Source of the DNA: a virus
DNA length: 64,000 nucleotides
IMG/VR virus record: IMGVR_UViG_3300033142_001406
Coordinates: 1-64,000 of that record
Reading direction: 5' to 3' (one strand)
In this document: positions 1 through 64,000 of the stretch, in pieces
Position numbering within the stretch: position 1 is the stretch's first letter
How the letters are laid out: every line of letters starts with the position of its first letter
Notes under the pieces: generated by a model
Told to the model about the DNA's origin: nothing
What the model saw: the letters and a program-made list of their open reading frames with translations, nothing else
Database searches by the model: none
Position numbers and translations under genes: made by a program

Positions 1-223
1 CGTCGGGAGATATCTCTTCCCAGTAATCAACCGAATTCAAAAACTGAAGTACTTTTTCACTCGTAACTGGTCTTGGCAAAATATAATTACTTAGGCGGTT
101 TACAAGCGCCCCATATTTAAGTTCAGAAAAGCACTTCTCCACGGTGCAAAGCCTCACTGGGCTGAAGCACCTATTGACCCACACTTCCACTTCGTCTTTT
201 AGTTCTCTTCCTAAAGTTGCCAT
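1..223 (-). CDS. Hypothetical protein (C-terminus beyond the window)
   Basis: Open from an ATG at 223 to the window edge, 74 codons seen, no stop reached. The ATG follows a purine-rich Shine-Dalgarno stretch (AGAAGGAGAAGGGAG). The visible part begins MATLGRELKDEVEVW and carries three cysteines (VNRCFSPVRLCTVEKCF). I do not recognise a family. It lies downstream of, and in the same direction as, the next two small genes, so it is probably the next gene of that minus-strand unit. Confidence 0.6.
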   Translation of the reverse strand, partial: MATLGRELKDEVEVWVNRCFSPVRLCTVEKCFSELKYGALVNRLSNYILPRPVTSEKVLQFLNSVDYWEEISPD

Positions 224-319
224 CTTCTCTTCTCCCTTCTCCTTCTCTGTTATCGGGTAAACTACCCTCGAAAAGTCGGGAGAGTTAAACTCCCGGCCTT
301 TAAGCGGTGGGTTATCCCC

Positions 320-586
320 CTACTCCTTATCAATCCAGAAATAGAAACTATAGAGTGATTTGTCAGCTTCTCCGTAAGTTTCGAGGATATAAACAGCACT
401 CTCAAAATCGCCATCCTCAAGATTGGCTGTACTAATATTATTGTCTTCGCAATATTTATAGAGTGTTGCAGGATAATCAACAGCTACCCGTCTATCTATT
501 ATAATTGCGTCCCCAGTGCTGTTGTCGCTGGGGTCGTGGTCGTTCTCGTCTGTCGAAAAACTCAGTCTCTCTGATAACGTTTTCAT
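320..586 (-). CDS. Small acidic hypothetical protein
   Basis: 88 residues, ATG start preceded by an excellent Shine-Dalgarno (AAGGAGGAG, about 7 nt spacing). The sequence is acidic, with an Asp/Asn-rich stretch near residues 12-25 and an aromatic C-terminus (YSFYFWIDKE). It has no transmembrane segment or recognisable motif. It is separated from the upstream gene by about 95 nt that hold a GC-rich hairpin (636-655) without a T tract. No function can be assigned. Confidence 0.65.
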   Translation of the reverse strand: MKTLSERLSFSTDENDHDPSDNSTGDAIIIDRRVAVDYPATLYKYCEDNNISTANLEDGDFESAVYILETYGEADKSLYSFYFWIDKE

Positions 587-680
587 CTTTACTCCTCCTT
601 CTTTTACTTCTTACTATTTACTTTACTTCTCTACTTCGGGGGCTTGCGCCCCCGGTTGGTAGTACTTCTATTTACTTTAC

Positions 681-1004
681 CTACTCTTCTGGCTCTAACT
701 CAAGATCGTAGCAGAGTGCAGCCATCGCCAGTTCACTGCTCAACGTAATACGGTGGTTGATAAGCAGCGCCCCCGCTGCCTCAGATCCCTCTACTATTAT
801 ATAGAGAGGCAGGGCTTCGCCCTGCTGTCTATCCAAACACTCTACTATCTCCCGCAGCCTGAAGGCTGCGTCCTCCTCGTAGTACCAACCAGAGTCAATT
901 TTAAAAGACGGTGTTAAAATAAAGTGAGTGTAACCCGTTCGGGTTAAGATACCTTGCTCCTCTCTATCCAATAGACGTGTAAAATCAGCGTGTTGGTTAA
1001 TCAT
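681..1004 (-). CDS. Hypothetical protein
   Basis: 107 residues, ATG with Shine-Dalgarno AAAGGAGGA about 6 nt upstream. The protein is acidic and soluble, ending LELEPEE, with a predicted mix of helix and strand; no family recognised. It is the first gene after the long noncoding stretch 1005-1764, so its promoter should lie there. Its position suggests it heads the unit that runs off the left edge of the window. Confidence 0.65.
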   Translation of the reverse strand: MINQHADFTRLLDREEQGILTRTGYTHFILTPSFKIDSGWYYEEDAAFRLREIVECLDRQQGEALPLYIIVEGSEAAGALLINHRITLSSELAMAALCYDLELEPEE

Positions 1005-1764
1005 CTTGTCCTCCTTTGGGTCTGTCGTTTGTTAAAGAGCGGTGTTGTCCAACTATATATTGACACAACCGCGCAGTGGTTGCAACCTTGATAGCCCCCA
1101 ACCGCGCGCCTTCTGGCGCGATTAGCGGGATAACCGCGTCAAAATAGACAGATTTGGAGAGGGTCTTATTTCGGGTTAGCTGCTATTTTCAAGCCAAATC
1201 TCCGAAAAGCTCCGCTTTTCAAAGATTAGGTTCAACTGTTTTCTCCTAATAGCTCCCAATTGCGGTGCAATTGATAGAGTCGAATACTGAGAGATAGATC
1301 AAGGGATAGGGAGTGAACAGCCGCACTGGGGTTGAGATTAGACCGCAGGCGGTGGTGAGCGTCAAAAAAATAAGATAGGGGTCAAAGGCTGTAGAGGGGA
1401 CAAAAGCGGGGTATTGTTGAGGATTTGAGGGGATTGGGATTATTGAGGGCTGTGGTTCTCTCTTTAAAAGGTCGGTGTGGCCACTACATATTGTGGTAGG
1501 CAGGCAGGGCACACACTATATAGTGTGGTAGTGTGTGGATCTGGTCCGTATTACCCCGGCTTGACTAATACCGGGGATGGGATCTATAAGGATAACAGTC
1601 AGTTAAGGGATGATAACGTGTATTTAGGGTAAATACGGAAGGCAAGGGGGGGCCTCAAAAAAGGACCCACCAAGGACTTGGAGCGATCCGCTCCCGCTAT
1701 ATAGGAGGACCACAAAGATATTTTCAATTAATCTGATCACTCCTATAACGTACCGTATTTATTA
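1005..1764. other. 760-nt noncoding region rich in inverted repeats
   Basis: No supported gene. It contains several perfect palindromes or hairpins: a 10-bp palindrome GGTTGCAACC at 1078-1087; CGCGCC-TTCT-GGCGCG at 1105-1120; CACACTATATAGTGTG at 1512-1527; and GGAGCG-ATC-CGCTCC at about 1681-1695. CATATTGTGG at 1487-1496 resembles the box found at three promoters elsewhere in the window. On the minus strand, TTGCAA followed after 17 nt by CAATAT, near 1056-1085, is a weak promoter candidate for the gene ending at 681. The region could be regulatory or a replication or packaging site; the sequence does not decide. Confidence 0.5.
1512..1527. promoter_or_regulatory. 16-bp perfect palindrome, candidate operator
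   Basis: CACACTATATAGTGTG is perfectly self-complementary. It sits between related GTGG-containing sequences (CATATTGTGG at 1487 and TGTGGTAGTGTGTGG just after). Palindromes of this size fit a dimeric winged-helix or Xre-type regulator, and many are encoded nearby. The operator role is an inference. Confidence 0.4.
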
Positions 1765-2082
1765 CTATTTAAGAAATTCTTTATAATAACTCTCCCCTTT
1801 TTTTGTGAGAGTGATTATATTCGCCCGAGTGTCCCGAGTGTCTGGACGCGCTTGTAATAAACCAGATCTCCTCTGCCTATCTCTTGACCGGGCGCAACAC
1901 GCGCCTAAACCTTTGAGATTTCTACTGCAAGACGCTCCGGTAATCCCCAAATCTTTTTTAATATCAGATTGATATACCGATCCTCTCTCAGCCGTATACA
2001 GAAATATTGTCAATTGAACCAACTCCTTTATAAGAGTGTTGTTGGCGTGCGCCAACACTTCAGTTATATTTCTATATTCCAC
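1765..2082 (-). CDS. MarR-like winged-helix DNA-binding protein
   Basis: 105 residues, GTG start with Shine-Dalgarno GGAGG 6 nt upstream. N-terminal helices lead into a recognition-helix region (IKKDLGITGASCSRNLKGL, residues about 40-60), then a MarR-type wing with GLLQARPDTRDTRA and the terminal signature LTKKGESYYKEFLK. The D..D.R spacing in the wing is typical of the MarR family. It is the best MarR match among the many small paralogs here and is closest in its ending to the gene at 60611-61054. It is separated from the main array by the plus-strand gene at 2147 and probably has its own promoter near 2090-2140. Target unknown. Confidence 0.75.
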   Translation of the reverse strand: MEYRNITEVLAHANNTLIKELVQLTIFLYTAERGSVYQSDIKKDLGITGASCSRNLKGLGACCARSRDRQRRSGLLQARPDTRDTRANIITLTKKGESYYKEFLK

Positions 2083-2146
2083 CCAGAACCTCCTTTTTTT
2101 TTTATTATTTACAAAATAAATCTAATAGTTTATAGATCTACGTATT

Positions 2147-2728
2147 ATGAAACCAAGTGAAAATATCAAAGCCTTTGAGTCAGCGGAGCTGCCTCCTTCA
2201 GTAATCAAAAAGATGAAGAAGCTAGAAAAATATCTTAAATCACTCTCGAAGACTTCGCAAATATCCCCTATTTTCGAGCGAATACACCGCGTTCTGGATG
2301 ATTTTATGGCTAAACGGGTGAACAGATTCCTTTCTTGCAGAAAGGGTTGCAGCTACTGTTGTAATAACGCCGTGGAGATATTGGCGCTTGAGGCTGTCTA
2401 TATTTCAAACAAAACAAATACCGAGTTCCGAATCGGGAGACACCCCGTCGACCACTCCTCACCGTGTCCGTTTTTGAAAGACAATCTCTGCTCTATTTAC
2501 GAGTATCGTCCGTTGGTTTGTCGAACCTATGGTTCTCTCGAACCCTCTGAAATCTGCGAAGATCCAACCGCAACCCACGCTCTTCACAACTACAAATCGA
2601 GTGATTTTTGGTTTAAGACAGTCTTTACTTGGCTCTACTTTAACAGCCGGGATATAAAAACAGACGAGGGCACTTTAGAAACTGGCAAAGACATCCGGGA
2701 ATGGTTTGGCACTATCAAACCATCTTGA
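2147..2728 (+). CDS. YkgJ-family cysteine-cluster protein
   Basis: 193 residues, ATG start. It has the layout of the YkgJ-type metal-binding family: CRKGCSYCCNN at about residues 64-74, then CPFLKDNLCSIYEYRPLVC and a further Cys (EICED). Such proteins are thought to hold a zinc or iron-sulphur cluster through these cysteines; their biochemical role is poorly known. It is the only plus-strand gene in the first 14 kb, bounded by a bidirectional terminator at its 3' end, so it resembles an independently expressed accessory gene (moron). The Shine-Dalgarno is weak. Its base composition does not stand out and it also lacks CATG, so recent acquisition is not obvious. Confidence 0.8.
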   Translation: MKPSENIKAFESAELPPSVIKKMKKLEKYLKSLSKTSQISPIFERIHRVLDDFMAKRVNRFLSCRKGCSYCCNNAVEILALEAVYISNKTNTEFRIGRHPVDHSSPCPFLKDNLCSIYEYRPLVCRTYGSLEPSEICEDPTATHALHNYKSSDFWFKTVFTWLYFNSRDIKTDEGTLETGKDIREWFGTIKPS

Positions 2729-2742
2729 GTGGTTTAGCTTTT

Positions 2743-2768
2743 AAAAACCACGTTGTGGTTTAGTTTTT
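2743..2768. terminator. Bidirectional rho-independent terminator
   Basis: AAAAACCAC-GTT-GTGGTTT followed by AGTTTTT, with A-rich sequence on the other side. It lies between the convergent genes at 2147-2728 (+) and 2760-3005 (-) and overlaps the stop codon of the latter. Confidence 0.7.
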
Positions 2769-3005
2769 GATTTTCCCTAAAACACCTTCAACCATTCTAT
2801 CAACCAACTTATCTTTATCTTCGCTGGAGCTGTCTAGTTCAGCAATATATCTCAGTATTGATATAAACTCACCGAGGGACAAAGGGATAGTTCCCCTCTC
2901 TTTTCTTGCGTAGTTTGATCTCTCTTTTCCTATAACCTTCGCAAGCTCCTCTTGAGTTATACCCTGCTTTTTACGGGCATCCTTAAGATATTCAAGGTTG
3001 GGCAC
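2760..3005 (-). CDS. Xre/Cro-type helix-turn-helix regulator
   Basis: 81 residues, GTG start with Shine-Dalgarno AAGGGGG. A canonical HTH_3 domain fills residues 4-55: LKDARKKQGITQEELAKVIG, then RSNYARKERGTIPLS, which gives the two helices and turn of Cro/C1-type proteins. The C-terminal 25 residues are charged (SSSEDKDKLVDRM) and probably dimerise. It is the last gene of the long minus-strand array. It could be a lysogeny or array regulator, but no peptidase or sensor domain is attached. Confidence 0.8.
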   Translation of the reverse strand: MPNLEYLKDARKKQGITQEELAKVIGKERSNYARKERGTIPLSLGEFISILRYIAELDSSSEDKDKLVDRMVEGVLGKIKN

Positions 3006-3016
3006 TATAACCCCCT

Positions 3017-3325
3017 TTAGTTAGTCCCTCTGTTTGGGTCAGCTACAAGCTGCCCACTCAAATAAAAAAGAAGAGTGCAACTCTTCGATCCCAGCTCTGT
3101 CAGTTTGTAGATATCCCGTTGACGGAATAACGTCTCTATTAAACCTATATCCTCTAATCTCTCTAAACAGTCTTCCAAGTCGTCGCTCTCCCAGAGTGAT
3201 CGCAACGTTGAGAAGGAGGCGGGTTGGTTATTGCAGATTATTACTGATAGCGGTACGAGTTGAGTATCTAATTTGAAGTACGCGTTTAGATAACTCAGAA
3301 CCTTGTTTACGTCGTTGAAATCCAC
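3017..3325 (-). CDS. Winged-helix paralog of the left-arm array
   Basis: 102 residues, GTG start. Helical N-terminus, recognition-helix-like stretch (LEDCLERLEDIGLIETLF), and wing strand with YKLTELGSKS. The arrangement (start of domain, helix, GLIE, strand, LTELG) repeats in its neighbours. It is separated by 1 nt from the upstream gene. Predicted DNA-binding; no further function visible. Confidence 0.65.
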   Translation of the reverse strand: MDFNDVNKVLSYLNAYFKLDTQLVPLSVIICNNQPASFSTLRSLWESDDLEDCLERLEDIGLIETLFRQRDIYKLTELGSKSCTLLFYLSGQLVADPNRGTN

Positions 3326-3326
3326 T

Positions 3327-3587
3327 TTACTTATTCTCCTCTTCGTTTAATTTTTCCAAGACTCCCCACCCCTTACCACTAAGAACAACAGTCGAAGCGT
3401 TTACCCTCTGGACAAGCTCCCAACTGAATAAGTGGGTTATTGTCCGGCTTATATTATATGCGGGTAAACTCTGAAACTCTGTATAAATATCAGATATCTC
3501 AACCTCTCCTTGTTGTAAACTAATATATTTGAGTACAGATTTATTCGATCTGCCTTGTACTCCTAATCGCTCCTTGGGGTCGCTCAT
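3327..3587 (-). CDS. Winged-helix paralog of the left-arm array
   Basis: 86 residues, ATG with Shine-Dalgarno GGAG 9 nt upstream. N-terminal SNKSVLKYISLQQGEVEISD reads as helices 1-2, ISRTITHLFSWELVQRV as the recognition helix, and VVLSGKGWGVLEKL as the wing. The ORF before it in the array starts with TTG (3916) and the one after with GTG (3325), so start codons vary from gene to gene. Predicted DNA-binding. Confidence 0.65.
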   Translation of the reverse strand: MSDPKERLGVQGRSNKSVLKYISLQQGEVEISDIYTEFQSLPAYNISRTITHLFSWELVQRVNASTVVLSGKGWGVLEKLNEEENK

Positions 3588-3601
3588 ACTGTTTAATCTC
3601 C

Positions 3602-3916
3602 TTATTCCAGACAGCGTAAAGGAATCAGCTTCGCCAGTGGCGTTCTATCATCCGATATAATAATCTCGTAAACTTTAAGGCCCTTATCGGTTAGAATTAT
3701 AGTCATCCTCTCGCCCCCCGCTTCGAGGGGTGCTACTATATCACTGATATACCCACTTACAACGAGAGTCCTAATAAGGTCGTCTGACTTGTTTTTATAC
3801 TCCGCTACAAAACTGTGAGGAGACTCTGCGATATTAAGAAAAGCCGCCAATAAGCCCGCGTTATCGTTAAACAAGAAAAGAGCTGAATCTAAATTACTTT
3901 TTATATCAACCGACAA
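3602..3916 (-). CDS. Winged-helix paralog of the left-arm array
   Basis: 104 residues, TTG start with Shine-Dalgarno GGAG at good spacing. It begins with helices (LDSALFLFNDNAGLLAAFLNI), has LIRTLVVSGYISDIV at the recognition-helix position, and the wing motif MTIILTDKGLKVYEIII. The C-terminal extension DDRTPLAKLIPLRCLE is not shared with neighbours. Predicted DNA-binding. Confidence 0.65.
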   Translation of the reverse strand: MSVDIKSNLDSALFLFNDNAGLLAAFLNIAESPHSFVAEYKNKSDDLIRTLVVSGYISDIVAPLEAGGERMTIILTDKGLKVYEIIISDDRTPLAKLIPLRCLE

Positions 3917-3920
3917 TTAT

Positions 3921-4088
3921 TTAGTCTCCTATCGGATAGTGGATTTTCTCGTACTCCGCCACTTCGTCTATACGAGCTTCGAACTCATCCCGGAGAGGGT
4001 GCCCCAAGGGCTTCCCCTCGACAGAATCCCAAATCTCTTCAATACGGACAAGAGCCTTCTCGTACTCTTCTTCGGTCTGTAAAATCAT
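3921..4088 (-). CDS. Stand-alone HigA-antitoxin N-terminal-like domain
   Basis: 55 residues, ATG with Shine-Dalgarno GAGAGGA. The sequence MILQTEEEYEKALVRIEE, then GKPLGHPLRDEFEARIDEVAEYEKIHYPI, follows the N-terminal segment of HigA-type antitoxins (COG5499-like), which have TE.DYE.AL..I..L, a GTPEGDELD linker and EAYE..HYPI. In that family this helical piece precedes an Xre helix-turn-helix; here the gene stops right after HYPIGD, so the DNA-binding half is missing. No HigB-type toxin is next to it. It may be a remnant, a decoy or a toxin-neutralising mini-protein. Confidence 0.6.
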   Translation of the reverse strand: MILQTEEEYEKALVRIEEIWDSVEGKPLGHPLRDEFEARIDEVAEYEKIHYPIGD

Positions 4089-4089
4089 A

Positions 4090-4350
4090 CTATTCCTCTC
4101 CCAGAAGAGCTTCGCAAAGAGCCTCACCTAAATCGGTGAGGCCTATTGTATCGTTTACGAACTCTTCTATAATAAGTTGTTGAAATAGTTCGTAAAGACC
4201 CCTTGTAATATGTTCGTTACTTAAGTTCTCTATATCGTTATAAATAGAACCAATAAATACTGGCTTATCCCCCTCCTTTATCAGTTCCAGTATAAATCTA
4301 TTACAGATAACGGCTTGCTCTGCAAGCCCCAAGTTAAATTCAGATTTCAA
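4090..4350 (-). CDS. Winged-helix paralog of the left-arm array
   Basis: 86 residues, TTG start with Shine-Dalgarno AAGGAG about 8 nt upstream. It overlaps the upstream gene's stop by 11 nt, suggesting translational coupling. Helices (AVICNRFILELIKEGDKP), recognition-helix region (HITRGLYELFQQLIIEEFV) and wing TIGLTDLGEALCEALL. Predicted DNA-binding; no ligand domain. Confidence 0.65.
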   Translation of the reverse strand: MKSEFNLGLAEQAVICNRFILELIKEGDKPVFIGSIYNDIENLSNEHITRGLYELFQQLIIEEFVNDTIGLTDLGEALCEALLGEE

Positions 4351-4636
4351 TTGTACAGTCTCCTTTATTTACCCACGCTTCCAGCGTGATCTCCCCTTCG
4401 TAGAACTTCTCTAAGCACTCCCGGACCATACTCCCGACCTCTTCAGCCTCTTCGTCTGTCAGCGGGTTGTAGACCCACTTTGCTGCTTTAAAACTGATTC
4501 TGGTTCGGTTGGTGGTTATCCTAACTGCCCGTATTGTTACGTAATCTCTGAACCCAAGGTGAATCTGAATCTTATTTAAATCCGTTCGTGAGATTGGTGG
4601 TTGTGTGACAACCACTACAACGTAATCGGTTAGCAT
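4340..4636 (-). CDS. Hypothetical protein, paralog of 5584-5871
   Basis: 98 residues from ATG 4636 (AAAAGG 5 nt upstream); a GTG two codons earlier is possible. It starts with a beta strand (DYVVVVVTQ) and continues with a second strand pair (YVTIRAVRITTNRTRISFK) and a C-terminal helix and strand (EEAEEVGSMVRECLEKFY). It aligns over its whole length with the protein at 5584-5871 (shared VRI.....T.FRIS..GWKY pattern). An alpha-beta fold is likely; function unknown. Confidence 0.6.
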   Translation of the reverse strand: MLTDYVVVVVTQPPISRTDLNKIQIHLGFRDYVTIRAVRITTNRTRISFKAAKWVYNPLTDEEAEEVGSMVRECLEKFYEGEITLEAWVNKGDCTIEI

Positions 4637-4638
4637 AC

Positions 4639-4935
4639 TCACCTTTTCTTTGTTACCCGTTGAAATTCTTTATATAAATCTTTACCGTGCGCCGTGAGAA
4701 CAAGCTGATTTGCAATACTCTTTTTCTCGGAAACTTGCGCGAATACAAGATCCTTATTTGCTAATTTTACCGCACACTTACAAACAAGCGCGTTGTTCAT
4801 CCCGATTAGTTTGCAGATATCCGGCTGGTGGACAACTGTGTTGGCCCCTACGCAAAGGAATACGTTGAACTGGTTGATATTCCCCCCGAAATAGTTGGAG
4901 ACAAACTGGAGTGCTTCAGTAATATTACCTCTCAT
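4639..4935 (-). CDS. Winged-helix paralog of the left-arm array
   Basis: 98 residues from ATG 4935, one base after the upstream stop. The open frame extends further upstream but that part overlaps the preceding gene. ITEALQFVSNYFGG, INQFNVFLCVGAN, a recognition helix near ICKLIGMNNALVCKCAVKL, and wing QLVLTAHGKDLYKEFQRV. It shares its opening pattern (helix, YF/HF, QF..FL) with the genes at 4937 and 5294. Confidence 0.65.
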   Translation of the reverse strand: MRGNITEALQFVSNYFGGNINQFNVFLCVGANTVVHQPDICKLIGMNNALVCKCAVKLANKDLVFAQVSEKKSIANQLVLTAHGKDLYKEFQRVTKKR

Positions 4936-4936
4936 A

Positions 4937-5290
4937 TTATTGTAACTCTTTCTTATAATTATAGATAAATTCAAGCAGCTTATTATATATCCCCACACCC
5001 TTTGGGGTGAGTTCCAATACAGATATATTGGGATATTCTGGATGCTTACGGGTTCTGATATAATCGAGCGGCTTTTGACCAGCAACAATCTTATAGTTCT
5101 TTGCTGGGCCTAACGATCTGATTATCTTACGTATTTTCTGCTCCCCCACGTCTATAGCAGCCTTTACCCCGCTCCGTAAAACCATCCCGTTCTCCGCAAC
5201 GTAAATAAAGAGCAAGAACTGCGTAACGCCGCCCTCAGTATGAAAATAGCGGTGTCCGAATTTGAGTGCTATAAGCAAATCAGAATCCAT
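4937..5290 (-). CDS. Winged-helix paralog of the left-arm array
   Basis: 117 residues, ATG. The pattern RYFHTEGGVTQFLLFIYVAE closely matches the gene at 60611 (RFQQFLIFLYVAE). It is followed by a recognition-helix region (KAAIDVGEQKIRKIIRSLG), a long basic wing (YIRTRKHPEY) and SVLELTPKGVGIYNKLLEF. Together with 5294, 6986 and 60611 it forms the longest, most MarR-like subgroup. Confidence 0.7.
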   Translation of the reverse strand: MDSDLLIALKFGHRYFHTEGGVTQFLLFIYVAENGMVLRSGVKAAIDVGEQKIRKIIRSLGPAKNYKIVAGQKPLDYIRTRKHPEYPNISVLELTPKGVGIYNKLLEFIYNYKKELQ

Positions 5291-5293
5291 ACT

Positions 5294-5587
5294 TTAAACC
5301 CCGACAAACTCTTTAAAGTTTTTTAAGTAATCCACACCCTTGGGTGTGAGGGAGGCTCCTTTTCTTCGTAGGTCGTCTTCATCCACTCTCTCTTCAATCA
5401 GTTTCTCTTCAAACAGTCTGAGGACTGCCTTGCTGACGGAACTTCTTGATAAGTTTAGGACTTTTTCTAATTCTACGCGGGATATCTCTCTTGCCTCTGC
5501 TATATATAGGAACACTCTCAGCACACTTATCGTACCAGAAAAGTGTTTGTCACACCATCCAACTGCCAGTTCTAAATTACAAATCAT
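5294..5587 (-). CDS. Winged-helix paralog of the left-arm array (MarR-like)
   Basis: 97 residues, ATG. WCDKHFSGTISVLRVFLYIAEA forms helix 1, LEKVLNLSRSSVSKAVLRLFEEKLIEE the helix-turn-helix, and DEDDLRRKGASLTPKGVDYL the wing. The SRSSVSKAVLRL recognition helix is the cleanest example in the array and is typical of MarR/IclR-type winged helices. The gene overlaps the next upstream gene by 4 nt (ATGA type). Confidence 0.75.
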   Translation of the reverse strand: MICNLELAVGWCDKHFSGTISVLRVFLYIAEAREISRVELEKVLNLSRSSVSKAVLRLFEEKLIEERVDEDDLRRKGASLTPKGVDYLKNFKEFVGV

Positions 5588-5871
5588 ACGAACCCCTTTA
5601 CAATTTCAACCTTGTACTTTAATACTTTTTCGTCCAGCCGGTCTTCCATACACGCTATAAACAGTTTCTCAACCCGGCACACTTCGTTCAGATCCAGCGG
5701 AAGGTACTTCCACCCCTCGGAGCTGATACGGAACTCAGTTGTTGTCTCTGCGATCCTAACGGATCTGTTGATCTTATACCCGCCAAGCAACTCGAAGAAA
5801 TATATAAGCATATCAATTATTACGGGTTCAAGTTTGATCCCGGTTAGGGTTATCGTTACGTATTGGTTGAT
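5584..5871 (-). CDS. Hypothetical protein, paralog of 4340-4636; probable AUC start
   Basis: The first ATG (5811) would give 75 residues, but the frame stays open upstream and the extra residues (NQYVTITLTGIKLEPVIID) align with the N-terminus of the paralog at 4340-4636. The extension stops matching at an ATC codon at 5871, which has GAGGAG about 10 nt upstream, so I place the start there (95 residues). It overlaps the upstream gene by 44 nt. Alpha-beta protein of unknown function. If AUC is not used, the protein starts at ATG 5811 without a good Shine-Dalgarno. Confidence 0.55.
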   Translation of the reverse strand: MNQYVTITLTGIKLEPVIIDMLIYFFELLGGYKINRSVRIAETTTEFRISSEGWKYLPLDLNEVCRVEKLFIACMEDRLDEKVLKYKVEIVKGFV

Positions 5872-6172
5872 AAATCCGACTCTCCTCTTTTTTGTACTTT
5901 TCTTCCAGAACTACAAGCTTTTCCCAATCTTGGAGAGTCTTAACGTAGTTTGTAGTGTTTAAAATCCTAAATCCGACGTAGATTATGCAGAACGCGCAAA
6001 GTAGTACTGCGTAGGATGTGACGTAATCTTTACCAACGTAAAACAACCTAAGACTAACCCAAAGGAGAAACACACCTATAGCGGGAAGAATATTCCCGAC
6101 AAGCGCACCTTCCTTAATCCTTTTTGGAATCTGTCTCTTAGAGTGTTCCAGCTCCGCTTTTGCGTTTATCAT
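5828..6172 (-). CDS. Small membrane protein, two transmembrane segments
   Basis: 114 residues, ATG. Residues about 23-46 (GALVGNILPAIGVFLLWVSL) and about 54-71 (SYAVLLCAFCIIYVGF) are hydrophobic helices, with a short charged loop between them. The N-terminus is basic (KRQIPKRIKEG) and the C-terminal tail is charged, so both ends are probably cytoplasmic. No family recognised. It is one of two such proteins in the array (the other at 10466-10810) and could anchor a complex or act in superinfection exclusion, which is speculative. Confidence 0.6.
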   Translation of the reverse strand: MINAKAELEHSKRQIPKRIKEGALVGNILPAIGVFLLWVSLRLFYVGKDYVTSYAVLLCAFCIIYVGFRILNTTNYVKTLQDWEKLVVLEEKYKKEESRIYQPIRNDNPNRDQT

Positions 6173-6422
6173 CCTCTCTCATCTCCCTTACACTCCAAGC
6201 TAATCCCAAAAGATAACGGTCACTTACTGGCTCTTTGTCCAAGAGTCTCTGTATCGTTTCGGAGCAAACTTCCGCGAGGCGGTTTCCCCTCCGGCTAAGG
6301 GCGCAACTGCTGTAAGATTCTTGATAGATTAACAATTCCCGAAGCGAAAGCTTCTGAAGATATTCCAAAGCTTGTAACGCCGCAGGATGCGGCTCCGTAT
6401 CTTTAAGCTGTCCTATACCCAT
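6138..6422 (-). CDS. Hypothetical helical protein
   Basis: 94 residues from ATG 6422, which lies 6 nt from AAAGGAGG; an ATG two codons earlier is too close to it. Predominantly helical and charged: LQALEYLQKLSLRELLIYQESY, then CSETIQRLLDKEPVSDRYLLGLAWSVREMRED. No motif recognised. It overlaps the genes on both sides. Confidence 0.55.
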   Translation of the reverse strand: MGIGQLKDTEPHPAALQALEYLQKLSLRELLIYQESYSSCALSRRGNRLAEVCSETIQRLLDKEPVSDRYLLGLAWSVREMREDDKRKSGAGTL

Positions 6423-6708
6423 CCTCATCCTCCTTTAACACTGCAACCGTGAGTGTTAGGTGTATAATATAGATCTCACACCCCAATTCAGTTATACTTA
6501 TAAGGCCGCAAGCGTCCCCGCAAATATAACCAGATCTAAGCAAGAAGCCCAGAACCTCGCAAACTTTTATAGCCCCGAACCTATCGAATTCCTTATATAT
6601 ATTGGTAGCTGATACGGTGTTGTTCTGGTAAAGGCACCCCAGCACTTGGAGCTTTTGCAAATCACCTTTAAAGAATTTTAACAGATAATCTCTGTACTGA
6701 TCTCTCAC
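6403..6708 (-). CDS. Winged-helix paralog of the left-arm array
   Basis: 101 residues, GTG start sharing bases with the upstream TGA. DYLLKFFKGDLQKLQVLGCLYQN closely matches the adjacent gene at 6705 (DFLIDYFDGDVWKLNCLGHI), so the two are a recent tandem pair. Middle helix VCEVLGFLLRSGYI and wing GLISITELGCEIYII. The last 20 residues are unique. Confidence 0.65.
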   Translation of the reverse strand: MRDQYRDYLLKFFKGDLQKLQVLGCLYQNNTVSATNIYKEFDRFGAIKVCEVLGFLLRSGYICGDACGLISITELGCEIYIIHLTLTVAVLKEDEDGYRTA

Positions 6709-6989
6709 CTTTCTTGTCCCCCGTTACAATATAACGTCTCGTATTCTTTATACAATTCTTCACCCTTCGGGGTGACGTAAAGCTGACTCCTTTCTTGGGG
6801 TTCTATCATATAACCGTTCCTAAAGAGAAAACTGATTATCTCACTCGTTCTAAGCGTCCCAATATATTTGAGATACTTATAAATATCAGCCCCCGTAAAC
6901 TCGCCCATCCGGCAAATATGACCAAGACAATTTAACTTCCACACATCCCCGTCAAAATAATCTATAAGAAAATCGTTGTAGTCCTTCAT
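6705..6989 (-). CDS. Winged-helix paralog of the left-arm array
   Basis: 94 residues, ATG with Shine-Dalgarno GGAGG 5 nt upstream. Sister of 6403-6708: same opening, ADIYKYLKYIGTLRTSEIISFLFRNGYMIE for the DNA-binding helices, wing SQLYVTPKGEELYKEYETL. It overlaps the next gene's stop by 4 nt. Predicted DNA-binding. Confidence 0.7.
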   Translation of the reverse strand: MKDYNDFLIDYFDGDVWKLNCLGHICRMGEFTGADIYKYLKYIGTLRTSEIISFLFRNGYMIEPQERSQLYVTPKGEELYKEYETLYCNGGQER

Positions 6990-7342
6990 ATTTCCTCCAA
7001 ACTTTCTGTAAGTTCAAGTAACTCTTCGTAAAGTTTCTTTCCCTTTGGGCTAAGAAAAATAACGTTGTGTGCAGAGTGTATTTTAGAGGGTTTGCTGTTT
7101 ATATACCCCAAACCCTTCTGTTTTTTTGAGTCTGTCTTTGGACAACTGTCCCGGTGCCCATTCCCAAGCATCCCCACCGCTCTCCCGGCTGCTGCCCGAC
7201 TTATTGAGAGTATTATAAACACTTCACTTTGTTTAATCTTCCCAGATTCAGCAACTAAGCAAAACACCCGAAAATACCCAACCTCGTTGCGAAAGTGCTC
7301 CGCACAAAAATCTAATATTATCTGTACTTTTTCTAAGGTCAT
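6986..7342 (-). CDS. Winged-helix paralog of the left-arm array (MarR-like)
   Basis: 118 residues, ATG. ILDFCAEHFRNEVGYFRVFCLVAE, then ILSISRAAAGRAVGML (recognition helix), an extended wing with a Cys and many Lys (SCPKTDSKKQKGLGYI) and NVIFLSPKGKKLYEELLEL. It belongs to the longer-wing subgroup with 4937 and 60611. Overlaps the neighbour by 4 nt. Confidence 0.7.
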   Translation of the reverse strand: MTLEKVQIILDFCAEHFRNEVGYFRVFCLVAESGKIKQSEVFIILSISRAAAGRAVGMLGNGHRDSCPKTDSKKQKGLGYINSKPSKIHSAHNVIFLSPKGKKLYEELLELTESLEEI

Positions 7343-7638
7343 ACCCCGACTATCGCCCTTATATATTTCATATTATTATCGTTAATTCCCTCGGGGAACG
7401 TTCTTAAAAGAGTCGTAAGCCCCGGCTCAGTAACCGAAAACTCTGTTACTACGCAACTATCAAAAGCAACTGCTATAATAGAGTGGAGTTCAATATAGGA
7501 GTGAACAATCAGCTCTTCTAAGAGTTCGTTTGATTCCTCCCCGAACAGAACCACAAACTCGCGGATTGGTATGCTGTTGATTGCGTTATAATCTTCAATA
7601 ATTTCAGATAGTTTCTGAAGTGCTGTCGCTTTAAACAT
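7339..7638 (-). CDS. Divergent winged-helix paralog
   Basis: 99 residues from ATG 7638, which follows a GGGGGGAAGG stretch; the frame extends upstream but that part overlaps the preceding gene. FKATALQKLSEIIEDYNAIN, IREFVVLFGEESNELLEELIVHSYIELHSI and FSVTEPGLTTLLRTF correspond in order to the helices and wing of the neighbours. Similarity is weaker than for the others, so DNA binding is probable but not certain. Confidence 0.55.
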   Translation of the reverse strand: MFKATALQKLSEIIEDYNAINSIPIREFVVLFGEESNELLEELIVHSYIELHSIIAVAFDSCVVTEFSVTEPGLTTLLRTFPEGINDNNMKYIRAIVGV

Positions 7639-7933
7639 CCTTCCCCCCCTCAATCTCAATATAGGCCGCCACACCCTTGGGTTTAAGTCTGATATGTCGC
7701 AAGCGCCTATCCTCAACTATAAACCCAAAGGTGTGGAGTTCTACAATAGCCTTCCTAAGTTCTATCGGGTGTACTTCGTCGGCAAGATCGTTTAACAGCT
7801 TTGGGATCGTAACCGCTGAATTATAATAGAGAAAGTTGAGGACCAGTTTGCTGGCCCAAAGCTCTCTATCCAGCTTATCGAGCCACTCCTCAATCTCCGC
7901 TGGACTCTTCTTTATTCCGTTTGTCCGGCTCAT
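7631..7933 (-). CDS. Winged-helix paralog of the left-arm array
   Basis: 100 residues, ATG just after GGGG. It opens with a basic/acidic helix (SPAEIEEWLDKLDRELWASK) found also in the next upstream gene (EEPAEWFKKLEAEGKAF), then IPKLLNDLADEVHPIELRKAIVELHTFGF, and wing HIRLKPKGVAAYIEIEG. With 7930 it forms a second tandem pair. Confidence 0.65.
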   Translation of the reverse strand: MSRTNGIKKSPAEIEEWLDKLDRELWASKLVLNFLYYNSAVTIPKLLNDLADEVHPIELRKAIVELHTFGFIVEDRRLRHIRLKPKGVAAYIEIEGGKDV

Positions 7934-8220
7934 ACCCCGTTCTCTATATCTTCGAATATTCCAAGTTCAATCGCCCCCTTGGGCGTGATATTGAGATCAG
8001 CAGAAAGCCCCTCAGAGCCTTTGATCAGCCCTGCAACAAAGATGGAAGCGGTGGTGGTGCCCAACAGATAGGGGGATATATCCGGGAACTCCTCGATAAT
8101 TTCGACGCTGGTAACGTCTTTATTATCTCCAATAAACCTAAGCACTTCCACGAACGCTTTTCCTTCTGCCTCTAACTTCTTAAACCACTCAGCGGGTTCT
8201 TCAAGATTTTCAGAATTCAT
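7930..8220 (-). CDS. Winged-helix paralog of the left-arm array
   Basis: 96 residues, ATG; ATGA-type overlap with the gene upstream. N-terminal helix shared with 7631, middle region TSVEIIEEFPDISPYLLGTTTASIFVAGLI, wing LNITPKGAIELGIFED. Acidic overall, which is unusual for a DNA-binding protein; the fold call rests on the shared spacing. Confidence 0.6.
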   Translation of the reverse strand: MNSENLEEPAEWFKKLEAEGKAFVEVLRFIGDNKDVTSVEIIEEFPDISPYLLGTTTASIFVAGLIKGSEGLSADLNITPKGAIELGIFEDIENGV

Positions 8221-8570
8221 ACAAGCAACTCCCGGTTAACCTTTTTGATTTGTTCCAGTTTATAAAAGCAGAAAGTGTCCCTCAGCTCCCGGTTTCGCTT
8301 CGTATCTTCTAAAGCCAGTTCCAGCGCGTCGGGGGACACGTCGACCGTGTTTATCTTAACAATTGATTTCCTTACTTCTAAGATCCCAGCAACGCTGATC
8401 AGCTCAAGATCGAAAAGAAGGGAGATATTAACGAGAGACTCTTTTCCGTATAACTCAGTGACTTCGCTTACCGGAATCTCTACAATTCGCCCAAGCTTGT
8501 TGCAGAGCAAACAGAGCTTGTGGACGATCTGCCCAACGAAGTGGTGGTGAGCTTGTCGTGTTGTGTGCAA
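8217..8570 (-). CDS. Hypothetical protein, possible degenerate winged helix
   Basis: 117 residues, TTG start with GAGGGGG upstream. It opens with a His-rich stretch (MHTTRQAHHHFVGQIVHKL). IPVSEVTELYGKESLVNISLLFDLELISV could be the DNA-binding helices, and VDVSPDALELALEDTKR takes the place of the usual LT.KG wing ending. The N-terminal Cys pair (LCLLC) and charged C-terminus are not shared. Membership of the array family is tentative. Confidence 0.5.
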   Translation of the reverse strand: MHTTRQAHHHFVGQIVHKLCLLCNKLGRIVEIPVSEVTELYGKESLVNISLLFDLELISVAGILEVRKSIVKINTVDVSPDALELALEDTKRNRELRDTFCFYKLEQIKKVNRELLV

Positions 8571-8584
8571 TTATCCAACCCCCT

Positions 8585-9241
8585 CTAAATCTCTTCTGCT
8601 TTGCAGTACTCAGAAAGTTTAAAGTAAAATCCACGTCCCTTGGACGTTAGTTTTAAGATTGAAGTGTTGGGGGAATCCGGGCGGGGTTCGCTCTTTATTA
8701 AGCCCCTCTCGACAAGCTTGGCAAGCGTTGTGCTCAAAATCTGAGTGCTGGTTTTACTCTTAAGGCACAACTGGATTCTCTCGATACCAGCACCCTTAGC
8801 AGCACCAATAAAGACAAACGCTATAAAGGAGTTGAACCCGCCTCCTATTTTAGAAAACCAATAAAAACAAGCCTTTGAGATATCTCCGTATAGGCCACTA
8901 TTATCCTCGATAATCGAGTCGGACATATCAAAGTAGAACTTATCTCCCGCTTTTGTTAAGTCTACGAGTTTTTTATTACGCACTCTCTTGCAAGGTGTTT
9001 TAAAGACCAGACCACTTCCGATTTGCTTTTTTCCACACATCTCATACTTGTAAGTTATAGGCCCAAGCCGCTGAAAAGTATGGGTTATTCCGCTTAGACC
9101 GATACCAGTTTCCCTCGAAACGTCAGACGTATATTTCAGTTTATCTGCGTCCCCGGTGCTCAGAAAGACTAATAATTGAGTTAACTCACAGCCGTGATTC
9201 TCTTTCCAATAATTAAGAGCACTACCGATATCACCTATCAC
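8585..9241 (-). CDS. Double winged-helix protein (two fused array domains)
   Basis: 218 residues, GTG start, twice the length of its neighbours. Residues 1-105 and 118-218 each hold a full copy of the domain. The first has IGSALNYWKENHGCELTQLLVF and the ending LVDLTKAGDKFYFDMSDS. The second has ISKACFYWFSKIGGGFNSFIAF and the ending ILKLTSKGRGFYFKLSEY. Fusion of two tandem genes is the simplest origin. A covalent dimer could bind an asymmetric operator. Overlaps the upstream gene by 11 nt. Confidence 0.7.
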   Translation of the reverse strand: MIGDIGSALNYWKENHGCELTQLLVFLSTGDADKLKYTSDVSRETGIGLSGITHTFQRLGPITYKYEMCGKKQIGSGLVFKTPCKRVRNKKLVDLTKAGDKFYFDMSDSIIEDNSGLYGDISKACFYWFSKIGGGFNSFIAFVFIGAAKGAGIERIQLCLKSKTSTQILSTTLAKLVERGLIKSEPRPDSPNTSILKLTSKGRGFYFKLSEYCKAEEI

Positions 9242-9689
9242 TCTTCACCTTCCTTTCTGTTAGTATCTTTTCAAGTGTACTATAAACAGACTGTTCGATA
9301 ACTTGCCGTAACCACCCACCTATATTTGCTTGGTTGCCCAATATTCTAAGCTGGACCGCTGTTATAATCTGCTGGGTTTCGTGATCCTTTAGGGGACACT
9401 CAACCCCGGTAATTTCTTTTAATCGGGCTTCATTCATACAACCAGAATCCTCCGCGTATAACTGTTCGCCTTTATTGAGCATACCCAAGTGGTCTGTCTC
9501 AAGAGCTTCTGCCAACCTTCTTTGCGTAACCCACCGCATACAACTCTTACCAAGTAGGAAATTTGAAGTAGAGGTTTTAGGTACCCCGGAGATTTTGTGA
9601 AGTTGTGTAAGGGATAGCTTCCGCTTATTCAACTCGTACCGGAGTGCTAATCTGAAAAAATAAACAACGTCGTGATCACCGTTTATCAC
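9231..9689 (-). CDS. Xre-like helix-turn-helix protein with C-terminal extension
   Basis: 152 residues, GTG with GGAGGAG upstream. Residues 8-75 carry an HTH domain of the same type as the next three genes: YFFRLALRYELNKRKLSLTQL, GVPKTSTSNFLLGK, and the ending LETDHLGMLNKGEQLY. The remaining 75 residues are extra and mostly helical (IGGWLRQVIEQSVYSTLEKIL), perhaps for oligomerisation. It is the longest of four tandem paralogs. Confidence 0.65.
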   Translation of the reverse strand: MINGDHDVVYFFRLALRYELNKRKLSLTQLHKISGVPKTSTSNFLLGKSCMRWVTQRRLAEALETDHLGMLNKGEQLYAEDSGCMNEARLKEITGVECPLKDHETQQIITAVQLRILGNQANIGGWLRQVIEQSVYSTLEKILTERKVKSDR

Positions 9690-9933
9690 TGTTCTTCTCC
9701 TCCAACAAATCTCTACCGAGATTTAGAACCTCTAAAACAGTCATCCCGAAATAATCAGCAAGTGCTTCTTGCAGACTGAAACCGAGACCATCCCGGTCAC
9801 CCCTAACAAATCTATAAATATTACCCGCACTTACATCCATAGCAAACGAAATAGAGTGTGGATTTAGCCCCGCTTCGTCTAACAGTTGAATAATAGCTGT
9901 CCTATAATAGCCCTCAAGTGTTGGTTTTTTCAC
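9676..9933 (-). CDS. Small HTH protein, NLG-type tandem family
   Basis: 85 residues, GTG. GYYRTAIIQLLDEAGLNPHS, then FAMDVSAGNIYRFVRGDRDG as the helix-turn-helix, and ALADYFGMTVLEVLNLGRDLL. The ending YFG.T.LE.LNLG..L is shared with 9935 and, more loosely, with 10183 and 9231. Domain order suits a Cro-like DNA-binding protein. It overlaps the gene downstream by 14 nt. Confidence 0.65.
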   Translation of the reverse strand: MKKPTLEGYYRTAIIQLLDEAGLNPHSISFAMDVSAGNIYRFVRGDRDGLGFSLQEALADYFGMTVLEVLNLGRDLLEEKNSDKR

Positions 9934-9934
9934 C

Positions 9935-10195
9935 CTAAGCTCTCTTCTTGAATTTAGACCGATTTGCTGATAGTTCAGCCCCCAAATTCAGCAGCTCAAG
10001 ATGGGTAAGTCCAAAATATTCAGCTACTTTTTGTTCGACGTCCAAACGCAGCCAATAAGTTCCCCGCAGAGCAGCGCTTAAATAGGTCGGTGCTAAATCA
10101 AGATCCCGGCACACTTGAACGCCCAATATTCCGGTTTCCTTGAGAAGATAATTTAGAGCTTTTTTGTAGTAATTAATTATAGTTACTTTTCGCAC
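9935..10195 (-). CDS. Small HTH protein, NLG-type tandem family
   Basis: 86 residues, GTG with AAGGA upstream. NYYKKALNYLLKETGILGVQ, LDLAPTYLSAALRGTYWLRL (helix-turn-helix) and VAEYFGLTHLELLNLGAEL. Nearest relative is 9676-9933. The C-terminus is basic (NRSKFKKRA). Confidence 0.65.
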   Translation of the reverse strand: MRKVTIINYYKKALNYLLKETGILGVQVCRDLDLAPTYLSAALRGTYWLRLDVEQKVAEYFGLTHLELLNLGAELSANRSKFKKRA

Positions 10196-10452
10196 AATTC
10201 AATTCCTTCCACCTCGTTATTAATATGTAGTTGCTCTCCGAGATTAATCATAGCTAAGTGCGAGGTATCAAAAACTCTTGCAAGCCTCTCTTCAATCTCG
10301 TAAGTTGTATTTTTATTCTCTTGGAAAGCCCCGTAAATAGCGGAAGCGGCTGTCTTTGTTTTTTTTGTGAGGTAAGCTCCGTTGTAGCCCTTCTCTTTCG
10401 TCAAGTGTTTAAGTGCTATTCTAAAATAATCGTGAATATCTAATTCTTTCAA
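10183..10452 (-). CDS. Small HTH protein, NLG-type tandem family
   Basis: 89 residues, TTG with AGAGGA upstream. DYFRIALKHLTKEKGYNGAY, KTKTAASAIYGAFQENKN and LARVFDTSHLAMINLGEQL. It is the first of the four tandem relatives to be translated and is acidic at its C-terminus. Confidence 0.6.
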   Translation of the reverse strand: MKELDIHDYFRIALKHLTKEKGYNGAYLTKKTKTAASAIYGAFQENKNTTYEIEERLARVFDTSHLAMINLGEQLHINNEVEGIELCEK

Positions 10453-10465
10453 TTTCCTCTTACTC

Positions 10466-10810
10466 CTATTTATTATTATTATTATATTTTAGCAATTCGG
10501 ATTCTATTTCTGCTGGGGATAACTTACCATCCCGCACTTTCTCCAGTAGATTCATACTCGCTATAAAAGAGGTCTGTTTTACAATCCTCTCTCTCTTTTT
10601 TGAGGCGTTCCAAGTTGAAAACATATTCCCGAGCATACAAACAAAAGTAAATACGCAGTAATCAGTTAAACCCAACGAGAGATATTCTTTTGTCCCGTGT
10701 ATCGCAAAAAGGGGAGTAAGAAAAAGAGTGGTAACAAAGAAGATATTATCCAGATCAAGAAGCTGTCTTATTGATAACTCCTTCTTAAATAAGCTCTTGA
10801 TATTTCTCAC
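10466..10810 (-). CDS. Small membrane protein, two transmembrane segments
   Basis: 114 residues, GTG sharing bases with the upstream TGA. Two hydrophobic helices at about residues 23-38 (IFFVTTLFLTPLFAI) and about 49-66 (YCVFTFVCMLGNMFSTW), followed by a basic stretch (SKKRERIVK) and a helical cytoplasmic tail ending in five residues of Asn/Lys. Similar in size and topology to 5828-6172 but not clearly homologous. No family recognised. Confidence 0.6.
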   Translation of the reverse strand: MRNIKSLFKKELSIRQLLDLDNIFFVTTLFLTPLFAIHGTKEYLSLGLTDYCVFTFVCMLGNMFSTWNASKKRERIVKQTSFIASMNLLEKVRDGKLSPAEIESELLKYNNNNK

Positions 10811-10992
10811 TTTACGAGTCCCACTTTCTGCAAGTGCTTAACTATATTGAGGCAAGATCTTACTGCCTCACTTGCCAGAGCCTCTTCTGGGTGTGGTTTA
10901 GGTTCAATATTCCAACTCACGTTTGCTACTTCGTCGCAAACGTCTGTAATCTCGATTGTTGCTTTAAATATCCTCTTGTTCTCTTCGTTCAT
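10807..10992 (-). CDS. Small hypothetical protein
   Basis: 61 residues, ATG with AAGGA 7 nt upstream. A beta-like first half (FKATIEITDVCDEVANVSWNI) and a helical second half (EEALASEAVRSCLNIVKHLQ) ending in a basic tail. Overlaps the upstream gene by 29 nt. No function visible. Confidence 0.5.
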   Translation of the reverse strand: MNEENKRIFKATIEITDVCDEVANVSWNIEPKPHPEEALASEAVRSCLNIVKHLQKVGLVK

Positions 10993-11167
10993 CTTCGTTC
11001 CTTTTATCGACTAATTTAGCAAGTAAAAGAGCAATTATAGTTAACGTTGGCGATTCGCTCAAAGGCAGATTAAGAATATTCGGGGGTCCCTCGAAACAAA
11101 TATCGAGCTTCCCGTCCGGCAGATCTGTAAGAATTACTCTGACGGGTGTGTCTTTGTTAATACTCAA
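10964..11167 (-). CDS. Small hypothetical protein
   Basis: 67 residues, TTG with GGAGGA about 7 nt upstream. Strand-rich N-terminus (PVRVILTDLPDGKLDICFEG) and a hydrophobic helix (LTIIALLLAKLVDK) before a charged tail (RNEDERREQEDI). The hydrophobic part is short for a membrane span. Unknown. Confidence 0.5.
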   Translation of the reverse strand: MSINKDTPVRVILTDLPDGKLDICFEGPPNILNLPLSESPTLTIIALLLAKLVDKRNEDERREQEDI

Positions 11168-11181
11168 AAAGTGTCCTCCTC

Positions 11182-11451
11182 TTAGTCCAGAAATTCACTT
11201 AATATTTCTAATAAATTCAGCCCTTTTTCAGAAGGGATGCCCTTGGGCTTTTCAAACAGCGGGACCACCAACCCCGGTTTTATAAATCCTCCTTTTAAGA
11301 GGTTTGTCCTCGCTTCCGTATAATCAACGGTCTCGCAAGCTCCCCGCGAGAACAGATCGTCGATATTGGGAGTGTCGTCTCTAAACCAACTTAAAAACAC
11401 GATAATCTCCCAATTTGAAATCTTATCAGTGGAAGATTGCTCCTTCAGCAC
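11182..11451 (-). CDS. Probable winged-helix paralog
   Basis: 89 residues, GTG with AAAGGAG 7 nt upstream. SNWEIIVFLSWFRDDTPNIDDL, YTEARTNLLKGGFIKPG (helix then the turn GFI/GLI seen in neighbours) and GIPSEKGLNLLEILSEF, which has the KG..LL pattern of the wing ending. Weaker match than most. Overlaps the first gene of the array by 26 nt. Confidence 0.55.
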   Translation of the reverse strand: MLKEQSSTDKISNWEIIVFLSWFRDDTPNIDDLFSRGACETVDYTEARTNLLKGGFIKPGLVVPLFEKPKGIPSEKGLNLLEILSEFLD

Positions 11452-11890
11452 TTTCGGCTCCTTTCGCAGCTTCTCTTTCTTTTTCTGCCATACTTGAGCG
11501 GAAACCTAAGTATGACCCTCTATTTAGAGTTATATCATACACGCCCGGCTCTTTTGTTGAGATAGTCCCAAACAACGGTGTGAGTACAAATTGACCCTCT
11601 TCCTCCATATGAGCCTCCGAGCAGGTTTGAACAATAGCAAAGAATATATTGTTGTATTCTTCGATAGTTAGTCCGTCTTTTTCTATTCTATCCGAGATAT
11701 CAATCCGGTAATTAAACTGCTTAGTTGCTACAACTTGTTCAAGGAGTTTTTGGAGAATACTAGCACCCACCTCGCAAAGCTCCGGGCCAAAAAAGGACAT
11801 CTGAACCTCCCCTTCTGGAGCTTCTTCTCTCATCTTTTTTAGATCTTCTCGCGAAAGCTCTTTGTCTATTACTTTTAATTTAACGGTCAT
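11426..11890 (-). CDS. Hypothetical protein, first gene of the left array
   Basis: 154 residues, ATG with AGAGAG upstream. Acidic N-terminal helix (LSREDLKKMREEAPEGE), a central mixed region, and a strand-rich part (GQFVLTPLFGTISTKEPGVYD), then an Ala/Glu-rich tail ending AIFH. No family recognised. As the promoter-proximal gene it sets the 5' end of the array transcript. Confidence 0.6.
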   Translation of the reverse strand: MTVKLKVIDKELSREDLKKMREEAPEGEVQMSFFGPELCEVGASILQKLLEQVVATKQFNYRIDISDRIEKDGLTIEEYNNIFFAIVQTCSEAHMEEEGQFVLTPLFGTISTKEPGVYDITLNRGSYLGFRSSMAEKEREAAKGAESAEGAIFH

Positions 11891-12218
11891 TCCTATCTCT
11901 CTTTCTCCAGATATTATATTATATTATCTCTGATAGTATTCAGTGGTATTACTTTTCTTCCGTTGTCCAAAATAACTCCCAAATAGTCTATAAGCAGTAT
12001 CGGAGATACGTATACAAGTCAAGCACTTTCTCGGTATGCGCCGACGCAACTTAAGAACATCCGTATGGGCGCATTCTGGAGACTTTACCACACTCGCGTA
12101 TACATACGTATAGGCCCTGCTGCTTAAGTTCCCAGAACAGCGCGTGAGCGGGTCTTACGGGAGTATAAAGACTATCCCAGAACCCACGCTACGCGCCCAA
12201 TTCTTCCTAACACTATAG
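11891..12218. other. Noncoding region, candidate promoter for the left array
   Basis: No supported gene. On the minus strand TATAATATAAT at about 11911-11925 would serve as a -10 element for the gene starting at 11890; I see no good -35 at the usual spacing. Further upstream are short inverted repeats: AACTTAAG near 12050 and CTTAAGTT near 12126, and tracts such as GTATAC and ACGTAT. A structured leader or regulator-binding zone is possible. Confidence 0.35.
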
Positions 12219-12467
12219 ACTATACCTTAACGGTATAGTATAAGTTGATCCTAATAGTATATTAACAAGATGTTAATAAATACAAACCCGTAGGGTTTGT
12301 TTAATCTAATAAACTAATCTCTTATTAAGTTTAAATTAAGAGATAATTAGAAAACCCTTTAGGGTTTTCCTTATTAACTTAATAAATTAAATTAATCTAA
12401 GAATAAAGATCCCCTTTAGGGGATCTTCTTTTAATCTCTTATTAGAGAATTAAATATAAGAGATTAA
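12219..12467. repeat. Array of eight consecutive inverted repeats, AT-rich
   Basis: Eight perfect or near-perfect hairpins tile 249 bp. 12219-12239: ACTATACC stem, 5-nt loop. 12260-12278: TATTAACA stem. 12282-12300: ACAAACCC stem, GTA loop. 12317-12344: TCTCTTA stem. 12350-12369: GAAAACCCT stem, TT loop. 12371-12385: TTATTAA stem, 1-nt loop. 12406-12427: AAGATCCCCT stem, TT loop. 12431-12467: 12-bp stem TTAATCTCTTAT. It lies 24 bp from the end of the Rep-like gene. Candidates are a replication origin, a partition site, or a structured RNA or terminator cluster. Confidence 0.7.
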
Positions 12468-12490
12468 TCAAAATATCTTTTTAAAGAAAC

Positions 12491-13423
12491 TTAAGCATAT
12501 TTTGATTCCACTTCGAAAGCAGCAGCCAGCTCGGAGAGCTGTCTGTCTCTGCTTTTCAGAGTATTTATATTTTTAGGTATCCCTTTTCCAACACCAGCCA
12601 GCAGCGCTGACACGCTGCGGTCTGCTATCGGTTGTTGTCCAGCAACTTCTTTTTGGGGCTGCTTCTGTATGTATTCAGCAGCGTTAAGGTTTTTAGCAGC
12701 GGATATCCCGGCAGTCCTAAGCCACGCCCACGGGTGGCGTATTCGCTGCCAGAGACGGACGAGAATATACAGACATTCTTGTATTGCGTCCGGTCTGACC
12801 CGCTGTTTCCAGAGATAATTTATTGCAGCTTCTGCGTTAAACCGCCGCTTTTTTTGCGGAAGGGACTCAAACTTTCTGATTAGAGGCTTCGCAGCCTCCA
12901 GAAACTCAATCCGTTCCCTCTGGGTATTTTTTTCCGAAACCACCGCAGGTGCAGCTTTGGGGTTTTTAATATTATCTAGCTTAGAAGTTTCCGTTTCTTT
13001 ATTAGCGGGGGTTGTTTTTTGAGCGGCCAAACCACCGGGTATTCCGGCGTTTTGTAGGGCTTTATCATACTCAGTATGCCAGATCAGATAATAGTTGTTG
13101 TTCCGAACCTCAGCCGCGTGAGCCGCTTTGCGGTCACGGTGAGCCGCAGACTCGACAACAACAAGCTTTTTGCGCTTCAAACCGCTGATTATTTTACGGA
13201 TGGTGTCCGGGTGTCTTCCGAGCTGCTTCCCCAGATATTCGAGACTCGGGTAGGCGAAGCCGTGAATTTTAGATTGGAAATTTAAGAGCTTTAGGAGGTT
13301 TTTTTCTGTTGCAGTTATATATTCCCCCATATTATCCAGCACTTTATCGAAGGGAACTGGGAGGTTAAGGATCGGAATTAACTGGTCTATTTTGTAAATT
13401 TGGGCTTGATTTTTAGAATTCAT
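12491..13423 (-). CDS. Rep-like replication initiator with N-terminal HTH (HTH_36-like)
   Basis: 310 residues, ATG. Residues about 38-95 read as the winged-helix domain of plasmid and phage replication proteins: TATEKNLLKLLNFQSKIHG, YPSLEYLGKQLGRHPDTIRK, ISGLKRKKLVVVE. The middle (residues about 140-180) is low-complexity and the second half is basic and helical (RKFESLPQKKRRFN, WQRIRHPWAWLRTAG). Its start is immediately preceded by direct repeats (13433-13501) and its end by an AT-rich hairpin array, the surroundings expected of an iteron-type replicon. I infer origin binding. A transcriptional regulator is the main alternative. Confidence 0.6.
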   Translation of the reverse strand: MNSKNQAQIYKIDQLIPILNLPVPFDKVLDNMGEYITATEKNLLKLLNFQSKIHGFAYPSLEYLGKQLGRHPDTIRKIISGLKRKKLVVVESAAHRDRKAAHAAEVRNNNYYLIWHTEYDKALQNAGIPGGLAAQKTTPANKETETSKLDNIKNPKAAPAVVSEKNTQRERIEFLEAAKPLIRKFESLPQKKRRFNAEAAINYLWKQRVRPDAIQECLYILVRLWQRIRHPWAWLRTAGISAAKNLNAAEYIQKQPQKEVAGQQPIADRSVSALLAGVGKGIPKNINTLKSRDRQLSELAAAFEVESKYA

Positions 13424-13432
13424 CTGCTATAG

Positions 13433-13501
13433 TCTTTCTCAGTTTTGAGGGTTATCTTTCTCAGTTTTAAGGGTTCGTTCTTTTACGGGTTCTTTTACGG
13501 G
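13433..13501. repeat. Iteron-like direct repeats upstream of the Rep-like gene
   Basis: Two 21-nt copies (TCTTTCTCAGTTTT[g/a]AGGGTT) start at 13433 and 13455, a 22-bp period with one mismatch. They are followed by two exact 12-nt copies of TTCTTTTACGGG at 13478 and 13490. Read on the minus strand, all four contain an ACCC[G/T/C]..AAA core. Position (10 bp before the start codon) and helical phasing fit binding sites for the initiator or autoregulation by it. Confidence 0.65.
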
Positions 13502-13544
13502 TCACTCTTAATATTGGTGAGCAACTTTTTGGGTTAATTGCCGA

Positions 13545-13564
13545 CACCCACCGCAAGGTGGGTG
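13545..13564. other. Hairpin with GCAA tetraloop
   Basis: CACCCACC-GCAA-GGTGGGTG, an 8-bp perfect stem closed by a GNRA-type loop. There is no T tract, so it is not a standard terminator. It may be part of the Rep-gene control region or a structured RNA. Confidence 0.45.
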
Positions 13565-13591
13565 GTTCAAAGTACAGCGGCCAAACTGACT

Positions 13592-13664
13592 TTCTACAAA
13601 TTATTTTAAACGACTATCCCGTTCAAGCCTGCAAGCTTAAACGGGTTTTGTCGTTGTAGAGTTT
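13592..13664. other. Long compound hairpin
   Basis: Nested arms pair from outside in: CTACAA with TTGTAG, AACGAC with GTCGTT, and CCCGTTcAAGC with GCTTaAACGGG around a 5-nt loop, with bulges between them. A T-rich stretch (GGGTTTTGTC) follows the inner arm. It could be a terminator for rightward readthrough or a structured RNA. Confidence 0.45.
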
Positions 13665-13848
13665 AAAAGCACAATAACTATCCCCCTCTGTTTAATTTTT
13701 CTGTCCCCTCTTAACAACTTCTTGCACGTTTGTCCAATTATATTATAAATTCAACTACTTAAGAAGCTGAAGTACGATCTTCTAAGCGTGAACATACCAA
13801 CAAAACAAATCAAAAGCAAACAAAAACGAAATAAAATAAAAATAAAGC

Positions 13849-13876
13849 TTGACAATTGTGGTAGGGTGCTTATATT
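13849..13876 (+). promoter_or_regulatory. Promoter for the rightward virion operon
   Basis: TTGACA at 13849-13854 and TATATT at 13871-13876, spacing 16. The spacer and -10 region contain ATTGTGG and TATATTGTGGAT; the latter is shared with the parA promoter and nearly with the one at 60499. It lies about 150 nt before the small terminase gene. Confidence 0.65.
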
Positions 13877-14022
13877 GTGGATGTTGGAGTACTACCCCTT
13901 GTACTTTGTAGTTTTGCTTGAAAATATCGAAAGAGACCTTCCCTAAAATAATTGAAATTTTGAAGCGACCTGCTTTCAGCAGCAATACTACTAAAGTGCG
14001 AGTCGGCAGTATGCGAGGATAA

Positions 14023-14502
14023 TTGACAGAGAAGAAATCCAAATCCAAATCGAAAGTCAAAACCCCGAAGAAAATCATTCCAAAAGAAACAGCTTTGGCA
14101 GCACCCGAGGGTGCGTTGATAAAAGCTTACTCAGCTAAGAAGAAAAAAGAACTTACAACTAGGAAGTTAACTCAGAAAGAAACTAAAGCACTCGCAATAA
14201 GTGAGCGGCTGGCTCACGAAGGATTCGACGTTATCGGAGAAACCCTCAGTCTTTTCAAAGATCTGAAAAGGCAAGCTAAAAAAGACAAATCCAACAAATC
14301 ACTTCTTAAGCAGCAGCAAGAGATTCTTTTTAAATTGTTAGATATGAACTTCGCAAGACCCCGCCCCGTAGACCAGAGGATGAGTTCAGACCGCATCCAG
14401 TTCAACATCCAGATCCCGTCAGCAACCCCAGCGGGCAGTCCAAAAGTGACCACAATTGACGTGAATAAGAAAGAGATAGGGATAGAAAATAAGAATGAGT
14501 AA
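14023..14502 (+). CDS. Terminase small subunit-like protein
   Basis: 159 residues, TTG start with GAGGAT just upstream. Very basic N-terminus (TEKKSKSKSKVKTPKK), a helical centre (LAISERLAHEGFDVIGETLSL), another basic helix (LKRQAKKDKSNKSLLKQQQE) and a C-terminal tail. Size, charge and position directly before the large terminase fit a DNA-recognising small subunit, but I see no diagnostic motif. First gene of the virion operon. Its TAA stop is the first of a run of GTAA repeats. Confidence 0.55.
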   Translation: MTEKKSKSKSKVKTPKKIIPKETALAAPEGALIKAYSAKKKKELTTRKLTQKETKALAISERLAHEGFDVIGETLSLFKDLKRQAKKDKSNKSLLKQQQEILFKLLDMNFARPRPVDQRMSSDRIQFNIQIPSATPAGSPKVTTIDVNKKEIGIENKNE

Positions 14503-14602
14503 GTAAGTAAGAGAGTAAGAGAGTAAGTAAGAGACTGGCAAAGTAAGTAAGTAAGTAAGAGAGTGAGTAAGAAACTAAGAAGGATAAAAAGTGAGAGAAT
14601 AA
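14503..14602. repeat. GTAA microsatellite-like spacer
   Basis: About 100 nt of GTAA/GAGT-type tetranucleotide repeats between the terminase genes, containing runs of three and four GTAA units. Three GTAA units place TAA in all three frames. The same type of sequence occurs after the polymerase-helicase junction (57922-57980), before the integrase (46260-46290) and inside the large virion gene (37085-37165). It may be slippage-prone or an all-frame translation stop. Confidence 0.7.
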
Positions 14603-14617
14603 GAAAGAGAGAAAGAT

Positions 14618-16060
14618 ATCGCCTTAGAAAGTATTGATTACAAAATTCTGCCAACCTACGCGAAGATCATAAATGACCCAAATCCTTACATATTTTGTCG
14701 GGGACCAGTTGGAAGCGGCAAGTCTTCCGGGTCAATTTGGCACATCTTTTTGAACGCGATAAACCAAGCTCCAAACGCAAAAGGAGTGCGTCACAGTCGC
14801 TACGCGATAATCAGATCCTCTTATCCAGCACTCAAATCGACAGTTATAAAATCTGTAATTGATTGGTTTGGCCCGATCGTCAAGATCGTTTACGACATAC
14901 CGATTCGAGGTATGATCAAAACACCCCTCCCGGATGGAACTTACGTTGAGTGCGAACTTATATTTCTTTCAACCAGCCTTGATACAGACGTTAAGAAGCT
15001 TCAATCACTTGAATTAACTGGAGCTTTTATCAACGAAACAACTGAAGTCCCTTTTGAGATCTTCAGTATGCTGAAGTCGCGTGTTGACAGATACCCGTCC
15101 CAGCGGGGTGTGGGGACAACCAAGAAATTTATACTTTGCGACTATAACTCTTGCGACACCGACCACTGGCTTTACAGACTCGCAGAAGAGATTAAACCAG
15201 AGAAGCACTCCTTTTACGCCCAACCTCCCGCGCTTTTATTTGACGGGAAAGATTACCGAGTCAACCCCGAAGCAGAGAATATCGAGAACCTCCCAGCAAC
15301 CTACTATACAGATATGGTTTACGGGCAAGATCCAGACTGGGTGAGTGTTTACGTTCTAAATAATTACGGGCAGGTCCGTACCGGACGCCCAGTTTACAAA
15401 GCTTACGCAGACCGGGTTCACTGCTCCCCGGTAGATATATTACCCCTGCGGGGTGTCCCTCTGGTTATCGGCTGCGACGTTGGACTCGACTGTTCGATAG
15501 TAATTACCCAACTTACACCCACCGGACAACTGCTGGTTATTGACGAGGTGAGTTGCGAGAACACATCCATTCTGGAGTTCGCTCACGATATTGTCTGGCC
15601 ACTTTTACGGAACAAATACAGAGAGTTTGAGTACGAGATTATCTGCGACCCAGCAGCAAAATTCAGATCGGCAAACGATAAACAGTCTGCTTTGGATATT
15701 ATGATCCGGGCAGGTTTACCAGTTCGGATCGCGTATACAAACGAGCCTCTGGCGAGGAGGGAAGCAGTAAACTTCTTCCTACGGAAGCAGATAGGAGGAG
15801 TAAGTGGCTTCTCCCTTTCACCACGTTGCAAAGTATTAAGAAAAGGATTTATAAGCGGGTATCGGTACTCAAAGTTGAGTAATTCCAATATGTTCAAAGA
15901 GAAGCCCGAGAAGAATTCTTTCAGTCACCCCCACGACGCTTTACAGTACGCGCTACTAGAATTGAGCAAGGGACGGGTTTTAAGAAAACGCCGACACTCC
16001 AATAGACCAACCTCAGATTTTAAGTATGACGGCACTCCAGCAACCAACGTAGGCTACTAA
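14618..16060 (+). CDS. terL: Terminase large subunit; start codon uncertain (AUC/AUU)
   Basis: About 480 residues. It packages DNA as the ATPase-nuclease motor. Walker A is RGPVGSGKS (codons 14699-14725), Walker B-like GAFINETTE lies near 15030, and the nuclease residues lie in GCDVGLDCSIVI, IDEVS and SHPHDALQYAL. The first canonical start (TTG 14750) lies after Walker A and would destroy the enzyme. The frame is open back to 14603. Candidates are ATC 14618 or ATT 14633. A GTG at 14591 in the same frame has an excellent Shine-Dalgarno (AAGAAGGA, 6 nt) but meets TAA after three codons. I place the start at 14618 provisionally. Confidence 0.85.
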   Translation: MALESIDYKILPTYAKIINDPNPYIFCRGPVGSGKSSGSIWHIFLNAINQAPNAKGVRHSRYAIIRSSYPALKSTVIKSVIDWFGPIVKIVYDIPIRGMIKTPLPDGTYVECELIFLSTSLDTDVKKLQSLELTGAFINETTEVPFEIFSMLKSRVDRYPSQRGVGTTKKFILCDYNSCDTDHWLYRLAEEIKPEKHSFYAQPPALLFDGKDYRVNPEAENIENLPATYYTDMVYGQDPDWVSVYVLNNYGQVRTGRPVYKAYADRVHCSPVDILPLRGVPLVIGCDVGLDCSIVITQLTPTGQLLVIDEVSCENTSILEFAHDIVWPLLRNKYREFEYEIICDPAAKFRSANDKQSALDIMIRAGLPVRIAYTNEPLARREAVNFFLRKQIGGVSGFSLSPRCKVLRKGFISGYRYSKLSNSNMFKEKPEKNSFSHPHDALQYALLELSKGRVLRKRRHSNRPTSDFKYDGTPATNVGY

Positions 16061-16080
16061 AATAATTAGGATAATAAAAT

Positions 16081-16479
16081 ATGGCTAACGAAGTCTTTAA
16101 AAAATTTAGAACCACTTTCACTTGCCAATCTTCTGTAGAGATTATTGACGGCAACCATTCGAGCGGAGATCTTACCCCCATAAACACGGGGACGGGAGGG
16201 AACGCTGAAGGTGCTGAACTGCTATATATAACGATAGAAGTTAGTTCTGCTCCAACGTCAGATTGTACGGCAGAAATATACAGCCGCGTAGGGGATGCAA
16301 CAAATACTCTTTCGGACTGGGAATATCTGCTAACTGCCCCAGTTTTAACCGACTCAGTACGAATTAATTGTGGTCTTGTAGTTGTAGAAGGTCAGTACGG
16401 TGATTTTTCTTGCAAAGCTGTTGGTGCAAATTTTACATCTCACCTAACTGTCCGACCCGCGTTGGTTGAGGTCCAGTAA
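16081..16479 (+). CDS. Hypothetical virion protein
   Basis: 132 residues, ATG. Beta-rich, with Ser/Thr-rich strands (TCTAEIYSRVG-like segments and TVRPALVEVQ at the end) and four cysteines. No family recognised. Its place directly before the lectin-like fibre, whose TTG start overlaps its stop, suggests a small decoration, fibre-base or chaperone protein. Confidence 0.6.
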   Translation: MANEVFKKFRTTFTCQSSVEIIDGNHSSGDLTPINTGTGGNAEGAELLYITIEVSSAPTSDCTAEIYSRVGDATNTLSDWEYLLTAPVLTDSVRINCGLVVVEGQYGDFSCKAVGANFTSHLTVRPALVEVQ

Positions 16480-19059
16480 TTGAGTTATTTAAGGCAACTG
16501 TGGAAGAGAAGGCCGAAACAGTGGGGCAGTTTTACGGCGGTTCAGAGATCGCTCTTTGAAAATCTTGGGAGCCAAAATATCGGGATTGATCCCGAGAGTT
16601 GTATAGTCGCAATACCTTTTTGGGAACGGGCAGGAGATTATCACAGCTACGGGGTGCTGAGAGGTAGCGGTACCCCATCATCTTGGCAATCTGGTGGGGC
16701 ATATTTTCAAGAGCAGAGTACTACTAATATTGTTACGAACTTGGGGACTAGCGATTTTACAATATTAGTTGTGGGCGTAGCGGAAGTCCAGACAGCCACG
16801 ACTCCAACTCTGATAGCATCTGGGAGTATAGCAACTGGGGACTGGAGGATATTTGGCCGAAATACCAACCTGTTATTAGAGAGGTTCGCAGCTTACGACG
16901 GAACCCACACCACAAATAACACCGCATCAACAATAGATGGTCCGATAGAGTGGGGTGTTACTAAAAACGATAATAGTGTCTCTTTATATACTGACGCCGA
17001 AGTTGCCGCTGCCAGTGGCGAAAGAACTTTTAATTTAAACTCCCCTAACCCCCTGTCGTTATGCGGAACACTGGATAACAGTTCCACATACTTCCGAGCA
17101 GTTCTTTCCAACACTATAATTCTAAAACAGCACATAACCCCAGAGCAATACTACACGTTGTCGAGTGGGCCATCCATATTCGCGCCAGTACCCGCACGAA
17201 CGTATTTTCTACCCGCAGAAACACAACCCGTACCAGGACCGGGTTATTTAAGGCGGTTGTGGAAAAGAAAACCGAAACAGTGGGGTAGTTTTTCCGCAGT
17301 AAGGTCGGCGCTCTTTAACCGAGCGGAACTACTTGGGATTAGCTCCGAGAACGTAGGTGTTGCCTTACCTTTTTGGGAAGGTTCGGGAGAATATCTGTAT
17401 GACTACGGTAGGTTAGGTCACAGAACGGAATCCGATAAATACTACTACAATAACGACGGCGTAACTTTTTCAGACACGGTTTTTTACGCCGACAAGGACC
17501 CTTTAATTCAGCCGGATTACGCTGAAGTTTCCGTTGTTGCTGCTATTGAGCTTCTGCCTTGGCTATTGCCTAATTATCACTGGATTGCTAACAGATGGCT
17601 TAATTCTGGCGGCGCGGCATACGGTATGTATATTCGTGTCAAAGATTCGCCATACAGTCTGTACGCATATCACAACGGCAGTAGTGAAAGTGTCAATAGC
17701 ACCTACGATCAGTTGTACGAAACTACGTCTATTTCGTATGTATATCAAGATCTTAACGTTAAGGCATACTTAGACTATAAGGAGATGATAGATTGGGACG
17801 TAGCAAGTCCTTTACAATATACGACTACTTCCACCGACGGAACGGATGGTTTGATGATCGGCGGGCAAAAGTTCGGTGGTGAGCTAACAAGTTCAATCCT
17901 AAAAAGTTTACTGATTTTTAGCGAACCAATTTCAGCGGATCAAGTCGGTATTTTGTATGACAATCCGTTCCAGCTCTGGCAACCAGCACTCCAGAGAACG
18001 ATATTCATTCCTTCTGGGGATTCACCCGATCTGTTGAGCTTGGACAGTCTTACCCACAATCAAGCGGTCCCCAATCTGAATTTAACGCAGAAACACTCAG
18101 TTACAGCAAATAGTCTGGCGCAAGTCCACACCATTCCGAACTTAGATATTTCTGGGTATTTAGAACTACTTTTAGACAGCTTAACACACGCACAATCTGT
18201 CTCCAATTTGTCAGTCAGTCAGACCCACGGTCTGACACCAGATAATATACAACAATTACAGACACTTGAAGAACCAGCTCTTACCGCCTTTGCTGATCTG
18301 ATCGTCCAGCACTTAGCGCACCAACACAGCCTTGATAATCTGGCCGTGGCTCAACTACACTCACTTGTGGCAGAAGGATTATCTCACAACCACAACACCC
18401 CAAATATAGAGATAAATCAATATCATACTGTAACTGCTAATAGTCTCTCTCAGTCTCAAACACTCGAAACAACAACGCTTACCGAGTTGTCAGAATTAAT
18501 CGTTGATTACCTTGTCCACGATAATAATTTAGATCCAGCGGTTTTAACCCAAATCCACAGTTTGACCGTAGATCAGTTAACCCAAGCCCAGACAATAAAC
18601 AACGTAACAATAGAGCTTCCCGGTCTGCTGGCTATAGCTGATCTCTTGCAAGATCAGACAATTACAACCGCAGACGTAACGCAAGCCCACGATCTAATAA
18701 TACAGAATGCAGGGCACAACCACAATCTGGGGACAGTACAACTCATACTTCTTTTAGAGTTGGCGGGACTGTCCCACCTTAACACACTTGAAACACTGGA
18801 TCTTATAAAGGTTATCACCGTAGATAATCTTAACCACTCCAACAATTTAGGGGAGATGAGTATCACGCAAGTGAGTGATCTGCTTGTAAACGATCTCCAG
18901 CACAATCAAACACTTAAGCGTGTAATAATTGGACTGCCCTCGGGCAGAATAACAATACTTCTAACCGGAAAATCAAGCGGGGTACAATTTGACAGCTCAA
19001 AATCAGACATCCTCTTCACCGAGCACTCAAAATCAAACATCTCTTTCATCGAGCACTAA
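16480..19059 (+). CDS. Fibre-like protein: duplicated lectin-like domains plus His/Gln repeats
   Basis: 859 residues, TTG start with GAGG upstream. Two related N-terminal units start at residues about 2 and 254 with the same opening (YLR.LWKR.PKQWGSF.AV) and the same PFWE.[AS]GEY element. Each continues as a beta-sandwich of the concanavalin/LamG type. From residue about 515 to 830 there are many 17-18-residue repeats of the form L.H.[QH].L.N....Q.H.L, giving regularly spaced His-x-His/Gln positions. The end is Ser-rich. Such proteins are receptor-binding or decoration proteins of virions; sugar binding is inferred from the fold. Confidence 0.7.
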   Translation: MSYLRQLWKRRPKQWGSFTAVQRSLFENLGSQNIGIDPESCIVAIPFWERAGDYHSYGVLRGSGTPSSWQSGGAYFQEQSTTNIVTNLGTSDFTILVVGVAEVQTATTPTLIASGSIATGDWRIFGRNTNLLLERFAAYDGTHTTNNTASTIDGPIEWGVTKNDNSVSLYTDAEVAAASGERTFNLNSPNPLSLCGTLDNSSTYFRAVLSNTIILKQHITPEQYYTLSSGPSIFAPVPARTYFLPAETQPVPGPGYLRRLWKRKPKQWGSFSAVRSALFNRAELLGISSENVGVALPFWEGSGEYLYDYGRLGHRTESDKYYYNNDGVTFSDTVFYADKDPLIQPDYAEVSVVAAIELLPWLLPNYHWIANRWLNSGGAAYGMYIRVKDSPYSLYAYHNGSSESVNSTYDQLYETTSISYVYQDLNVKAYLDYKEMIDWDVASPLQYTTTSTDGTDGLMIGGQKFGGELTSSILKSLLIFSEPISADQVGILYDNPFQLWQPALQRTIFIPSGDSPDLLSLDSLTHNQAVPNLNLTQKHSVTANSLAQVHTIPNLDISGYLELLLDSLTHAQSVSNLSVSQTHGLTPDNIQQLQTLEEPALTAFADLIVQHLAHQHSLDNLAVAQLHSLVAEGLSHNHNTPNIEINQYHTVTANSLSQSQTLETTTLTELSELIVDYLVHDNNLDPAVLTQIHSLTVDQLTQAQTINNVTIELPGLLAIADLLQDQTITTADVTQAHDLIIQNAGHNHNLGTVQLILLLELAGLSHLNTLETLDLIKVITVDNLNHSNNLGEMSITQVSDLLVNDLQHNQTLKRVIIGLPSGRITILLTGKSSGVQFDSSKSDILFTEHSKSNISFIEH

Positions 19060-19136
19060 AGAGCAAGAGAGTGAAACAGTCACTCTAAACATCCAGAACG
19101 TAATTCACCAAATCAAAATCAAGGACAAGAAATAAT

Positions 19137-19502
19137 ATGGGAAAATCAATTGACGATACGGTACTGGACGCGGCTTTAGACGTTATAGCTGCGTGTGATA
19201 AGCTAACAATTACGAGTGACACGAGTACACCAACGGATATCACTACAAATCCTCTGGCTCAAGCGACAGACCTTGTGCCGGGGGATTACACTATAGAGAA
19301 CGGTGCTGTTTCGGGGCGTAAAATTATAGTCCCCGCCCGAACGGATATGAACGTTGACGTGGGTGGGACAGCAAAACATATTGTACTTTCCAACGGGAGT
19401 GATATCAAGCTTATAACTACCTGCGACGATCAAGTACTTGTTCAAGACAGTAAAGTATCAACCCCAACTTTCAGCGATGAAATCGCTGATCCGACTGTAT
19501 AG
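19137..19502 (+). CDS. Hypothetical virion protein
   Basis: 121 residues, ATG. Acidic, beta-rich (PGDYTIENGAVSGRKIIVPA, ISLSNGSD-type strands), with a conserved-looking VGGTAKHIVLSNGSDIKL segment. It resembles small head-decoration or fibre-associated proteins by position only. The next gene starts one base after its stop. Confidence 0.6.
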   Translation: MGKSIDDTVLDAALDVIAACDKLTITSDTSTPTDITTNPLAQATDLVPGDYTIENGAVSGRKIIVPARTDMNVDVGGTAKHIVLSNGSDIKLITTCDDQVLVQDSKVSTPTFSDEIADPTV

Positions 19503-19503
19503 T

Positions 19504-19836
19504 ATGCTACTCGATATCCAGCCCAACGAAGAGGGTACCTATATAATATCTGTAACGATTACAGACGCTTTGGGCGCGGGAATATCTGTAGACGCTCTGA
19601 CAACCGGAACTTGGACACTCTATAAAGGTACCAGTACGGTAGTTAACGAGAGAGAAGATATCGCTATCCCCACTGACGGGAATATAGTTCTGACCGGGGA
19701 TGATCTCGCACTTATCACCGGGGAAACAAGAAAAAGAACAATAAAAGTACACGTCGTTTACGATTCGACTTACGGCGAAGATCTGACAGATAACGCCGAA
19801 ATATCCTTTAAAATCAAGAACCTCAAGACGATATAG
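19504..19836 (+). CDS. Hypothetical virion protein, immunoglobulin-like strands
   Basis: 110 residues from ATG 19504. The frame is open upstream but overlaps the previous gene. The pattern EGTYIISVTITDALGAGISV, TWTLYKGTSTVV, NIVLTGDDL, RTIKVHVVYDSTYG is that of an Ig-like beta-sandwich. Likely a decoration or fibre accessory protein. Confidence 0.6.
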   Translation: MLLDIQPNEEGTYIISVTITDALGAGISVDALTTGTWTLYKGTSTVVNEREDIAIPTDGNIVLTGDDLALITGETRKRTIKVHVVYDSTYGEDLTDNAEISFKIKNLKTI

Positions 19837-19849
19837 AGAGTCCCCTAAT

Positions 19850-21835
19850 ATGCCAAGTCAATTAGAAAAAGAACAAGAGGTTTTTGAAAATCACTTCGAG
19901 GAAGAGATTCCAGAAGAGGGTGGTCCCCGCCCAGCATACTACGATCATATCAGTCCGTTGGGGATAAAACTGCAAGGTCTGTTTACTCAAGCAGAAGACG
20001 AGCGCCGGGACGTTGAAGAGGAGTGGTTAAAAGATCTCAGACAATACAAGGGGTTATACGACCCAGAAGTCCTCGCCAGAATCCACCCGAAAAGATCAAA
20101 AGCTTTTTTGTCGGTTACAAGAACAAAAGTAAAGACTGTGACCGCGAGGATGATGGATCTTCTATTTCCAGCATCCCGCGAAAAGAACTGGGGAATACAA
20201 CCCACCCCGGTACCGGAAATAAATCCGCAAATAAAACAGCAGATTACAGAACAATATATAGCAAAAACCAGCAAGACTCCGACTGAAGCTCAGATAAACG
20301 ACATCCTATACAACTTTGCTAAAAAATCAGCGGAGCGTATGGAAAAAGAGATAGCTGACCAGCTTGCAGAGCTGGAATATACAAAGATTGTAAGAGAGGT
20401 TATAAGCTCCGGGAATCTTTACGGAACCGGAATACTGAAAGGTCCTCTGGCCCAAGAGAAAGTTGCGAAGCGTTGGTTTCAATCAGACGCTGAAAACTGG
20501 GATTCACTCGATATTAAATCTCTTCATCCCTATTGCGAATTTGTTTCACTCTGGGATGTTTATCTCGATCAGTCAGCCAAGAATATAGAGGACTCTCGGT
20601 ATATTTTCCAGCGTTACGTTCTGCCCAAGAACAAGGTTCTGGAACTTGCCGAAAGATCTGATTTTAAAGCAGATCCTCTGACGCTTTACGTCAAAGACCA
20701 CCCTACGGGTGATAGCGAATACAAGGCGTTTGAAACAAACCTCAGTATGATCGACGGCAAGAATAGAGTGGGAACCACAATCCAGCGAGAGGGTTATTTT
20801 GACGTGCTGGAGTACTGGGGATTTATCGACGTTGAGGAGCTGAAGAATCTTGACGTTGACTTGAAGGGAATTCCAGAGGGAGCAACAGAGGTTGCTTGTA
20901 ACGTTTGGCTTCTTGGTAACGTAGTAATTAAAGTCGTTCTGTCCCCGATAAGCGGAATAGTTTTTCCTTACTATACCTACTATTTCGACAAAGACGAAAC
21001 GTCAATCTACGGGCAGGGCTTACCTTATATTATGAGGGACAGCCAAACACTCTTTAACGCCGCCGTCAGAGGAATGCTTGACAACGCGGCAATATCCGCT
21101 GGACCTATTATTGAAGCAAATATGGACCTCCTTGAGCCAGACGAAGATCCTACGGATCTGTTTCCGTTCCGGGTGTTTAAGAGGTCGGGACTCGGAATCG
21201 AGAGTACTCAAAGAGCAATCCACGTAGAGACTTTGCCTTCCTATACCAACGAGTTTATGGCGATGACAGAATTCTTTCTGGCAGCAGCCGACGAGACAAC
21301 CGCTATACCTCGCTATATGGCGGGGGACAGCACAAATATGGGAGGTGCTGCCACGACTGCCAGCGGTCTTAGTATGCTTTTCGGGGCAGTCAATATTACT
21401 CTCAAGGACCAAGTAACCAGTTACGACAACGATATTACTAAGAAATATATCAGAAACCACTACTTCTTTAATATGGAGTTCAGCCCCAAATCGGAGAACA
21501 AAGGGGATTACTCAGTTATTGCGAGAGGATCTACCTCGCTGGTTGCGAAGGAAGTTCAAGCAGAACATCTTAATCAGTTTATGATTACCACCAACAACGA
21601 GTATGATCAGCGGTACGTTAACAGAGACGTTTGCCTCCGCGAGTTCGCCAAATCACTCGATTTAACTGAATTTGGACTGATCAAACCACCAGAACAAGTC
21701 GCTCACGAAAACGAAATAAGAGCAAAACAGAACCAGCAGCAACAAGAATTTGAGCGAGAACTCGCAAAAGAGAAGGCTGCTTCGGGCGGCCATATGGCCG
21801 ACAAAGGCCAGACTCCCCAGTTAGGAACGCCCTAA
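19850..21835 (+). CDS. Portal (head-tail connector) protein
   Basis: 661 residues, ATG. An acidic N-terminus leads to a typical podovirus portal pattern: W..DL.QYKG.YDPEVLA, RSKAFLSVTRTKVKTVTARMMDLLFPA (residues about 80-107), then LHPYCEFVSLWDVYLDQSAK and YTYYFDKDETSIYGQGLPYIMRDSQ (residues about 375-400), with a C-terminal coiled, Gln/Glu-rich tail (QNQQQQEFERELAKEKAA). It forms the dodecameric DNA gate at the capsid vertex and partners the terminase. The position before scaffold and capsid genes agrees. Confidence 0.85.
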   Translation: MPSQLEKEQEVFENHFEEEIPEEGGPRPAYYDHISPLGIKLQGLFTQAEDERRDVEEEWLKDLRQYKGLYDPEVLARIHPKRSKAFLSVTRTKVKTVTARMMDLLFPASREKNWGIQPTPVPEINPQIKQQITEQYIAKTSKTPTEAQINDILYNFAKKSAERMEKEIADQLAELEYTKIVREVISSGNLYGTGILKGPLAQEKVAKRWFQSDAENWDSLDIKSLHPYCEFVSLWDVYLDQSAKNIEDSRYIFQRYVLPKNKVLELAERSDFKADPLTLYVKDHPTGDSEYKAFETNLSMIDGKNRVGTTIQREGYFDVLEYWGFIDVEELKNLDVDLKGIPEGATEVACNVWLLGNVVIKVVLSPISGIVFPYYTYYFDKDETSIYGQGLPYIMRDSQTLFNAAVRGMLDNAAISAGPIIEANMDLLEPDEDPTDLFPFRVFKRSGLGIESTQRAIHVETLPSYTNEFMAMTEFFLAAADETTAIPRYMAGDSTNMGGAATTASGLSMLFGAVNITLKDQVTSYDNDITKKYIRNHYFFNMEFSPKSENKGDYSVIARGSTSLVAKEVQAEHLNQFMITTNNEYDQRYVNRDVCLREFAKSLDLTEFGLIKPPEQVAHENEIRAKQNQQQQEFERELAKEKAASGGHMADKGQTPQLGTP

Positions 21836-22063
21836 TTGCTAAATACAATAAACGAAATAAGAACAGATAGTTATACCGCTTGTTTTCGAGCCTCCTTAAA
21901 ATTATTTGAGATAAGGATCGGGATCTTAAGCGACAAACTCCACACTGCCGAAGGCGACGAGGTTCTGCGATTGCAAGGAGGAATAAAAGAGCTGAAGCAA
22001 TTACAAGCACTTTTTACCAAACCCCAACCGCGAACAGATCAAGTTGACGGCGCATATTACTAA
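21836..22063 (+). CDS. Small hypothetical protein between portal and scaffold
   Basis: 75 residues, TTG start overlapping the portal stop region, with AGGA upstream. Helical with a pattern like coiled coil (LKLFEIRIGILSDKLHTAEGDEVLRLQGGIKELKQLQALF). Proteins of this size often sit here in podovirus genomes; role unknown. Confidence 0.6.
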   Translation: MLNTINEIRTDSYTACFRASLKLFEIRIGILSDKLHTAEGDEVLRLQGGIKELKQLQALFTKPQPRTDQVDGAYY

Positions 22064-22078
22064 AAAAAAGGGAATCAA

Positions 22079-22930
22079 TTGGCAGAAGAAATAGAGACTG
22101 TTGAACCAACAGACGAAGAGATATTCGGGCAAGCTTTTGACGAAGACGAGGCCACTGACAGTGATACCCCGACTGAAGAAGCTAACTCTACAACTAAGGA
22201 GATCGTCCCAGCAGAAGAACTGGCTAACGATACAACCGAAGAAACAGAGACAACCGAAGACGAAGATCCACCGGACTTCGAGGCTCTTTTCAATCAAGAA
22301 AAACAGAAGAACGCAAGCTGGGACGGTCGGATCAAAGCGGCGAACGAAAGAGCCGCCGAAGCCGAAAAACAACTCCAGCAATCCCAACAAATCCAACAAG
22401 ATTCGAATCCGTTTAAAGAAGAAACAGACGATAATTCGGATAGTGAGGATGACGTTCTTGCAGAATTTGTTGACGAATTCCCAGAGCTGGAAACACCGCT
22501 TAACTTGCTGATCGAGAAAAAGACAAGATCTTTAATCGAAGAGCAGCTTAAGACGCTTACTCCAGCAGTACAGCAGCTCACCGAGTCTGCTAAAAAAAGC
22601 GAAGCAGAATCGCACTACAAAAAGATCACGTCAGCACACCCAGATTGGTCTACTACGTTAAGTTCTGGACGGTTAGACGGCTGGATAGACAAGCAGCCCT
22701 TTATCATCCGAAACACCTACAAGGGGATTATCAAAGCGGGTTCAACTGACGAGGTTATCGAACTATTAACCATATTTAAACAGACAAATCAGCAAGAAAC
22801 AAAACAAGCGAAAACCCAAAAGGCTAAGAATCTTATAGCGGTAAGATCCGGCCCAGCCTCCACCGGAGGCACATACAAGGGCGCATCTGATCCAAACGAT
22901 TTTGAAGCAGCTTGGGATGAGTTTGACTAG
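22079..22930 (+). CDS. Capsid assembly (scaffold) protein
   Basis: 283 residues, TTG start. Strongly acidic N-terminus (EEIETVEPTDEEIFGQAFDED), a long predicted coiled coil (residues about 75-190, AANERAAEAEKQLQQSQQIQ) and a basic C-terminal end with GPASTGGTYKG. This layout and its place just before the capsid gene are those of podovirus scaffolding proteins, which guide procapsid assembly and leave before DNA entry. Confidence 0.75.
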   Translation: MAEEIETVEPTDEEIFGQAFDEDEATDSDTPTEEANSTTKEIVPAEELANDTTEETETTEDEDPPDFEALFNQEKQKNASWDGRIKAANERAAEAEKQLQQSQQIQQDSNPFKEETDDNSDSEDDVLAEFVDEFPELETPLNLLIEKKTRSLIEEQLKTLTPAVQQLTESAKKSEAESHYKKITSAHPDWSTTLSSGRLDGWIDKQPFIIRNTYKGIIKAGSTDEVIELLTIFKQTNQQETKQAKTQKAKNLIAVRSGPASTGGTYKGASDPNDFEAAWDEFD

Positions 22931-22968
22931 TCGAATTTTTGATTTGTCGAATATAAAGAGGTACTAGA

Positions 22969-24123
22969 ATGGCATACGAAGGAACAAGCTACGGACATAT
23001 TACTCCTCGGACGGCAGCATACGTAAGTAAAGAATTACTTAAGCGTGGGATGCCCTTTCTCGTTTTTGAACGATTTGGACAAGCAAAGCCTATCCCCAAG
23101 AACAGCACTCAAAGTATTAAATTTAGACGATATTTCCTTGAATCGGCTGATATTTTTGCACTTGATACCACTACCCCGTCAGTAACCGACGGAGTGGCCT
23201 CTGGTCCGGGTCTTGTTACAGAGCAGGACGACGGCACTATAGACTATACTCCTTTCGAGTATTTTGACGGAACTAATAACCCCTTTAGGGTTAATACCAA
23301 AGTCTTGGCGGAAGGTACAACTCCTTCCAGCTCAAAACTGGCTTCTGAAGATATCAGTAAATCCCTTGTTCAGTACGGGGATTGGGTGCAACTGACTGAT
23401 ATGATTGCAGATACTCACGAAGATCCCGTTCTCCAAGAAATAATTTCTGTACTTGGTGAGCAGGCGGCGTTAGTAATCGAGAGAACCCGATACAACGATT
23501 TGGTTTTGGGAACAAACGCTTTCTATTCCGGCGGGACAAGCACTGTCACGGTAGATAGTATATACGACCTCAACCTTCAGAGAAGGGCTGTAAGAAGGTT
23601 GAAGAAAAACTTAGCTAGGCAGATCACTTCTGTAGTCAAGAGTACAACCAGCTACGGAACGCAACCGATCGCTCCCAGTTTTATCTGCGTTGTCCACCCA
23701 GATATGGAGTCAGACCTGCGTAGTCTGGGTAATTTTGTACCCGCAGAGGCTTACGGATCTACTACCCCACTTGAGGGTGAGCTTGGTAAGTGCGAGGAGG
23801 TTAGATTTATCGTTTCTACGATTGTCCAGCCCCTTGCAGACGAAGGAAAGGACGCGCCAACGGGAGTACTTTTAAACGGTACAGCGGCGATGGTATACCC
23901 CGCACTACTGTTCGCCAAGGATGCCTATGCGCTTATCTCCCTTAAAGGAAAGCACGCTATTACTCCGATGGTGCGTAACCCCAACAATCCTAGTAGTTCC
24001 GATCCTTTGGGACAGCGTGGCTTCGTTTCTTGGAAAACCACTACTGGCGGCGCTCTCATTCTGAATCCGGCGTGGATGGTACGCCTTGAATGTGCCGTAT
24101 CTGACCTTTTAGCGGCAGAGTAA
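22969..24123 (+). CDS. Major capsid protein, N4-gp56 family
   Basis: 384 residues, ATG with AAAGAGGT upstream. It begins GTSYGHITPRTAAYVSKELL; key segments are GDWVQLTDMIADTHEDPVLQ (residues about 138-157), IERTRYNDLVLGTNAFYSGG, and FICVVHPDMESDLRSL. These are hallmark stretches of the N4-gp56-type major capsid proteins, which adopt the HK97 fold. It is followed by a strong terminator, as expected for a highly expressed gene. Confidence 0.9.
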   Translation: MAYEGTSYGHITPRTAAYVSKELLKRGMPFLVFERFGQAKPIPKNSTQSIKFRRYFLESADIFALDTTTPSVTDGVASGPGLVTEQDDGTIDYTPFEYFDGTNNPFRVNTKVLAEGTTPSSSKLASEDISKSLVQYGDWVQLTDMIADTHEDPVLQEIISVLGEQAALVIERTRYNDLVLGTNAFYSGGTSTVTVDSIYDLNLQRRAVRRLKKNLARQITSVVKSTTSYGTQPIAPSFICVVHPDMESDLRSLGNFVPAEAYGSTTPLEGELGKCEEVRFIVSTIVQPLADEGKDAPTGVLLNGTAAMVYPALLFAKDAYALISLKGKHAITPMVRNPNNPSSSDPLGQRGFVSWKTTTGGALILNPAWMVRLECAVSDLLAAE

Positions 24124-24134
24124 TAATTAACGAG

Positions 24135-24159
24135 GCGGGGGATTCCTCCCCCGCTTTTT
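24135..24159 (+). terminator. Rho-independent terminator after the capsid gene
   Basis: GCGGGGGA-TTCC-TCCCCCGC followed by TTTTT, 11 nt after the capsid stop. It probably attenuates rather than stops transcription, since the tail genes continue in the same direction, unless they have a promoter in 24165-24246. Confidence 0.85.
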
Positions 24160-24164
24160 AGTAC

Positions 24165-24246
24165 TACCCCAAATACTTTATTTTTAACTGCTATAAATAC
24201 TTTACTTTATACTTTACTATTAAACCATATAATACTTTACTATAAG
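24165..24246. repeat. AT-rich tract with repeated ATACTTTACT units
   Basis: Four or so imperfect copies of AATACTTTA(CT) occur in 80 nt, interspersed with TATAAA and TATAAT. The tract follows the capsid terminator and precedes the next gene, so it may hold a promoter restarting transcription. Similar TATTTACTTTAC units occur near 610-680. Confidence 0.45.
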
Positions 24247-24254
24247 GAACTAAA

Positions 24255-24890
24255 TTGGAAAAAGAACAACAAAACTTACCTTCACTAAAATCTTTGTACT
24301 GGAGATCGTCCAACGATCAGATTAAAGAACTGTCAGAATACAGAGAGATAGAAAACGTAGAGGATGCCTCCCGGCAGGATATAATCGAAGCCCTTTTAAA
24401 GTGGGACGAAGATAACGAGGAGCTGGCCGGAAAGGGAATCTCAGTAACGGAAGACGGTGAAGCGTATATCGATATTGACTTTATCCCGGAGATGGACCGG
24501 GACTTGGCTGAAGAGATCGAAGCGGTTGGTATTGACCCAGAAGACGTTATTGAATTTGAAGCAGCTCCAAAGCCGTCAAAGATCAATATTCCGATCACTC
24601 GCGCCAAGGGCGTGAGGCTTAAGTCCTCGAAACCAAAGGAAAAGAAGTTTTTCCGCGTCTTGTTCCACCGCCAAGAAGGGCAGACCAAGTATGTCTATCT
24701 GGGGTGCAACGACAGCGACGTATATCTCCCCAGAGAACGTCCCTGCAAACTCCCTATTGAATTTTTGGGTGTGATCAGATCAGCAGCGGTTATCAGAACA
24801 GAGGAGCGGAGAAGACCAGACGGGAGGGTTGATCGAGTTGAGGTTAGAATCCCCTCTCTCTCTTACGAAATACTTCCAGATATAGATTAA
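24255..24890 (+). CDS. Hypothetical virion protein
   Basis: 211 residues, TTG start with AAGGA upstream. Residues 1-100 are acidic and helical (DASRQDIIEALLKWDEDNEE is reminiscent of a short SAP/HeH-like helical hairpin). The second half is beta-rich and basic (KFFRVLFHRQEGQTKYVYLG, DVYLPRERPCKLPIEFLGVI). By position, between capsid and adaptor genes, probably a head-completion or minor head protein. Confidence 0.6.
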   Translation: MEKEQQNLPSLKSLYWRSSNDQIKELSEYREIENVEDASRQDIIEALLKWDEDNEELAGKGISVTEDGEAYIDIDFIPEMDRDLAEEIEAVGIDPEDVIEFEAAPKPSKINIPITRAKGVRLKSSKPKEKKFFRVLFHRQEGQTKYVYLGCNDSDVYLPRERPCKLPIEFLGVIRSAAVIRTEERRRPDGRVDRVEVRIPSLSYEILPDID

Positions 24891-24902
24891 AAAAGGAACA
24901 AT

Positions 24903-25553
24903 ATGGCAACAATAAACGACGTAATCACCCGCGTGAAGCTTATACTTCACGACGGTGCGTTAGTGCGTTGGGGGATAGACGAGCTTGTTCTGTGGGCGAA
25001 CGATGCGCAACGCGAGATTGTTGTCCACCGGCCCGAAGCGTATATCAAAACTGAAGAAGTTACACTTCAAACTGGCCCTATCCAGTATGTCCCCACCGGG
25101 GGGACGCGCCTAATCGACGTAATATATAACACGGCGGGAACCGCCGTAAGCCTCGTAGAAAAGGGTTTTCTGACCACAGTGGATGCAAGCTGGGCGGTAG
25201 CCACGGCAGTAGCCGAAGGGATCATACACTATATGTATGATCAGACCGATCCTCGGAAGTACTTCGTCTATCCGAACGCAACCGATTCAACCGCCGTCTG
25301 GATTTCTTATACTGCCATCCCAGCAATTATTGCTGTTGACGACGCAATAGTGCTGGATGAGTCGTATGTGAGTTGTATGGTAGATTACGTATTATTTAGG
25401 GCGTTTAGCAAGGATGCTGAAAGTGCGGGTAACGCCACAAGATCAGTTAATCACCTCAACGCCTTTAACTCCCACCTCAATATCGCAAGTCAAAACGACG
25501 TAAAGACAAATCCTTACGTTATCGAGTCTCAAAAAAAAGCACTGAGTGAATAA
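24903..25553 (+). CDS. Head-tail adaptor-like protein
   Basis: 216 residues, ATG. VITRVKLILHDGALVRWGIDELVLWANDAQREI at the start is typical of phage adaptor proteins that bind under the portal; it is followed by a strand region (GPIQYVPTGGTRLIDVIYN) and SYVSCMVDYVLFRAFSKDAESAG. The order portal, capsid, adaptor, tail agrees. It would join the portal to the short tail. Confidence 0.7.
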   Translation: MATINDVITRVKLILHDGALVRWGIDELVLWANDAQREIVVHRPEAYIKTEEVTLQTGPIQYVPTGGTRLIDVIYNTAGTAVSLVEKGFLTTVDASWAVATAVAEGIIHYMYDQTDPRKYFVYPNATDSTAVWISYTAIPAIIAVDDAIVLDESYVSCMVDYVLFRAFSKDAESAGNATRSVNHLNAFNSHLNIASQNDVKTNPYVIESQKKALSE

Positions 25554-25554
25554 T

Positions 25555-26163
25555 ATGAGTATTGATATTAGTACCTTAACCCCTAAAGTGGCAACCGACG
25601 CTTACGGTTGCCCACACCCCTTACTTGTCAGAAAACTTGCCGAATCTCTCCAGACTTTTTGCCGACGATCCTACGTCTGGCGTTATTTTTCTCAACTATA
25701 TTTCACACCCTCTGAAGATCTGTATGATATTGATATCCCAGCAGATACTCAACTGGTTGATATTCTCAAAGTACACACCGATAATTATATCCTTGTCCCC
25801 GATATCTCAGAAATCAGCGGAGTGGACGACGACAACGCCTCCAAACCAACGGGTACGCCAGTGGCGTACATCCGGATACCACCAAACCAGATTAAATTCA
25901 CCCCAACACCAGTCAGCGTATATCCGGTAAATATCCAGTGTGTGCTGGCCCCAACCGGAAATATAGTCCCAGACTGGATTATTGACGCGTACGGATCTGC
26001 AATAATAGCAGGTGCTAAGTGGCTTTTACTCTCAATCCCGGAAACTCCTTGGTATCGGATCAAGCTTGCCGCTTATCACCAGAACGAATTCAGAAAAGCG
26101 CTCAATTCAGCCCGAGCTTCAAACATCCAATCTAACAGAGTACAGCCTTTCGAGAGGATCTAA
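25555..26163 (+). CDS. Head-tail connector / neck protein
   Basis: 202 residues from ATG 25555, directly after the adaptor stop. The PHPLLVRKLAESLQTFCRRSYVW opening, LYDIDIPADTQLVDILKVHT strands and WLLLSIPETPWYRIKLAAYHQNEFRKALN end match phage neck proteins that pair with the preceding adaptor type. No catalytic features. Confidence 0.65.
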   Translation: MSIDISTLTPKVATDAYGCPHPLLVRKLAESLQTFCRRSYVWRYFSQLYFTPSEDLYDIDIPADTQLVDILKVHTDNYILVPDISEISGVDDDNASKPTGTPVAYIRIPPNQIKFTPTPVSVYPVNIQCVLAPTGNIVPDWIIDAYGSAIIAGAKWLLLSIPETPWYRIKLAAYHQNEFRKALNSARASNIQSNRVQPFERI

Positions 26164-26167
26164 TAAT

Positions 26168-26518
26168 ATGGAACTCTTTAAACCCGTCTTCTACGACAAA
26201 CTGACAAAAGAAGAAATAGAAACAATTACAAACGGTTGTGGTGCGGCTGGGGCTAAATTCGACTTCATCCCGGATTCTATTTACGGAATGCCTATATCTG
26301 AAGCTTGCGACTATCACGATATACTTTATCACTTCGGCGAAACCGAAGAGGATAAACGCCACGCCGACCTCTCCTTTCTCGCTAACCTATTGATATTAAT
26401 AAATAGAAAGGGTGGGTTTTTAAAATACTTACGGCGTATGCGGGCACTTGCTTATTATAACGCTGTTACTGACTTAGGGTCTAAAGCGTTTTGGGCCGGA
26501 AAGGAAAAGAAGAGTTGA
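26168..26518 (+). CDS. Phospholipase A2-like virion protein
   Basis: 116 residues from ATG 26168. The sequence NGCGAAGAKFDFIPDSIYG, then ISEACDYHDILYHFG, then DKRHADLSFLANL follows the phospholipase A2 pattern C..HD..Y with a later AD..F; His50 and Asp51 are the probable catalytic pair and Asp67 the second acid. The C-terminus (RRMRALAYYNAVTDLGSKAFW) is shared with small phage proteins of this kind. In parvovirus capsids a related domain breaches membranes; here it may help cell entry or lysis. A Ca-binding GxG loop is less clear, so activity is inferred. Confidence 0.65.
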   Translation: MELFKPVFYDKLTKEEIETITNGCGAAGAKFDFIPDSIYGMPISEACDYHDILYHFGETEEDKRHADLSFLANLLILINRKGGFLKYLRRMRALAYYNAVTDLGSKAFWAGKEKKS

Positions 26519-28098
26519 AGCTAATAATAAAGAACTTCGGCGGGATGATTCCAAAGACTGCTCCTCAACTTCTCCCCGCTAATAACGCAGAGTGGGCGCT
26601 GCACTGCGACCTTTCAGCAGGTTCTCTGCAAGGGTTCAAGAGTAGTACAACAGAGGTTCCAAGTATTGGTGGGGGTCTTAACACCGTTTATAAATACGGG
26701 GATACTTGGCTCAAGTGGCAGCAGGTTGTAAATATAATAAACGCGCCTATTTACGGTACGGAAGATATTGTTTATTTTACGGGAAAAGACGAGCCTCAGA
26801 TTTCCAAGACCGGGTTTATCCAAAACGGGACTTCTTACACGCTGGGGGTACCAGCTCCACCCAACGCCCCGACCGTTGTAGTTTCCGACCCAGAGGGTGA
26901 TCCTTTAGACGAATCGGTAACAGAAACAAGAGCTTACGCTTTTACCCGCGTAGACGATTACGGGCAAGAATCAGCACCTTCTCCACTCTCAGCACCCGAA
27001 GATCTAATTGTTGGGCAGATTTGCACCTTGACTTTGGGCGGTAATTATACTGGGACATACCCAAACTCGGATAACTCGTATCTTCGAGTATACCGAACAG
27101 TTACAGGCACTTCCGGGACCAACCTACACTATATTGGCAAGACTGATTATTTAACAGATACTGAATTTATTGATACTGTACCAGCGACCGGGATAGCGGA
27201 AGTCTGTCCCTCTTACGGGTGGTTAGAGCCACCCACAGACCTTGAGGGTCTGGTGAGTATGCCTAACGGGATCGGGGTTGCCTACCACGGCAAAGAGATC
27301 TGTTTTTCAGTACCCTACCAATTACACGCGTGGCCGATCGGTAATCGGCAGCGAGTGGACAGTGAGGTTGTCGGTTTGGGAGTTGTAGGAAATAGCGTAT
27401 TTATTGCAACAAAAACAAATCCTTATATAATTACCGGGACAGACCCACAAAGTATGAGTGTGGAAAAAGTAGAGACAACTCACCCTTGCGTGAGCAAGCG
27501 GGGACTTGTCGATCTTGGATATACTATTGTCTATCCCTCCACTACCGGACTCGTCGCAGCAACTTACGGACAAATTCCCGAACTGGTAACGGAAGACTTC
27601 TTCTCTCCTAAAGAGTGGCAAGACCTTGACCCCGAAAGTATTGTTGCGTACCCCTTGGAGGGCGGCTATTTGTTTTTTACTTCTGGCCCAACTTACCTCT
27701 TTAAGCCTCGGGAAAAACAACTAATACAGATAAATATATACGGCAGTTGTGGGTATGTTGACCCCGAGACCGGGGAGTTTTATTTTATAAACTCGTCAAA
27801 CCTCTTGAAGTGGAACGATGGTATAACCCCTTTTTATACTTGGGAATCTAAAACTTTTATCACCCCTAAACCAGTTAACTTCGGGTGTGGCTGTATTCAC
27901 ACGGGGGGAACGGGGTCGGTCAATCTGACTATCTACGCAGACGGGGATATCGTCCACGAAGCTTATATCACTAACTCCACTCCTTTTAGACTCCCATCCG
28001 GTTTTGTTGCCAGTGAATATAGGTTCAAGTTCTCGGGAAGCGCACCTATATATGAATTTCAAATCGCGAGTGAAATGAGCGAGTTAGCGACAATATGA
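26515..28098 (+). CDS. Tail/head-closure structural protein
   Basis: 527 residues from TTG 26515, overlapping the previous stop, with AAGGA upstream. It starts LIIKNFGGMIPKTAPQLLP and continues with repeated strands suggestive of a beta-propeller (ETRAYAFTRVDDYGQESAPS, NSYLRVYRTVTGTSGTNLHY, NSVFIATKTNPYIITG). It resembles large podovirus tail-body proteins by size, content and position. No enzymatic motif seen. Confidence 0.65.
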   Translation: MKLIIKNFGGMIPKTAPQLLPANNAEWALHCDLSAGSLQGFKSSTTEVPSIGGGLNTVYKYGDTWLKWQQVVNIINAPIYGTEDIVYFTGKDEPQISKTGFIQNGTSYTLGVPAPPNAPTVVVSDPEGDPLDESVTETRAYAFTRVDDYGQESAPSPLSAPEDLIVGQICTLTLGGNYTGTYPNSDNSYLRVYRTVTGTSGTNLHYIGKTDYLTDTEFIDTVPATGIAEVCPSYGWLEPPTDLEGLVSMPNGIGVAYHGKEICFSVPYQLHAWPIGNRQRVDSEVVGLGVVGNSVFIATKTNPYIITGTDPQSMSVEKVETTHPCVSKRGLVDLGYTIVYPSTTGLVAATYGQIPELVTEDFFSPKEWQDLDPESIVAYPLEGGYLFFTSGPTYLFKPREKQLIQINIYGSCGYVDPETGEFYFINSSNLLKWNDGITPFYTWESKTFITPKPVNFGCGCIHTGGTGSVNLTIYADGDIVHEAYITNSTPFRLPSGFVASEYRFKFSGSAPIYEFQIASEMSELATI

Positions 28099-31000
28099 CG
28101 ACAAACCTCCCAAATATACCAACCACCCCGGTCTTAGCAGATCCAGCTCTAAAAAGCTGGATGAACGCAGTAAGAGAGATTATAGAAGTTTTCCGAGGAC
28201 AGCGGGGGAACGAGCTTGATAGGGTTCTGACTTTAGGCGATATAAGCGGTCAATACAGAGACTTACTTGGGTTATACCGCAGCCAGAACGATATAGATTT
28301 CGACTATTATATCAGCAATCAGCCTTCCTTTTCAAACCCAAACGGGACAATCGGAACGCCGACAGCGGTTACTAATTTCGAGGTTGTCGGCGGTTTTTCC
28401 AACATCTTCCTAAGCTGGGATCTCCCGGCGTACGTCGGGCACTCTCACTGCAAAATCTACAGATCGGAGACGAACGATTACTCAACGCGGCTTTTTATTG
28501 CTACCGCAGCCGGGGTTATTTTTGCCGACGCGGTGGATGTAAATAAGCTTGCAACTATCGAAGATCCTTCGATTATCTATTATTACTGGATAACGGCAGT
28601 AAATATATTAGGCGTTGAAGGTCCAGTAAACAAGTCTGCCGGAACTCCCGGAGAAGCTGCCGTCGATCCGGCTTATATGTTGGAGTTGATCAGCGGCCAA
28701 ATCAAAGCAACTGATTTATATACAGATCTTCGCTCCAGAATTGATTTGATTGATACGTCTGGAACTGGAATACTGGACCGGATTGCTACGATTGAGAGCG
28801 AGATGGACAGTCTTGCGGAGTTTACTGATAAGACCTACGAACTAAACGATATAGTTATTTACGAAAGTAAAATCTATATTTGCACCCAAGCAATTACAGA
28901 AACACCAGCACCACTGCCAACCGATACGGATTATTGGGAAAAAGTGGGTGAATCAAGCAGTTTAGCGGGGGACGTATCAGCTAACGCTACCGCGATCGGC
29001 TTCTTAGACACTCGCGTAGAGACAAACGAAGGGCTGGTTGGGGCACACGCACAAGCACTCACAACAATAAACACACGATTAGACGACGAGACAACCGGGA
29101 TTACAGCTACCGCAAGCGCAATCTCCCAGATGACCACCGATATATCTGATAATACTGGAGATATATCTGATAACGCGAATATTCTGAGCGGCGTTGCAGT
29201 AACTGTTAATAACGAGTCAACGGGCGTAAACGCGACTGCCGCTGCCCTTTCTGAGTTGGAGGCTGAAATAACTGGTGGTGGTGGGTTAATTGAAGCAAGC
29301 GTGACTGACGCGGTAGAGATTTCAAAGGAGTACACCGAGGGATGGAGCGCTCAAGGCGCAACGAGTGATCTGACGCTTAAAACCACTGGGGATGTAGTAG
29401 CTATAGGGAACACAATTACAAAACCCACTGGGGGCTATAGTTGGGGAGCGGGACAAGCATACAGCGTTGAAAGCTACGTTGGGAGTTGTCGGTTATCTTT
29501 TCGACCGACCCAGACAAACAAAGCTTATATGATTGGACTTAATAACGATAACCCACCAGATGACGCACTCACAGAAGTTCACTACGGCTCAATAAATTAC
29601 GCTTGGTACCCAAGTAGTAGTGGTATCGCCAATATTTACGAGTCGCAATCATCCAAAGGATCGTATGGGACATACACAGCAGATTCACTTTTTGAAATTA
29701 TTTACGACGGTGCAACCGTCAAATATTATCTTGACGGCGACTTAAAAAGGGACAGAACGGCTATACCAGATCTTCGGCTGTATGTAGATTCTGATATACA
29801 AGCCGAGGGTGCGGTAATCAACAGTATCACCTTCGGACCTTACCACCGACCAGACGCGGTTACAGATACGGCAATCGCAAGCGCCGTTACAACACTTAAT
29901 ACGACAATCGACACAAACAAACAAGGGACAGACGCAACAGCGACAAGTTTAACCACTCTGACTGGCCGCGTCGGAACCGCAGAAGGGCTTATATCCACCA
30001 ACAACACCGCTATTGTTGAGTCTGGGGGGTTAATCGACTTAAGTGCTTCCGAGACACTGCAAGCGTCAATAGATCACACCGAGGGGTGGTCTGCCGAGGG
30101 CGCAACTGTCAACAGATCAGACGCAGCTACAAACGACGTTGTAACTGCTGCGGTAGAAGTCGAAGCAGGCTTGAGGATAGAAGAAACCGGGGATCTGTTT
30201 GCAAAGTATACAGTCAAAGTTGACGATGGAGACCGTGTTTCGGGGTTTGGGCTTGCTTCAGAACCGAACGAAGCTGGTGGTCAAACATCCAGTTTTATTG
30301 TGAATTCTGACTACTTTGGGATTGACCACCCCAACAACACCGAGGACGAAGTGATACCGTTTTCTGTAGTTGACGGGAAGGTTTATATTCAGTCTGCGTT
30401 GATCGAGAATGGAACAATCACCAGCGCTAAGATAGGCTCCGGCGTATTTGACGAGGTATACGCCCAAGTTGCTAATATAGCTACGATAAACGCAAGCGAA
30501 ATTATAGTAGGCGCGACGAACCAGTACGTTAACGACCAATCATCTCTTTTGCCGAACCACAATTTTGAGATGGTGGATTCTGATAACGCACCGCTTGGTT
30601 TGAAGCACGTATATATTCCTAAAGCGTCTAACGGCGCGGGAGTTTACGACACAAATTTAAAAGCACTCCACCTTAACAACCCTTATATTATATCTGCTTT
30701 TCCAGCAATTAAAATAGATAGCAATTTAACGTATAAAATAGAATTAACTGCGTGGGCACCCGTAACCTCTTCCGGTTTTTATTTTCGGGCTAACGAATTA
30801 GACGGGGATCTGCCAGAAAATATAACCCACGTTGGTTATAATAATAGCCCAACAGAGGGGTGTGTTATTTGCACTAGGGAGATTCTAATATTTAATAACC
30901 TGCAACTTACTCCCACACACCAGTTATTAACAGCCGAGTACACACCAACCTCCACCGCCCGCTGGGTTAGCTTTACAATTTGGCGTTGGGAGGGGTCCGA

Positions 31001-32093
31001 TCAGTACGTCCAAAGGGTTGTTATTAATCTAAATCTTAATCCAACAACGACGCTTAACGCTAATCAACAGTGGAACGACGTATCTGGATCTGGGATACCA
31101 GCGGATGACGCCACCAACGACGCGGATTTACGTCACACCAGCGATCTGACGACGATAAACGGCGGTAAAATCTTCGCCGGATCTGAGATCACTGTCGGTG
31201 AGGGTGGAAAAATGGTTGTCGGTGATAAAAACATAATTATAGATTCAGCGGATGTCGGGGGGTCGCAGGGTAGAATAATTATTGCGCCAGATGGCGGGCC
31301 AGACACCAACGATTACTGTGAAATTACAGACGCGAAACTCACCTATAATTATTATAACGGGGCTACACACACACAATATAACGCGATAAGAAGATTTGAA
31401 GTAGTCGAGGGGGCAACGTCTGGTCAGTATACAGCAATACCGGGGCTTTGGAGGGTTATACCAAGAGTAGTGGCTTCGTTGGCGAGTGTGGGGGTGTATG
31501 AAGTAGCATATAAGGAGTTCTCCCAATCAGTACGTTGCTACGTCGAAGATATTAGACTGCAATCTGGAAAGACGACGGAGTATGAAGCAAAGCCAATATT
31601 GGAGTTAAATATTGCTGGGGGTGTTGTTCCAGCAGCTACTCCAGTAGACAAAATTGCAAACCCCAACACCACCTCTGCTTTTAATTATTACACAGCGGCA
31701 ACAGTGCTCCAAGCTGATTTAGATATCTCGAAAATCACAATATCGGTTGGTGTTCTAGTTGAATACCAAAGAACAGACACTTGGTATCACGACGGTGACG
31801 TGTATTATTCAACCTCACACTTCCCCATTCCAGTGACAATTTACTTGCAGGGGCTTATAGGTGGATCTTGGGCTTCGCTGGCAAACGCCACTCAAGACGC
31901 GACGGGCGTAATCACGCACAATATGACCGGGGGGAGCGTATCGTCTATCACCCAATACCGGGTCAGAGTGTACAAGTCATCCAGTGATTACTGCAATACC
32001 GTCCATATTACTACCAACTCGGCGATGGTGACAGCCGATGATATGGTTGCGTTATCAAGTGGGGATGTGACTCTCACGGCGATCGGCGAATAA
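28095..32093 (+). CDS. Large tail protein with fibronectin-III-like and J-type regions
   Basis: 1332 residues, ATG overlapping the previous TGA. Residues about 93-195 form a fibronectin type III-like unit (AVTNFEVVGGFSNIFLSWDL, CKIYRSET). Residues about 290-430 are Ala/Thr-rich coiled repeats (ATAIGFLDTRVETNEGLVGA, ITATASAISQMTTDISDN) like the DUF1983-type part of tail-tip proteins. A LamG-like beta region appears twice: the VEIS..YTEGWSAQGAT opening recurs as ....SIDHTEGWSAEGAT. The C-terminal third is beta-rich. Likely the receptor-facing tail fibre or tip. Confidence 0.7.
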   Translation: MTTNLPNIPTTPVLADPALKSWMNAVREIIEVFRGQRGNELDRVLTLGDISGQYRDLLGLYRSQNDIDFDYYISNQPSFSNPNGTIGTPTAVTNFEVVGGFSNIFLSWDLPAYVGHSHCKIYRSETNDYSTRLFIATAAGVIFADAVDVNKLATIEDPSIIYYYWITAVNILGVEGPVNKSAGTPGEAAVDPAYMLELISGQIKATDLYTDLRSRIDLIDTSGTGILDRIATIESEMDSLAEFTDKTYELNDIVIYESKIYICTQAITETPAPLPTDTDYWEKVGESSSLAGDVSANATAIGFLDTRVETNEGLVGAHAQALTTINTRLDDETTGITATASAISQMTTDISDNTGDISDNANILSGVAVTVNNESTGVNATAAALSELEAEITGGGGLIEASVTDAVEISKEYTEGWSAQGATSDLTLKTTGDVVAIGNTITKPTGGYSWGAGQAYSVESYVGSCRLSFRPTQTNKAYMIGLNNDNPPDDALTEVHYGSINYAWYPSSSGIANIYESQSSKGSYGTYTADSLFEIIYDGATVKYYLDGDLKRDRTAIPDLRLYVDSDIQAEGAVINSITFGPYHRPDAVTDTAIASAVTTLNTTIDTNKQGTDATATSLTTLTGRVGTAEGLISTNNTAIVESGGLIDLSASETLQASIDHTEGWSAEGATVNRSDAATNDVVTAAVEVEAGLRIEETGDLFAKYTVKVDDGDRVSGFGLASEPNEAGGQTSSFIVNSDYFGIDHPNNTEDEVIPFSVVDGKVYIQSALIENGTITSAKIGSGVFDEVYAQVANIATINASEIIVGATNQYVNDQSSLLPNHNFEMVDSDNAPLGLKHVYIPKASNGAGVYDTNLKALHLNNPYIISAFPAIKIDSNLTYKIELTAWAPVTSSGFYFRANELDGDLPENITHVGYNNSPTEGCVICTREILIFNNLQLTPTHQLLTAEYTPTSTARWVSFTIWRWEGSDQYVQRVVINLNLNPTTTLNANQQWNDVSGSGIPADDATNDADLRHTSDLTTINGGKIFAGSEITVGEGGKMVVGDKNIIIDSADVGGSQGRIIIAPDGGPDTNDYCEITDAKLTYNYYNGATHTQYNAIRRFEVVEGATSGQYTAIPGLWRVIPRVVASLASVGVYEVAYKEFSQSVRCYVEDIRLQSGKTTEYEAKPILELNIAGGVVPAATPVDKIANPNTTSAFNYYTAATVLQADLDISKITISVGVLVEYQRTDTWYHDGDVYYSTSHFPIPVTIYLQGLIGGSWASLANATQDATGVITHNMTGGSVSSITQYRVRVYKSSSDYCNTVHITTNSAMVTADDMVALSSGDVTLTAIGE

Positions 32094-32149
32094 ATTAAAC
32101 ACAACGAATATTGTCTCGCGGTCAAAGCGAGATTTGCAAAGGAGTAAAT

Positions 32150-33382
32150 ATGGGCGGGGACTTTGATTCAGAACGAAACGACGGTGGGGACAGCGCAAAC
32201 GACCACGAAAGTGACGCCAACGGCGGGAGTGACCGTAACACTGGTGGAACTGGGCAAAACGCCGGGAATAACCCTTACAACGACGCGTCGGTTCCGGGGG
32301 GTGTTTTAGACTACAACAACGCGATACGCGGTCTGGAGAACTTCGACAACTCGACCACGGGGCTTGAAGACAGCAACAGTGACGGCACTCTGAACTACAA
32401 CAACGCGACGGAAGGTCTGGAAGGGGTACCCGAAGCTCCCCCCGAAATCACTGACGCCGATATAAAAGAACTGATAGAGATGGCGGGCGAACAAGCTAAG
32501 ACCCAGTTTGGCTGGAAAGACGCTATTGGCGGTTTGTTGGGACTCTTGGGGGGAATCCCCGGAATAATTGCGGCGGGGACTGCGGCAACAGTAAAAGCAA
32601 TACAGCGACAAGCCGAAATCAAGGCTGGATTTATAGAAAACGCGCAAGAGTTTGGAATGACTGAAGAAGAAGCCATCCAAGCTTACGAAGATAGGGCGAA
32701 TAGTCAAGGGGGTTACTCCGACAGGGAAGGCAACGGCAACGGTACTTACGAACCTTCCGGGCAAGCCGGGGGTGACGGTAACAGCGGGATATCTAACGGA
32801 ATTTATAACTCTTCCGAAGCTCTTGTAGACAGCCAGAGCAGCACCGATCCTACGGATCTGGAGTCGCTGGCGATGGAACAGTGGGAATATTACAAGAGTA
32901 CTTACCTTCCCTTTGTTAAAGATTTTGCAGCAGAACTTACAACCGACTCCGCTGGTAAGCGGGAGCAAGTTAAAAACACCGCAGCAGCAGACGTTTACTC
33001 GAATCTTGATACAATACAAAGTGGTAAAAAGTCCTCACTTTTTAACGGGGGAATAAACCCCAATTCCGGCAACTACAAATCAGAGATGGCCAGCGTAGCT
33101 TCGACGCGAGGACTGACGGCTGGCACCGCTATAGCGGGTGCTAATCAATCTGTAGATAAAGATTTAGCAGACGGCTCTATCCTCGCTTCTAATATGTCCA
33201 GAGGAATCAAATCAGACGCTTTAGAAGGACTTAGTTCGTCGGCCTACAGCGGCCTATTAAACGATGGCTTAAAGTCGGAAGTAGATAGCTATATTGAACA
33301 ACAGAATATGGCGGCGATGGGCAACCTCGCCGGGGTTGGTGTGGGATTAATAACAGATACTTGGGAGAAAAAGAAAGATTAA
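32150..33382 (+). CDS. Probable internal virion protein, Gly/Asn-rich
   Basis: 410 residues from ATG 32150 with AAGGAG 6 nt upstream. Long Gly/Asn/Asp-rich N-terminus containing two copies of LDYNNAIRGLE/LNYNNATEGLE, one hydrophobic helix (residues about 130-155, GGLLGLLGGIPGIIAAGTAA), then Ser/Gly-rich and helical segments. This pattern occurs in ejected proteins of podoviruses that help build a DNA channel. Confidence 0.6.
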   Translation: MGGDFDSERNDGGDSANDHESDANGGSDRNTGGTGQNAGNNPYNDASVPGGVLDYNNAIRGLENFDNSTTGLEDSNSDGTLNYNNATEGLEGVPEAPPEITDADIKELIEMAGEQAKTQFGWKDAIGGLLGLLGGIPGIIAAGTAATVKAIQRQAEIKAGFIENAQEFGMTEEEAIQAYEDRANSQGGYSDREGNGNGTYEPSGQAGGDGNSGISNGIYNSSEALVDSQSSTDPTDLESLAMEQWEYYKSTYLPFVKDFAAELTTDSAGKREQVKNTAAADVYSNLDTIQSGKKSSLFNGGINPNSGNYKSEMASVASTRGLTAGTAIAGANQSVDKDLADGSILASNMSRGIKSDALEGLSSSAYSGLLNDGLKSEVDSYIEQQNMAAMGNLAGVGVGLITDTWEKKKD

Positions 33383-33836
33383 CCTAATACCGTATATCAA
33401 CTTAAAAGATAACGAATTCAGAGACTTACTAAAGCAAATCGAAACAGACGGAACACTCGAAGACGTTTGCGTACCCAGTATCGAATCCCTTTATACAATC
33501 CTCACACACCCAACCCACCGCACTTTTATTGTCGAGCACAACGACGAGTATAAAGGAATTATATTACTCGAAAATATAAAGGGCCACCGCGCCCAAATCC
33601 ACTTTGTAACGTTTAAAAAATACTGGGGAACCGATCTCTCAGAAGTGGGACGGGCTGTAACTGCCCAACTTCTAACGGTATTTAAAGTGGTATACGGGAT
33701 CATACCTATCAAACCACACTTAATCAAGTATGCCTTATCAGTAGGTATGAAGTATGTGGGAACTCTCCCTTTTTATTTTGACACTTCAGAGGGGCTTATC
33801 TACGAAATACACCGTAAAAACAAAATAGAGGAATAA
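33378..33836 (+). CDS. GNAT-like acetyltransferase; probable AUU start
   Basis: About 152 residues. Translation of this frame gives a continuous protein (LKDNEFRDLLKQIETDG ... TFIVEHNDEYKGIILLENIK ... AQIHFVTFKKYWG ... IKYALSVGMKYVGTLPFYF) with the order of GNAT strands and the late GMKYVG element. The only canonical start, GTG 33645, would remove more than half. ATT at 33378, sharing a base with the upstream TAA and 9 nt after GGAGA, fits. Such phage GNAT-like proteins occur among virion genes; substrate unknown. Confidence 0.6.
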   Translation: MNLIPYINLKDNEFRDLLKQIETDGTLEDVCVPSIESLYTILTHPTHRTFIVEHNDEYKGIILLENIKGHRAQIHFVTFKKYWGTDLSEVGRAVTAQLLTVFKVVYGIIPIKPHLIKYALSVGMKYVGTLPFYFDTSEGLIYEIHRKNKIEE

Positions 33837-33841
33837 ATAAT

Positions 33842-34414
33842 ATGTTCGGATCAAGCGGAAGCAGCGGCAACGACTACGTACCAGAAACCACCGCAACAGA
33901 CACCACCAACGCTATCTCGCGGGAACTTTGGGAGTCTTATCTGGAGTGGGGCGCACCGATAGATCTAAAGACTTTAGACGACTTAAACAATCCAGAAATT
34001 AAACAAGGGCAAGTGGAAACAGCCGGGGATCTGGCACGGGAGTCCTACCAGACTTCCCGCGAATCTTACGAGCGGGGGCTGGACAGATATCACTCACCGC
34101 TCCAGACCGGGGAGGAATCGGACGCACTCAATAAGGCCTTCGACCGGGATTCAGTTATAAGCGAGGTGGACGCGGAGAACCGCGCCGCCAGAGCCTACGA
34201 GGACACTGCTCTATCCCAGAAACAAGGGTTAGTAAACTCTGCCCAAGGCCACCGAGCAGACGTTCAGAACACCTTAAGCGCTTGGACTCAGTATGAGAAT
34301 AAGACAAACTCTATCAACGCAAACGACGACGCAAACGACGCAAGAGATAGATCCCAACTCTGGGGTACTGGGTTGTCTCTTATCGGCAATATCGCCAGTT
34401 CTTTTATCAAATAA
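33842..34414 (+). CDS. Internal virion protein-like
   Basis: 190 residues, ATG. A Ser/Gly N-terminus, helical Arg/Glu-rich middle (TAGDLARESYQTSRESYERGL, ENRAARAYEDTALSQKQGL) and an amphipathic C-terminal end (LWGTGLSLIGNIASSFIK). Alike in style to the 32150 gene. Probably a minor virion or ejection protein. Confidence 0.55.
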   Translation: MFGSSGSSGNDYVPETTATDTTNAISRELWESYLEWGAPIDLKTLDDLNNPEIKQGQVETAGDLARESYQTSRESYERGLDRYHSPLQTGEESDALNKAFDRDSVISEVDAENRAARAYEDTALSQKQGLVNSAQGHRADVQNTLSAWTQYENKTNSINANDDANDARDRSQLWGTGLSLIGNIASSFIK

Positions 34415-34429
34415 AAAGAGGTGTTTAGT

Positions 34430-34831
34430 ATGAGCAAGGGACTAAAACCGCAGACAAGAAGTCAAAAACATATTGCCAGAAGCCCCTTTCAAGACGGGAA
34501 ACAAGAGGCTGCAATATTGCTTCACGCTTATAGAGATTTCAATCGGGCAAAGACAAAACAAGAAAAGGATTTATCCGCGTCGCTGTTGGCTTTGCGGATG
34601 AACGAAACTCCTTATTATCAATCACAATTTGGAATAGGTGGAGACTCTGGCCGGAAGGTTATCGGCTTCTCAAACGTCCCGACTAAAGGGGGACCATCCT
34701 TCACGCCGATAATTCGTAACAGTAAAACCGGAACCACCGGGCCGATGACGAAGAACGCCAGTAACGATCCGCAAGACGAGGTGCTTCACCTCTCAATAGA
34801 TCAATTAACTCAGTACGTTAGAGGGGCTTAA
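34430..34831 (+). CDS. Hypothetical virion-region protein
   Basis: 133 residues from ATG 34430 with GAGGT 7 nt upstream. Basic, with a helical N-terminal half (DGKQEAAILLHAYRDFNRAKTKQEKDLSASLL) and a Gly/Thr/Pro-rich second half. No family recognised. Confidence 0.55.
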   Translation: MSKGLKPQTRSQKHIARSPFQDGKQEAAILLHAYRDFNRAKTKQEKDLSASLLALRMNETPYYQSQFGIGGDSGRKVIGFSNVPTKGGPSFTPIIRNSKTGTTGPMTKNASNDPQDEVLHLSIDQLTQYVRGA

Positions 34832-34832
34832 T

Positions 34833-35969
34833 ATGGGAAGATACAGCGGGTTAAACGCCTTCGCTGAAGGTATGGTTACTGGTAATCTGTTTTACGGGGG
34901 GTTGGTCGACCGGATTGAAGACCGAAGGCAACGAGAACTTGAAAACAAAAGAACAAAGGAAGACAGAGCTATAGCCGCAAAAGAGCGTGACCGCAAACAC
35001 TCTTGGGAAGATATTTCTCACGCGGAAACAATAAAGGGCTACGGCGAGAACGACAAGATCCGAGCAGAAAACGCCGAAATAAGAAAGTATAACGATTGGG
35101 ACCGGAAAAATAAACAAGATAACTATAAAGAGAATCGGAGCTGGGAGAGGACTAAGTTTAATAACAGTCAAACCTTATTCAAAGATACGCTTGAACAGAA
35201 CGACATCACCAGAAATCTCACCAATACCAATCTCGGTATAGCCAATATCAATTTAAAACAGAAAAAACAAGAGCAGGCCCAGCAAAGATATCTTACCTAC
35301 AACGGAAAGCCTTATAAAGTCGAATACGTTGAAGATATATACGATAATAAATACCCAGAACCAAACCCAGCACTCCTTAAAGTGCTGATCGAAGCAGGTC
35401 GGACCACTGAAGCAAATAAGATGCTCGAAGACTACAAAAACTTCAAAAATAAACCCACCAAGGATGAGTTCAAAAATATGTTCGAGTTGTATGGCTTTCC
35501 GCGTACGTGGGAACCGACCCAGCTTGAAATATATAGAAAAAAAGTCGGCGGTGACAAATCCCCACCACCAGATTTTTCGAAGTATCAGATAGGGCGAAGT
35601 GGTGCAACGACTGCGGGACGTAGTGGTGTAATAAAAGGTTTAGGTATTACTGAAAAGGGCGTTAAAGTAGGTTCTTCGGCAAAGGAATTGGGAATTACAA
35701 AAAAGGATATAATTGGGGAATTTAAGATGGGTAGGTGCGCCTTTGTCCGGGGTTATTACTATATCGAAAAATTCAGAGAGGAGCTTGTCGAGGAAACGCC
35801 CTACAACCGGGCGCACACCGAAAAAGTGCCTTATTGGGTAAAGGCAACAAAATCCGAATTGAATAAACTTGACAAGGAAAGCCGCGAAAGCAACGCCGAG
35901 ACAAAAAAGAAAAGAGAGAGTAATCGTAAAATATTTGACGCTTTAAAAGAAATTGGGGGGGAAATCTAA
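34833..35969 (+). CDS. Coiled-coil internal virion protein
   Basis: 378 residues, ATG one base after the previous stop. An extended Arg/Lys/Glu-rich coiled coil runs over residues about 25-150 (RIEDRRQRELENKRTKEDRA), followed by mixed segments and another charged helix at the end (NAETKKKRESNRKIFDALKE). Located before the giant virion gene, as expected for a component of the ejected complex. Confidence 0.55.
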   Translation: MGRYSGLNAFAEGMVTGNLFYGGLVDRIEDRRQRELENKRTKEDRAIAAKERDRKHSWEDISHAETIKGYGENDKIRAENAEIRKYNDWDRKNKQDNYKENRSWERTKFNNSQTLFKDTLEQNDITRNLTNTNLGIANINLKQKKQEQAQQRYLTYNGKPYKVEYVEDIYDNKYPEPNPALLKVLIEAGRTTEANKMLEDYKNFKNKPTKDEFKNMFELYGFPRTWEPTQLEIYRKKVGGDKSPPPDFSKYQIGRSGATTAGRSGVIKGLGITEKGVKVGSSAKELGITKKDIIGEFKMGRCAFVRGYYYIEKFREELVEETPYNRAHTEKVPYWVKATKSELNKLDKESRESNAETKKKRESNRKIFDALKEIGGEI

Positions 35970-35975
35970 AATAAA

Positions 35976-38900
35976 ATGGATCAAAAAGACCTTATAATCA
36001 ATCTGGCCCGCCGTAATAATTTCGACCTTGAAAGAGCACTTAACGACGGGCACTCTTACGAGGATATTTTAGCGTATTTGCAAGAAGAATCGGGAGTTAC
36101 CGGAGAAAGGCCAGAAGGAGATCCCGGTTTTATCGGCGGCGTAAAGGACTTCGGACTCGGTATCGCCAGAGGCGCTCTTGTCTCTCTACCGCAAAAAGTG
36201 GGACAGACATTCCAGCGTTGGGATGACGAAGGTGGGGATGACACTCTCCGAGATTTAGGAATCTCGCTTGAAGAAACTGGAGACGAGAATCTCCAAGAAC
36301 AACCTTGGCTTCAAGAGTCCCGACTGTCTATAGAAAAACGGCAAGAATCCCCTTGGAATATACGAGGCTGGGGTTACTCAGCCGGGGACAGTCTTATTAC
36401 CTCACTCGCCCCGGCAGCGGTGGGTGCGGCGGCGGTAGTCGCGGGGGCACCCGCAGCGGTGGGGGTTGGTATCGGTGTTGTAACGGTCGGTGCTTTATTC
36501 TACGGATCGGAAGCAGAACAAACCTACAGACGTGCCCTCCCAGAACTCGGGCACGAAGAAGCGTTAGAATTGTCCAGACTAACCGGACTGATAGAAGCCG
36601 GGGGAGAGATCGTTGCCGACCTTATCCCGCTCTGGTTTTTTAAAGCACTTCCCAGTCCCGCCAGAAAGAATATCCTCAAAGCCCTTACCTCAAAAAAAGG
36701 TGTCCGGGGGATTATTTGGGATATTATTAAAGTTGAGGCCCTTGAAGTCAGCACTGAAATAGGGCAGTCTACAGCGCAAGGATTAGCCGAAGAAAGATTC
36801 GGTATGGGGGACCAGCCGCTACTTGATAACGCTTTAGCCGTTATCGGTCCGACCCTAATTGTCGGCGGTCTGTATGGTACAGCCGGATCTGTCGGCGGTA
36901 ACGCCCGACGTAGCTGGATGGTGGAAACTCTTAAAGATCCCAAAGCTCCGATAGAAGATAAACGGAAGATTATAGCGGAGATAACCGAAGCAGTTACGAA
37001 GAAAGACGCGGAGCTGGGTGCTGCTTTTTCGAAGCAAGCAACCGCCCTTGCCGAAGCTAAGAAGCCCGTTCTGATTGGGGAGGATAGTAAGTACGAAAGT
37101 AAGAAAGAAACTAAGCAAGAGAGTAAGAAAGAAAGAGAGATAGTAAGTAAGCCAGAGGCAGAGATAGAAAGAGAGACGGACGTTCAGAGAGGGGCGTTAG
37201 ATACTAATTTTATTGCAGATCCTAACGATAGTCTCCAAGTCCAAAATCAAAAAAGAATACGCGGGATAGTTGGACCGGAGGCAAAGGGGAGCACCACTTT
37301 TGAAGATACGTTAAGCGACGGTTCTGAAAGACCCGGAGTAACCCCCTCCCAATTCAACAAGGGATTATCAGAAGAGGTTCTGAAAAACCACTTTGAGGCT
37401 GTTGGAAAACAGAAAGAGGGTGAGGCATCCCGAAATCAAAGTATGCTTATAAAGCGTTTTAATTATACGCTTAACCGCTTTAAGCAGCTTGTAAAGTATA
37501 AAGATACTTACGCTTATTCTCTCCAAGAAATCGGGGATCAATACGAGCAAGCACTCCAAAGTACCAATTTAAGAGATCTTTCTTCAACAAGGGATCTGTT
37601 CACCCGACTACAATCCCAAGAACAAAAAATAACTGAGGTTGACCAGCAACTTATCAAAGCTGCTGAAGACCTCCTCTCCCTTGGGGGCGAGACTAAATCA
37701 GTTGACCAGCAGACTTTAGCCCGTATTCAAAAAGAGATAAATCCAGAGACTTTAAAGCAACAAGCCGAACGAAGACAACAGCTTATCAACGACGCGCAAG
37801 AGCGTGGAAACAAAGTTCTTCAAGAAGCTGAATACAAAAACTCCCCGGAGTACGCAAAGGAAGTTGACAAAGAAAGACAACAGCAAGAAGCGGATCAGAT
37901 TAAAAAAAGACAAGCCGAAACCAAACAAGCCGCCGAAGCTAAAAAGAAGAAAGACGAGCATACCAAAGCTATAGACGACCTTTACGAGAAAACCAAGAAG
38001 AGACTCTCCGAGTCTCCCGTATTTTTAAGAAACGAAGATCTGTCCAAGCAGATCCTAAACGCTATTCACACCGAGCGGTTGGGAGCTGCCGAAATTGAGC
38101 GTGTTATCCGGCAAGCAGAGTTAAATCGTCTGGAAGAGAGTGGAACTCTCCAGAGTATCACCGAGATGATAGAGGACAAACAATCACCCGGCAAAAAAGA
38201 CAAAGGCGCAATAGCGCGGGGTGTTGTCCAGCAAGACAAAGACAAGGCCCAAGCAGCCAAAACAAGGGCTGCTGACAAAAAGACCCAAGAAAAAGCAGAC
38301 GAGGTAACGGAACAAGAACGCCTTGGAGCTGCTGCAATAAAGCGCCGTGACTTAAAGGGAAGATTAAAAGATAAGTACGGTACCAAGAGGCAAAGGAAGA
38401 AGGATGTTGAAGCGGCGGTAAAAGAAAAACAAGAACAAGATCAGAAGGTTGAGGAGCTTGGAGACGAAAAGGGTAGCACTCCCAAGAAGCCGAAGAAGAA
38501 ACAAACTCCTCCTCCGAAAAAGAAATCTGCCCTTCGGGTAAAGCTGGACGATAAGAAGAAAAAGAAAGAGGAGCCTAAACCAAAGCCCCCCAAGAAGAAA
38601 AAGGCTACCCCCGTTGAAAAGAAAGTTGTAACCCCAAGGGTTACACCACCGAAGAAGAAAACCGTTACTGACGCAGCTAAAAAAGAAGCAGCGGCAGAAA
38701 AGAAAAGAGAAGCCGCCGCCAAGAAATATCAGGCCAACAAAAAGAAACGAGAAGCTGACGTTGACGAGAACAACCGCCTCGTCCAGAAGGGCAAGGAGCT
38801 GATCCCGACGATCCGGCTCGAAGATGCGCGGGAAGTCGGAGAGATGGGCGAACTTCTGGAGAAGGGAGAGATCACCCCAGACGAGTGGGACTCTTTTGTT

Positions 38901-41900
38901 GAGCGGATGTTCAAAGAGAACCGAGCAAAAGGTAAGATTAACGAGGCTTTAGGAGACCCGAAAAGAAAGAAAGCCCCACCCAAAGACCCACACGCTAAAC
39001 TGTTTAATAAGAAGAAAACAATCGAAGTTTCCGGCCACACCTTTACCGCGCCGAAGTACAACAGCACCCAAGGGGAGTGGTACACCGAAACAGAGGGTCG
39101 TCGGTTTGTTTTAAGAAAGTCTCCCCCGGAGGATGCTATTGCCCGTCAGTGGTTTGTTCGGGAATTTGACTCCAACAACCCCTCAACGACAAGGGGTGAA
39201 CAGCTTGTCCCGGACAACACCAAAAAAGCCTCTCTCCAGTTTGTCGTTGACGAGTACCTAACTGATAAACCTAAAGATCCCACCGAAGGTGGGAACACTC
39301 CAAAAGGTAAAAGGCCGATAAAGGATGTTAAGACGATCCTAAAAAAGAAGAAAGATTTACCAGATAAGGACAACAGATTCAAGAAGACAACAAAAGAGGA
39401 AAACTCAACCGCAGAAGGGCAGAAGGGGATGTTTGATATAGCCCAAGCAACTGGACCCCTCCGGGGGATGGTTGCAGCTATCGAAAAAGCCGGGGGGATT
39501 TCCCCGGTAAGTTTAAAGGAGATAGATAATATCTCTTCTGAAAAAGAGCTGGACGACCTACGTGAGACTTTGAGAGTAGCTTATAACAAATCGCTCAAAA
39601 AACCAGAGTCAAAACCTTCTAAAAAAAAGAGAAAGAAAGACGAGCGAACTTCTGAAGAGATTCTACTTAATAAAGGTATTGCGGCACTAAACAAAGTTGG
39701 TAAAGCTCAGAAAGAGGAGTTACTTGGTAAGGTTGACGCAGAAATCAAGCTGCTTGAGACTTCGGATGTCTACTACGAAAAAGAGCTGGTAATCAGTCTC
39801 GATAATTCTCCAACCTCCTTCACCTTTTACCGGGAGAATTTCTATAAAAAAACAAATAAAGATGGGTCCAAAGAAACAGTTAAAGTAACTATGCTTGACG
39901 CTTTAAAGGAGTTTAAAAAGAAGCTGACCGCGACCAGCTTTAACGCAGACAGCCCCTATAAAAAACCCCCAGTACAAAATACGACAAGTGTTACAGCTCA
40001 TATTGAAAAACGAGCGTATAAAAAGAAAACACAAAAACCAATACCCCCAAAGGGTAAATATATTCAACCAATATACCAAGACGGGTTTTATTCAAACAGA
40101 CAATATTTAGTTAAGATGGACGACGCGCCCAGTGTGGGAAAGCTCCCGTATGCTACTGGCAAAATAAATATGGAATCTATTTTATCTACGACGGGACTTG
40201 AGGAAGTTACTCTCGGAAAAGAGTATCTTGACACCCGACTTATTCACGATCCAGAATCTCCGATAGCTGCCCACGACGCTGAAAGCGTCATACACGTTGA
40301 ATTTGAGGATGGAGATCTTAAGCACTATATATACAAGACTACGTATATCAACGCCATCCTCACCGAGCACCCCAAAGCAACCCCAAAGCTTCACCCCCCT
40401 ACCGGGATGCTGAAGTTTTTTGACGGGTCTGAAGAGATTGTCGGAATTACGATGCCCGTTGGGAATAATCTTAAGGTCGGTAGTACAACGGGCCTAATAC
40501 CAGCAATAAAGGAGGAGCTGGGTATAGATCCTACTGACCCAGCTCATATGGCAGAGTTTGATAGGATGAGGGCAACTGAGTTTAAACTTAATAAGATTTA
40601 TAAGAAGACCGGAGTACGGTATCTTGCTGGACTCCCAAGAGGCACTTGGTACGATCCAGCAGGTAAAGAAATTATAGGCAAGCAAATATCTGAACTGACA
40701 AACCTTTCTCACGCAGAGGTAGAGGGTATCGAGAGTTTGGGCAAGCTCAGTATGAAACTGGGTGGGAGATCCGATAAATACAGCCCACTACAAGTCGCAG
40801 AAGCGCTCTATAACGCGGGTATGAGTGGGAACAAGGGGTTTGCAAGAATCCCCCGAAAGAAGCGCACCTTTATTACCAACGGGGATGACGTGTTTGAAAT
40901 AAGAGATTCGGGGTGGGGGAATCCTCTCGTATTCCCAGTGGTAAGTGCCGGACACTTTACCCTTTCCGACGAGCAGATATTAAGTATTCAAACCGAGTAT
41001 AAAGAAAAAGACCAGCAGACCTTTACAATACCAGATAACCCCGACGTTTCCTTTACAACTGGTCAAAAAACAAATCAGAACCCGATTTCAGAAACCCAAA
41101 TAAAACAAGCCTTTAAGGGCCAATCTGTCATATTGACGGGCAAAAAAACTTATTCAGTTCGCTTCCAGAATGGACGCGGAGCGACTATAAAAATCGTAGA
41201 CCAGACCCCCGAAGGAAGTGTTCTAATCGAAGCCAAAGGCGGGGTACTTAACCGGAACGGCCAGTTGATCGCCGGAAAGCAGTACGGAACGACAATCGAG
41301 CTTGTTGAGGGTGTGGCTACCGAAGACGTGCTCACGCACGAAATACAGCACCTTTTAGAGCGTATAGGGGTAGTAACACCCGCAGACGTTAAAGTGCTGG
41401 ACAAGGCCGTAATAAGGGCGTCTAAACGTAACAAACTTGCATACGAGTTGCACTCAGACCCAAGGGAGAACCGCGCTTACTTCATCCAGCAGCTTATCAG
41501 AGAAAGAAAGGACGGTCGGGGGACCGTCACTGGGAGAGTAGTACAAAAGATAAAAGACTTCTTCTCCAAGCTGGCGAAGAGTATATTCGGTATTGAGTCT
41601 GCTAGTAATATAGCAAGAGAACTGGAGAGTGGCGAGATTTTTAAACGAGAAGCTATAAAACAGCAAGAACTACCAATCTCCACTGAGCAACCACTTTACT
41701 CCACCGTAAACGGGTTTGACCACCTCAAGATCAAGTCAACCGCAACAAAGGCAATCCGTAATACCAATATGGGCAAGAAGTCCCTCTGGGACAATATTAA
41801 AGATACGAAAGACTTTATTCTCGGAGATATAAAGGGAAACGCGAAGAGGGGTAAGAACCACTTCGTAGAGCAATATCTCGATAGATATAAGTATCTTAAG

Positions 41901-44537
41901 ACTGTTGTTGGTGAGCACTTAGACGAGATCGGGGTTAAGCTTTCCCCCGAAGAGGACCCCTATAAAGCCCGTCGTATGATCGCAGCCCTTCCTCAGATTA
42001 TGGGCGGCGTGTTCCACGACGGCCTTATTCTGGAAGAGAACGGTTGGGTAGCTTACAAGAAGGAGCAGGACCCGGAAGAGGGTGAACTCCGGGGAGGAGT
42101 TCTTTCCGTCTTCGAGGCGCTGGGTGATTCAGCACCCGCGTTTAAGCTTCACTATCTCGCTAACTCAGCTCAGTTCCTTTTTGACAACAAGGAGGTGTCG
42201 ATTGGTAAGAAGCTGTTTGGTGTTGATCCAGAAACTCCCGAAATCTTTAGCGATTCTGCTGGTAAGATGGTACCTAACTATCTTGATACTCAGACTGTTA
42301 TTGACGAGCTGCGGGAAGCGACAAAGGAAGAGTGGGACGCGAACAAAGACCTCTGGAAGTCGGCTGAAGATAGGCTGCAAGAGATAAACGATTCAGTACT
42401 CCAGTTCGCGGTTGATACTGGAGTGATTAAAGCAAGCTCAGTTCCCCAGTGGAAGAGGGAGTTCTATTTACCCTTCAACCGGATGGCTGAAGACTTCCTT
42501 GGGGATGCCTATAAATCAATCATTCCCCGCTCAAAGGGTAACACCGTAGGCGGTATCAAACACTTAAAAGGATCGAAGATGTCAATCGGAGATCCTATCG
42601 AGAATCTACTTACAAACTACACCTATATAGTAAACGAGGGGATAAAGAACCAAGCCAACACCAAACTCTATAAAGCTTTGGAAAAGGCTAAAATTAAAAA
42701 CGATCAAGGGCAAGAAGTGAGTGTCTTTGAGGTTAGGAAAGTCGGCAAACCAGAGAATATAAGAGTTAGAGCTGGGGAGGTAAACAGAGGCTTAAACAGT
42801 TTACTCACCAGTATGGGATTTGACCCCAGCAAGCTCCCGAAGGGTACCCGAGATTTTTACGTTGATATGGTGAATATGGTGAGTCCTATCAACGAGGACG
42901 GGGTATTTTCTATTAAAGAGAAGGGAGTCTCAAAGTTTATCAAGACCAACGATCCCCACTTGTTTGAGGTATTGGCTGACGTAAATAACGAGGCTATTAC
43001 AGCCAGCTTTATTAAGATGCTATCGGCCCCTAAACGTCTGTTAACACTGGGAATTACAGTGAATCCCGCCTTCAGAATTGCTAACTTACTGAGGGATGTT
43101 ATCCACTCAAAGATTATCTCCCCCAACTTCAAAATAAGTGGAGTGGCGAAGGCTCTCCGGGACGTTTGGAACGAGCACCCGGAGTATCTTGAGATGAGAG
43201 GGATAGGTGGTGCTTTCAGCGGGGGCTGGCACACCCAAGATGCTGGAAAGACTATTGATTCTGTTATCAATAAGGGGAAAGGAGATAAAGGAAAGGGTGT
43301 CCTCTTAAGTATGTGGGATGCTTGGGAGAAGGTTGGAGAGGCAGCAGAGAACGCCTCCAGACTTGCTCTTTATCGGGAAAACTTAGCAGACGGTAAGTCA
43401 AAGTTTGCGTCTGCTTTCGAGTCGCGTGACTTGATGGACTTCAGCAATCGTGGACGCGGCGCTTTGGCTCAACATCTTATTGCGCTTGTCCCCTTTCTCA
43501 ACGCCCACGCTCAAGGGCAGTACAAATTTGCTCGGGCAATCAGTGAAGAGGAGACCCAAGAACACGTTATTAATACCGGGTTGCTGCTGACCGTCTTAGC
43601 ATCCACTTTGTTGGCAATCAACAGAACTGGTAACGAGGATGAGTGGGAGGAGCTTGAGACCCACGAAAAGTGGCAATACCTCCACTTCTTCGGAACGGAG
43701 AAACACTACCGGGTACCGCTTCCTTTTGAAGTGGGGCTGCTGTTCGGAACGGTTATCCCGGCTACGCTGGATATGGTCTTAGACGCTAAGGACGAGCCTC
43801 TTGGCGAGGCTATCTGGGATTATACGAAGTTTCTTGGACAAGCCTCCTTCGGTATTTCACTTGTTCCGCAAGCATTCAAACCAGCAGCCGAAGTCTACAA
43901 CAACAAGAATTACTTTACTGGTAGACCTATTGTCAACCCCAGTATGGAAAGAAAGGATGAAGTAGATCACTACGATCAGTACACCAGCGACACGTCCCGG
44001 ATTGTTGCGAAGGCAATTGAGGGGCTTTCGGAAGTCTCTCCAAAGAATATAGATCACCTTGTCAACGGATATTTCGGCTTTGCCGGAAGATTTGGGCTAC
44101 TGGCCCTCGACGGAATCCTCAAGCCTTTCAGTGACTTCCCGGTTGAGCCAGCCGCCAGATCGGAGCACCACTGGTTGACCGGGGTGATACTCGGGTCCGG
44201 CAGATTTCGAAGAGACAAGAACCCGAAGCATACTAAGTATGAGACTGCTTATTACGAGCTTGTAAACGAAGTAGATCAAGTTATCAACTCCCTCAACGGG
44301 TATAAGAGCAGCAGAGATTACGAGACGTATAAGAAGTATATGAGCGAGCACCGCGAGGAGTACCTCAACCACAACAAGCTGAAATTATTTACCAAACAAA
44401 TACGGAAGCTGAATACCAGAAGGAAGATTATAGCTAAGAACCAGAAGTTATCCCCGGCAGAGCGCCGGAAGCAGCTCGACGAAGTATTCAAGAAGCGAAC
44501 GGAGGTATTCAAGCAAGCTCTTGAAAGGATAAGATAA
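35976..44537 (+). CDS. Giant internal virion protein with HEXXH peptidase and LPD38-like domains
   Basis: 2853 residues, ATG. In order: a hydrophobic Gly/Ala segment (residues about 145-170); a Lys/Glu/Gln-rich coiled region (about 360-1000), including a stretch coded by the GTAA-type microsatellite; strand-rich regions; a zincin-like peptidase with HEIQH (His1788, Glu1789, His1792) and a later ENRAYF acid (Glu1831); and a C-terminal part with LGITVNPAFRIANLLRDVIH and GRGALAQHLIALVPFLNAHA typical of large polyvalent protein domain LPD38. It is probably ejected into the host, with peptidase action on the envelope or on itself. Not truncated. Confidence 0.7.
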   Translation: MDQKDLIINLARRNNFDLERALNDGHSYEDILAYLQEESGVTGERPEGDPGFIGGVKDFGLGIARGALVSLPQKVGQTFQRWDDEGGDDTLRDLGISLEETGDENLQEQPWLQESRLSIEKRQESPWNIRGWGYSAGDSLITSLAPAAVGAAAVVAGAPAAVGVGIGVVTVGALFYGSEAEQTYRRALPELGHEEALELSRLTGLIEAGGEIVADLIPLWFFKALPSPARKNILKALTSKKGVRGIIWDIIKVEALEVSTEIGQSTAQGLAEERFGMGDQPLLDNALAVIGPTLIVGGLYGTAGSVGGNARRSWMVETLKDPKAPIEDKRKIIAEITEAVTKKDAELGAAFSKQATALAEAKKPVLIGEDSKYESKKETKQESKKEREIVSKPEAEIERETDVQRGALDTNFIADPNDSLQVQNQKRIRGIVGPEAKGSTTFEDTLSDGSERPGVTPSQFNKGLSEEVLKNHFEAVGKQKEGEASRNQSMLIKRFNYTLNRFKQLVKYKDTYAYSLQEIGDQYEQALQSTNLRDLSSTRDLFTRLQSQEQKITEVDQQLIKAAEDLLSLGGETKSVDQQTLARIQKEINPETLKQQAERRQQLINDAQERGNKVLQEAEYKNSPEYAKEVDKERQQQEADQIKKRQAETKQAAEAKKKKDEHTKAIDDLYEKTKKRLSESPVFLRNEDLSKQILNAIHTERLGAAEIERVIRQAELNRLEESGTLQSITEMIEDKQSPGKKDKGAIARGVVQQDKDKAQAAKTRAADKKTQEKADEVTEQERLGAAAIKRRDLKGRLKDKYGTKRQRKKDVEAAVKEKQEQDQKVEELGDEKGSTPKKPKKKQTPPPKKKSALRVKLDDKKKKKEEPKPKPPKKKKATPVEKKVVTPRVTPPKKKTVTDAAKKEAAAEKKREAAAKKYQANKKKREADVDENNRLVQKGKELIPTIRLEDAREVGEMGELLEKGEITPDEWDSFVERMFKENRAKGKINEALGDPKRKKAPPKDPHAKLFNKKKTIEVSGHTFTAPKYNSTQGEWYTETEGRRFVLRKSPPEDAIARQWFVREFDSNNPSTTRGEQLVPDNTKKASLQFVVDEYLTDKPKDPTEGGNTPKGKRPIKDVKTILKKKKDLPDKDNRFKKTTKEENSTAEGQKGMFDIAQATGPLRGMVAAIEKAGGISPVSLKEIDNISSEKELDDLRETLRVAYNKSLKKPESKPSKKKRKKDERTSEEILLNKGIAALNKVGKAQKEELLGKVDAEIKLLETSDVYYEKELVISLDNSPTSFTFYRENFYKKTNKDGSKETVKVTMLDALKEFKKKLTATSFNADSPYKKPPVQNTTSVTAHIEKRAYKKKTQKPIPPKGKYIQPIYQDGFYSNRQYLVKMDDAPSVGKLPYATGKINMESILSTTGLEEVTLGKEYLDTRLIHDPESPIAAHDAESVIHVEFEDGDLKHYIYKTTYINAILTEHPKATPKLHPPTGMLKFFDGSEEIVGITMPVGNNLKVGSTTGLIPAIKEELGIDPTDPAHMAEFDRMRATEFKLNKIYKKTGVRYLAGLPRGTWYDPAGKEIIGKQISELTNLSHAEVEGIESLGKLSMKLGGRSDKYSPLQVAEALYNAGMSGNKGFARIPRKKRTFITNGDDVFEIRDSGWGNPLVFPVVSAGHFTLSDEQILSIQTEYKEKDQQTFTIPDNPDVSFTTGQKTNQNPISETQIKQAFKGQSVILTGKKTYSVRFQNGRGATIKIVDQTPEGSVLIEAKGGVLNRNGQLIAGKQYGTTIELVEGVATEDVLTHEIQHLLERIGVVTPADVKVLDKAVIRASKRNKLAYELHSDPRENRAYFIQQLIRERKDGRGTVTGRVVQKIKDFFSKLAKSIFGIESASNIARELESGEIFKREAIKQQELPISTEQPLYSTVNGFDHLKIKSTATKAIRNTNMGKKSLWDNIKDTKDFILGDIKGNAKRGKNHFVEQYLDRYKYLKTVVGEHLDEIGVKLSPEEDPYKARRMIAALPQIMGGVFHDGLILEENGWVAYKKEQDPEEGELRGGVLSVFEALGDSAPAFKLHYLANSAQFLFDNKEVSIGKKLFGVDPETPEIFSDSAGKMVPNYLDTQTVIDELREATKEEWDANKDLWKSAEDRLQEINDSVLQFAVDTGVIKASSVPQWKREFYLPFNRMAEDFLGDAYKSIIPRSKGNTVGGIKHLKGSKMSIGDPIENLLTNYTYIVNEGIKNQANTKLYKALEKAKIKNDQGQEVSVFEVRKVGKPENIRVRAGEVNRGLNSLLTSMGFDPSKLPKGTRDFYVDMVNMVSPINEDGVFSIKEKGVSKFIKTNDPHLFEVLADVNNEAITASFIKMLSAPKRLLTLGITVNPAFRIANLLRDVIHSKIISPNFKISGVAKALRDVWNEHPEYLEMRGIGGAFSGGWHTQDAGKTIDSVINKGKGDKGKGVLLSMWDAWEKVGEAAENASRLALYRENLADGKSKFASAFESRDLMDFSNRGRGALAQHLIALVPFLNAHAQGQYKFARAISEEETQEHVINTGLLLTVLASTLLAINRTGNEDEWEELETHEKWQYLHFFGTEKHYRVPLPFEVGLLFGTVIPATLDMVLDAKDEPLGEAIWDYTKFLGQASFGISLVPQAFKPAAEVYNNKNYFTGRPIVNPSMERKDEVDHYDQYTSDTSRIVAKAIEGLSEVSPKNIDHLVNGYFGFAGRFGLLALDGILKPFSDFPVEPAARSEHHWLTGVILGSGRFRRDKNPKHTKYETAYYELVNEVDQVINSLNGYKSSRDYETYKKYMSEHREEYLNHNKLKLFTKQIRKLNTRRKIIAKNQKLSPAERRKQLDEVFKKRTEVFKQALERIR

Positions 44538-44538
44538 T

Positions 44539-44787
44539 ATGAATGATAAGGAACAAGGAGAAAAACTGATAGCGATTGAGACTAAGCTAACTACTCTGAT
44601 AAAACAGTTCGACAAGATTTCAAACGGGGTGGGATTCCCCCGCTGCGTAGAGCGGGACCAGCGTATCAGACAGTTAGAAGAGAGGATGAAGGATCAGAAA
44701 ATACAGAATCAGAAACTACAAGTTGGTGTTATTACTGGAATTATTATTATCGTCTTACAGTTTATATCAAGATTTATAGTATTTTAG
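44539..44787 (+). CDS. Holin-like small membrane protein
   Basis: 82 residues, ATG. A helical coiled N-terminal part (LIAIETKLTTLIKQFDKI, RIRQLEERMKDQKIQNQKLQ) is followed by one C-terminal transmembrane helix (VGVITGIIIIVLQFISRFIV). This is the layout of XhlA-type and other small holin-like proteins. It is the last gene of the rightward operon, where lysis genes are often found. A spanin-like role cannot be excluded. Confidence 0.6.
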   Translation: MNDKEQGEKLIAIETKLTTLIKQFDKISNGVGFPRCVERDQRIRQLEERMKDQKIQNQKLQVGVITGIIIIVLQFISRFIVF

Positions 44788-44797
44788 ACAGCAAGAA

Positions 44798-44830
44798 AGG
44801 CCAACCTGGAGGGCTGGGGCTGGCCCTTTT
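44798..44830 (+). terminator. Terminator at the convergent end of the virion operon
   Basis: GGCCA at 44799-44803 pairs with TGGCC at 44821-44825, with additional GC pairing in the arms, then CTTTT. It lies between the holin-like gene (+) and the DNA-binding gene ending at 44840 (-). Confidence 0.65.
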
Positions 44831-44839
44831 GTCTATTGC

Positions 44840-45355
44840 TCAAGACGATTTCCAGCCGATAGTTCTCATTCGGTGTTCGTCGTTTGTAAGTTGATCCTCG
44901 TTGACGACAGCGGTTGGTCCCAATACTGGGAGACACCTCCGCTTGTTTACTACTGCGGTTGATCTGGCAGTACCAGCGTAGCTTACCAGAAATACTGCCT
45001 CCAAATATCCCCTAAAAAGCAGCTCCTCTATATAGTTTTTCACCGAGCCGTAAGGAATATGTTTGTTATATTGCTCACTTACACCCAGATCCTTCACTTT
45101 AAAAGGGCGGGTGTGGTAGATCTGCCAAAGTAAGAAGTACTGTTTTTCGGTGAGATCGCCGGGGCACTTCTCGGGGCAGAACCCCGGAGTTGCGCCCTCC
45201 ACCGCGCCCTGCAACACTTCCCTTGCCCTATCCGCGACATCTTTTCTGGACTCCTTAGTCACTACCTCCTCCAATCTTTTTCGCGCCTCTACGGTTCGCA
45301 AGTCGTCCCGGTCCTCTCTGCCCACTTTTGTTGATTGTGCTCGGGATAATACCAT
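44840..45355 (-). CDS. ParA partner, predicted winged-helix DNA-binding protein (ParB-like role)
   Basis: 171 residues from ATG 45355, which has GGAGGA 5 nt upstream inside the end of parA; the frame overlaps parA by 101 nt. Charged helical N-terminus (DDLRTVEARKRLEEVVTKES), then LTEKQYFLLWQIYHTRPFKV and YGSVKNYIEELLFRGYLEAV, which read as a winged-helix unit. Cysteines in CPEKCPG are of unknown use. Small DNA-binding proteins directly after parA usually bind the centromere; that role is inferred from context because the sequence is not ParB. Confidence 0.55.
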   Translation of the reverse strand: MVLSRAQSTKVGREDRDDLRTVEARKRLEEVVTKESRKDVADRAREVLQGAVEGATPGFCPEKCPGDLTEKQYFLLWQIYHTRPFKVKDLGVSEQYNKHIPYGSVKNYIEELLFRGYLEAVFLVSYAGTARSTAVVNKRRCLPVLGPTAVVNEDQLTNDEHRMRTIGWKSS

Positions 45356-46154
45356 ATTCGTCCTCCAGTAATTTAATAAATTCAGTTGCCAAATCTCTAA
45401 ACGCTTGAGTTCCTTTAGAATTTCTCCCAAACTCAAAGATACTTGATTTTCCGTTATACTCTGAGTCCTCGAAGCCAGCACACTTCGGAATAAGAGAATC
45501 AAACACCACAGCTTCTCCGAATCGGTCGTTCAGCTTCGCGATATTAGCTTTGTGAACAGTCCGCCGTAGATCCACTCTGTTTACTACTATCCGCAATAGC
45601 TTAAGCGTATCGTTCCCCGTATCTTGTACCGCGCTCATCAACTTCAGAACTCCACTCACTCCTTTAAGGGAGTTGGCTGATCCAGCCAACATCGGAATCA
45701 CAACGCAATCAGCAGCGTACAGAGCGTTAGAAACGCTGATTCCGAGTGTCGGTGAGCAATCAATTAAAGTAACGTCGAAATTATCCCTTGCAAAATCCCT
45801 AACCTGCTGTTTTAAATAGAAATTGCTGTTCGGATATTGCAAAGCTATCGGGACCTCAAGTCCGGTAGTTTCGGTCACGTTCGGGAGTATTTTGATATTG
45901 TTGTGGATTGTATTGTAAATACAATCTTCAATCGGGGGCTTCCTTAACTGATCCGGGTCAAGTAACTCATACAGACAATTATTAATTTCCTTGTCCGGGT
46001 CGCGCATAAGCGCGTCCGTAGAATCTGCTTGCGGATCGTTGTCAACCACCAACACTTTCAACCCTCGTCTCGCCAGAGCTGACGAAAGATTGATCGACGT
46101 CATACTTTTTCCCGTCCCCCCCTTATAATTCGCGATAGCGCATATTATTCCCAC
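45255..46154 (-). CDS. parA: ParA-family partition ATPase
   Basis: 299 residues from GTG 46154, which has AAGGAGGA 6 nt upstream. Deviant Walker A KGGTGKSMT with Lys11 and Lys16; VVDNDPQADST, then LIDCSPTLGISVSNALYAAD (Walker B region) and VVIPMLAG. These identify a ParA/Soj-type ATPase that segregates DNA with a DNA-binding partner. There is no N-terminal HTH, so it is of the short type. Its promoter overlaps a 17-bp palindrome. ParA in a phage indicates plasmid-like maintenance or positioning of DNA in lysogens. Confidence 0.88.
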   Translation of the reverse strand: MGIICAIANYKGGTGKSMTSINLSSALARRGLKVLVVDNDPQADSTDALMRDPDKEINNCLYELLDPDQLRKPPIEDCIYNTIHNNIKILPNVTETTGLEVPIALQYPNSNFYLKQQVRDFARDNFDVTLIDCSPTLGISVSNALYAADCVVIPMLAGSANSLKGVSGVLKLMSAVQDTGNDTLKLLRIVVNRVDLRRTVHKANIAKLNDRFGEAVVFDSLIPKCAGFEDSEYNGKSSIFEFGRNSKGTQAFRDLATEFIKLLEDEYGIIPSTINKSGQRGPGRLANRRGAKKIGGGSD

Positions 46155-46195
46155 TGCGATCCTCCTTTTTTTGTATATTTGTTTGCAATCCACAA

Positions 46196-46225
46196 TATAT
46201 ACAACATACGCGGCGCGTATGTCAA
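46196..46225 (-). promoter_or_regulatory. parA promoter with embedded palindromic operator
   Basis: On the minus strand: -35 TTGACA (46225-46220), 18-nt spacer, -10 TATATA (46201-46196). The spacer is filled by CATACGCG-G-CGCGTATG (46205-46221), a perfect 8-bp inverted repeat with a 1-nt centre that also overlaps the -35 box. Autoregulation by ParA's partner or control by a repressor is likely. The box TATATTGTGGAT overlaps the -10. Confidence 0.7.
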
Positions 46226-46233
46226 TATATTTG

Positions 46234-46262
46234 TTGACAATTCCACCCTATCCGCTTATAAA
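46234..46262 (+). promoter_or_regulatory. Integrase promoter
   Basis: TTGACA at 46234-46239, 17-nt spacer, TATAAA at 46257-46262. Close to the bacterial sigma-70 consensus, facing away from the parA promoter with the palindrome between them. Confidence 0.75.
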
Positions 46263-46301
46263 GAAGGTAAGCAAGAAAATAAGAAAATAAGGAGGAGGAG
46301 G

Positions 46302-47387
46302 ATGACAAATCAGAGAACAACAAAGCTTGAAGGGTATACCGGAGTGTACAAGTACGCGTGTTCTGACGGTCGGATTGCGTACCACATACACTACGACAGT
46401 TCCCGGAAACTCGCGGGTTATAAAGATGAGGGCTGGACTCCAGAAAAGGCTCAAGCGGAGAGAACGCGCCGGATGGACACGCGGAGAGAGTTCAGTAAAG
46501 CAGCGAAAATCGAACGGTTTGACGACGCAGCCGAGGCGTATTTTCGGTGTATGGTCGGAAACGGAAAGACGGGGGAATCAATCCGAGTGGCCAGATCCCG
46601 GTACGAAAATCATATTCGACCGCTTCTCGGTTCTACCAATTTAAAGAACGTAAGTGTTCAGAAAATCGAAGATCTGAAGTTTGATTGGGCAAAGAGGGGT
46701 TTGACTGATCTGAACAAAGCGTCTGTATTTACGACACTTTCAGCGATAATCAACCGAACATACGCAAACGGGGACTGGCCGTCAACGAAGAATCCGCTTG
46801 CTTTCGTCCAAAGGCTAAAGTGTGAGTCCCGGAGGGAGCGCGCCCTTTCTTTCGAGGAGTACGAGAGGTTGCGGAATATGTTTAAAACGTTTGACGACCC
46901 GCTTTGCTTGACCGTCTTCGAGATAGCTATTTATACCGGGCTTCGGGGTTCGGAGCTTGAACAGCTCCGTTGGGAAGATGTAGATCTGGACAACGAATTC
47001 TTGACTGCCCAAACTAAAAACAAGAACGTAAAACAGAAAACCCGCAGAGTTCGACTACACCACAAGGTGGTCAACGCCCTCTACGCGTGGATTGAGGAAA
47101 CCGGAGAGATTGGCCCCTCTGAATTAGTATTCCCAGAAGGTTTACCAAAGAATACAATCAAGAAAACTATCAGTATGCTTAGTCTTAACAGAGGTTTAGA
47201 ACCCAACTCAAAAAAGCGAGTGACCTTCCACACTTTCCGGCACACCTTCGCAACTTGGCTTGTTCTCCAAGGTGTTGATATTATTACACTTAGAGATCTG
47301 CTGGGACACCACTCCGTTACGATGACGGAACGTTATATGCACCACGCTCCGAGTGCCGGGGACGAGGCTGTATTAGCACTTAAATAA
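46302..47387 (+). CDS. int: Tyrosine recombinase (integrase)
   Basis: 361 residues from ATG 46302 with GGAGGAGGAGG upstream. N-terminal arm- and core-binding parts (residues about 60-180, a SAM-like helical bundle), then the catalytic domain with Arg215 (TGLRGSEL), His310 and Arg313 (HTFRHTF), His336 (LGHHS) and nucleophile Tyr345 (ERYMHH), all present. It performs site-specific integration or excision, or multimer resolution if the phage is maintained as a plasmid. Divergent from parA. No attP core could be recognised with confidence. Confidence 0.9.
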   Translation: MTNQRTTKLEGYTGVYKYACSDGRIAYHIHYDSSRKLAGYKDEGWTPEKAQAERTRRMDTRREFSKAAKIERFDDAAEAYFRCMVGNGKTGESIRVARSRYENHIRPLLGSTNLKNVSVQKIEDLKFDWAKRGLTDLNKASVFTTLSAIINRTYANGDWPSTKNPLAFVQRLKCESRRERALSFEEYERLRNMFKTFDDPLCLTVFEIAIYTGLRGSELEQLRWEDVDLDNEFLTAQTKNKNVKQKTRRVRLHHKVVNALYAWIEETGEIGPSELVFPEGLPKNTIKKTISMLSLNRGLEPNSKKRVTFHTFRHTFATWLVLQGVDIITLRDLLGHHSVTMTERYMHHAPSAGDEAVLALK

Positions 47388-47398
47388 AGGGAAGTAGA

Positions 47399-47740
47399 AT
47401 GACAGAGGAAGTATATCAAGAGATGAAAAAGGATCTTAAAAATCTTTGCAAAAAGATAGCGAAAGATTACGGGATAAAAGAGGGGGTTGCTGAAGCTATT
47501 TTAAGCTTGAGTGCTGACCAGAATATTATTGCTAACCGTTTGGTACGCGGAGCAACCTCGCTTATAAATACCGCAATAACTGGAGAAGATGGGGTGGGTG
47601 AAACCAGAGATATCGAGAATAATATCACGGGGATGCTCGAAGACTTATCTACTTATATTGAGAGTTGTGTGAGAGTCGGTTTGATGAAAGAGCACAACAA
47701 GATAATCGAGCCACTGTTCAGAATAGAGACAGAAGATTAA
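47399..47740 (+). CDS. Hypothetical protein downstream of integrase
   Basis: 113 residues, ATG with GGGAAG upstream, 11 nt after int. Helical; KNLCKKIAKDYGIKEGVAEAI and ILSLSADQNIIANRLVRGATS suggest a helical DNA-associated or regulatory protein, perhaps an excisionase or int-associated factor, but there is no diagnostic motif. Confidence 0.55.
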   Translation: MTEEVYQEMKKDLKNLCKKIAKDYGIKEGVAEAILSLSADQNIIANRLVRGATSLINTAITGEDGVGETRDIENNITGMLEDLSTYIESCVRVGLMKEHNKIIEPLFRIETED

Positions 47741-47849
47741 ACGAGAAAAGGCCAGCTCGAAAGCTGGCCCTTACCCACTAACATCTTTTATTAACTAACC
47801 GATCTTGGCAGCTTACCTATAACACTTCTCAAATATAACTTCAACAAGG

Positions 47850-47885
47850 AAAACCACCCCAAGGTGACCAAGAAGGGTGGTTTTT
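47850..47885 (+). terminator. Rho-independent terminator after the integrase unit
   Basis: AAAACCACCC at 47850-47859 pairs with GGGTGGTTTT at 47875-47884, followed by TTT. It also has an A-rich left side, so it may work in both directions. Confidence 0.7.
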
Positions 47886-48156
47886 ACTTGGTACTTAACT
47901 TGTAGATTACCACTGAGTAAAACCTAAAAAGGATTTACTTTGCTGATCCTCAAGATTCCGGGCTTTTATTTTACGTAGGAGCCACTGTCTCTCTTTAAAC
48001 GCCCACGTAGTACGAAACAAGAATACAGTAACGCTATAAGAACCCCCCGCCCTGCACAACGCAGGGTGGAAGGCGTGGACCGATTTGAGTCGAAGCTGGG
48101 TAAGCGACAACCAAAATCACCATACCTCTTATACTATCAGAAGTCAATAGGCAAAA

Positions 48157-48193
48157 AAAAACCCCACCTACTCGCCAGAGTAGAAGGGGTTTC
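48157..48193 (-). terminator. Terminator for the leftward nrd-replication unit
   Basis: On the minus strand, AAACCCC and GAGTAG/CTACTC arms form a two-part stem (loop TGGC), ending GGGGTTTTTTTTT with nine Ts. It ends transcription after the HicB-like gene. Confidence 0.75.
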
Positions 48194-48290
48194 TCTCTAA
48201 AAATTGGACAAATCTTAGATATTATAGATTCCTAGCTTTTATTTTGAGTAGGAGCTAATACCTCCGTGGGGTGCCTACTTCGCGCCTCGC

Positions 48291-48569
48291 CTAGAGTGTA
48301 GAAATCGGGATAATAAAAGTATCTTCTACTACTACGTATTGTTTGTACAAAGCCGTAAACTCTTTGTATTGATCGTAGAAAGCCGCAAACACTGTTGGAG
48401 GATTTATAAAGACTGGTTCTGAAAGTTCTAAGTGATTTGTTAGAGCATCCCGCGCCATCTCTACGGCCTCTTCCATATCTTTCCCGCAAGTGTTGCAACC
48501 TATTAGATCTGGGAAGGCCACAGCAAATCCTTCTTCGTTCGATCTGACTATCGCGTAATAAGTTGCCAA
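48291..48569 (-). CDS. HicB-like antitoxin-family protein (no HicA)
   Basis: 92 residues, TTG start with AGAGAAA upstream. TYYAIVRSNEEGFAVAFPDL, IGCNTCGKDMEEAVEMARDAL is the partial RNase H-like HicB fold (HicB_lk antitoxin type). In HicAB systems HicB neutralises the mRNA-cleaving HicA. I see no HicA-like small basic gene on either side (48570-48731 is noncoding), and no C-terminal DNA-binding part is obvious. An orphan antitoxin could counter a host HicA, which is inference. Confidence 0.75.
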   Translation of the reverse strand: MATYYAIVRSNEEGFAVAFPDLIGCNTCGKDMEEAVEMARDALTNHLELSEPVFINPPTVFAAFYDQYKEFTALYKQYVVVEDTFIIPISTL

Positions 48570-48731
48570 TCTATTTCTCTTTCTCTTTGTGTGTGTGTGA
48601 ATCAGTGACGTTTCAAGGCTCCCCCCAAGGTGCCACCACGCCTTGTACTTCGCTATCGGCTCTCCGACAAGCCTCCGTAACGGAGCCGGGTGAAAGCACT
48701 TGACCTTGCACCGTTACTGGTAAAGTACGTA
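48570..48731. other. Structured noncoding stretch
   Basis: 162 nt between the HicB-like gene and DUF3310. CAAGGC near 48617 can pair with GCCTTG near 48648, and CTCCG-TAA-CGGAG is a small hairpin near 48675. Possibly an RNA element or leader for the HicB-like gene. No open frame. Confidence 0.3.
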
Positions 48732-48995
48732 TCAACTTCTTCTAAATTCGTCAAGGTAAAAGTTGGCCTTTTCTATATCTTCGGCAAGCTTTGCCGGGTC
48801 TTTCAAACCCGCCCGGAGGCGATACTTGACAATAGAGCCAAGACAATACGCTTGATAAAAAGACATCTCCTCAACTGTCTGCTCTGCCTCATCCAGCACC
48901 ACCCTTATAATCTCCTTTACCTCCAGCGGGTACATATTATAGTGTTTCGGGTGGTTTACCGGGTCGTCCTTTTCTAAAATAAGATCTTTATTCAT
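48732..48995 (-). CDS. DUF3310-family protein
   Basis: 87 residues, ATG with AGAGGAAA upstream. DDPVNHPKHYN, EVKEIIRVVLDEAE, YCLGSIVKYRLRAGLKDP and LAEDIEKANFYLDEF are the diagnostic DUF3310 elements, found in many phages and sometimes called nucleotide kinase-like; the biochemical role is not established. Its start overlaps the previous gene's stop. Confidence 0.85.
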   Translation of the reverse strand: MNKDLILEKDDPVNHPKHYNMYPLEVKEIIRVVLDEAEQTVEEMSFYQAYCLGSIVKYRLRAGLKDPAKLAEDIEKANFYLDEFRRS

Positions 48996-49284
48996 CCGTT
49001 TCCTCTGTAGCCTTTTTAGAATGTCCCCACGTTATATTACCCTCTTTTAAGAATTCCGTAGGAAAGGTGTTCTCAATATGATTTTGTAATTCTTCGAGCA
49101 ACTCAATAAGAGAATCAATACAGACAGCTTTGCGGGAGTGGCTCTTTAGAATGTGATTTGCCCAACCCTTTAGAGTAGCGTCTAAGGAATAATAGTAACT
49201 GTTTTCGGGGGTTTGGGTGTCTCTTAATATATAATTATAACTGTCTGAAGTGATATGGTGTTCTTTATCAACCCACACATCCAT
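48988..49284 (-). CDS. Hypothetical protein
   Basis: 98 residues from ATG 49284 with GGGGGAGA upstream; a GTG 6 codons earlier is less likely. Mixed alpha/beta, with a Trp- and Tyr-rich N-terminus (MDVWVDKEHHITSDSYNYI) and a helix at about residues 55-78 (SLIELLEELQNHI). No family recognised. Confidence 0.55.
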   Translation of the reverse strand: MDVWVDKEHHITSDSYNYILRDTQTPENSYYYSLDATLKGWANHILKSHSRKAVCIDSLIELLEELQNHIENTFPTEFLKEGNITWGHSKKATEETDE

Positions 49285-49289
49285 ATTAT

Positions 49290-49805
49290 TTATCTCCCCC
49301 ACTTTACGTAATTGTAATAATCTTCAATAACTCTCTCTGGATCTGCCGATCCTTGGTAAGTGTTGTAGTATTTCTTGTAATACTGAGCTAAACCCTTGAT
49401 ATCTCTCTCATCCGGGAGTGCTTCCGGCACTCTCCAATAGTGAACCCTCGCCAGTGCTACTTGGTAAGCCAGATTCACTCTTAACTGCCAGAGAAACTTA
49501 TTCTCGTATGCTGGGTACTGCTCTGACTCAAATTTAGTATTTGGGATAAATTGTAATATCTTATCTGCGATTGCTGGTTTTCTGTTTAAGTAATTAATCC
49601 AGATATCTTCGGCTGTATCTGGTTCGATCTGAACTACACCGACGGCGGGACCACGAACTTGCTCAAGATAGTAACCGCCCTTGGATTCGTGGGCTATCGT
49701 CATAATAAGCAGTTCAATTGCAGCCTCAGAATACGGTATTTCTGGTTCAAGAAGAGTTAGTACGTCAGAGACTAACATCCTCATATCTTTCTGATTAATC
49801 GACAC
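49290..49805 (-). CDS. Lysozyme/transglycosylase-like endolysin
   Basis: 171 residues from GTG 49805, which has GGGAGGAGA 6 nt upstream and overlaps the nrdG stop. IELLIMTIAHESKGGYYLEQ gives a catalytic-type Glu in AHESKGG; GPAVGVVQIEPDTAEDIW and LAYQVALARVHYWRVPEALP follow, the pattern of phage lysozyme-like (soluble transglycosylase fold) proteins, then YYKKYYNTYQGSADPERVI. There is no signal peptide, so it would need the holin to reach the wall. Cell-wall hydrolysis inferred. Confidence 0.65.
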   Translation of the reverse strand: MSINQKDMRMLVSDVLTLLEPEIPYSEAAIELLIMTIAHESKGGYYLEQVRGPAVGVVQIEPDTAEDIWINYLNRKPAIADKILQFIPNTKFESEQYPAYENKFLWQLRVNLAYQVALARVHYWRVPEALPDERDIKGLAQYYKKYYNTYQGSADPERVIEDYYNYVKWGR

Positions 49806-50292
49806 TTGCTTCTCCTCCCGCCCACAACTGCGAGGCTGGGATAACTGTCTGATTTCGAGAGGCGAGTCTGATACCTTGAACGCTATAAGAATTATCAGAA
49901 GCTTCAGAAAATACATACCGCCCCAGCTTAATATAAGTTGCGAATTCTTTTAAGGTTTCCAGATGCTTAGGCATCTGGTCTATCTCGAATTGTTCGTACT
50001 TGGTAAAAACAATAATCGGAAGTTTGTACTGGGAGAGTGACCGTAGCAACAACCGCAGCGGAAGAGGCTTCTGATCGAGCGGCTCTCCCCCCAGCACCCA
50101 GATCTGTTCTACTTCTCCATACTTTATATTGGATGCTACCCTCCGCAGCATCTCGTTACTGATTGGCTTCCCCGCCTTGAAATCGTGAAGTTCTGGATTG
50201 TGGCAATAGGCACAATACGGAGCTTCGCAACCAGAGAGGTATATCTCAAGAGATTTAGTTGTCAGTGAGTATTGCAATCCTCCGTAATTCAT
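49795..50292 (-). CDS. nrdG: Anaerobic ribonucleotide reductase activating protein
   Basis: 165 residues, ATG. Radical-SAM cysteines Cys22, Cys27 and Cys30 in SGCEAPYCAYC; the first spacing (C-x4-C) is one longer than the usual C-x3-C. It is followed by VLGGEPLDQKP (the GGE SAM-binding motif). It activates NrdD by generating the glycyl radical with an iron-sulphur cluster and SAM. It follows nrdD by 2 nt in the same direction. Confidence 0.85.
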   Translation of the reverse strand: MNYGGLQYSLTTKSLEIYLSGCEAPYCAYCHNPELHDFKAGKPISNEMLRRVASNIKYGEVEQIWVLGGEPLDQKPLPLRLLLRSLSQYKLPIIVFTKYEQFEIDQMPKHLETLKEFATYIKLGRYVFSEASDNSYSVQGIRLASRNQTVIPASQLWAGGEASVD

Positions 50293-50294
50293 AT

Positions 50295-52280
50295 CTAAGA
50301 TACCCCCTTATAGAATTGACGATTAGGATAATCCTTTTCTCGACGGACCGCCGCCCAGTGCTTTGTATTTGTTAAGAAACCAACTATTCTCGTAAAATTA
50401 TTTATAATCGGGGACTTGCAAATATTGCAAGTGTCTTTCCTCCCGACGGTCATATGACCGTTCTCACATTCTTGGAGATTGTAGTTCACAGCCCAATAAA
50501 TCACTCCCCGTTTTGCAGCCATTCTGATAAGCTTTTCCATATCCTCAACGTCTTCAATTCTCTCTTCGACGTTGACGTGACAGATTGCACCTCCCGAGAA
50601 CATCCCGTCGAATTTCCCTTGTATTTCAAGACGTTCAAGCAACGTAGCCTCCGCTTGCAGCGGAATAAACTGATTGCTATAAAAGGGCAGATTGGCTTTG
50701 TTAAACCCAAGATATTTGTCCTTAGTTGCCAGCTTGATTGCTGAACTTTCGGCTGGTACTTGCTCGATATTGTGAGGCGTTTTGTGCCTCTTCTGAGCAA
50801 TCTTAGATACAAGGTCTAAGGCCCGTATGATACGTTCTGCGACGTTCTGACCAGTTTCTGATACTATACTATGCCCCAGCAGCTCAACGGCCTCGTATAG
50901 CCCCGTTATTCCTATCGTTGAGTATTGTTTACTCAACTCCATATAACCAAGATCATACAACGGGAGTGCTCCCCGAGCGATCCTATCAGCGAGAATGGAA
51001 CGCTTCGCAGCGTTAATCTTGACCGCTTTCCCGGCAACCAGACAGATTTCGTGGATAACTGCTGGGAAGTCGTTGGGATTTGTTCTGAGTGTTTCCTCAA
51101 CCAACCGGGGAAGGTTGATAGTACAAACTCCTAAACTTCCGATCTTTGTACTTCCAGATCCAAAGCTGTTAAAATACTCGTTTCGAGTGTCGGATCTCAA
51201 GCGACAACAAGAACTTAGCGTACTTGACTTACCACAGTAGATATTGATAAACCCGTATTTTTTGTTCTCTTCAGCAATCAGCTTGAGGAAGCCTTCGTCT
51301 TGAATTTCACCCTCGTCGTTAACGGTGAAGCAAGCCGTTGTTACCGGGAAAGTGATTGGGGCGCGGCGTAACTCTTCATTCATAACTTCCAAATAAACAC
51401 GTTGTAAATTTTCTACTGTAGTAAACGTGGGGATAGCGCCGTCTTTAAATTTATAATCTTTTACGAGTGATTCCAAGAAGTTATCGTCAAAGACGCTGAT
51501 ATTAACGAACGGACTTTCAGCACCCCTCATAGGGAAGTTGAAACCGTAGATTAGGGAAGTTAAAGTCTCTCTTACGTAAGTCCAAACATCCTCTTCAGTA
51601 TTCCCAACCACGATATTCCCATCCCGGAATATCGCGTACTCGAATACTTCACAATCTTCTTTAAAATCTCTGAACGATACAAACTGCTCTATATCGTTAA
51701 ATTCTAATATCTTATCAATATAGTAAGCCATACAAATCAGCAGGTCAGCGAGTCCGGTGGCCCCAGCGGTACTCTGGGAGGCGTTGACAACGAACTGCTC
51801 AATCTGGCTCTTAAAAGTAAAGAGCGATTTGGGGGGCAAAGAGCGCACCTTTGCGCCCATCTGAAGTCCTCCAAGCGCAATATCGTAGCAGCTATAGTTA
51901 AAGCAGTAAGGCTTCGCAAGAGAGTGGAAGTCGTTGATATAAATTCTTCCAACAAGCTGATCTTCTAATATCTGGTTTGCGGTTTGGAGATCGTAAAGAT
52001 CCCGCAACTCTTGCCAGAGGAGAAAGTATGAATTGTAACGCTGAAAGGGCTTAGAAGCCTCGTAATTATAGGCAATTACGTCTTTTGTAGCAACGTTGCT
52101 GTTGCTGTCCACCGAAGCGTCGGCGGTGGTTGTTTTGTTTTTGAAAAACTCCTTCGCGAATAAATTCTGGTCTAATTGCTTTCCTATCCCGTCGATATCA
52201 AACAGTTCTTTTCCGTACTTGCTCCACAAGTACATCATAACTGTATCGAAGTCTGAGTCGTAACCAACTTTAATAAACAC
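50295..52280 (-). CDS. nrdD: Anaerobic (class III) ribonucleoside-triphosphate reductase
   Basis: 661 residues from GTG 52280 with GGAGG upstream; the open frame extends further but overlaps the upstream gene. It reduces NTPs to dNTPs through a glycyl radical. The C-terminal RIVGFL holds the radical Gly (about residue 634) and the zinc site is CENGH...CNICKS just before it. Internal landmarks include GAESPFVNISVFDDNF and SCCRLRSD. No aerobic nrdA/B is visible in the window, so the phage appears to depend on the oxygen-sensitive enzyme. Confidence 0.9.
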   Translation of the reverse strand: MFIKVGYDSDFDTVMMYLWSKYGKELFDIDGIGKQLDQNLFAKEFFKNKTTTADASVDSNSNVATKDVIAYNYEASKPFQRYNSYFLLWQELRDLYDLQTANQILEDQLVGRIYINDFHSLAKPYCFNYSCYDIALGGLQMGAKVRSLPPKSLFTFKSQIEQFVVNASQSTAGATGLADLLICMAYYIDKILEFNDIEQFVSFRDFKEDCEVFEYAIFRDGNIVVGNTEEDVWTYVRETLTSLIYGFNFPMRGAESPFVNISVFDDNFLESLVKDYKFKDGAIPTFTTVENLQRVYLEVMNEELRRAPITFPVTTACFTVNDEGEIQDEGFLKLIAEENKKYGFINIYCGKSSTLSSCCRLRSDTRNEYFNSFGSGSTKIGSLGVCTINLPRLVEETLRTNPNDFPAVIHEICLVAGKAVKINAAKRSILADRIARGALPLYDLGYMELSKQYSTIGITGLYEAVELLGHSIVSETGQNVAERIIRALDLVSKIAQKRHKTPHNIEQVPAESSAIKLATKDKYLGFNKANLPFYSNQFIPLQAEATLLERLEIQGKFDGMFSGGAICHVNVEERIEDVEDMEKLIRMAAKRGVIYWAVNYNLQECENGHMTVGRKDTCNICKSPIINNFTRIVGFLTNTKHWAAVRREKDYPNRQFYKGVS

Positions 52281-52455
52281 CCCGTAGCACCTCCGTATAT
52301 ATCTTTTTTGCGTCTTGATATTTCCGACGCCGACCAACGGCGTAAACCACCCCCGTCTTGGGGTGCTGGACGTACTTCTTTTCAGCACTGATACCGTGAC
52401 GTTCGCAAATCCGATTGACAATCTTTCTTAATCTTTTCGCTTGTTTACCGTTCAT
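52270..52455 (-). CDS. Small basic hypothetical protein
   Basis: 61 residues from ATG 52455, sharing ATGA with the dut stop. Basic throughout (KQAKRLRKIVNRICERHG, VGRRRKYQDAKKIYTEVLRG), suggesting nucleic-acid binding. It overlaps the nrdD start by 11 nt. Confidence 0.55.
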   Translation of the reverse strand: MNGKQAKRLRKIVNRICERHGISAEKKYVQHPKTGVVYAVGRRRKYQDAKKIYTEVLRGVY

Positions 52456-52886
52456 CCCGTTACCCCCGTACAACCCCAACCGCCGTCTCCCCGGTCGGTT
52501 GCCCAAAGAGTATCTACTTCGACAAATTCAGCCCGGATAACCGGGGCAATCACCCCTTGGGCGATTCTATCGCCGGGGGAGATTCTCCACACCCGCTTAG
52601 AATTATTTCTAATAATTAGAGTAACTTCTCCGGTGTAACCAGAGTCGATTGTTGCTGGAGAGTTGACAAGGTAGTTGGGAAAGTCTTTTGAAAGACCGCT
52701 ACGCTGCCGGATCTGGAGTTCAAACCCAAACGGAATCCCGAAGGATAACCCGGTCCCGAATACCCCGTAGTGACCGGGCTGGATCTTCTTTCCGACCAAC
52801 GATCTAAGATCAAAGCCAGCATCCCCAACGTGCTTGTACGTTGGGAGCACTGCGTCGTGGTTAACTTTGCTTATCTCGATACGCAC
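52452..52886 (-). CDS. dut: dUTPase
   Basis: 144 residues, GTG with GGAGA upstream. All five motifs of trimeric dUTPases occur in order: GDAGFDLRS, IRQRSGLS, TIDSGYTGEV, GDRIAQG and RGDGGWGCTG. It hydrolyses dUTP to dUMP, supplying thymidylate precursors and keeping uracil out of phage DNA. Its neighbours are nrdD and the nuclease genes. Confidence 0.92.
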   Translation of the reverse strand: MRIEISKVNHDAVLPTYKHVGDAGFDLRSLVGKKIQPGHYGVFGTGLSFGIPFGFELQIRQRSGLSKDFPNYLVNSPATIDSGYTGEVTLIIRNNSKRVWRISPGDRIAQGVIAPVIRAEFVEVDTLWATDRGDGGWGCTGVTG

Positions 52887-53343
52887 TGTGATTAGCTCTC
52901 CTTTTTTGAGGTTTCAACCAGCTTTTTGGCATCCGACTATAGGCCCAGATTATATTGTGTTTTGTGGCCCACTCTCCGTATGTCGTATTAGATCCTTTGT
53001 TGATCGGGTTGTTTGGCCGCTCAAAGATCAGCCTAAAATCAACGTCGGGATATTGGGTTTTAATTGCTAATATCTTCTGCCGTCCATCTATTGTAAGTCG
53101 TCCTTTATACTCGATAATCAGCACCGACCCGTCGTCGCGAGTAACCCGGAAGTCTGGAAGGTAAGTTCTAATTTTAGGTTGCCACCTCATCCGGGCATCC
53201 TTCGGTTCGTACTCCCAAGTTGTCCCCAGCTTGGAAAGCTGGGCTGCAAGAAGAGACTCCCCTTCAGACCGGAACTGATTAACTCCGTCGCTGTATGACT
53301 TTCTTTTTTTCTTACCCTTCCTCTTTCTTAGTCTCTTGACCAA
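52861..53343 (-). CDS. T7-type endonuclease I (Holliday-junction resolvase)
   Basis: 160 residues, TTG with AAGGAGG 7 nt upstream. A basic N-terminal tail is followed by FRSEGESLLAAQL, TWEYEP, YLPDFRV (Asp), VLIIEYKGRLT (Glu and Lys), PDVDFRLIFERPNNPINKGS and TTYGEWATKHNI, as in phage T7 gp3. It resolves branched DNA and degrades host DNA. Overlaps the dUTPase start by 26 nt. Confidence 0.88.
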   Translation of the reverse strand: MVKRLRKRKGKKKRKSYSDGVNQFRSEGESLLAAQLSKLGTTWEYEPKDARMRWQPKIRTYLPDFRVTRDDGSVLIIEYKGRLTIDGRQKILAIKTQYPDVDFRLIFERPNNPINKGSNTTYGEWATKHNIIWAYSRMPKSWLKPQKRRANHSAYRDKQS

Positions 53344-53776
53344 TATTCGCCTCCTTGATTAACTCGAATTGATATTTTGGTATATCTATCAAGGGCTTAT
53401 CCTTATCTCCCCGCTTCTTGAATCCACCCATCCGACGCTCAAACTCCAGATCGTCGTTGATCGGAACGGAGATAACAGACCCGCACCGCCACCCGGAAAC
53501 GTAGTATGCTGGTACTTTATCCAGCTTTGACAAGGCCAGCATATAATCGTATTTGCTTTCGTCCAGATAGACAGTCTCAAGTTTCGAAAGGATATAACTC
53601 CTTGATTTAACTTCAATATATCCGACAAGGTGTTTATTGAACTCAATAAAGAAGTCTACCCGGTGCCACTGAGGAAACTGGTGGAGGATGTGACCGTCGT
53701 GGGTTGACTCCCAGACTTGCTTAAGATACTGTTCTGACTCCCAATCCTTATAAGTAAATATATCTTTTACCACCAC
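53312..53776 (-). CDS. PD-(D/E)XK nuclease-like protein
   Basis: About 154 residues if it starts at GTG 53776 or 53773, close to GGCGAGGAG; a TTG at 53809 would add 11 residues overlapping the exonuclease. WHRVDFFIEFNKHLVGYIEVKSRSY has the Asp and Glu-x-Lys of a PD-(D/E)XK core, with helices and strands around it. The second half (VSGWRCGSVISVPINDDLEF) is unassigned. Role in DNA processing inferred from the fold and neighbours. Confidence 0.6.
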   Translation of the reverse strand: MVVKDIFTYKDWESEQYLKQVWESTHDGHILHQFPQWHRVDFFIEFNKHLVGYIEVKSRSYILSKLETVYLDESKYDYMLALSKLDKVPAYYVSGWRCGSVISVPINDDLEFERRMGGFKKRGDKDKPLIDIPKYQFELIKEANIGQETKKEEG

Positions 53777-54663
53777 TCCTCGCCTTCGCAGAGTGACTTG
53801 AATCTGCAATAACTTTTACAGCGGGTTCCCCGATCTTTGCGCTCTTCAATAAAGTAGTTTTGTTTTTTATTACTCTGGATGCGCTTTGCCAGCTCAACTT
53901 CAGCAGCCTCCCGATCTTCAAAAACTCTTAGGGCGCGTTTGCCGCCGACTTTAAGGACAGCGAACGTTGACGGGTCTTTCCACCTTTCTAAGTCTGTACA
54001 AATAGGAAGGTGTTCTTCCTCCAGAAGCTTGACGTTCCGGTGCTCTTCAATACGGTGTTTGAGGTAATCAAGCTGATCAGCTTCTTGCCAAAGCGGAATT
54101 GGAATCTGAGTAAAACGGGTCTGCGGATATTCTGGGTTTGCGTCGGCTTGCTTCTGGTTCCACCCGTCCATAACTGCAATAACAAACAATTGATTAATCT
54201 CTATATCCTTGGATTTCTTAGCCATATAAGCGTAAAGATTGAGCTGGTTAGTCCACTCGGCTATCTTCTTTTTGACTACTTTGAAGACGTTACACGTTTT
54301 GATATCGTAAAGAACATCTTTGCGGATAATATCGGGACAGCCGGAAACCTTAGCCCCGTAAACGTCTAAAAATAAACGTTGCTCACATACGTAGCCAGAA
54401 AGCAGATTAAGTCCAGCCTCAAAGTGAGAGTGGACAGCATCCCCTCTGACTCCAGCCAGAGTGCTATTAATTGCTGTTTTTTCTCGTTTAACATACGGAT
54501 ATAACACCTTTAACCGGGCAAGCCGGGTTGAGTCAATCAACTCTGTTACGCTGAAATCAGCCTCCCCCTTTGAGTATTTGCCCATATTAGCTATCAGCAA
54601 ATCAAATACTGGTTTAATATGTTTTACGTCGTCGTAGTGTTCTGGATATTTAATATTTCTAAT
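53767..54663 (-). CDS. RecB/Cas4-type exonuclease with C-terminal cysteine cluster; AUU start
   Basis: 298 residues if begun at ATT 54663, where a perfect AAAGGAGG lies 7 nt upstream and the frame is open. The first canonical starts are TTG 54600 or ATG 54585, which lack a Shine-Dalgarno. Core motif: GCPDIIRKDVLYDIKTC (residues about 110-126). C-terminal cysteines CKSYCRFKSLC fit the iron-sulphur cluster of PDDEXK_1/Cas4-like exonucleases. It probably processes DNA ends with the SSB and polymerase encoded alongside. Confidence 0.8.
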   Translation of the reverse strand: MRNIKYPEHYDDVKHIKPVFDLLIANMGKYSKGEADFSVTELIDSTRLARLKVLYPYVKREKTAINSTLAGVRGDAVHSHFEAGLNLLSGYVCEQRLFLDVYGAKVSGCPDIIRKDVLYDIKTCNVFKVVKKKIAEWTNQLNLYAYMAKKSKDIEINQLFVIAVMDGWNQKQADANPEYPQTRFTQIPIPLWQEADQLDYLKHRIEEHRNVKLLEEEHLPICTDLERWKDPSTFAVLKVGGKRALRVFEDREAAEVELAKRIQSNKKQNYFIEERKDRGTRCKSYCRFKSLCEGEEWW

Positions 54664-54708
54664 ATTTATACCTCCTTTGGGGAGCCGATAGGCTCCCTTG
54701 GTAAACTG

Positions 54709-55308
54709 TTAGTAAAGCACGTTGTCGTCCAGATCGCCGCTTCCACCCTTGAGCGCGGAGTTGTCAGACTCTGTTACTTTACCCGAGGCACCCCCCTTGA
54801 TAAACGCCTCAAAAGACTCAGCATTCTCTAAAAGAATCATTCTGATTCCCTCTTGAGTGAGGGTCTTCTTGAGCGCCTTTCCAAACACCTCTTGATTGCT
54901 TGCCAGATTGCCAAGCAATTTAACGGATGCCTCAATTGCTGAAGTGCGGATGATCTCCTCCGGGGATCTGAACTGACCCGCTGCTGGAGACTGAAAACTA
55001 CCCCCTCCTCTGCTCTTTGATTGAGAAGAGGAGCCTCCTCCTCCCCCGGCTCCCAGCTTCGAAACCCCTTCAACTTTCCAAAACTGGCCGTCTTTGACCA
55101 TCTTTATATTGATCTCGTCCCCAGCTTTGAAGTCTCTGAAATCACTTGCTATATCATCCCAAGTGGGTATGTCCTTTTTCCAAGTGTCTGCGGAATACTG
55201 ACCACTCTGGTCTTTCTTGTTTCCGACAAGAAATAGTACGTCGTAATCCTTCCCGGCTTTTGAGGTTCTCTTTTCTTCAGTTACGTCTTTTGTTAGTTTT
55301 ACGATCAA
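54709..55308 (-). CDS. Single-stranded DNA-binding protein
   Basis: 199 residues, TTG with AAGGAAA upstream. Strand-rich N-terminus (residues 1-85, IVKLTKDVTEEKRTSKAGKD, FKAGDEINIKMVKDGQFWKV) like an OB fold, a Gly/Ser-rich linker, a helical part, and an acidic aromatic tail (SGDLDDNVLY) typical of SSBs, used to recruit partners. Gene order SSB, exonuclease, resolvase supports the call. Confidence 0.7.
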   Translation of the reverse strand: MIVKLTKDVTEEKRTSKAGKDYDVLFLVGNKKDQSGQYSADTWKKDIPTWDDIASDFRDFKAGDEINIKMVKDGQFWKVEGVSKLGAGGGGGSSSQSKSRGGGSFQSPAAGQFRSPEEIIRTSAIEASVKLLGNLASNQEVFGKALKKTLTQEGIRMILLENAESFEAFIKGGASGKVTESDNSALKGGSGDLDDNVLY

Positions 55309-55311
55309 GAT

Positions 55312-55950
55312 TTAGTTTCCTTTTTTTTTGTCTTTGATTAGGTATTCGGGGAAAGCAATCTGCTTCAGAATTTCAACGCAGAACTCCCGCCACTCGTACC
55401 ACTTGTGGTTTTTTCGTTGGTAAATAATATTCTGTAAAGTCTTATAGTTACAATTGACGAGGCGGGTATAGTGGAAGCCTACCGGGGCGTTTTCGACCGC
55501 CCCCTCAAAGTCTCCGCACTCAATATATTCGTTGACGATATCCAGAGTGCGTTGGTCAACGTGCTTCCCGCAGTTCTCTTTTTTGATAGCACCCCGTTTT
55601 AGAATGGTGTGCATCATACTGTCAGATTGTTTAGTAATTCCAACTCGATAGGTATCAAATTGATCCCAGAATTTAAGAGTGGCCTCTACTACAAACCATA
55701 CTTGGATTGACTCCAAAAACTTATTGTGACCGCCTTGGGCGTGGGCTAAACTTCTCGCGATTTCTTCTAAGTAAGCCATACTGGGAGGTTTATTTTCTAT
55801 AACTTCGTTGTTCCGGTAATCAAACGCTGTCATCTCCCACGCTGGGTGATTGTCGGTTAAAAACATATACTTACGGGAGATATCGTGGCTTAAGCCCAGC
55901 CCCAGAAGGGCTTCTTCGTAGCCACGCTCCTCTATAACTTTTACTTTCAA
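55312..55950 (-). CDS. ThyX-like phage protein
   Basis: 212 residues, TTG with AAAGGAGG 8 nt upstream. VVEATLKFWDQFDTYRVGIT, then KQSDSMMHTILKRG and LVNCNYKTLQNIIYQRKNHK, EWREFCVEIL recall the thymidylate synthase X arrangement (flavin-dependent dUMP methylation), but the ThyX signature RHR...SxR is not intact here. Phage proteins of this kind are usually annotated as hypothetical. Lying beside dUTPase and RNR genes suggests nucleotide metabolism; activity is uncertain. Confidence 0.5.
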   Translation of the reverse strand: MKVKVIEERGYEEALLGLGLSHDISRKYMFLTDNHPAWEMTAFDYRNNEVIENKPPSMAYLEEIARSLAHAQGGHNKFLESIQVWFVVEATLKFWDQFDTYRVGITKQSDSMMHTILKRGAIKKENCGKHVDQRTLDIVNEYIECGDFEGAVENAPVGFHYTRLVNCNYKTLQNIIYQRKNHKWYEWREFCVEILKQIAFPEYLIKDKKKGN

Positions 55951-55971
55951 AATTAACCTCCTTTTATTTTT

Positions 55972-56048
55972 TGGAAGACCAGATAGGAGTCGAACCTATA
56001 TCACCCTGCGTCAAAGGCAGGTGCTCCACCGGATTGAGCTACTGGCCT
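55972..56048 (-). tRNA. tRNA-Gln (anticodon UUG)
   Basis: 77 nt with encoded CCA. Acceptor AGGCCAG pairs with CTGGTCT (one G-T). D-arm stem GCTC/GAGC; anticodon stem CCTGC/GCAGG around loop CTTTGAC, anticodon TTG (reads CAA); T-arm ATAGG-TTCGACT-CCTAT. Its 5' end overlaps the polA stop (TAG): the A and G of the stop are the first tRNA bases. It must be cut from the polA transcript by RNase P and a 3' nuclease. It may supply Gln-CAA, which is common in the Gln-rich virion genes. Confidence 0.92.
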
Positions 56049-57921
56049 ACGCTGATATTTTCTCTATCTCCCCATAGTTAGGACCCGCTTCCGCGTCCCC
56101 AGCCAACCGGACGTTGAAATCGCAACCGAAGTATCGGCTGATATAGAGAGGGAGTTTACGGAACACATCCAGACAGATCTTAGCTACTGGCTGCACCTCT
56201 TCGTTAGGACAATCCAGAACTAACGAATCGTGGACTTGACAGATAACCAAAGAGGTAAACTCCCCTTTTTTAAGCTCTTTTCGGATCAACAGCATCGCCA
56301 AACAAACAATATCGCCGCTGGCGAACCCTTGGACCGGATAGTTCTTGATCTGGTTTTCCGAATAGTTCCCCCGAAGATCCCGTTTGAATCTTAGGATGCG
56401 ACCAGAGGGGAGCTTAAGATATCCGTTTTCCTCAACAAATTTGATATTTCGATTCTGCCATTCCTTAATTTTAGAATACTTTTGATAGAAGCGGTCTATC
56501 GCGATCTGCCACGCTTTACGCGATAATTTGGGCATATTGGGATCGTCAAAGAAGCCTTGAGCTGTCCGACCGTAAATCAAACCAAACAGCAAAGCTTTTG
56601 CTGCATCCCGAAACTTCGCGTCCCCAAAAAACTTAATCGCGTTATCGGTGTGAGCGTCCAGACCGTCAGCGATCTCTTTTATTGCAGTCCAATCTTGCGC
56701 AAAAAAGGCAACAACTCTCCACTCGATCTGAGAGAGATCGACGTTAAGGATCTGGTCGTAGCGAGGAAGGAAAAGCCTCTTAACCGGGGCTGTACGGCTC
56801 TTCGGCAAGTTCTGCCCGTTGGGGTTTGAAGAAGAAAATCGGCCAGTATTTGTTGCTGTATTATTAAAGGAAGGGTGGATAATTCCGTTAACAGATTTCT
56901 TTGGGAGACCGACAAAATAAGTCCCCCGTTGTTTCTCAAGCTTGGATCTCTCTTGTAATAATTTGAGTACCCGCTTTTGCCTCTTGTCTTTTGTTTTGAG
57001 CTTTGCGAGGACGTTCTTATTTACAAAATAGTACCCGTCTTTCTTGGTTTGGGACCGGGGGAGGGGGCTGATCCCCAACCCCTCGATTCGGGTTGGTGTG
57101 ATACACTTTCTTTCGTATTGCTTTATCCGACCACCTTTTAATTCTCTTTCAACAGTCTCCGTTCCTTCCCGCTTTATAACACCGCCGTAAAGCCCCGCAG
57201 ACAGCTCGTCGTCAGAGTTTAAGCGGATATCGAAACCAAACAACCCGATTAGTTCGGAGTCAATATCCGCTATTTTCTCTGCATACTCAGCCGCATACTC
57301 TGCGGCCAGCGCGGAGTCAAACCTCATCCCGTTCGTTTCCACGTCGGCAAGCATACCGACGATCCCACAGTGGAGCCGGACAACTTTAGACAGTCCCTCC
57401 TTTCTTATCTGTCCCCGTTGTCTCTGATAAATAGCCAGTGTGTTGATACAATCTTGCTCTAAATAAGGATTAAGAACGGACAGAGGTATCTCGTCCGTCT
57501 CATACCCGCTGTCCCAATAAGTTTTAACAAGATCAATTTTATCTGGAATTCCGTATCGTTTGGACAGATAGTCCAGCGACGGGTATTTTATTTGCTGGCC
57601 GGATAGAATATATTCTGCCGTCGAAGTGCAGAATACTTTTGAGTCGGGACAGACCAGCCCGACCGAGCTTAACCAGTACAGATCAAACTTAAAATTGTGG
57701 CCGCAGACAAGCGCTGCGTTGTCAATCTCCTTTTGTATTTCAGCAAGTTTAACGTTGTCGGGAACAAGGCTGCTATCGACCTCTGAGTGATTAAACACCC
57801 ACACTTGGGTAGTTCCATCCTCTCTCGCTACCCCAATTGAAACGAGAAAAGAATCGTCTAACCAAGGAAGATGATTAGGTTTTTTAGAAGTCTCTACGTC
57901 CAGCCCTATACAGTATGTCAA
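56047..57921 (-). CDS. polA: DNA polymerase I (family A) with 3'-5' exonuclease domain
   Basis: 624 residues, TTG with AAAAAGGA upstream. 3'-5' exonuclease domain at the N-terminus with Asp8 and Glu10 (LDVETS) and HNFKFD; no 5' nuclease. Polymerase motifs: DLSQIEWRVVAFFAQ (A), RDAAKALLFGLIYGR (B) and VHDSLVLD (C). Replicates the phage genome with the primase and helicase genes directly upstream. The stop codon overlaps the tRNA. Confidence 0.92.
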   Translation of the reverse strand: MTYCIGLDVETSKKPNHLPWLDDSFLVSIGVAREDGTTQVWVFNHSEVDSSLVPDNVKLAEIQKEIDNAALVCGHNFKFDLYWLSSVGLVCPDSKVFCTSTAEYILSGQQIKYPSLDYLSKRYGIPDKIDLVKTYWDSGYETDEIPLSVLNPYLEQDCINTLAIYQRQRGQIRKEGLSKVVRLHCGIVGMLADVETNGMRFDSALAAEYAAEYAEKIADIDSELIGLFGFDIRLNSDDELSAGLYGGVIKREGTETVERELKGGRIKQYERKCITPTRIEGLGISPLPRSQTKKDGYYFVNKNVLAKLKTKDKRQKRVLKLLQERSKLEKQRGTYFVGLPKKSVNGIIHPSFNNTATNTGRFSSSNPNGQNLPKSRTAPVKRLFLPRYDQILNVDLSQIEWRVVAFFAQDWTAIKEIADGLDAHTDNAIKFFGDAKFRDAAKALLFGLIYGRTAQGFFDDPNMPKLSRKAWQIAIDRFYQKYSKIKEWQNRNIKFVEENGYLKLPSGRILRFKRDLRGNYSENQIKNYPVQGFASGDIVCLAMLLIRKELKKGEFTSLVICQVHDSLVLDCPNEEVQPVAKICLDVFRKLPLYISRYFGCDFNVRLAGDAEAGPNYGEIEKISA

Positions 57922-57980
57922 TATTCTCTTTCCTTTTTACTTAGTTACTTTCTTACCTACCCTCTTACTCTCTTACTTAC
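57922..57980 (-). repeat. GTAA-type repeat spacer between helicase and polymerase
   Basis: Minus strand: the helicase stop TAA lies in AAGTAAGTAAGTAAGAGAG, followed by further GTAA/GAGA units and then the polA Shine-Dalgarno. Same type as 14503-14602. TAA occurs in all three frames. Confidence 0.7.
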
Positions 57981-59243
57981 TTACTTCTTTTTGTGGGTAC
58001 TGATCCGGCAAAGATCTTTGTCGATTCTGGCAACTATCGGAACGTTATTGTTGCCGTTGATCTTGTTCTTGGAAACGTAAACATACCTTGTATTTTCGTA
58101 GGTTTGCCCTTCCATCTTACCGATACCGATAGCAACATCCAGCTCACCTTGAACACCCACTTTAGACTGGTCAATATAGATCATATCGAGCCACTGGCGA
58201 TTCTGAGCTTTTTTATCTGCTTGACCTATTGTAATAAGAGTTACTTGGTATTCTTTTGCTAAATCGCGGTAAGCTTCAAATAATTCTTGGAGTCTTTCGT
58301 GCTTAGATTCTGTCTTAGACCCGGTTAGCTGGACCTTCGGTCCTTGATCAATCACGCAGACAACTGGCTTATATTGTTCAAGATATTGCCGAATAGCAGC
58401 AATCGTCTTCACCTGCCCGATAGTGACCAGATTCTCACCGCCGTTCTCCTTGTAGATCCTATCAGCAGTCTCCGGGTCCTCTGAAATCCGGTCCTTAGTC
58501 GCGCCTAACAACGCGCTGTAGGTTCTTAGCCTAAGACGCAAGATAGACTCCTCGTTTCCCAGATAGAGCAACTTCTTTTCTGTCCCCCGGAGCTGGTACG
58601 CAAAGTGGGACAGCTCAGAAATACAAAACGCAGACTTGCCCGTTTCTGGCCTCGCAAAAACGTGGATCAGCGTCCCCGGTATCGGGGGGCCTATCACGTC
58701 GTTGAGGGGGGCCAGCCGCCACTCCAGCCCCTCCCTCGGCGTTACGCTCTCTATCAGATCCGCTACACCTAAAGAGCACACCCTCTCGGAGTCTGTCCCC
58801 TCTTCTTCTGCTGTGAGTCCCTTTATATTGGTATTGTACTGGTCAATTAATTCTCGGACTGCTGGGAGGTTGTTCTCTCCAGTTCCGCTGCTCATAGGAA
58901 TCATCTCTTGGATGATAGCAGCGCTCACACTCTGAGCAACCAACTGATCCAAACACTCAAATACCAAGGAAGGATTTGTATCTTTGTGTTTTCTAATATT
59001 ATCAAAGACTTCGGCGTAAGCCGATTTATCCTTCGTCGCGGGATTTTCCAGCCAGAAAAGAGTCTCTAACTCCTCCGGTGTGATCTTTTGGGTATCGGAA
59101 TACTTTTCGTAAAATCTCTTTACGGTGGCGACAGTGCGTTTAAACACCGCGTCTTGCGCGGGTAACTCACTAATATACTTGATTGTTTTTAGGTAGGTAG
59201 GTTTGTCCAGCAAAGCACTTAAGATAATTGCTGTATTGTCAAT
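57981..59243 (-). CDS. Replicative DNA helicase (DnaB/RecA-like ATPase); probable AUU start
   Basis: 420 residues if started at ATT 59243 (shares a base with the upstream TGA; GAGGAG 11 nt upstream); a CTG one codon earlier is also possible, and TTG 59213 would cut off AIILSALL. N-terminal helical domain, then Walker A ARPETGKS (about residue 190), YLGNEES, CVIDQGPKVQL (Walker B) and VTLITIGQADK. It unwinds the fork; the primase is encoded separately, unlike the fused T7 gp4. The C-terminus ends HKKK at the GTAA repeat. Confidence 0.85.
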   Translation of the reverse strand: MDNTAIILSALLDKPTYLKTIKYISELPAQDAVFKRTVATVKRFYEKYSDTQKITPEELETLFWLENPATKDKSAYAEVFDNIRKHKDTNPSLVFECLDQLVAQSVSAAIIQEMIPMSSGTGENNLPAVRELIDQYNTNIKGLTAEEEGTDSERVCSLGVADLIESVTPREGLEWRLAPLNDVIGPPIPGTLIHVFARPETGKSAFCISELSHFAYQLRGTEKKLLYLGNEESILRLRLRTYSALLGATKDRISEDPETADRIYKENGGENLVTIGQVKTIAAIRQYLEQYKPVVCVIDQGPKVQLTGSKTESKHERLQELFEAYRDLAKEYQVTLITIGQADKKAQNRQWLDMIYIDQSKVGVQGELDVAIGIGKMEGQTYENTRYVYVSKNKINGNNNVPIVARIDKDLCRISTHKKK

Positions 59244-59434
59244 CAGAACCCGAACTCCTCACACACCGCTTTAAGCTCGGCAACAACCTCCGGGTTTGTG
59301 GAGTAAACTAAGATTGCCTCGCTGAGATTGTTGCAAGTATCACAGACTGTTTTCGCGATTCCTTGTAGATTTTCAACGCTGTCTTCTTCGCAGATTCGCT
59401 CTAAGTCGTCGAAAATACATTCAATTTCTTCCAT
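59243..59434 (-). CDS. Small acidic hypothetical protein
   Basis: 63 residues, ATG with GAGGGGGGA upstream. Acidic and helical with several cysteines (EEIECIFDDLERICEED, VCDTCNNL). Between primase and helicase genes, so a replication-related accessory is plausible. Unknown. Confidence 0.55.
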   Translation of the reverse strand: MEEIECIFDDLERICEEDSVENLQGIAKTVCDTCNNLSEAILVYSTNPEVVAELKAVCEEFGF

Positions 59435-59452
59435 ACAATTCCCCCCTCTTTT

Positions 59453-60265
59453 TTAAACCAGTTGTTTTTTTATTTCAGAAATACTACACTCTTTTGGATC
59501 TGCTTCGGTAAAGACTATTACAGCCCTCGCTCTCCCGAGCGTGTGGCACCGCCTCAAAAACCCCAAAGCCTCTTTAAATTTGTTGGAATCCAGCCAGATA
59601 TAAATTTTATTGTCTGCTGGGATGGAGAGTATCAAATCGTCCGAGATATACGCGTATAGGAGCGCTATGGCGCGACACGTCCGATTTAATTTGATTGCTG
59701 ACAAGATATCCTCTACCAGAACAAAGGCTTCACTCTGTTGATTATCGTGGGTGTCCCCGATAAAGTAAGTTCCGGTTCGCCCTCGCTCCCGGATATTGAT
59801 ATACTTCGGGCGCTCTTTGGTAATCTGTCCGACGTTCCGGCCCTGCCAGTACCGAAGCACCCCCTCTTGGTAAACTGGGAGGATTACCCGGTCCAGAAAC
59901 GGAGAGTACCCTATTATATAGTGCTGGATCTCCTTTGGGGTGATCCCGTACTTCCGAAGCCAGAACATCCCCGCTGGGGGGAGCAACCGCGTGAAATCTT
60001 TGGGTAATCGAACGTTGGTCTGGTAAGGATTTGTCTGCAAATCTTCTTTATTTATAAAGGATATTGTCTGAGCTGGGCTTAGGCCGCTTACTGACCGAAA
60101 GCCTCTTAGACCACAGCGGTGACAGTAATACTGCCATCCACTTGCTCTACGGGTTATAATTAAGGCTTTGTCTTTTTTGTGCTGAGAGCACTCGGAGTGA
60201 TAATAACGTATGGGTGCGTCAATTGGGGCTTCTGGATCAAATAAACTACTGATCCCGGCACTCAT
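59453..60265 (-). CDS. DNA primase (T7 gp4 primase-type)
   Basis: 270 residues, ATG. A zinc-binding part ECSQHKKDKALII, YYCHRCGLRGF near residues 28-58, then a linker and a catalytic region with RVILPVYQEGVLRYWQGRN, VLVEDILSAIKLNR (TOPRIM glutamate position) and IYIWLDSNKFKEA (TOPRIM acidic position). It makes RNA primers for the fork. ATGA overlap with the upstream small gene. Confidence 0.8.
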   Translation of the reverse strand: MSAGISSLFDPEAPIDAPIRYYHSECSQHKKDKALIITRRASGWQYYCHRCGLRGFRSVSGLSPAQTISFINKEDLQTNPYQTNVRLPKDFTRLLPPAGMFWLRKYGITPKEIQHYIIGYSPFLDRVILPVYQEGVLRYWQGRNVGQITKERPKYINIRERGRTGTYFIGDTHDNQQSEAFVLVEDILSAIKLNRTCRAIALLYAYISDDLILSIPADNKIYIWLDSNKFKEALGFLRRCHTLGRARAVIVFTEADPKECSISEIKKQLV

Positions 60266-60453
60266 ACTTCGTCTTCGGAAAGTCTGTCTTTTAGGGTGTC
60301 TTTTACAATTCGGTTTATAATAGGATAGAGTTCTTCGAAGAGCTTCTTGTACTCTGGTGGGGCGTTGTTGTGAACGTAAAGACTTGAAAAGACATCGTTT
60401 TTGCCTTTTCGTCTCTCCTCAACGCCTACTCGAACCTCGCAAATAGATTCCAA
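60262..60453 (-). CDS. Small hypothetical protein, first gene of the replication unit
   Basis: 63 residues, TTG with AAAGGGGG upstream. Begins MESICEVRVGVEERRKGKND and ends with a helical acidic tail. No family recognised. Overlaps the primase start by 4 nt. Confidence 0.5.
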   Translation of the reverse strand: MESICEVRVGVEERRKGKNDVFSSLYVHNNAPPEYKKLFEELYPIINRIVKDTLKDRLSEDEV

Positions 60454-60498
60454 TATTGGCTGTCCCCCTTTGTTTGGGTTGCGTTAAGCATACCCAAC

Positions 60499-60526
60499 AA
60501 TATATATACAGTTGTGGATAAGTCAA
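60499..60526 (-). promoter_or_regulatory. Promoter for the leftward replication unit
   Basis: Minus strand: TTGACT (60526-60521), 16-nt spacer containing TATCCACAACTG, TATATT (60504-60499) then GTTGGG. Same -10/spacer design as the virion promoter at 13849. It lies 46 nt before the first gene. Confidence 0.65.
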
Positions 60527-60536
60527 GGGGTGAAGC

Positions 60537-60570
60537 AAAAAAAAAGGAGCGCTTTAAGGCGCTCCTTTTT
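60537..60570. terminator. Bidirectional rho-independent terminator
   Basis: GGAGCGC at 60546-60552 and GCGCTCC at 60559-60565 with a 6-nt loop, flanked by A9 and T5. It ends the upstream minus-strand unit (60611-64000) and shields the replication promoter. Confidence 0.85.
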
Positions 60571-60610
60571 GTATCTCTAATATTTTCAATTGTTTATCTT
60601 TTTCAGCTTT

Positions 60611-61054
60611 TTACAGCTCAGAAGCTTTTAAAAGTTTCTTGTAGTAGTTCTCACCTTTTTTAGTCAAGTACACCAACACCCCCTTGTTGTAAGTCTTTGG
60701 ATGCGGGGAAACCCCGAGCAAACCCTTCCCACCCTTTTTAGTATACGTCCTCGAAGCCAGCTCTGTCACTGTACTGAAAGTACTAAGTGCTTTAATAAGC
60801 CTGCTGACGGCAGGCTGGGACAGATCGAAGTGGTGTTTTATATCATACTGTGTCGTCGGGGCATTCTCAGCGACGTAAAGAAAGATCAAGAACTGCTGGA
60901 ATCTGTCCCCAAAGGTGCCCCAACCCATAGTCAGAATTTTAAAAAAACTTCCGTCGAGTTTTGGGCCTTTGTATCTCAAATCTTCAATTATTTCGTTTGC
61001 TTCGCTGTTTTTCTTGTCGGCCTTTTGGGATCTACTTAAAGCTAAAGGAGACAT
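60611..61054 (-). CDS. MarR-like winged-helix protein related to the left-arm array
   Basis: 147 residues, ATG with AGGA upstream. RFQQFLIFLYVAENAPTTQY, LSQPAVSRLIKALSTF (recognition helix), an extended basic wing (TYTKKGGKGLLGVSP) and VYLTKKGENYYKKLLKA. Same subgroup as 4937-5290 and 6986-7342, and the same ending as 1765-2082. It sits 50 kb from the array, on the other side of the virion genes, just after the acidic DNA-binding-like gene. Confidence 0.75.
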   Translation of the reverse strand: MSPLALSRSQKADKKNSEANEIIEDLRYKGPKLDGSFFKILTMGWGTFGDRFQQFLIFLYVAENAPTTQYDIKHHFDLSQPAVSRLIKALSTFSTVTELASRTYTKKGGKGLLGVSPHPKTYNKGVLVYLTKKGENYYKKLLKASEL

Positions 61055-62072
61055 TCACGTCAATTCCTATTCGGTGTTGTTCTGATTTAGGTTCCTCCAC
61101 CCGTTGCGGGGCAACTTGGACGATTAGAGCTTGTAATAGATTGATCAGTTCCGGTGGTATCGCTGGGACGGGTGCTGCCGCTGGCTGCTCCGGGACAGCT
61201 ACTACAGTCAGCTCTTCTTCAACCACTACTTGGGCCTCGGGGGGAGTTAGGTATAACTCCTTCGAGGGAAGAATCTCTTCTAATTCCTCAAGTGTTAGGG
61301 AGGGTGTTGCCTCCGGTTTAGCAATTATCTCCTCTTCCTCGCTATCTTCTACTACCTCTTTGGGTAGTTCGATATCAGAAGGAGTCTCTTCAATTACTAC
61401 TTCTTTTTCAACAACAAAATCTTCAAGCGGCTCTATAGTCCCCGTAACCTCTTCTTTTTCCACAACTTCTTCGGGTAGCGGCTTGAATATGGGTGATACT
61501 CCGCTCGAAAACGCCCCGGAGGAGTAATTCAGTTTAAGTGCTGGTATTACTTCGTTTATACAATCCAGAGTGAGTCTTTTCGAAGGGGAGTATAGCTCGT
61601 TTAACTCTCCGGGAGTTAGTCTGTAGCCGTCTTCGGTTAGAGTATAAGAGTAGCCACTTCTATTTGTTTTGCGCACTCGCTGAATAAAAACTCCCGTCTC
61701 TCGTCTTGATATCTGCGATAGTATTGCTGAGATATTCGAGCGATTAGTTCTGATCTCGTTTTTCCGCAATACCTTTAGCATCTCCAACGAAGTCGCACCC
61801 TCCCCCGACGCTAAAATATTAAATATTCCAATAAGTTGTTTGTTTTGAATTTCTCCACCCTCCATAATAAATTTCCCTTCAAGCATCCGCTCGTAACGGT
61901 GCCGATTAATCTGTCTGTTTGTTAGTCTTTTCGTCCGTCCCGGCTTGCGGTCTTCGGAATATCTGTTTAAATTATCTTGCCAGTTTCGTTCGGCGTTAGT
62001 CACACCAAGGTGGTGGCCACTCCGGTGAGTGGCCTCTTGGACTACGCTTAGTATCTCTTTACCCTCGCTCAT
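61032..62072 (-). CDS. Putative DNA-binding protein with long acidic/Pro tail
   Basis: 346 residues from ATG 62072 with GAGG 9 nt upstream. Basic N-terminus (KPGRTKRLTNRQINRHRYER), then a helical section with LMLKVLRKNEIRTNRSNISA and RVRKTNRSGYSYTLTEDGYRL that reads as a winged-helix unit. From residue about 190 the sequence is Glu/Val/Pro-rich and probably disordered. Overlaps the next gene by 23 nt. Possible regulator or hub protein; unknown. Confidence 0.55.
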   Translation of the reverse strand: MSEGKEILSVVQEATHRSGHHLGVTNAERNWQDNLNRYSEDRKPGRTKRLTNRQINRHRYERMLEGKFIMEGGEIQNKQLIGIFNILASGEGATSLEMLKVLRKNEIRTNRSNISAILSQISRRETGVFIQRVRKTNRSGYSYTLTEDGYRLTPGELNELYSPSKRLTLDCINEVIPALKLNYSSGAFSSGVSPIFKPLPEEVVEKEEVTGTIEPLEDFVVEKEVVIEETPSDIELPKEVVEDSEEEEIIAKPEATPSLTLEELEEILPSKELYLTPPEAQVVVEEELTVVAVPEQPAAAPVPAIPPELINLLQALIVQVAPQRVEEPKSEQHRIGIDVNVSFSFK

Positions 62073-62176
62073 ATTATTCAGCCTCTTTGTATTAGATTTC
62101 ACCCCCGATTGTCGGTATTCGCTATTGCATACCAGAATATCTATTATACAATTTCCCAATAAAATCAAGTATTATT

Positions 62177-62446
62177 TTAGTCGATTTGATCTGGATCGCA
62201 GATAAGCGCGTCACCAACGATTGGACCGACACCAGCTTGAACAACCTCAGAAGCCAACAAATTGAGGGGTTTGTTCGTCAGAAGCCCCTCCTCGTCAACA
62301 ATCATACAGCGGTGATCCTCTGTATAAACGATCTGGATCACACTACAGCTAAGTAGCTCGTACAGCTCTTGAAGTTCAAACGTTTTCCCGTTCCTTGGTT
62401 CGACCTCTTCCGGGAAACAATTAACTTTTAGTAATATCGCTTTCAT
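62177..62446 (-). CDS. DUF3846-family-like protein
   Basis: 89 residues, ATG. FELQELYELLSCSVIQIVYT, MIVDEEGLLTNKPLNLLASEV and GPIVGDALICDPDQ are in the order of DUF3846 domains, common small phage and plasmid proteins of unknown role. Starts two nt after the upstream stop. Confidence 0.7.
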   Translation of the reverse strand: MKAILLKVNCFPEEVEPRNGKTFELQELYELLSCSVIQIVYTEDHRCMIVDEEGLLTNKPLNLLASEVVQAGVGPIVGDALICDPDQID

Positions 62447-62449
62447 ATT

Positions 62450-62632
62450 TTATTCTCCCTTTTTATAGACTTCTCCCTCAAATTCGGGGATAACACCTTG
62501 TTTTAGTACAGCCTTTAGTTCCGGGATATCTTCGGTCCCGAGACAGAGTTTACCGACGTTTTTACCACCGATAAAAACTGTCGTTAACGTGTGTTCCGGG
62601 TTTGACGCGTCAAACCTTAGTTTTATTTTCAA
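62450..62632 (-). CDS. Small hypothetical protein
   Basis: 60 residues, ATG. Strand-rich (KIKLRFDASNPEHTLTTVFI, GKNVGKLCLGTEDI) with a short helix. Possibly a small beta protein; no family seen. Tight spacing to both neighbours suggests co-translation. Confidence 0.55.
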   Translation of the reverse strand: MKIKLRFDASNPEHTLTTVFIGGKNVGKLCLGTEDIPELKAVLKQGVIPEFEGEVYKKGE

Positions 62633-62633
62633 A

Positions 62634-63053
62634 TTACCCTCTTATCCACTTGTTTTTAAACAGTTTTGGGTTTCTGATTTTCTTTGCTCGTCTGAGTTTG
62701 CCAACCGATTGTATGGCTTGCCAGTGACCAATTTCAGCAATCGCCCAACTGGAATACTTAAATATTAGATCTCTGTCCCCAATTGAGACAAGCGTTTCAA
62801 AAGGCTTGCCGTCGTTACAGATCCCCAAAGGGAGAAACACTGTTGAAATAAAACCAAATTCACCCCCAACCCGGATTCTGGTTCGCCCGATAAACCGCCA
62901 AGAGGGACACTCTTTTTCGTTTTGCCCCCCCTCTTCTGCAAATATAGTAAACAGACTCTTCCCGAAATTACCGGAAATATCAAAGTCAACCGGAGTTACA
63001 CTTTTATCCCGGTGCAATTTAAAATAGCGTGGCCTATAATCAAACATACTCAT
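62634..63053 (-). CDS. Hypothetical protein
   Basis: 139 residues from ATG 63053 with GGGAAAGG upstream. SGNFGKSLFTIFAEEGGQNE, FIGRTRIRVGGEFGFISTVF, GDRDLIFKYSSWAIAEIGHW and a basic end (KLRRAKKIRNPKLFKNKW). Similar sequences occur in phages; function unknown. Confidence 0.55.
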   Translation of the reverse strand: MSMFDYRPRYFKLHRDKSVTPVDFDISGNFGKSLFTIFAEEGGQNEKECPSWRFIGRTRIRVGGEFGFISTVFLPLGICNDGKPFETLVSIGDRDLIFKYSSWAIAEIGHWQAIQSVGKLRRAKKIRNPKLFKNKWIRG

Positions 63054-63054
63054 A

Positions 63055-63195
63055 TTATACCTTTCCCATCTCAACCCTCTGTTTATTCAGCTTTTTAAGT
63101 GCGCGACCCCACCGCCCTCGGCGGCTTATCCAAAAGCCGCCGAAAAACGTTATAACTGATATTAATATTGTTTTAACTATCAAATTACAAATCAT
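63055..63195 (-). CDS. Small membrane protein, 46 residues
   Basis: ATG 63195 to TAA 63055, below the usual ORF length limit. MICNLIVKTILISVITFFGG forms one hydrophobic helix with a basic C-terminal part (RRGRWGRALKKLNKQRVEMG). Its start overlaps the upstream stop by 11 nt and its stop is one base before the next ATG. GAGG lies just before the ATG, closer than normal. Probably a single-pass protein. Confidence 0.5.
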   Translation of the reverse strand: MICNLIVKTILISVITFFGGFWISRRGRWGRALKKLNKQRVEMGKV

Positions 63196-64000
63196 ACCTC
63201 ACTATATAAATTTTATTACCTTTTACTGCCGTTGTCGGCCCAACCCAACAAGCCGCAACGTCAATTACTTTGCCAATATTGTCCCCGAATCTTTCGTGGC
63301 GTAGGACACGCTTGTGCCGCCGCCGTTCGTGGGGACTCTTGAGAGTCACTTTTTGGGAGTGTGTCCCTTCTCCCTCCGTTAGATCGTAAGTTTTTCTGAT
63401 CTGATCGGGAGTAAGCAGCGTAAATTCCGAGCGCTGGTGCGCTCTTGGGATCTTCTTTGACGTAAAGGGGTCAATCACTTTTTTGGGTCTTTCTTCCACT
63501 ACAAAGTGTTTAGTTGATCCCAAAAAAAGGAAAACCGCAAGTCTGCTCATAATTGATTTTGTTATTATCTCTCTATATTCGTCTATAAATTGATCACCTT
63601 CCTTTATCGGCACACCTCCTTTCTGGTCTTGAAATAAGATCGTCTTCGCCGGGATGTCCAAATCCGCAAACAACTCTAAATTATTAAATACTTGTATACG
63701 TTTTATATTGAAAAAAACACTGTGTTTATCACCCTCAAGTACGCCCGCCGCAAGTGTTGTTAGATTACCTTTTTCCGGGAAACCAACGGGGGCTACTTCT
63801 CCGTTTTTTGGTGGGGAAAAAGGCTCGTAAGTGCTAACAAAACGAGGACTTGAGAATCCTATCTGATTATTGAGAGTGTCCCCGATTAAACAAACGGAAT
63901 CTTCAATTTCAACGGTACACTCGGTAAAAGGGAGTGTGAAAGTTGACAACAGTTCTTCCGGCGTTTCAGCTATATTTCTGTCGTCAAGTGGTAGAGAGTC
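63185..64000 (-). CDS. Hypothetical phage protein (N-terminus beyond the window)
   Basis: At least 271 residues. The frame is open through the window edge (TTG 63949 is only an internal codon). Visible: ELLSTFTLPFTECTVEIEDS, VCLIGDTLNNQIGFSSPRFV, and a C-terminal basic region (SPHERRRHKRVLRHERFGDN). Proteins with this PF..C.VE opening occur widely in phages with no assigned role. Confidence 0.6.
   Translation of the reverse strand, partial: DSLPLDDRNIAETPEELLSTFTLPFTECTVEIEDSVCLIGDTLNNQIGFSSPRFVSTYEPFSPPKNGEVAPVGFPEKGNLTTLAAGVLEGDKHSVFFNIKRIQVFNNLELFADLDIPAKTILFQDQKGGVPIKEGDQFIDEYREIITKSIMSRLAVFLFLGSTKHFVVEERPKKVIDPFTSKKIPRAHQRSEFTLLTPDQIRKTYDLTEGEGTHSQKVTLKSPHERRRHKRVLRHERFGDNIGKVIDVAACWVGPTTAVKGNKIYIVRYDL

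Follow-up and report, generated by a model that had tools for sequence, protein, structure and literature searches.

At least four core genes of an uncultured tailed phage lack canonical start codons and probably begin at AUU, AUC or CUG

At least four core genes of an uncultured tailed phage, encoding the terminase large subunit (TerL), the replicative helicase, an exonuclease, and a GNAT-fold protein, have no ATG, GTG, or TTG in a homologue-compatible frame. In the explanation that we regard as probable, these genes lost their canonical starts and would now use near-cognate codons, offset by a Shine-Dalgarno (SD) sequence or an overlapping stop codon, with low but sufficient expression. The window analysed here is a stretch of 64,000 nucleotides, bases 1-64000 of an uncultured virus record spanning 68,137 bases.

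The window has tailed-phage gene content, including terminase, portal, capsid, integrase, and a ParA-like protein; the PHROG tally covers 25 of 56 families. The minus strand carries a replication block of primase, helicase, family A polymerase, exonuclease, an endonuclease I-like protein, and dUTPase, adjoined by NrdD and a radical-SAM protein. For one 14-kb stretch of the window, GenBank phages gave no near match. The closest relatives reached were IMG/VR phages obtained via polymerase and TerL queries, with identities of 39-46% for the polymerase and up to 57% for TerL. Single-protein scans with the exonuclease or the GNAT protein found no viral relatives.

The missing starts were assessed by a homology-bounded test, which asked whether any ATG, GTG, or TTG lies upstream of the conserved block shared with other phages (plus 4 codons). 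In the first set, 4 of 22 window genes were without a canonical start, compared with 7 of 247 in eleven relatives (Fisher 0.008). The extended set gave 4/28 and 12/433, respectively (Fisher 0.012; one G020 gene enters the 12 twice, through overlapping stretches), both Fisher values treating genes as independent, which genes within one phage are not. The flagged window genes were the four named above. Candidate starts and SDs were also tabulated for 79 hand-listed ORFs, and in this table clear SDs followed by TTG or GTG start many window genes. The table bore out the original prediction that at least four genes lack ATG, GTG, or TTG in the right place. For at least four genes, near-cognate initiation is in our view the reading that fits best, and the claim that several genes use AUU or AUC starts is therefore supported with two amendments: one of them probably starts at CUG, and TerL, absent from the earlier list, is added.

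Among the 12 flagged genes of the relatives, one was judged after the fact to be a clean near-cognate case, the TerL gene of phage G013. With this case alone counted, the post hoc Fisher value for 4/28 in the window against 1/433 in the relatives is 5e-5, on the same assumption of independence. The others, not clean, were fragments, short ORFs, or an interrupted gene. Two ORFs were flagged in L006, one of them holding the second half of a helicase that is split in two. L007, G002, L098, and G026 had no near-cognate codon before the conserved block, and the flagged ORFs of G015 and G020 were short with weak pairing. Those of G024/G025 belong to one phage whose TerL is interrupted and were set aside.

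The features at the exonuclease start are as follows.
53767 to 54663, minus strand: exonuclease, PD-(D/E)XK/Cas4-like, candidate start ATT 54663-54661 (phrog_2139, 1e-35).
54671 to 54678, minus strand: Shine-Dalgarno sequence AAAGGAGG, 7 nt from ATT 54663, duplex −13.5 kcal/mol.
54680 to 54697, minus strand: 7-bp hairpin GGGAGCC-TATC-GGCTCCC from fold prediction, immediately 5' of the exonuclease SD.

The exonuclease frame is open, and its first ATG, GTG, or TTG does not occur before codon 37. The perfect AAAGGAGG lies 7 nt upstream of ATT 54663, as had been claimed, and the ATG of the best homologue, in phage G015, aligns gaplessly with this codon: G-G-I-I-M(ATG)-K in G015 and G-G-I-N-I(ATT)-R in the window, encoded by GGA GGA ATT ATA ATG AAA and GGA GGT ATA AAT ATT AGA, respectively. 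Ten more homologues have ATG or TTG starts near the same position. Anti-SD pairing as strong as that of the exonuclease ATT was found for 2 of 411 in-frame internal ATT/ATC codons. The hairpin at 54680-54697 is without a T-run.

For the helicase, two features overlap at the start.
57981 to 59246, minus strand: DnaB-like helicase, candidate start CTG 59246 (preferred) or ATT 59243 (phrog_19, 7e-37).
59243 to 59434, minus strand: 63-aa ORF (ATG 59434), ending in a TGA that overlaps the start of the helicase, C-TGA-TT.

Helicase relatives have ATG, TTG, or GTG starts at the corresponding place. The original prediction put the helicase start at ATT 59243; a non-canonical start stands, and for the exact codon CTG 59246 fits better, because the SD lies 7 nt from CTG but 10 from ATT, and TTG ATA GAC of G015 aligns with CTG ATT GAC of the window. 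A MAFFT alignment with the G002 helicase favoured ATT 59243. The 63-aa leader ORF had no homologue among the relatives' ORFs. A canonical codon was available in 90 of 90 exonuclease homologues elsewhere and in 51 of 51 alignable helicase homologues (80 loci, 29 not alignable at the N-terminus), some contigs recurring under several locus ids in this survey, which indicates that the change is not conserved outside the window phage. In L006:5931-7148, a stop divides the helicase gene into two adjacent open frames.

The GNAT gene directly follows a longer gene.
33378 to 33836, plus strand: GNAT-fold protein, candidate start ATT overlapping the upstream stop, ATTAA.
32150 to 33382, plus strand: upstream gene of 423 codons, whose TAA 33380-33382 overlaps ATT 33378.

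No canonical codon occurs in the GNAT frame until codon 98. Homologues start at the same place or a few codons off (M-N-L / I-N-L), and TTG AAT of G002 aligned against ATT AAC of the window. The AlphaFold model of the protein (four sequences, mean pLDDT 85) showed a GNAT fold, with the first strand (residues 2-5) beginning directly after ATT. The top Foldseek matches were SpeG-type GNATs (E 2e-9). The frame, the homologue starts, and the predicted fold all agree with the earlier choice of ATT 33378.

The TerL start region comprises two features.
14633 to 16060, plus strand: terminase large subunit, candidate start ATT 14633 or ATC 14618 (phrog_2, 4e-23).
14563 to 14637, plus strand: putative 24-codon basic ORF (GTG), whose TGA overlaps ATT 14633, ATTGA.

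The TerL frame runs EREKDIALESIDYKILPTYAKIINDPNPYIFCRGPVGSGKS, and its first ATG, GTG, or TTG is TTG 14750, downstream of Walker A. In the homologues, the TerL Met lies two codons before I-D-Y. Among 31 homologues with aligned N-termini (35 loci), this column holds ATG in 15, TTG in 3, GTG in 2, ATC in 3, and other codons in 8; in the window the column is GAA, with ATC three codons before it and ATT two after. Alignment with homologous N-termini was exact for the exonuclease, the helicase CTG, and the GNAT protein (one homologue each), and the 2-3 codon offset of the TerL candidates counts against the preferred explanation. The 24-codon ORF ending on ATT 14633 is of low complexity and may be non-coding.

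The G013 TerL gene has ATC exactly in the Met column, an open and intact 494-aa frame, and an upstream pairing of −15.8. The G013 sequence AAAGGGGGCGAGCCCCATC (L387:14228-14246) lies before the TerL frame, an SD-like G-run in a small hairpin beside ATC, and is not present in the aligned G002 sequence. L215/L216 (G024/G025), whose contigs are 99.5% identical and represent one phage, also have ATC in the TerL Met column. This gene was set aside as not clean, owing to an in-frame TGA within Walker A and an HNH-like ORF (by eye) directly upstream. Recoding of TGA in L215/L216 is not supported, because TGA is absent from the interior of the 708-aa portal frame.

A further candidate was proposed in a small protein gene.
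5584 to 5871, minus strand: small protein, candidate start ATC 5871, within the 3' end of the preceding gene (5828-6172).
4340 to 4636, minus strand: paralogue, with an ATG start at 4636.

The small protein was said to align with its paralogue up to the ATC codon. The match itself exists (E 2.6e-4 in the set search, 3e-5 pairwise), and the pairwise alignment covers residues 36-76 only, stopping short of the codon. The case for ATC 5871 as a start is weak, because the N-terminal alignment rests on reading by eye. The minus strand from 1765 to 10488 carries a row of small ORFs, many alike, several matching MarR/winged-helix proteins.

Start-codon use was counted with a rule-based start choice, for genes that have homologues in two or more other genomes. 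The 18 window genes gave ATG 6, TTG 5, GTG 2, and none 5, compared with ATG 261, GTG 19, TTG 16, and none 10 for 306 genes in the other genomes. On this comparison, the phage has moved away from AUG as a whole, and the near-cognates look like the extreme of the same shift. In an earlier, smaller count, 22064-22930 appeared as a start-less gene, an artefact in which TTG 22079 falls outside the search span; the fifth gene without a start among the 18 is most likely this one again. An unsupervised EM start model with all 61 codons free assigned ATT to 2.6 of 56 genes and weighted AGA equally, so the start signal lies near noise without homology, and the model was rejected.

The strength of the SD pairing differed among the near-cognate cases. 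It was unusually strong for the exonuclease and for G013 TerL, and not for the GNAT gene, the helicase, or the window TerL; of the 411 internal ATT/ATC codons, 25, 46, and 60 paired as strongly as the TerL ATC, the helicase, and the GNAT start, respectively. The stop of an upstream ORF of at least 40 codons overlaps the start of the GNAT gene and the helicase only, and such overlaps occurred at 3 of 215 internal ATT codons vs 7 of 53 canonical starts. The exonuclease SD and the stop overlaps favour weak initiation rescued by strong SD pairing or by termination-reinitiation, most likely giving low-dose expression. In this mechanism, AUU, AUC, or CUG would have replaced ATG, GTG, or TTG in the four genes and would be read by the host initiator tRNA. 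Strong SD pairing would offset weak start recognition in the exonuclease, and the overlapping upstream stop would deliver ribosomes at GNAT ATTAA, helicase CTGATT, and perhaps TerL ATTGA. Expression would be low yet enough for low-copy enzymes, in a genome with a relaxed AUG preference overall, and the rare start signals, which ordinary gene finders would overlook, probably keep these phage proteins scarce.

It is possible, though rather doubtful, that the phage and its host have relaxed start discrimination and that AUU, AUC, and CUG are ordinary start codons. If so, standard gene callers would cut short or overlook an appreciable fraction of genes, terminase included, also in some related phages.

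The suggestion that the near-cognate starts act as IF3-sensitive switches, tying phage enzyme levels to the state of host initiation factors, is plausible from the literature and, for this phage, unlikely. E. coli infC, as here, has an AUU start, and pcnB is another E. coli gene with one; both belong to the host and serve autoregulation or copy control, whereas the phage genes here are known from sequence alone. According to PMC5472188, IF3 represses non-canonical starts, infC itself starts with ATT/ATC, its AUU being discriminated against by IF3, and the GTC start of Streptomyces sigR is IF3-repressed; for E. coli infC fidelity mutants the paper cites a 3- to 15-fold rise. IF3 overproduction alters M13 propagation and SD-less re-initiation (PMC2268962). 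Conservation would be expected of such a switch, yet the exonuclease and helicase homologues do not share the near-cognate starts, and the pattern is also explained by a general loss of AUG preference, offset by strong SDs and overlapping stops. No initiation-factor family turned up when the predicted proteins of the window, and 10 proteins of the next 4 kb, were matched to Pfam.

Frameshifting or stop readthrough could bring ribosomes in from upstream ORFs, as a GTG with AAGGA at 14591 stands upstream of TerL, three codons before an in-frame TAA, and small ORFs terminate on the TerL and helicase starts. We consider this improbable; homologues start at or a few codons from the near-cognates, and an N-terminal extension is not expected. 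Assembly or sequencing errors are conceivable in an uncultured-virus contig and are still less probable, as they would have to hit four or five separate sites, each one codon in an otherwise intact frame, and the second phage G013 likewise has ATC in the TerL Met column. Translation from the downstream canonical codons TTG 54600, TTG 59213, and TTG 14750, with the upstream homology an untranslated relic, is the least probable of all, since all three are without SDs and such starts would cost TerL its Walker A, the GNAT protein more than half of its length, and the exonuclease part of its conserved first segment.

Near-cognate starts with low expression, as we propose for these phage genes, have counterparts in known systems. 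In poor medium, S. aureus genes with an AUU/AUA start and an extended SD reached about 10% of the expression obtained with AUG; cvfC1 (AUU), ccpN (AUA), and infC (AUA) resemble the present genes in combining a near-cognate with an extended SD, theirs with reduced expression (PMC13009471). Those starts are experimentally mapped, in single host genes, and conserved, whereas here several phage core genes are involved, predicted from the DNA and unconserved between phages. The rare start of sigR was misannotated by gene finders and gives a functional low dose (PMC5472188). It differs from the phage genes in its codon, GTC, and in a regulatory stoichiometry demonstrated by mutation. In termination-reinitiation pairs, such as M13 gene VII, the stop overlaps or adjoins the next start as here, but the pairs described in the accessible parts of PMC6728339 and PMC2268962 are ATGA or TGATG, with ATG, in contrast to ATTAA or CTGATT.

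Near-cognate starts are regarded as very rare; in a start-switch reconstruction for annotated genes, 1 of 61,358 ancestral AUG starts changed to AUU and 2 to CUG (PMC5622118). Among the papers listed by searches for AUU/ATT or near-cognate starts in phages, in a collection with few subscription journals, we recognised none on a phage with several such genes. A phage with four or five core genes so changed would offer a natural test bed for the rescue of weak starts by strong SDs and overlapping stops. Where start calling admits only ATG, GTG, and TTG, hallmark genes of uncultured phages, terminase among them, can be misplaced.

Two further observations were made in the window. A lone tRNA-Gln (TTG anticodon; 55972-56048, minus strand) sits between two replication genes, whereas a tRNA scan of seven relatives' loci showed none. 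Low-complexity AGTA/TAAG arrays occur at 14498-14616, 57937-57986, and 37086-37151, located upstream of TerL, between helicase and polymerase, and within the longest ORF, respectively; their TAAG repeats give stops in all frames. With at most one mismatch, AGTAAGTAAG had 15 matches, compared with an average of 5.7 in shuffles, 0 of 100 reaching 15 or more.
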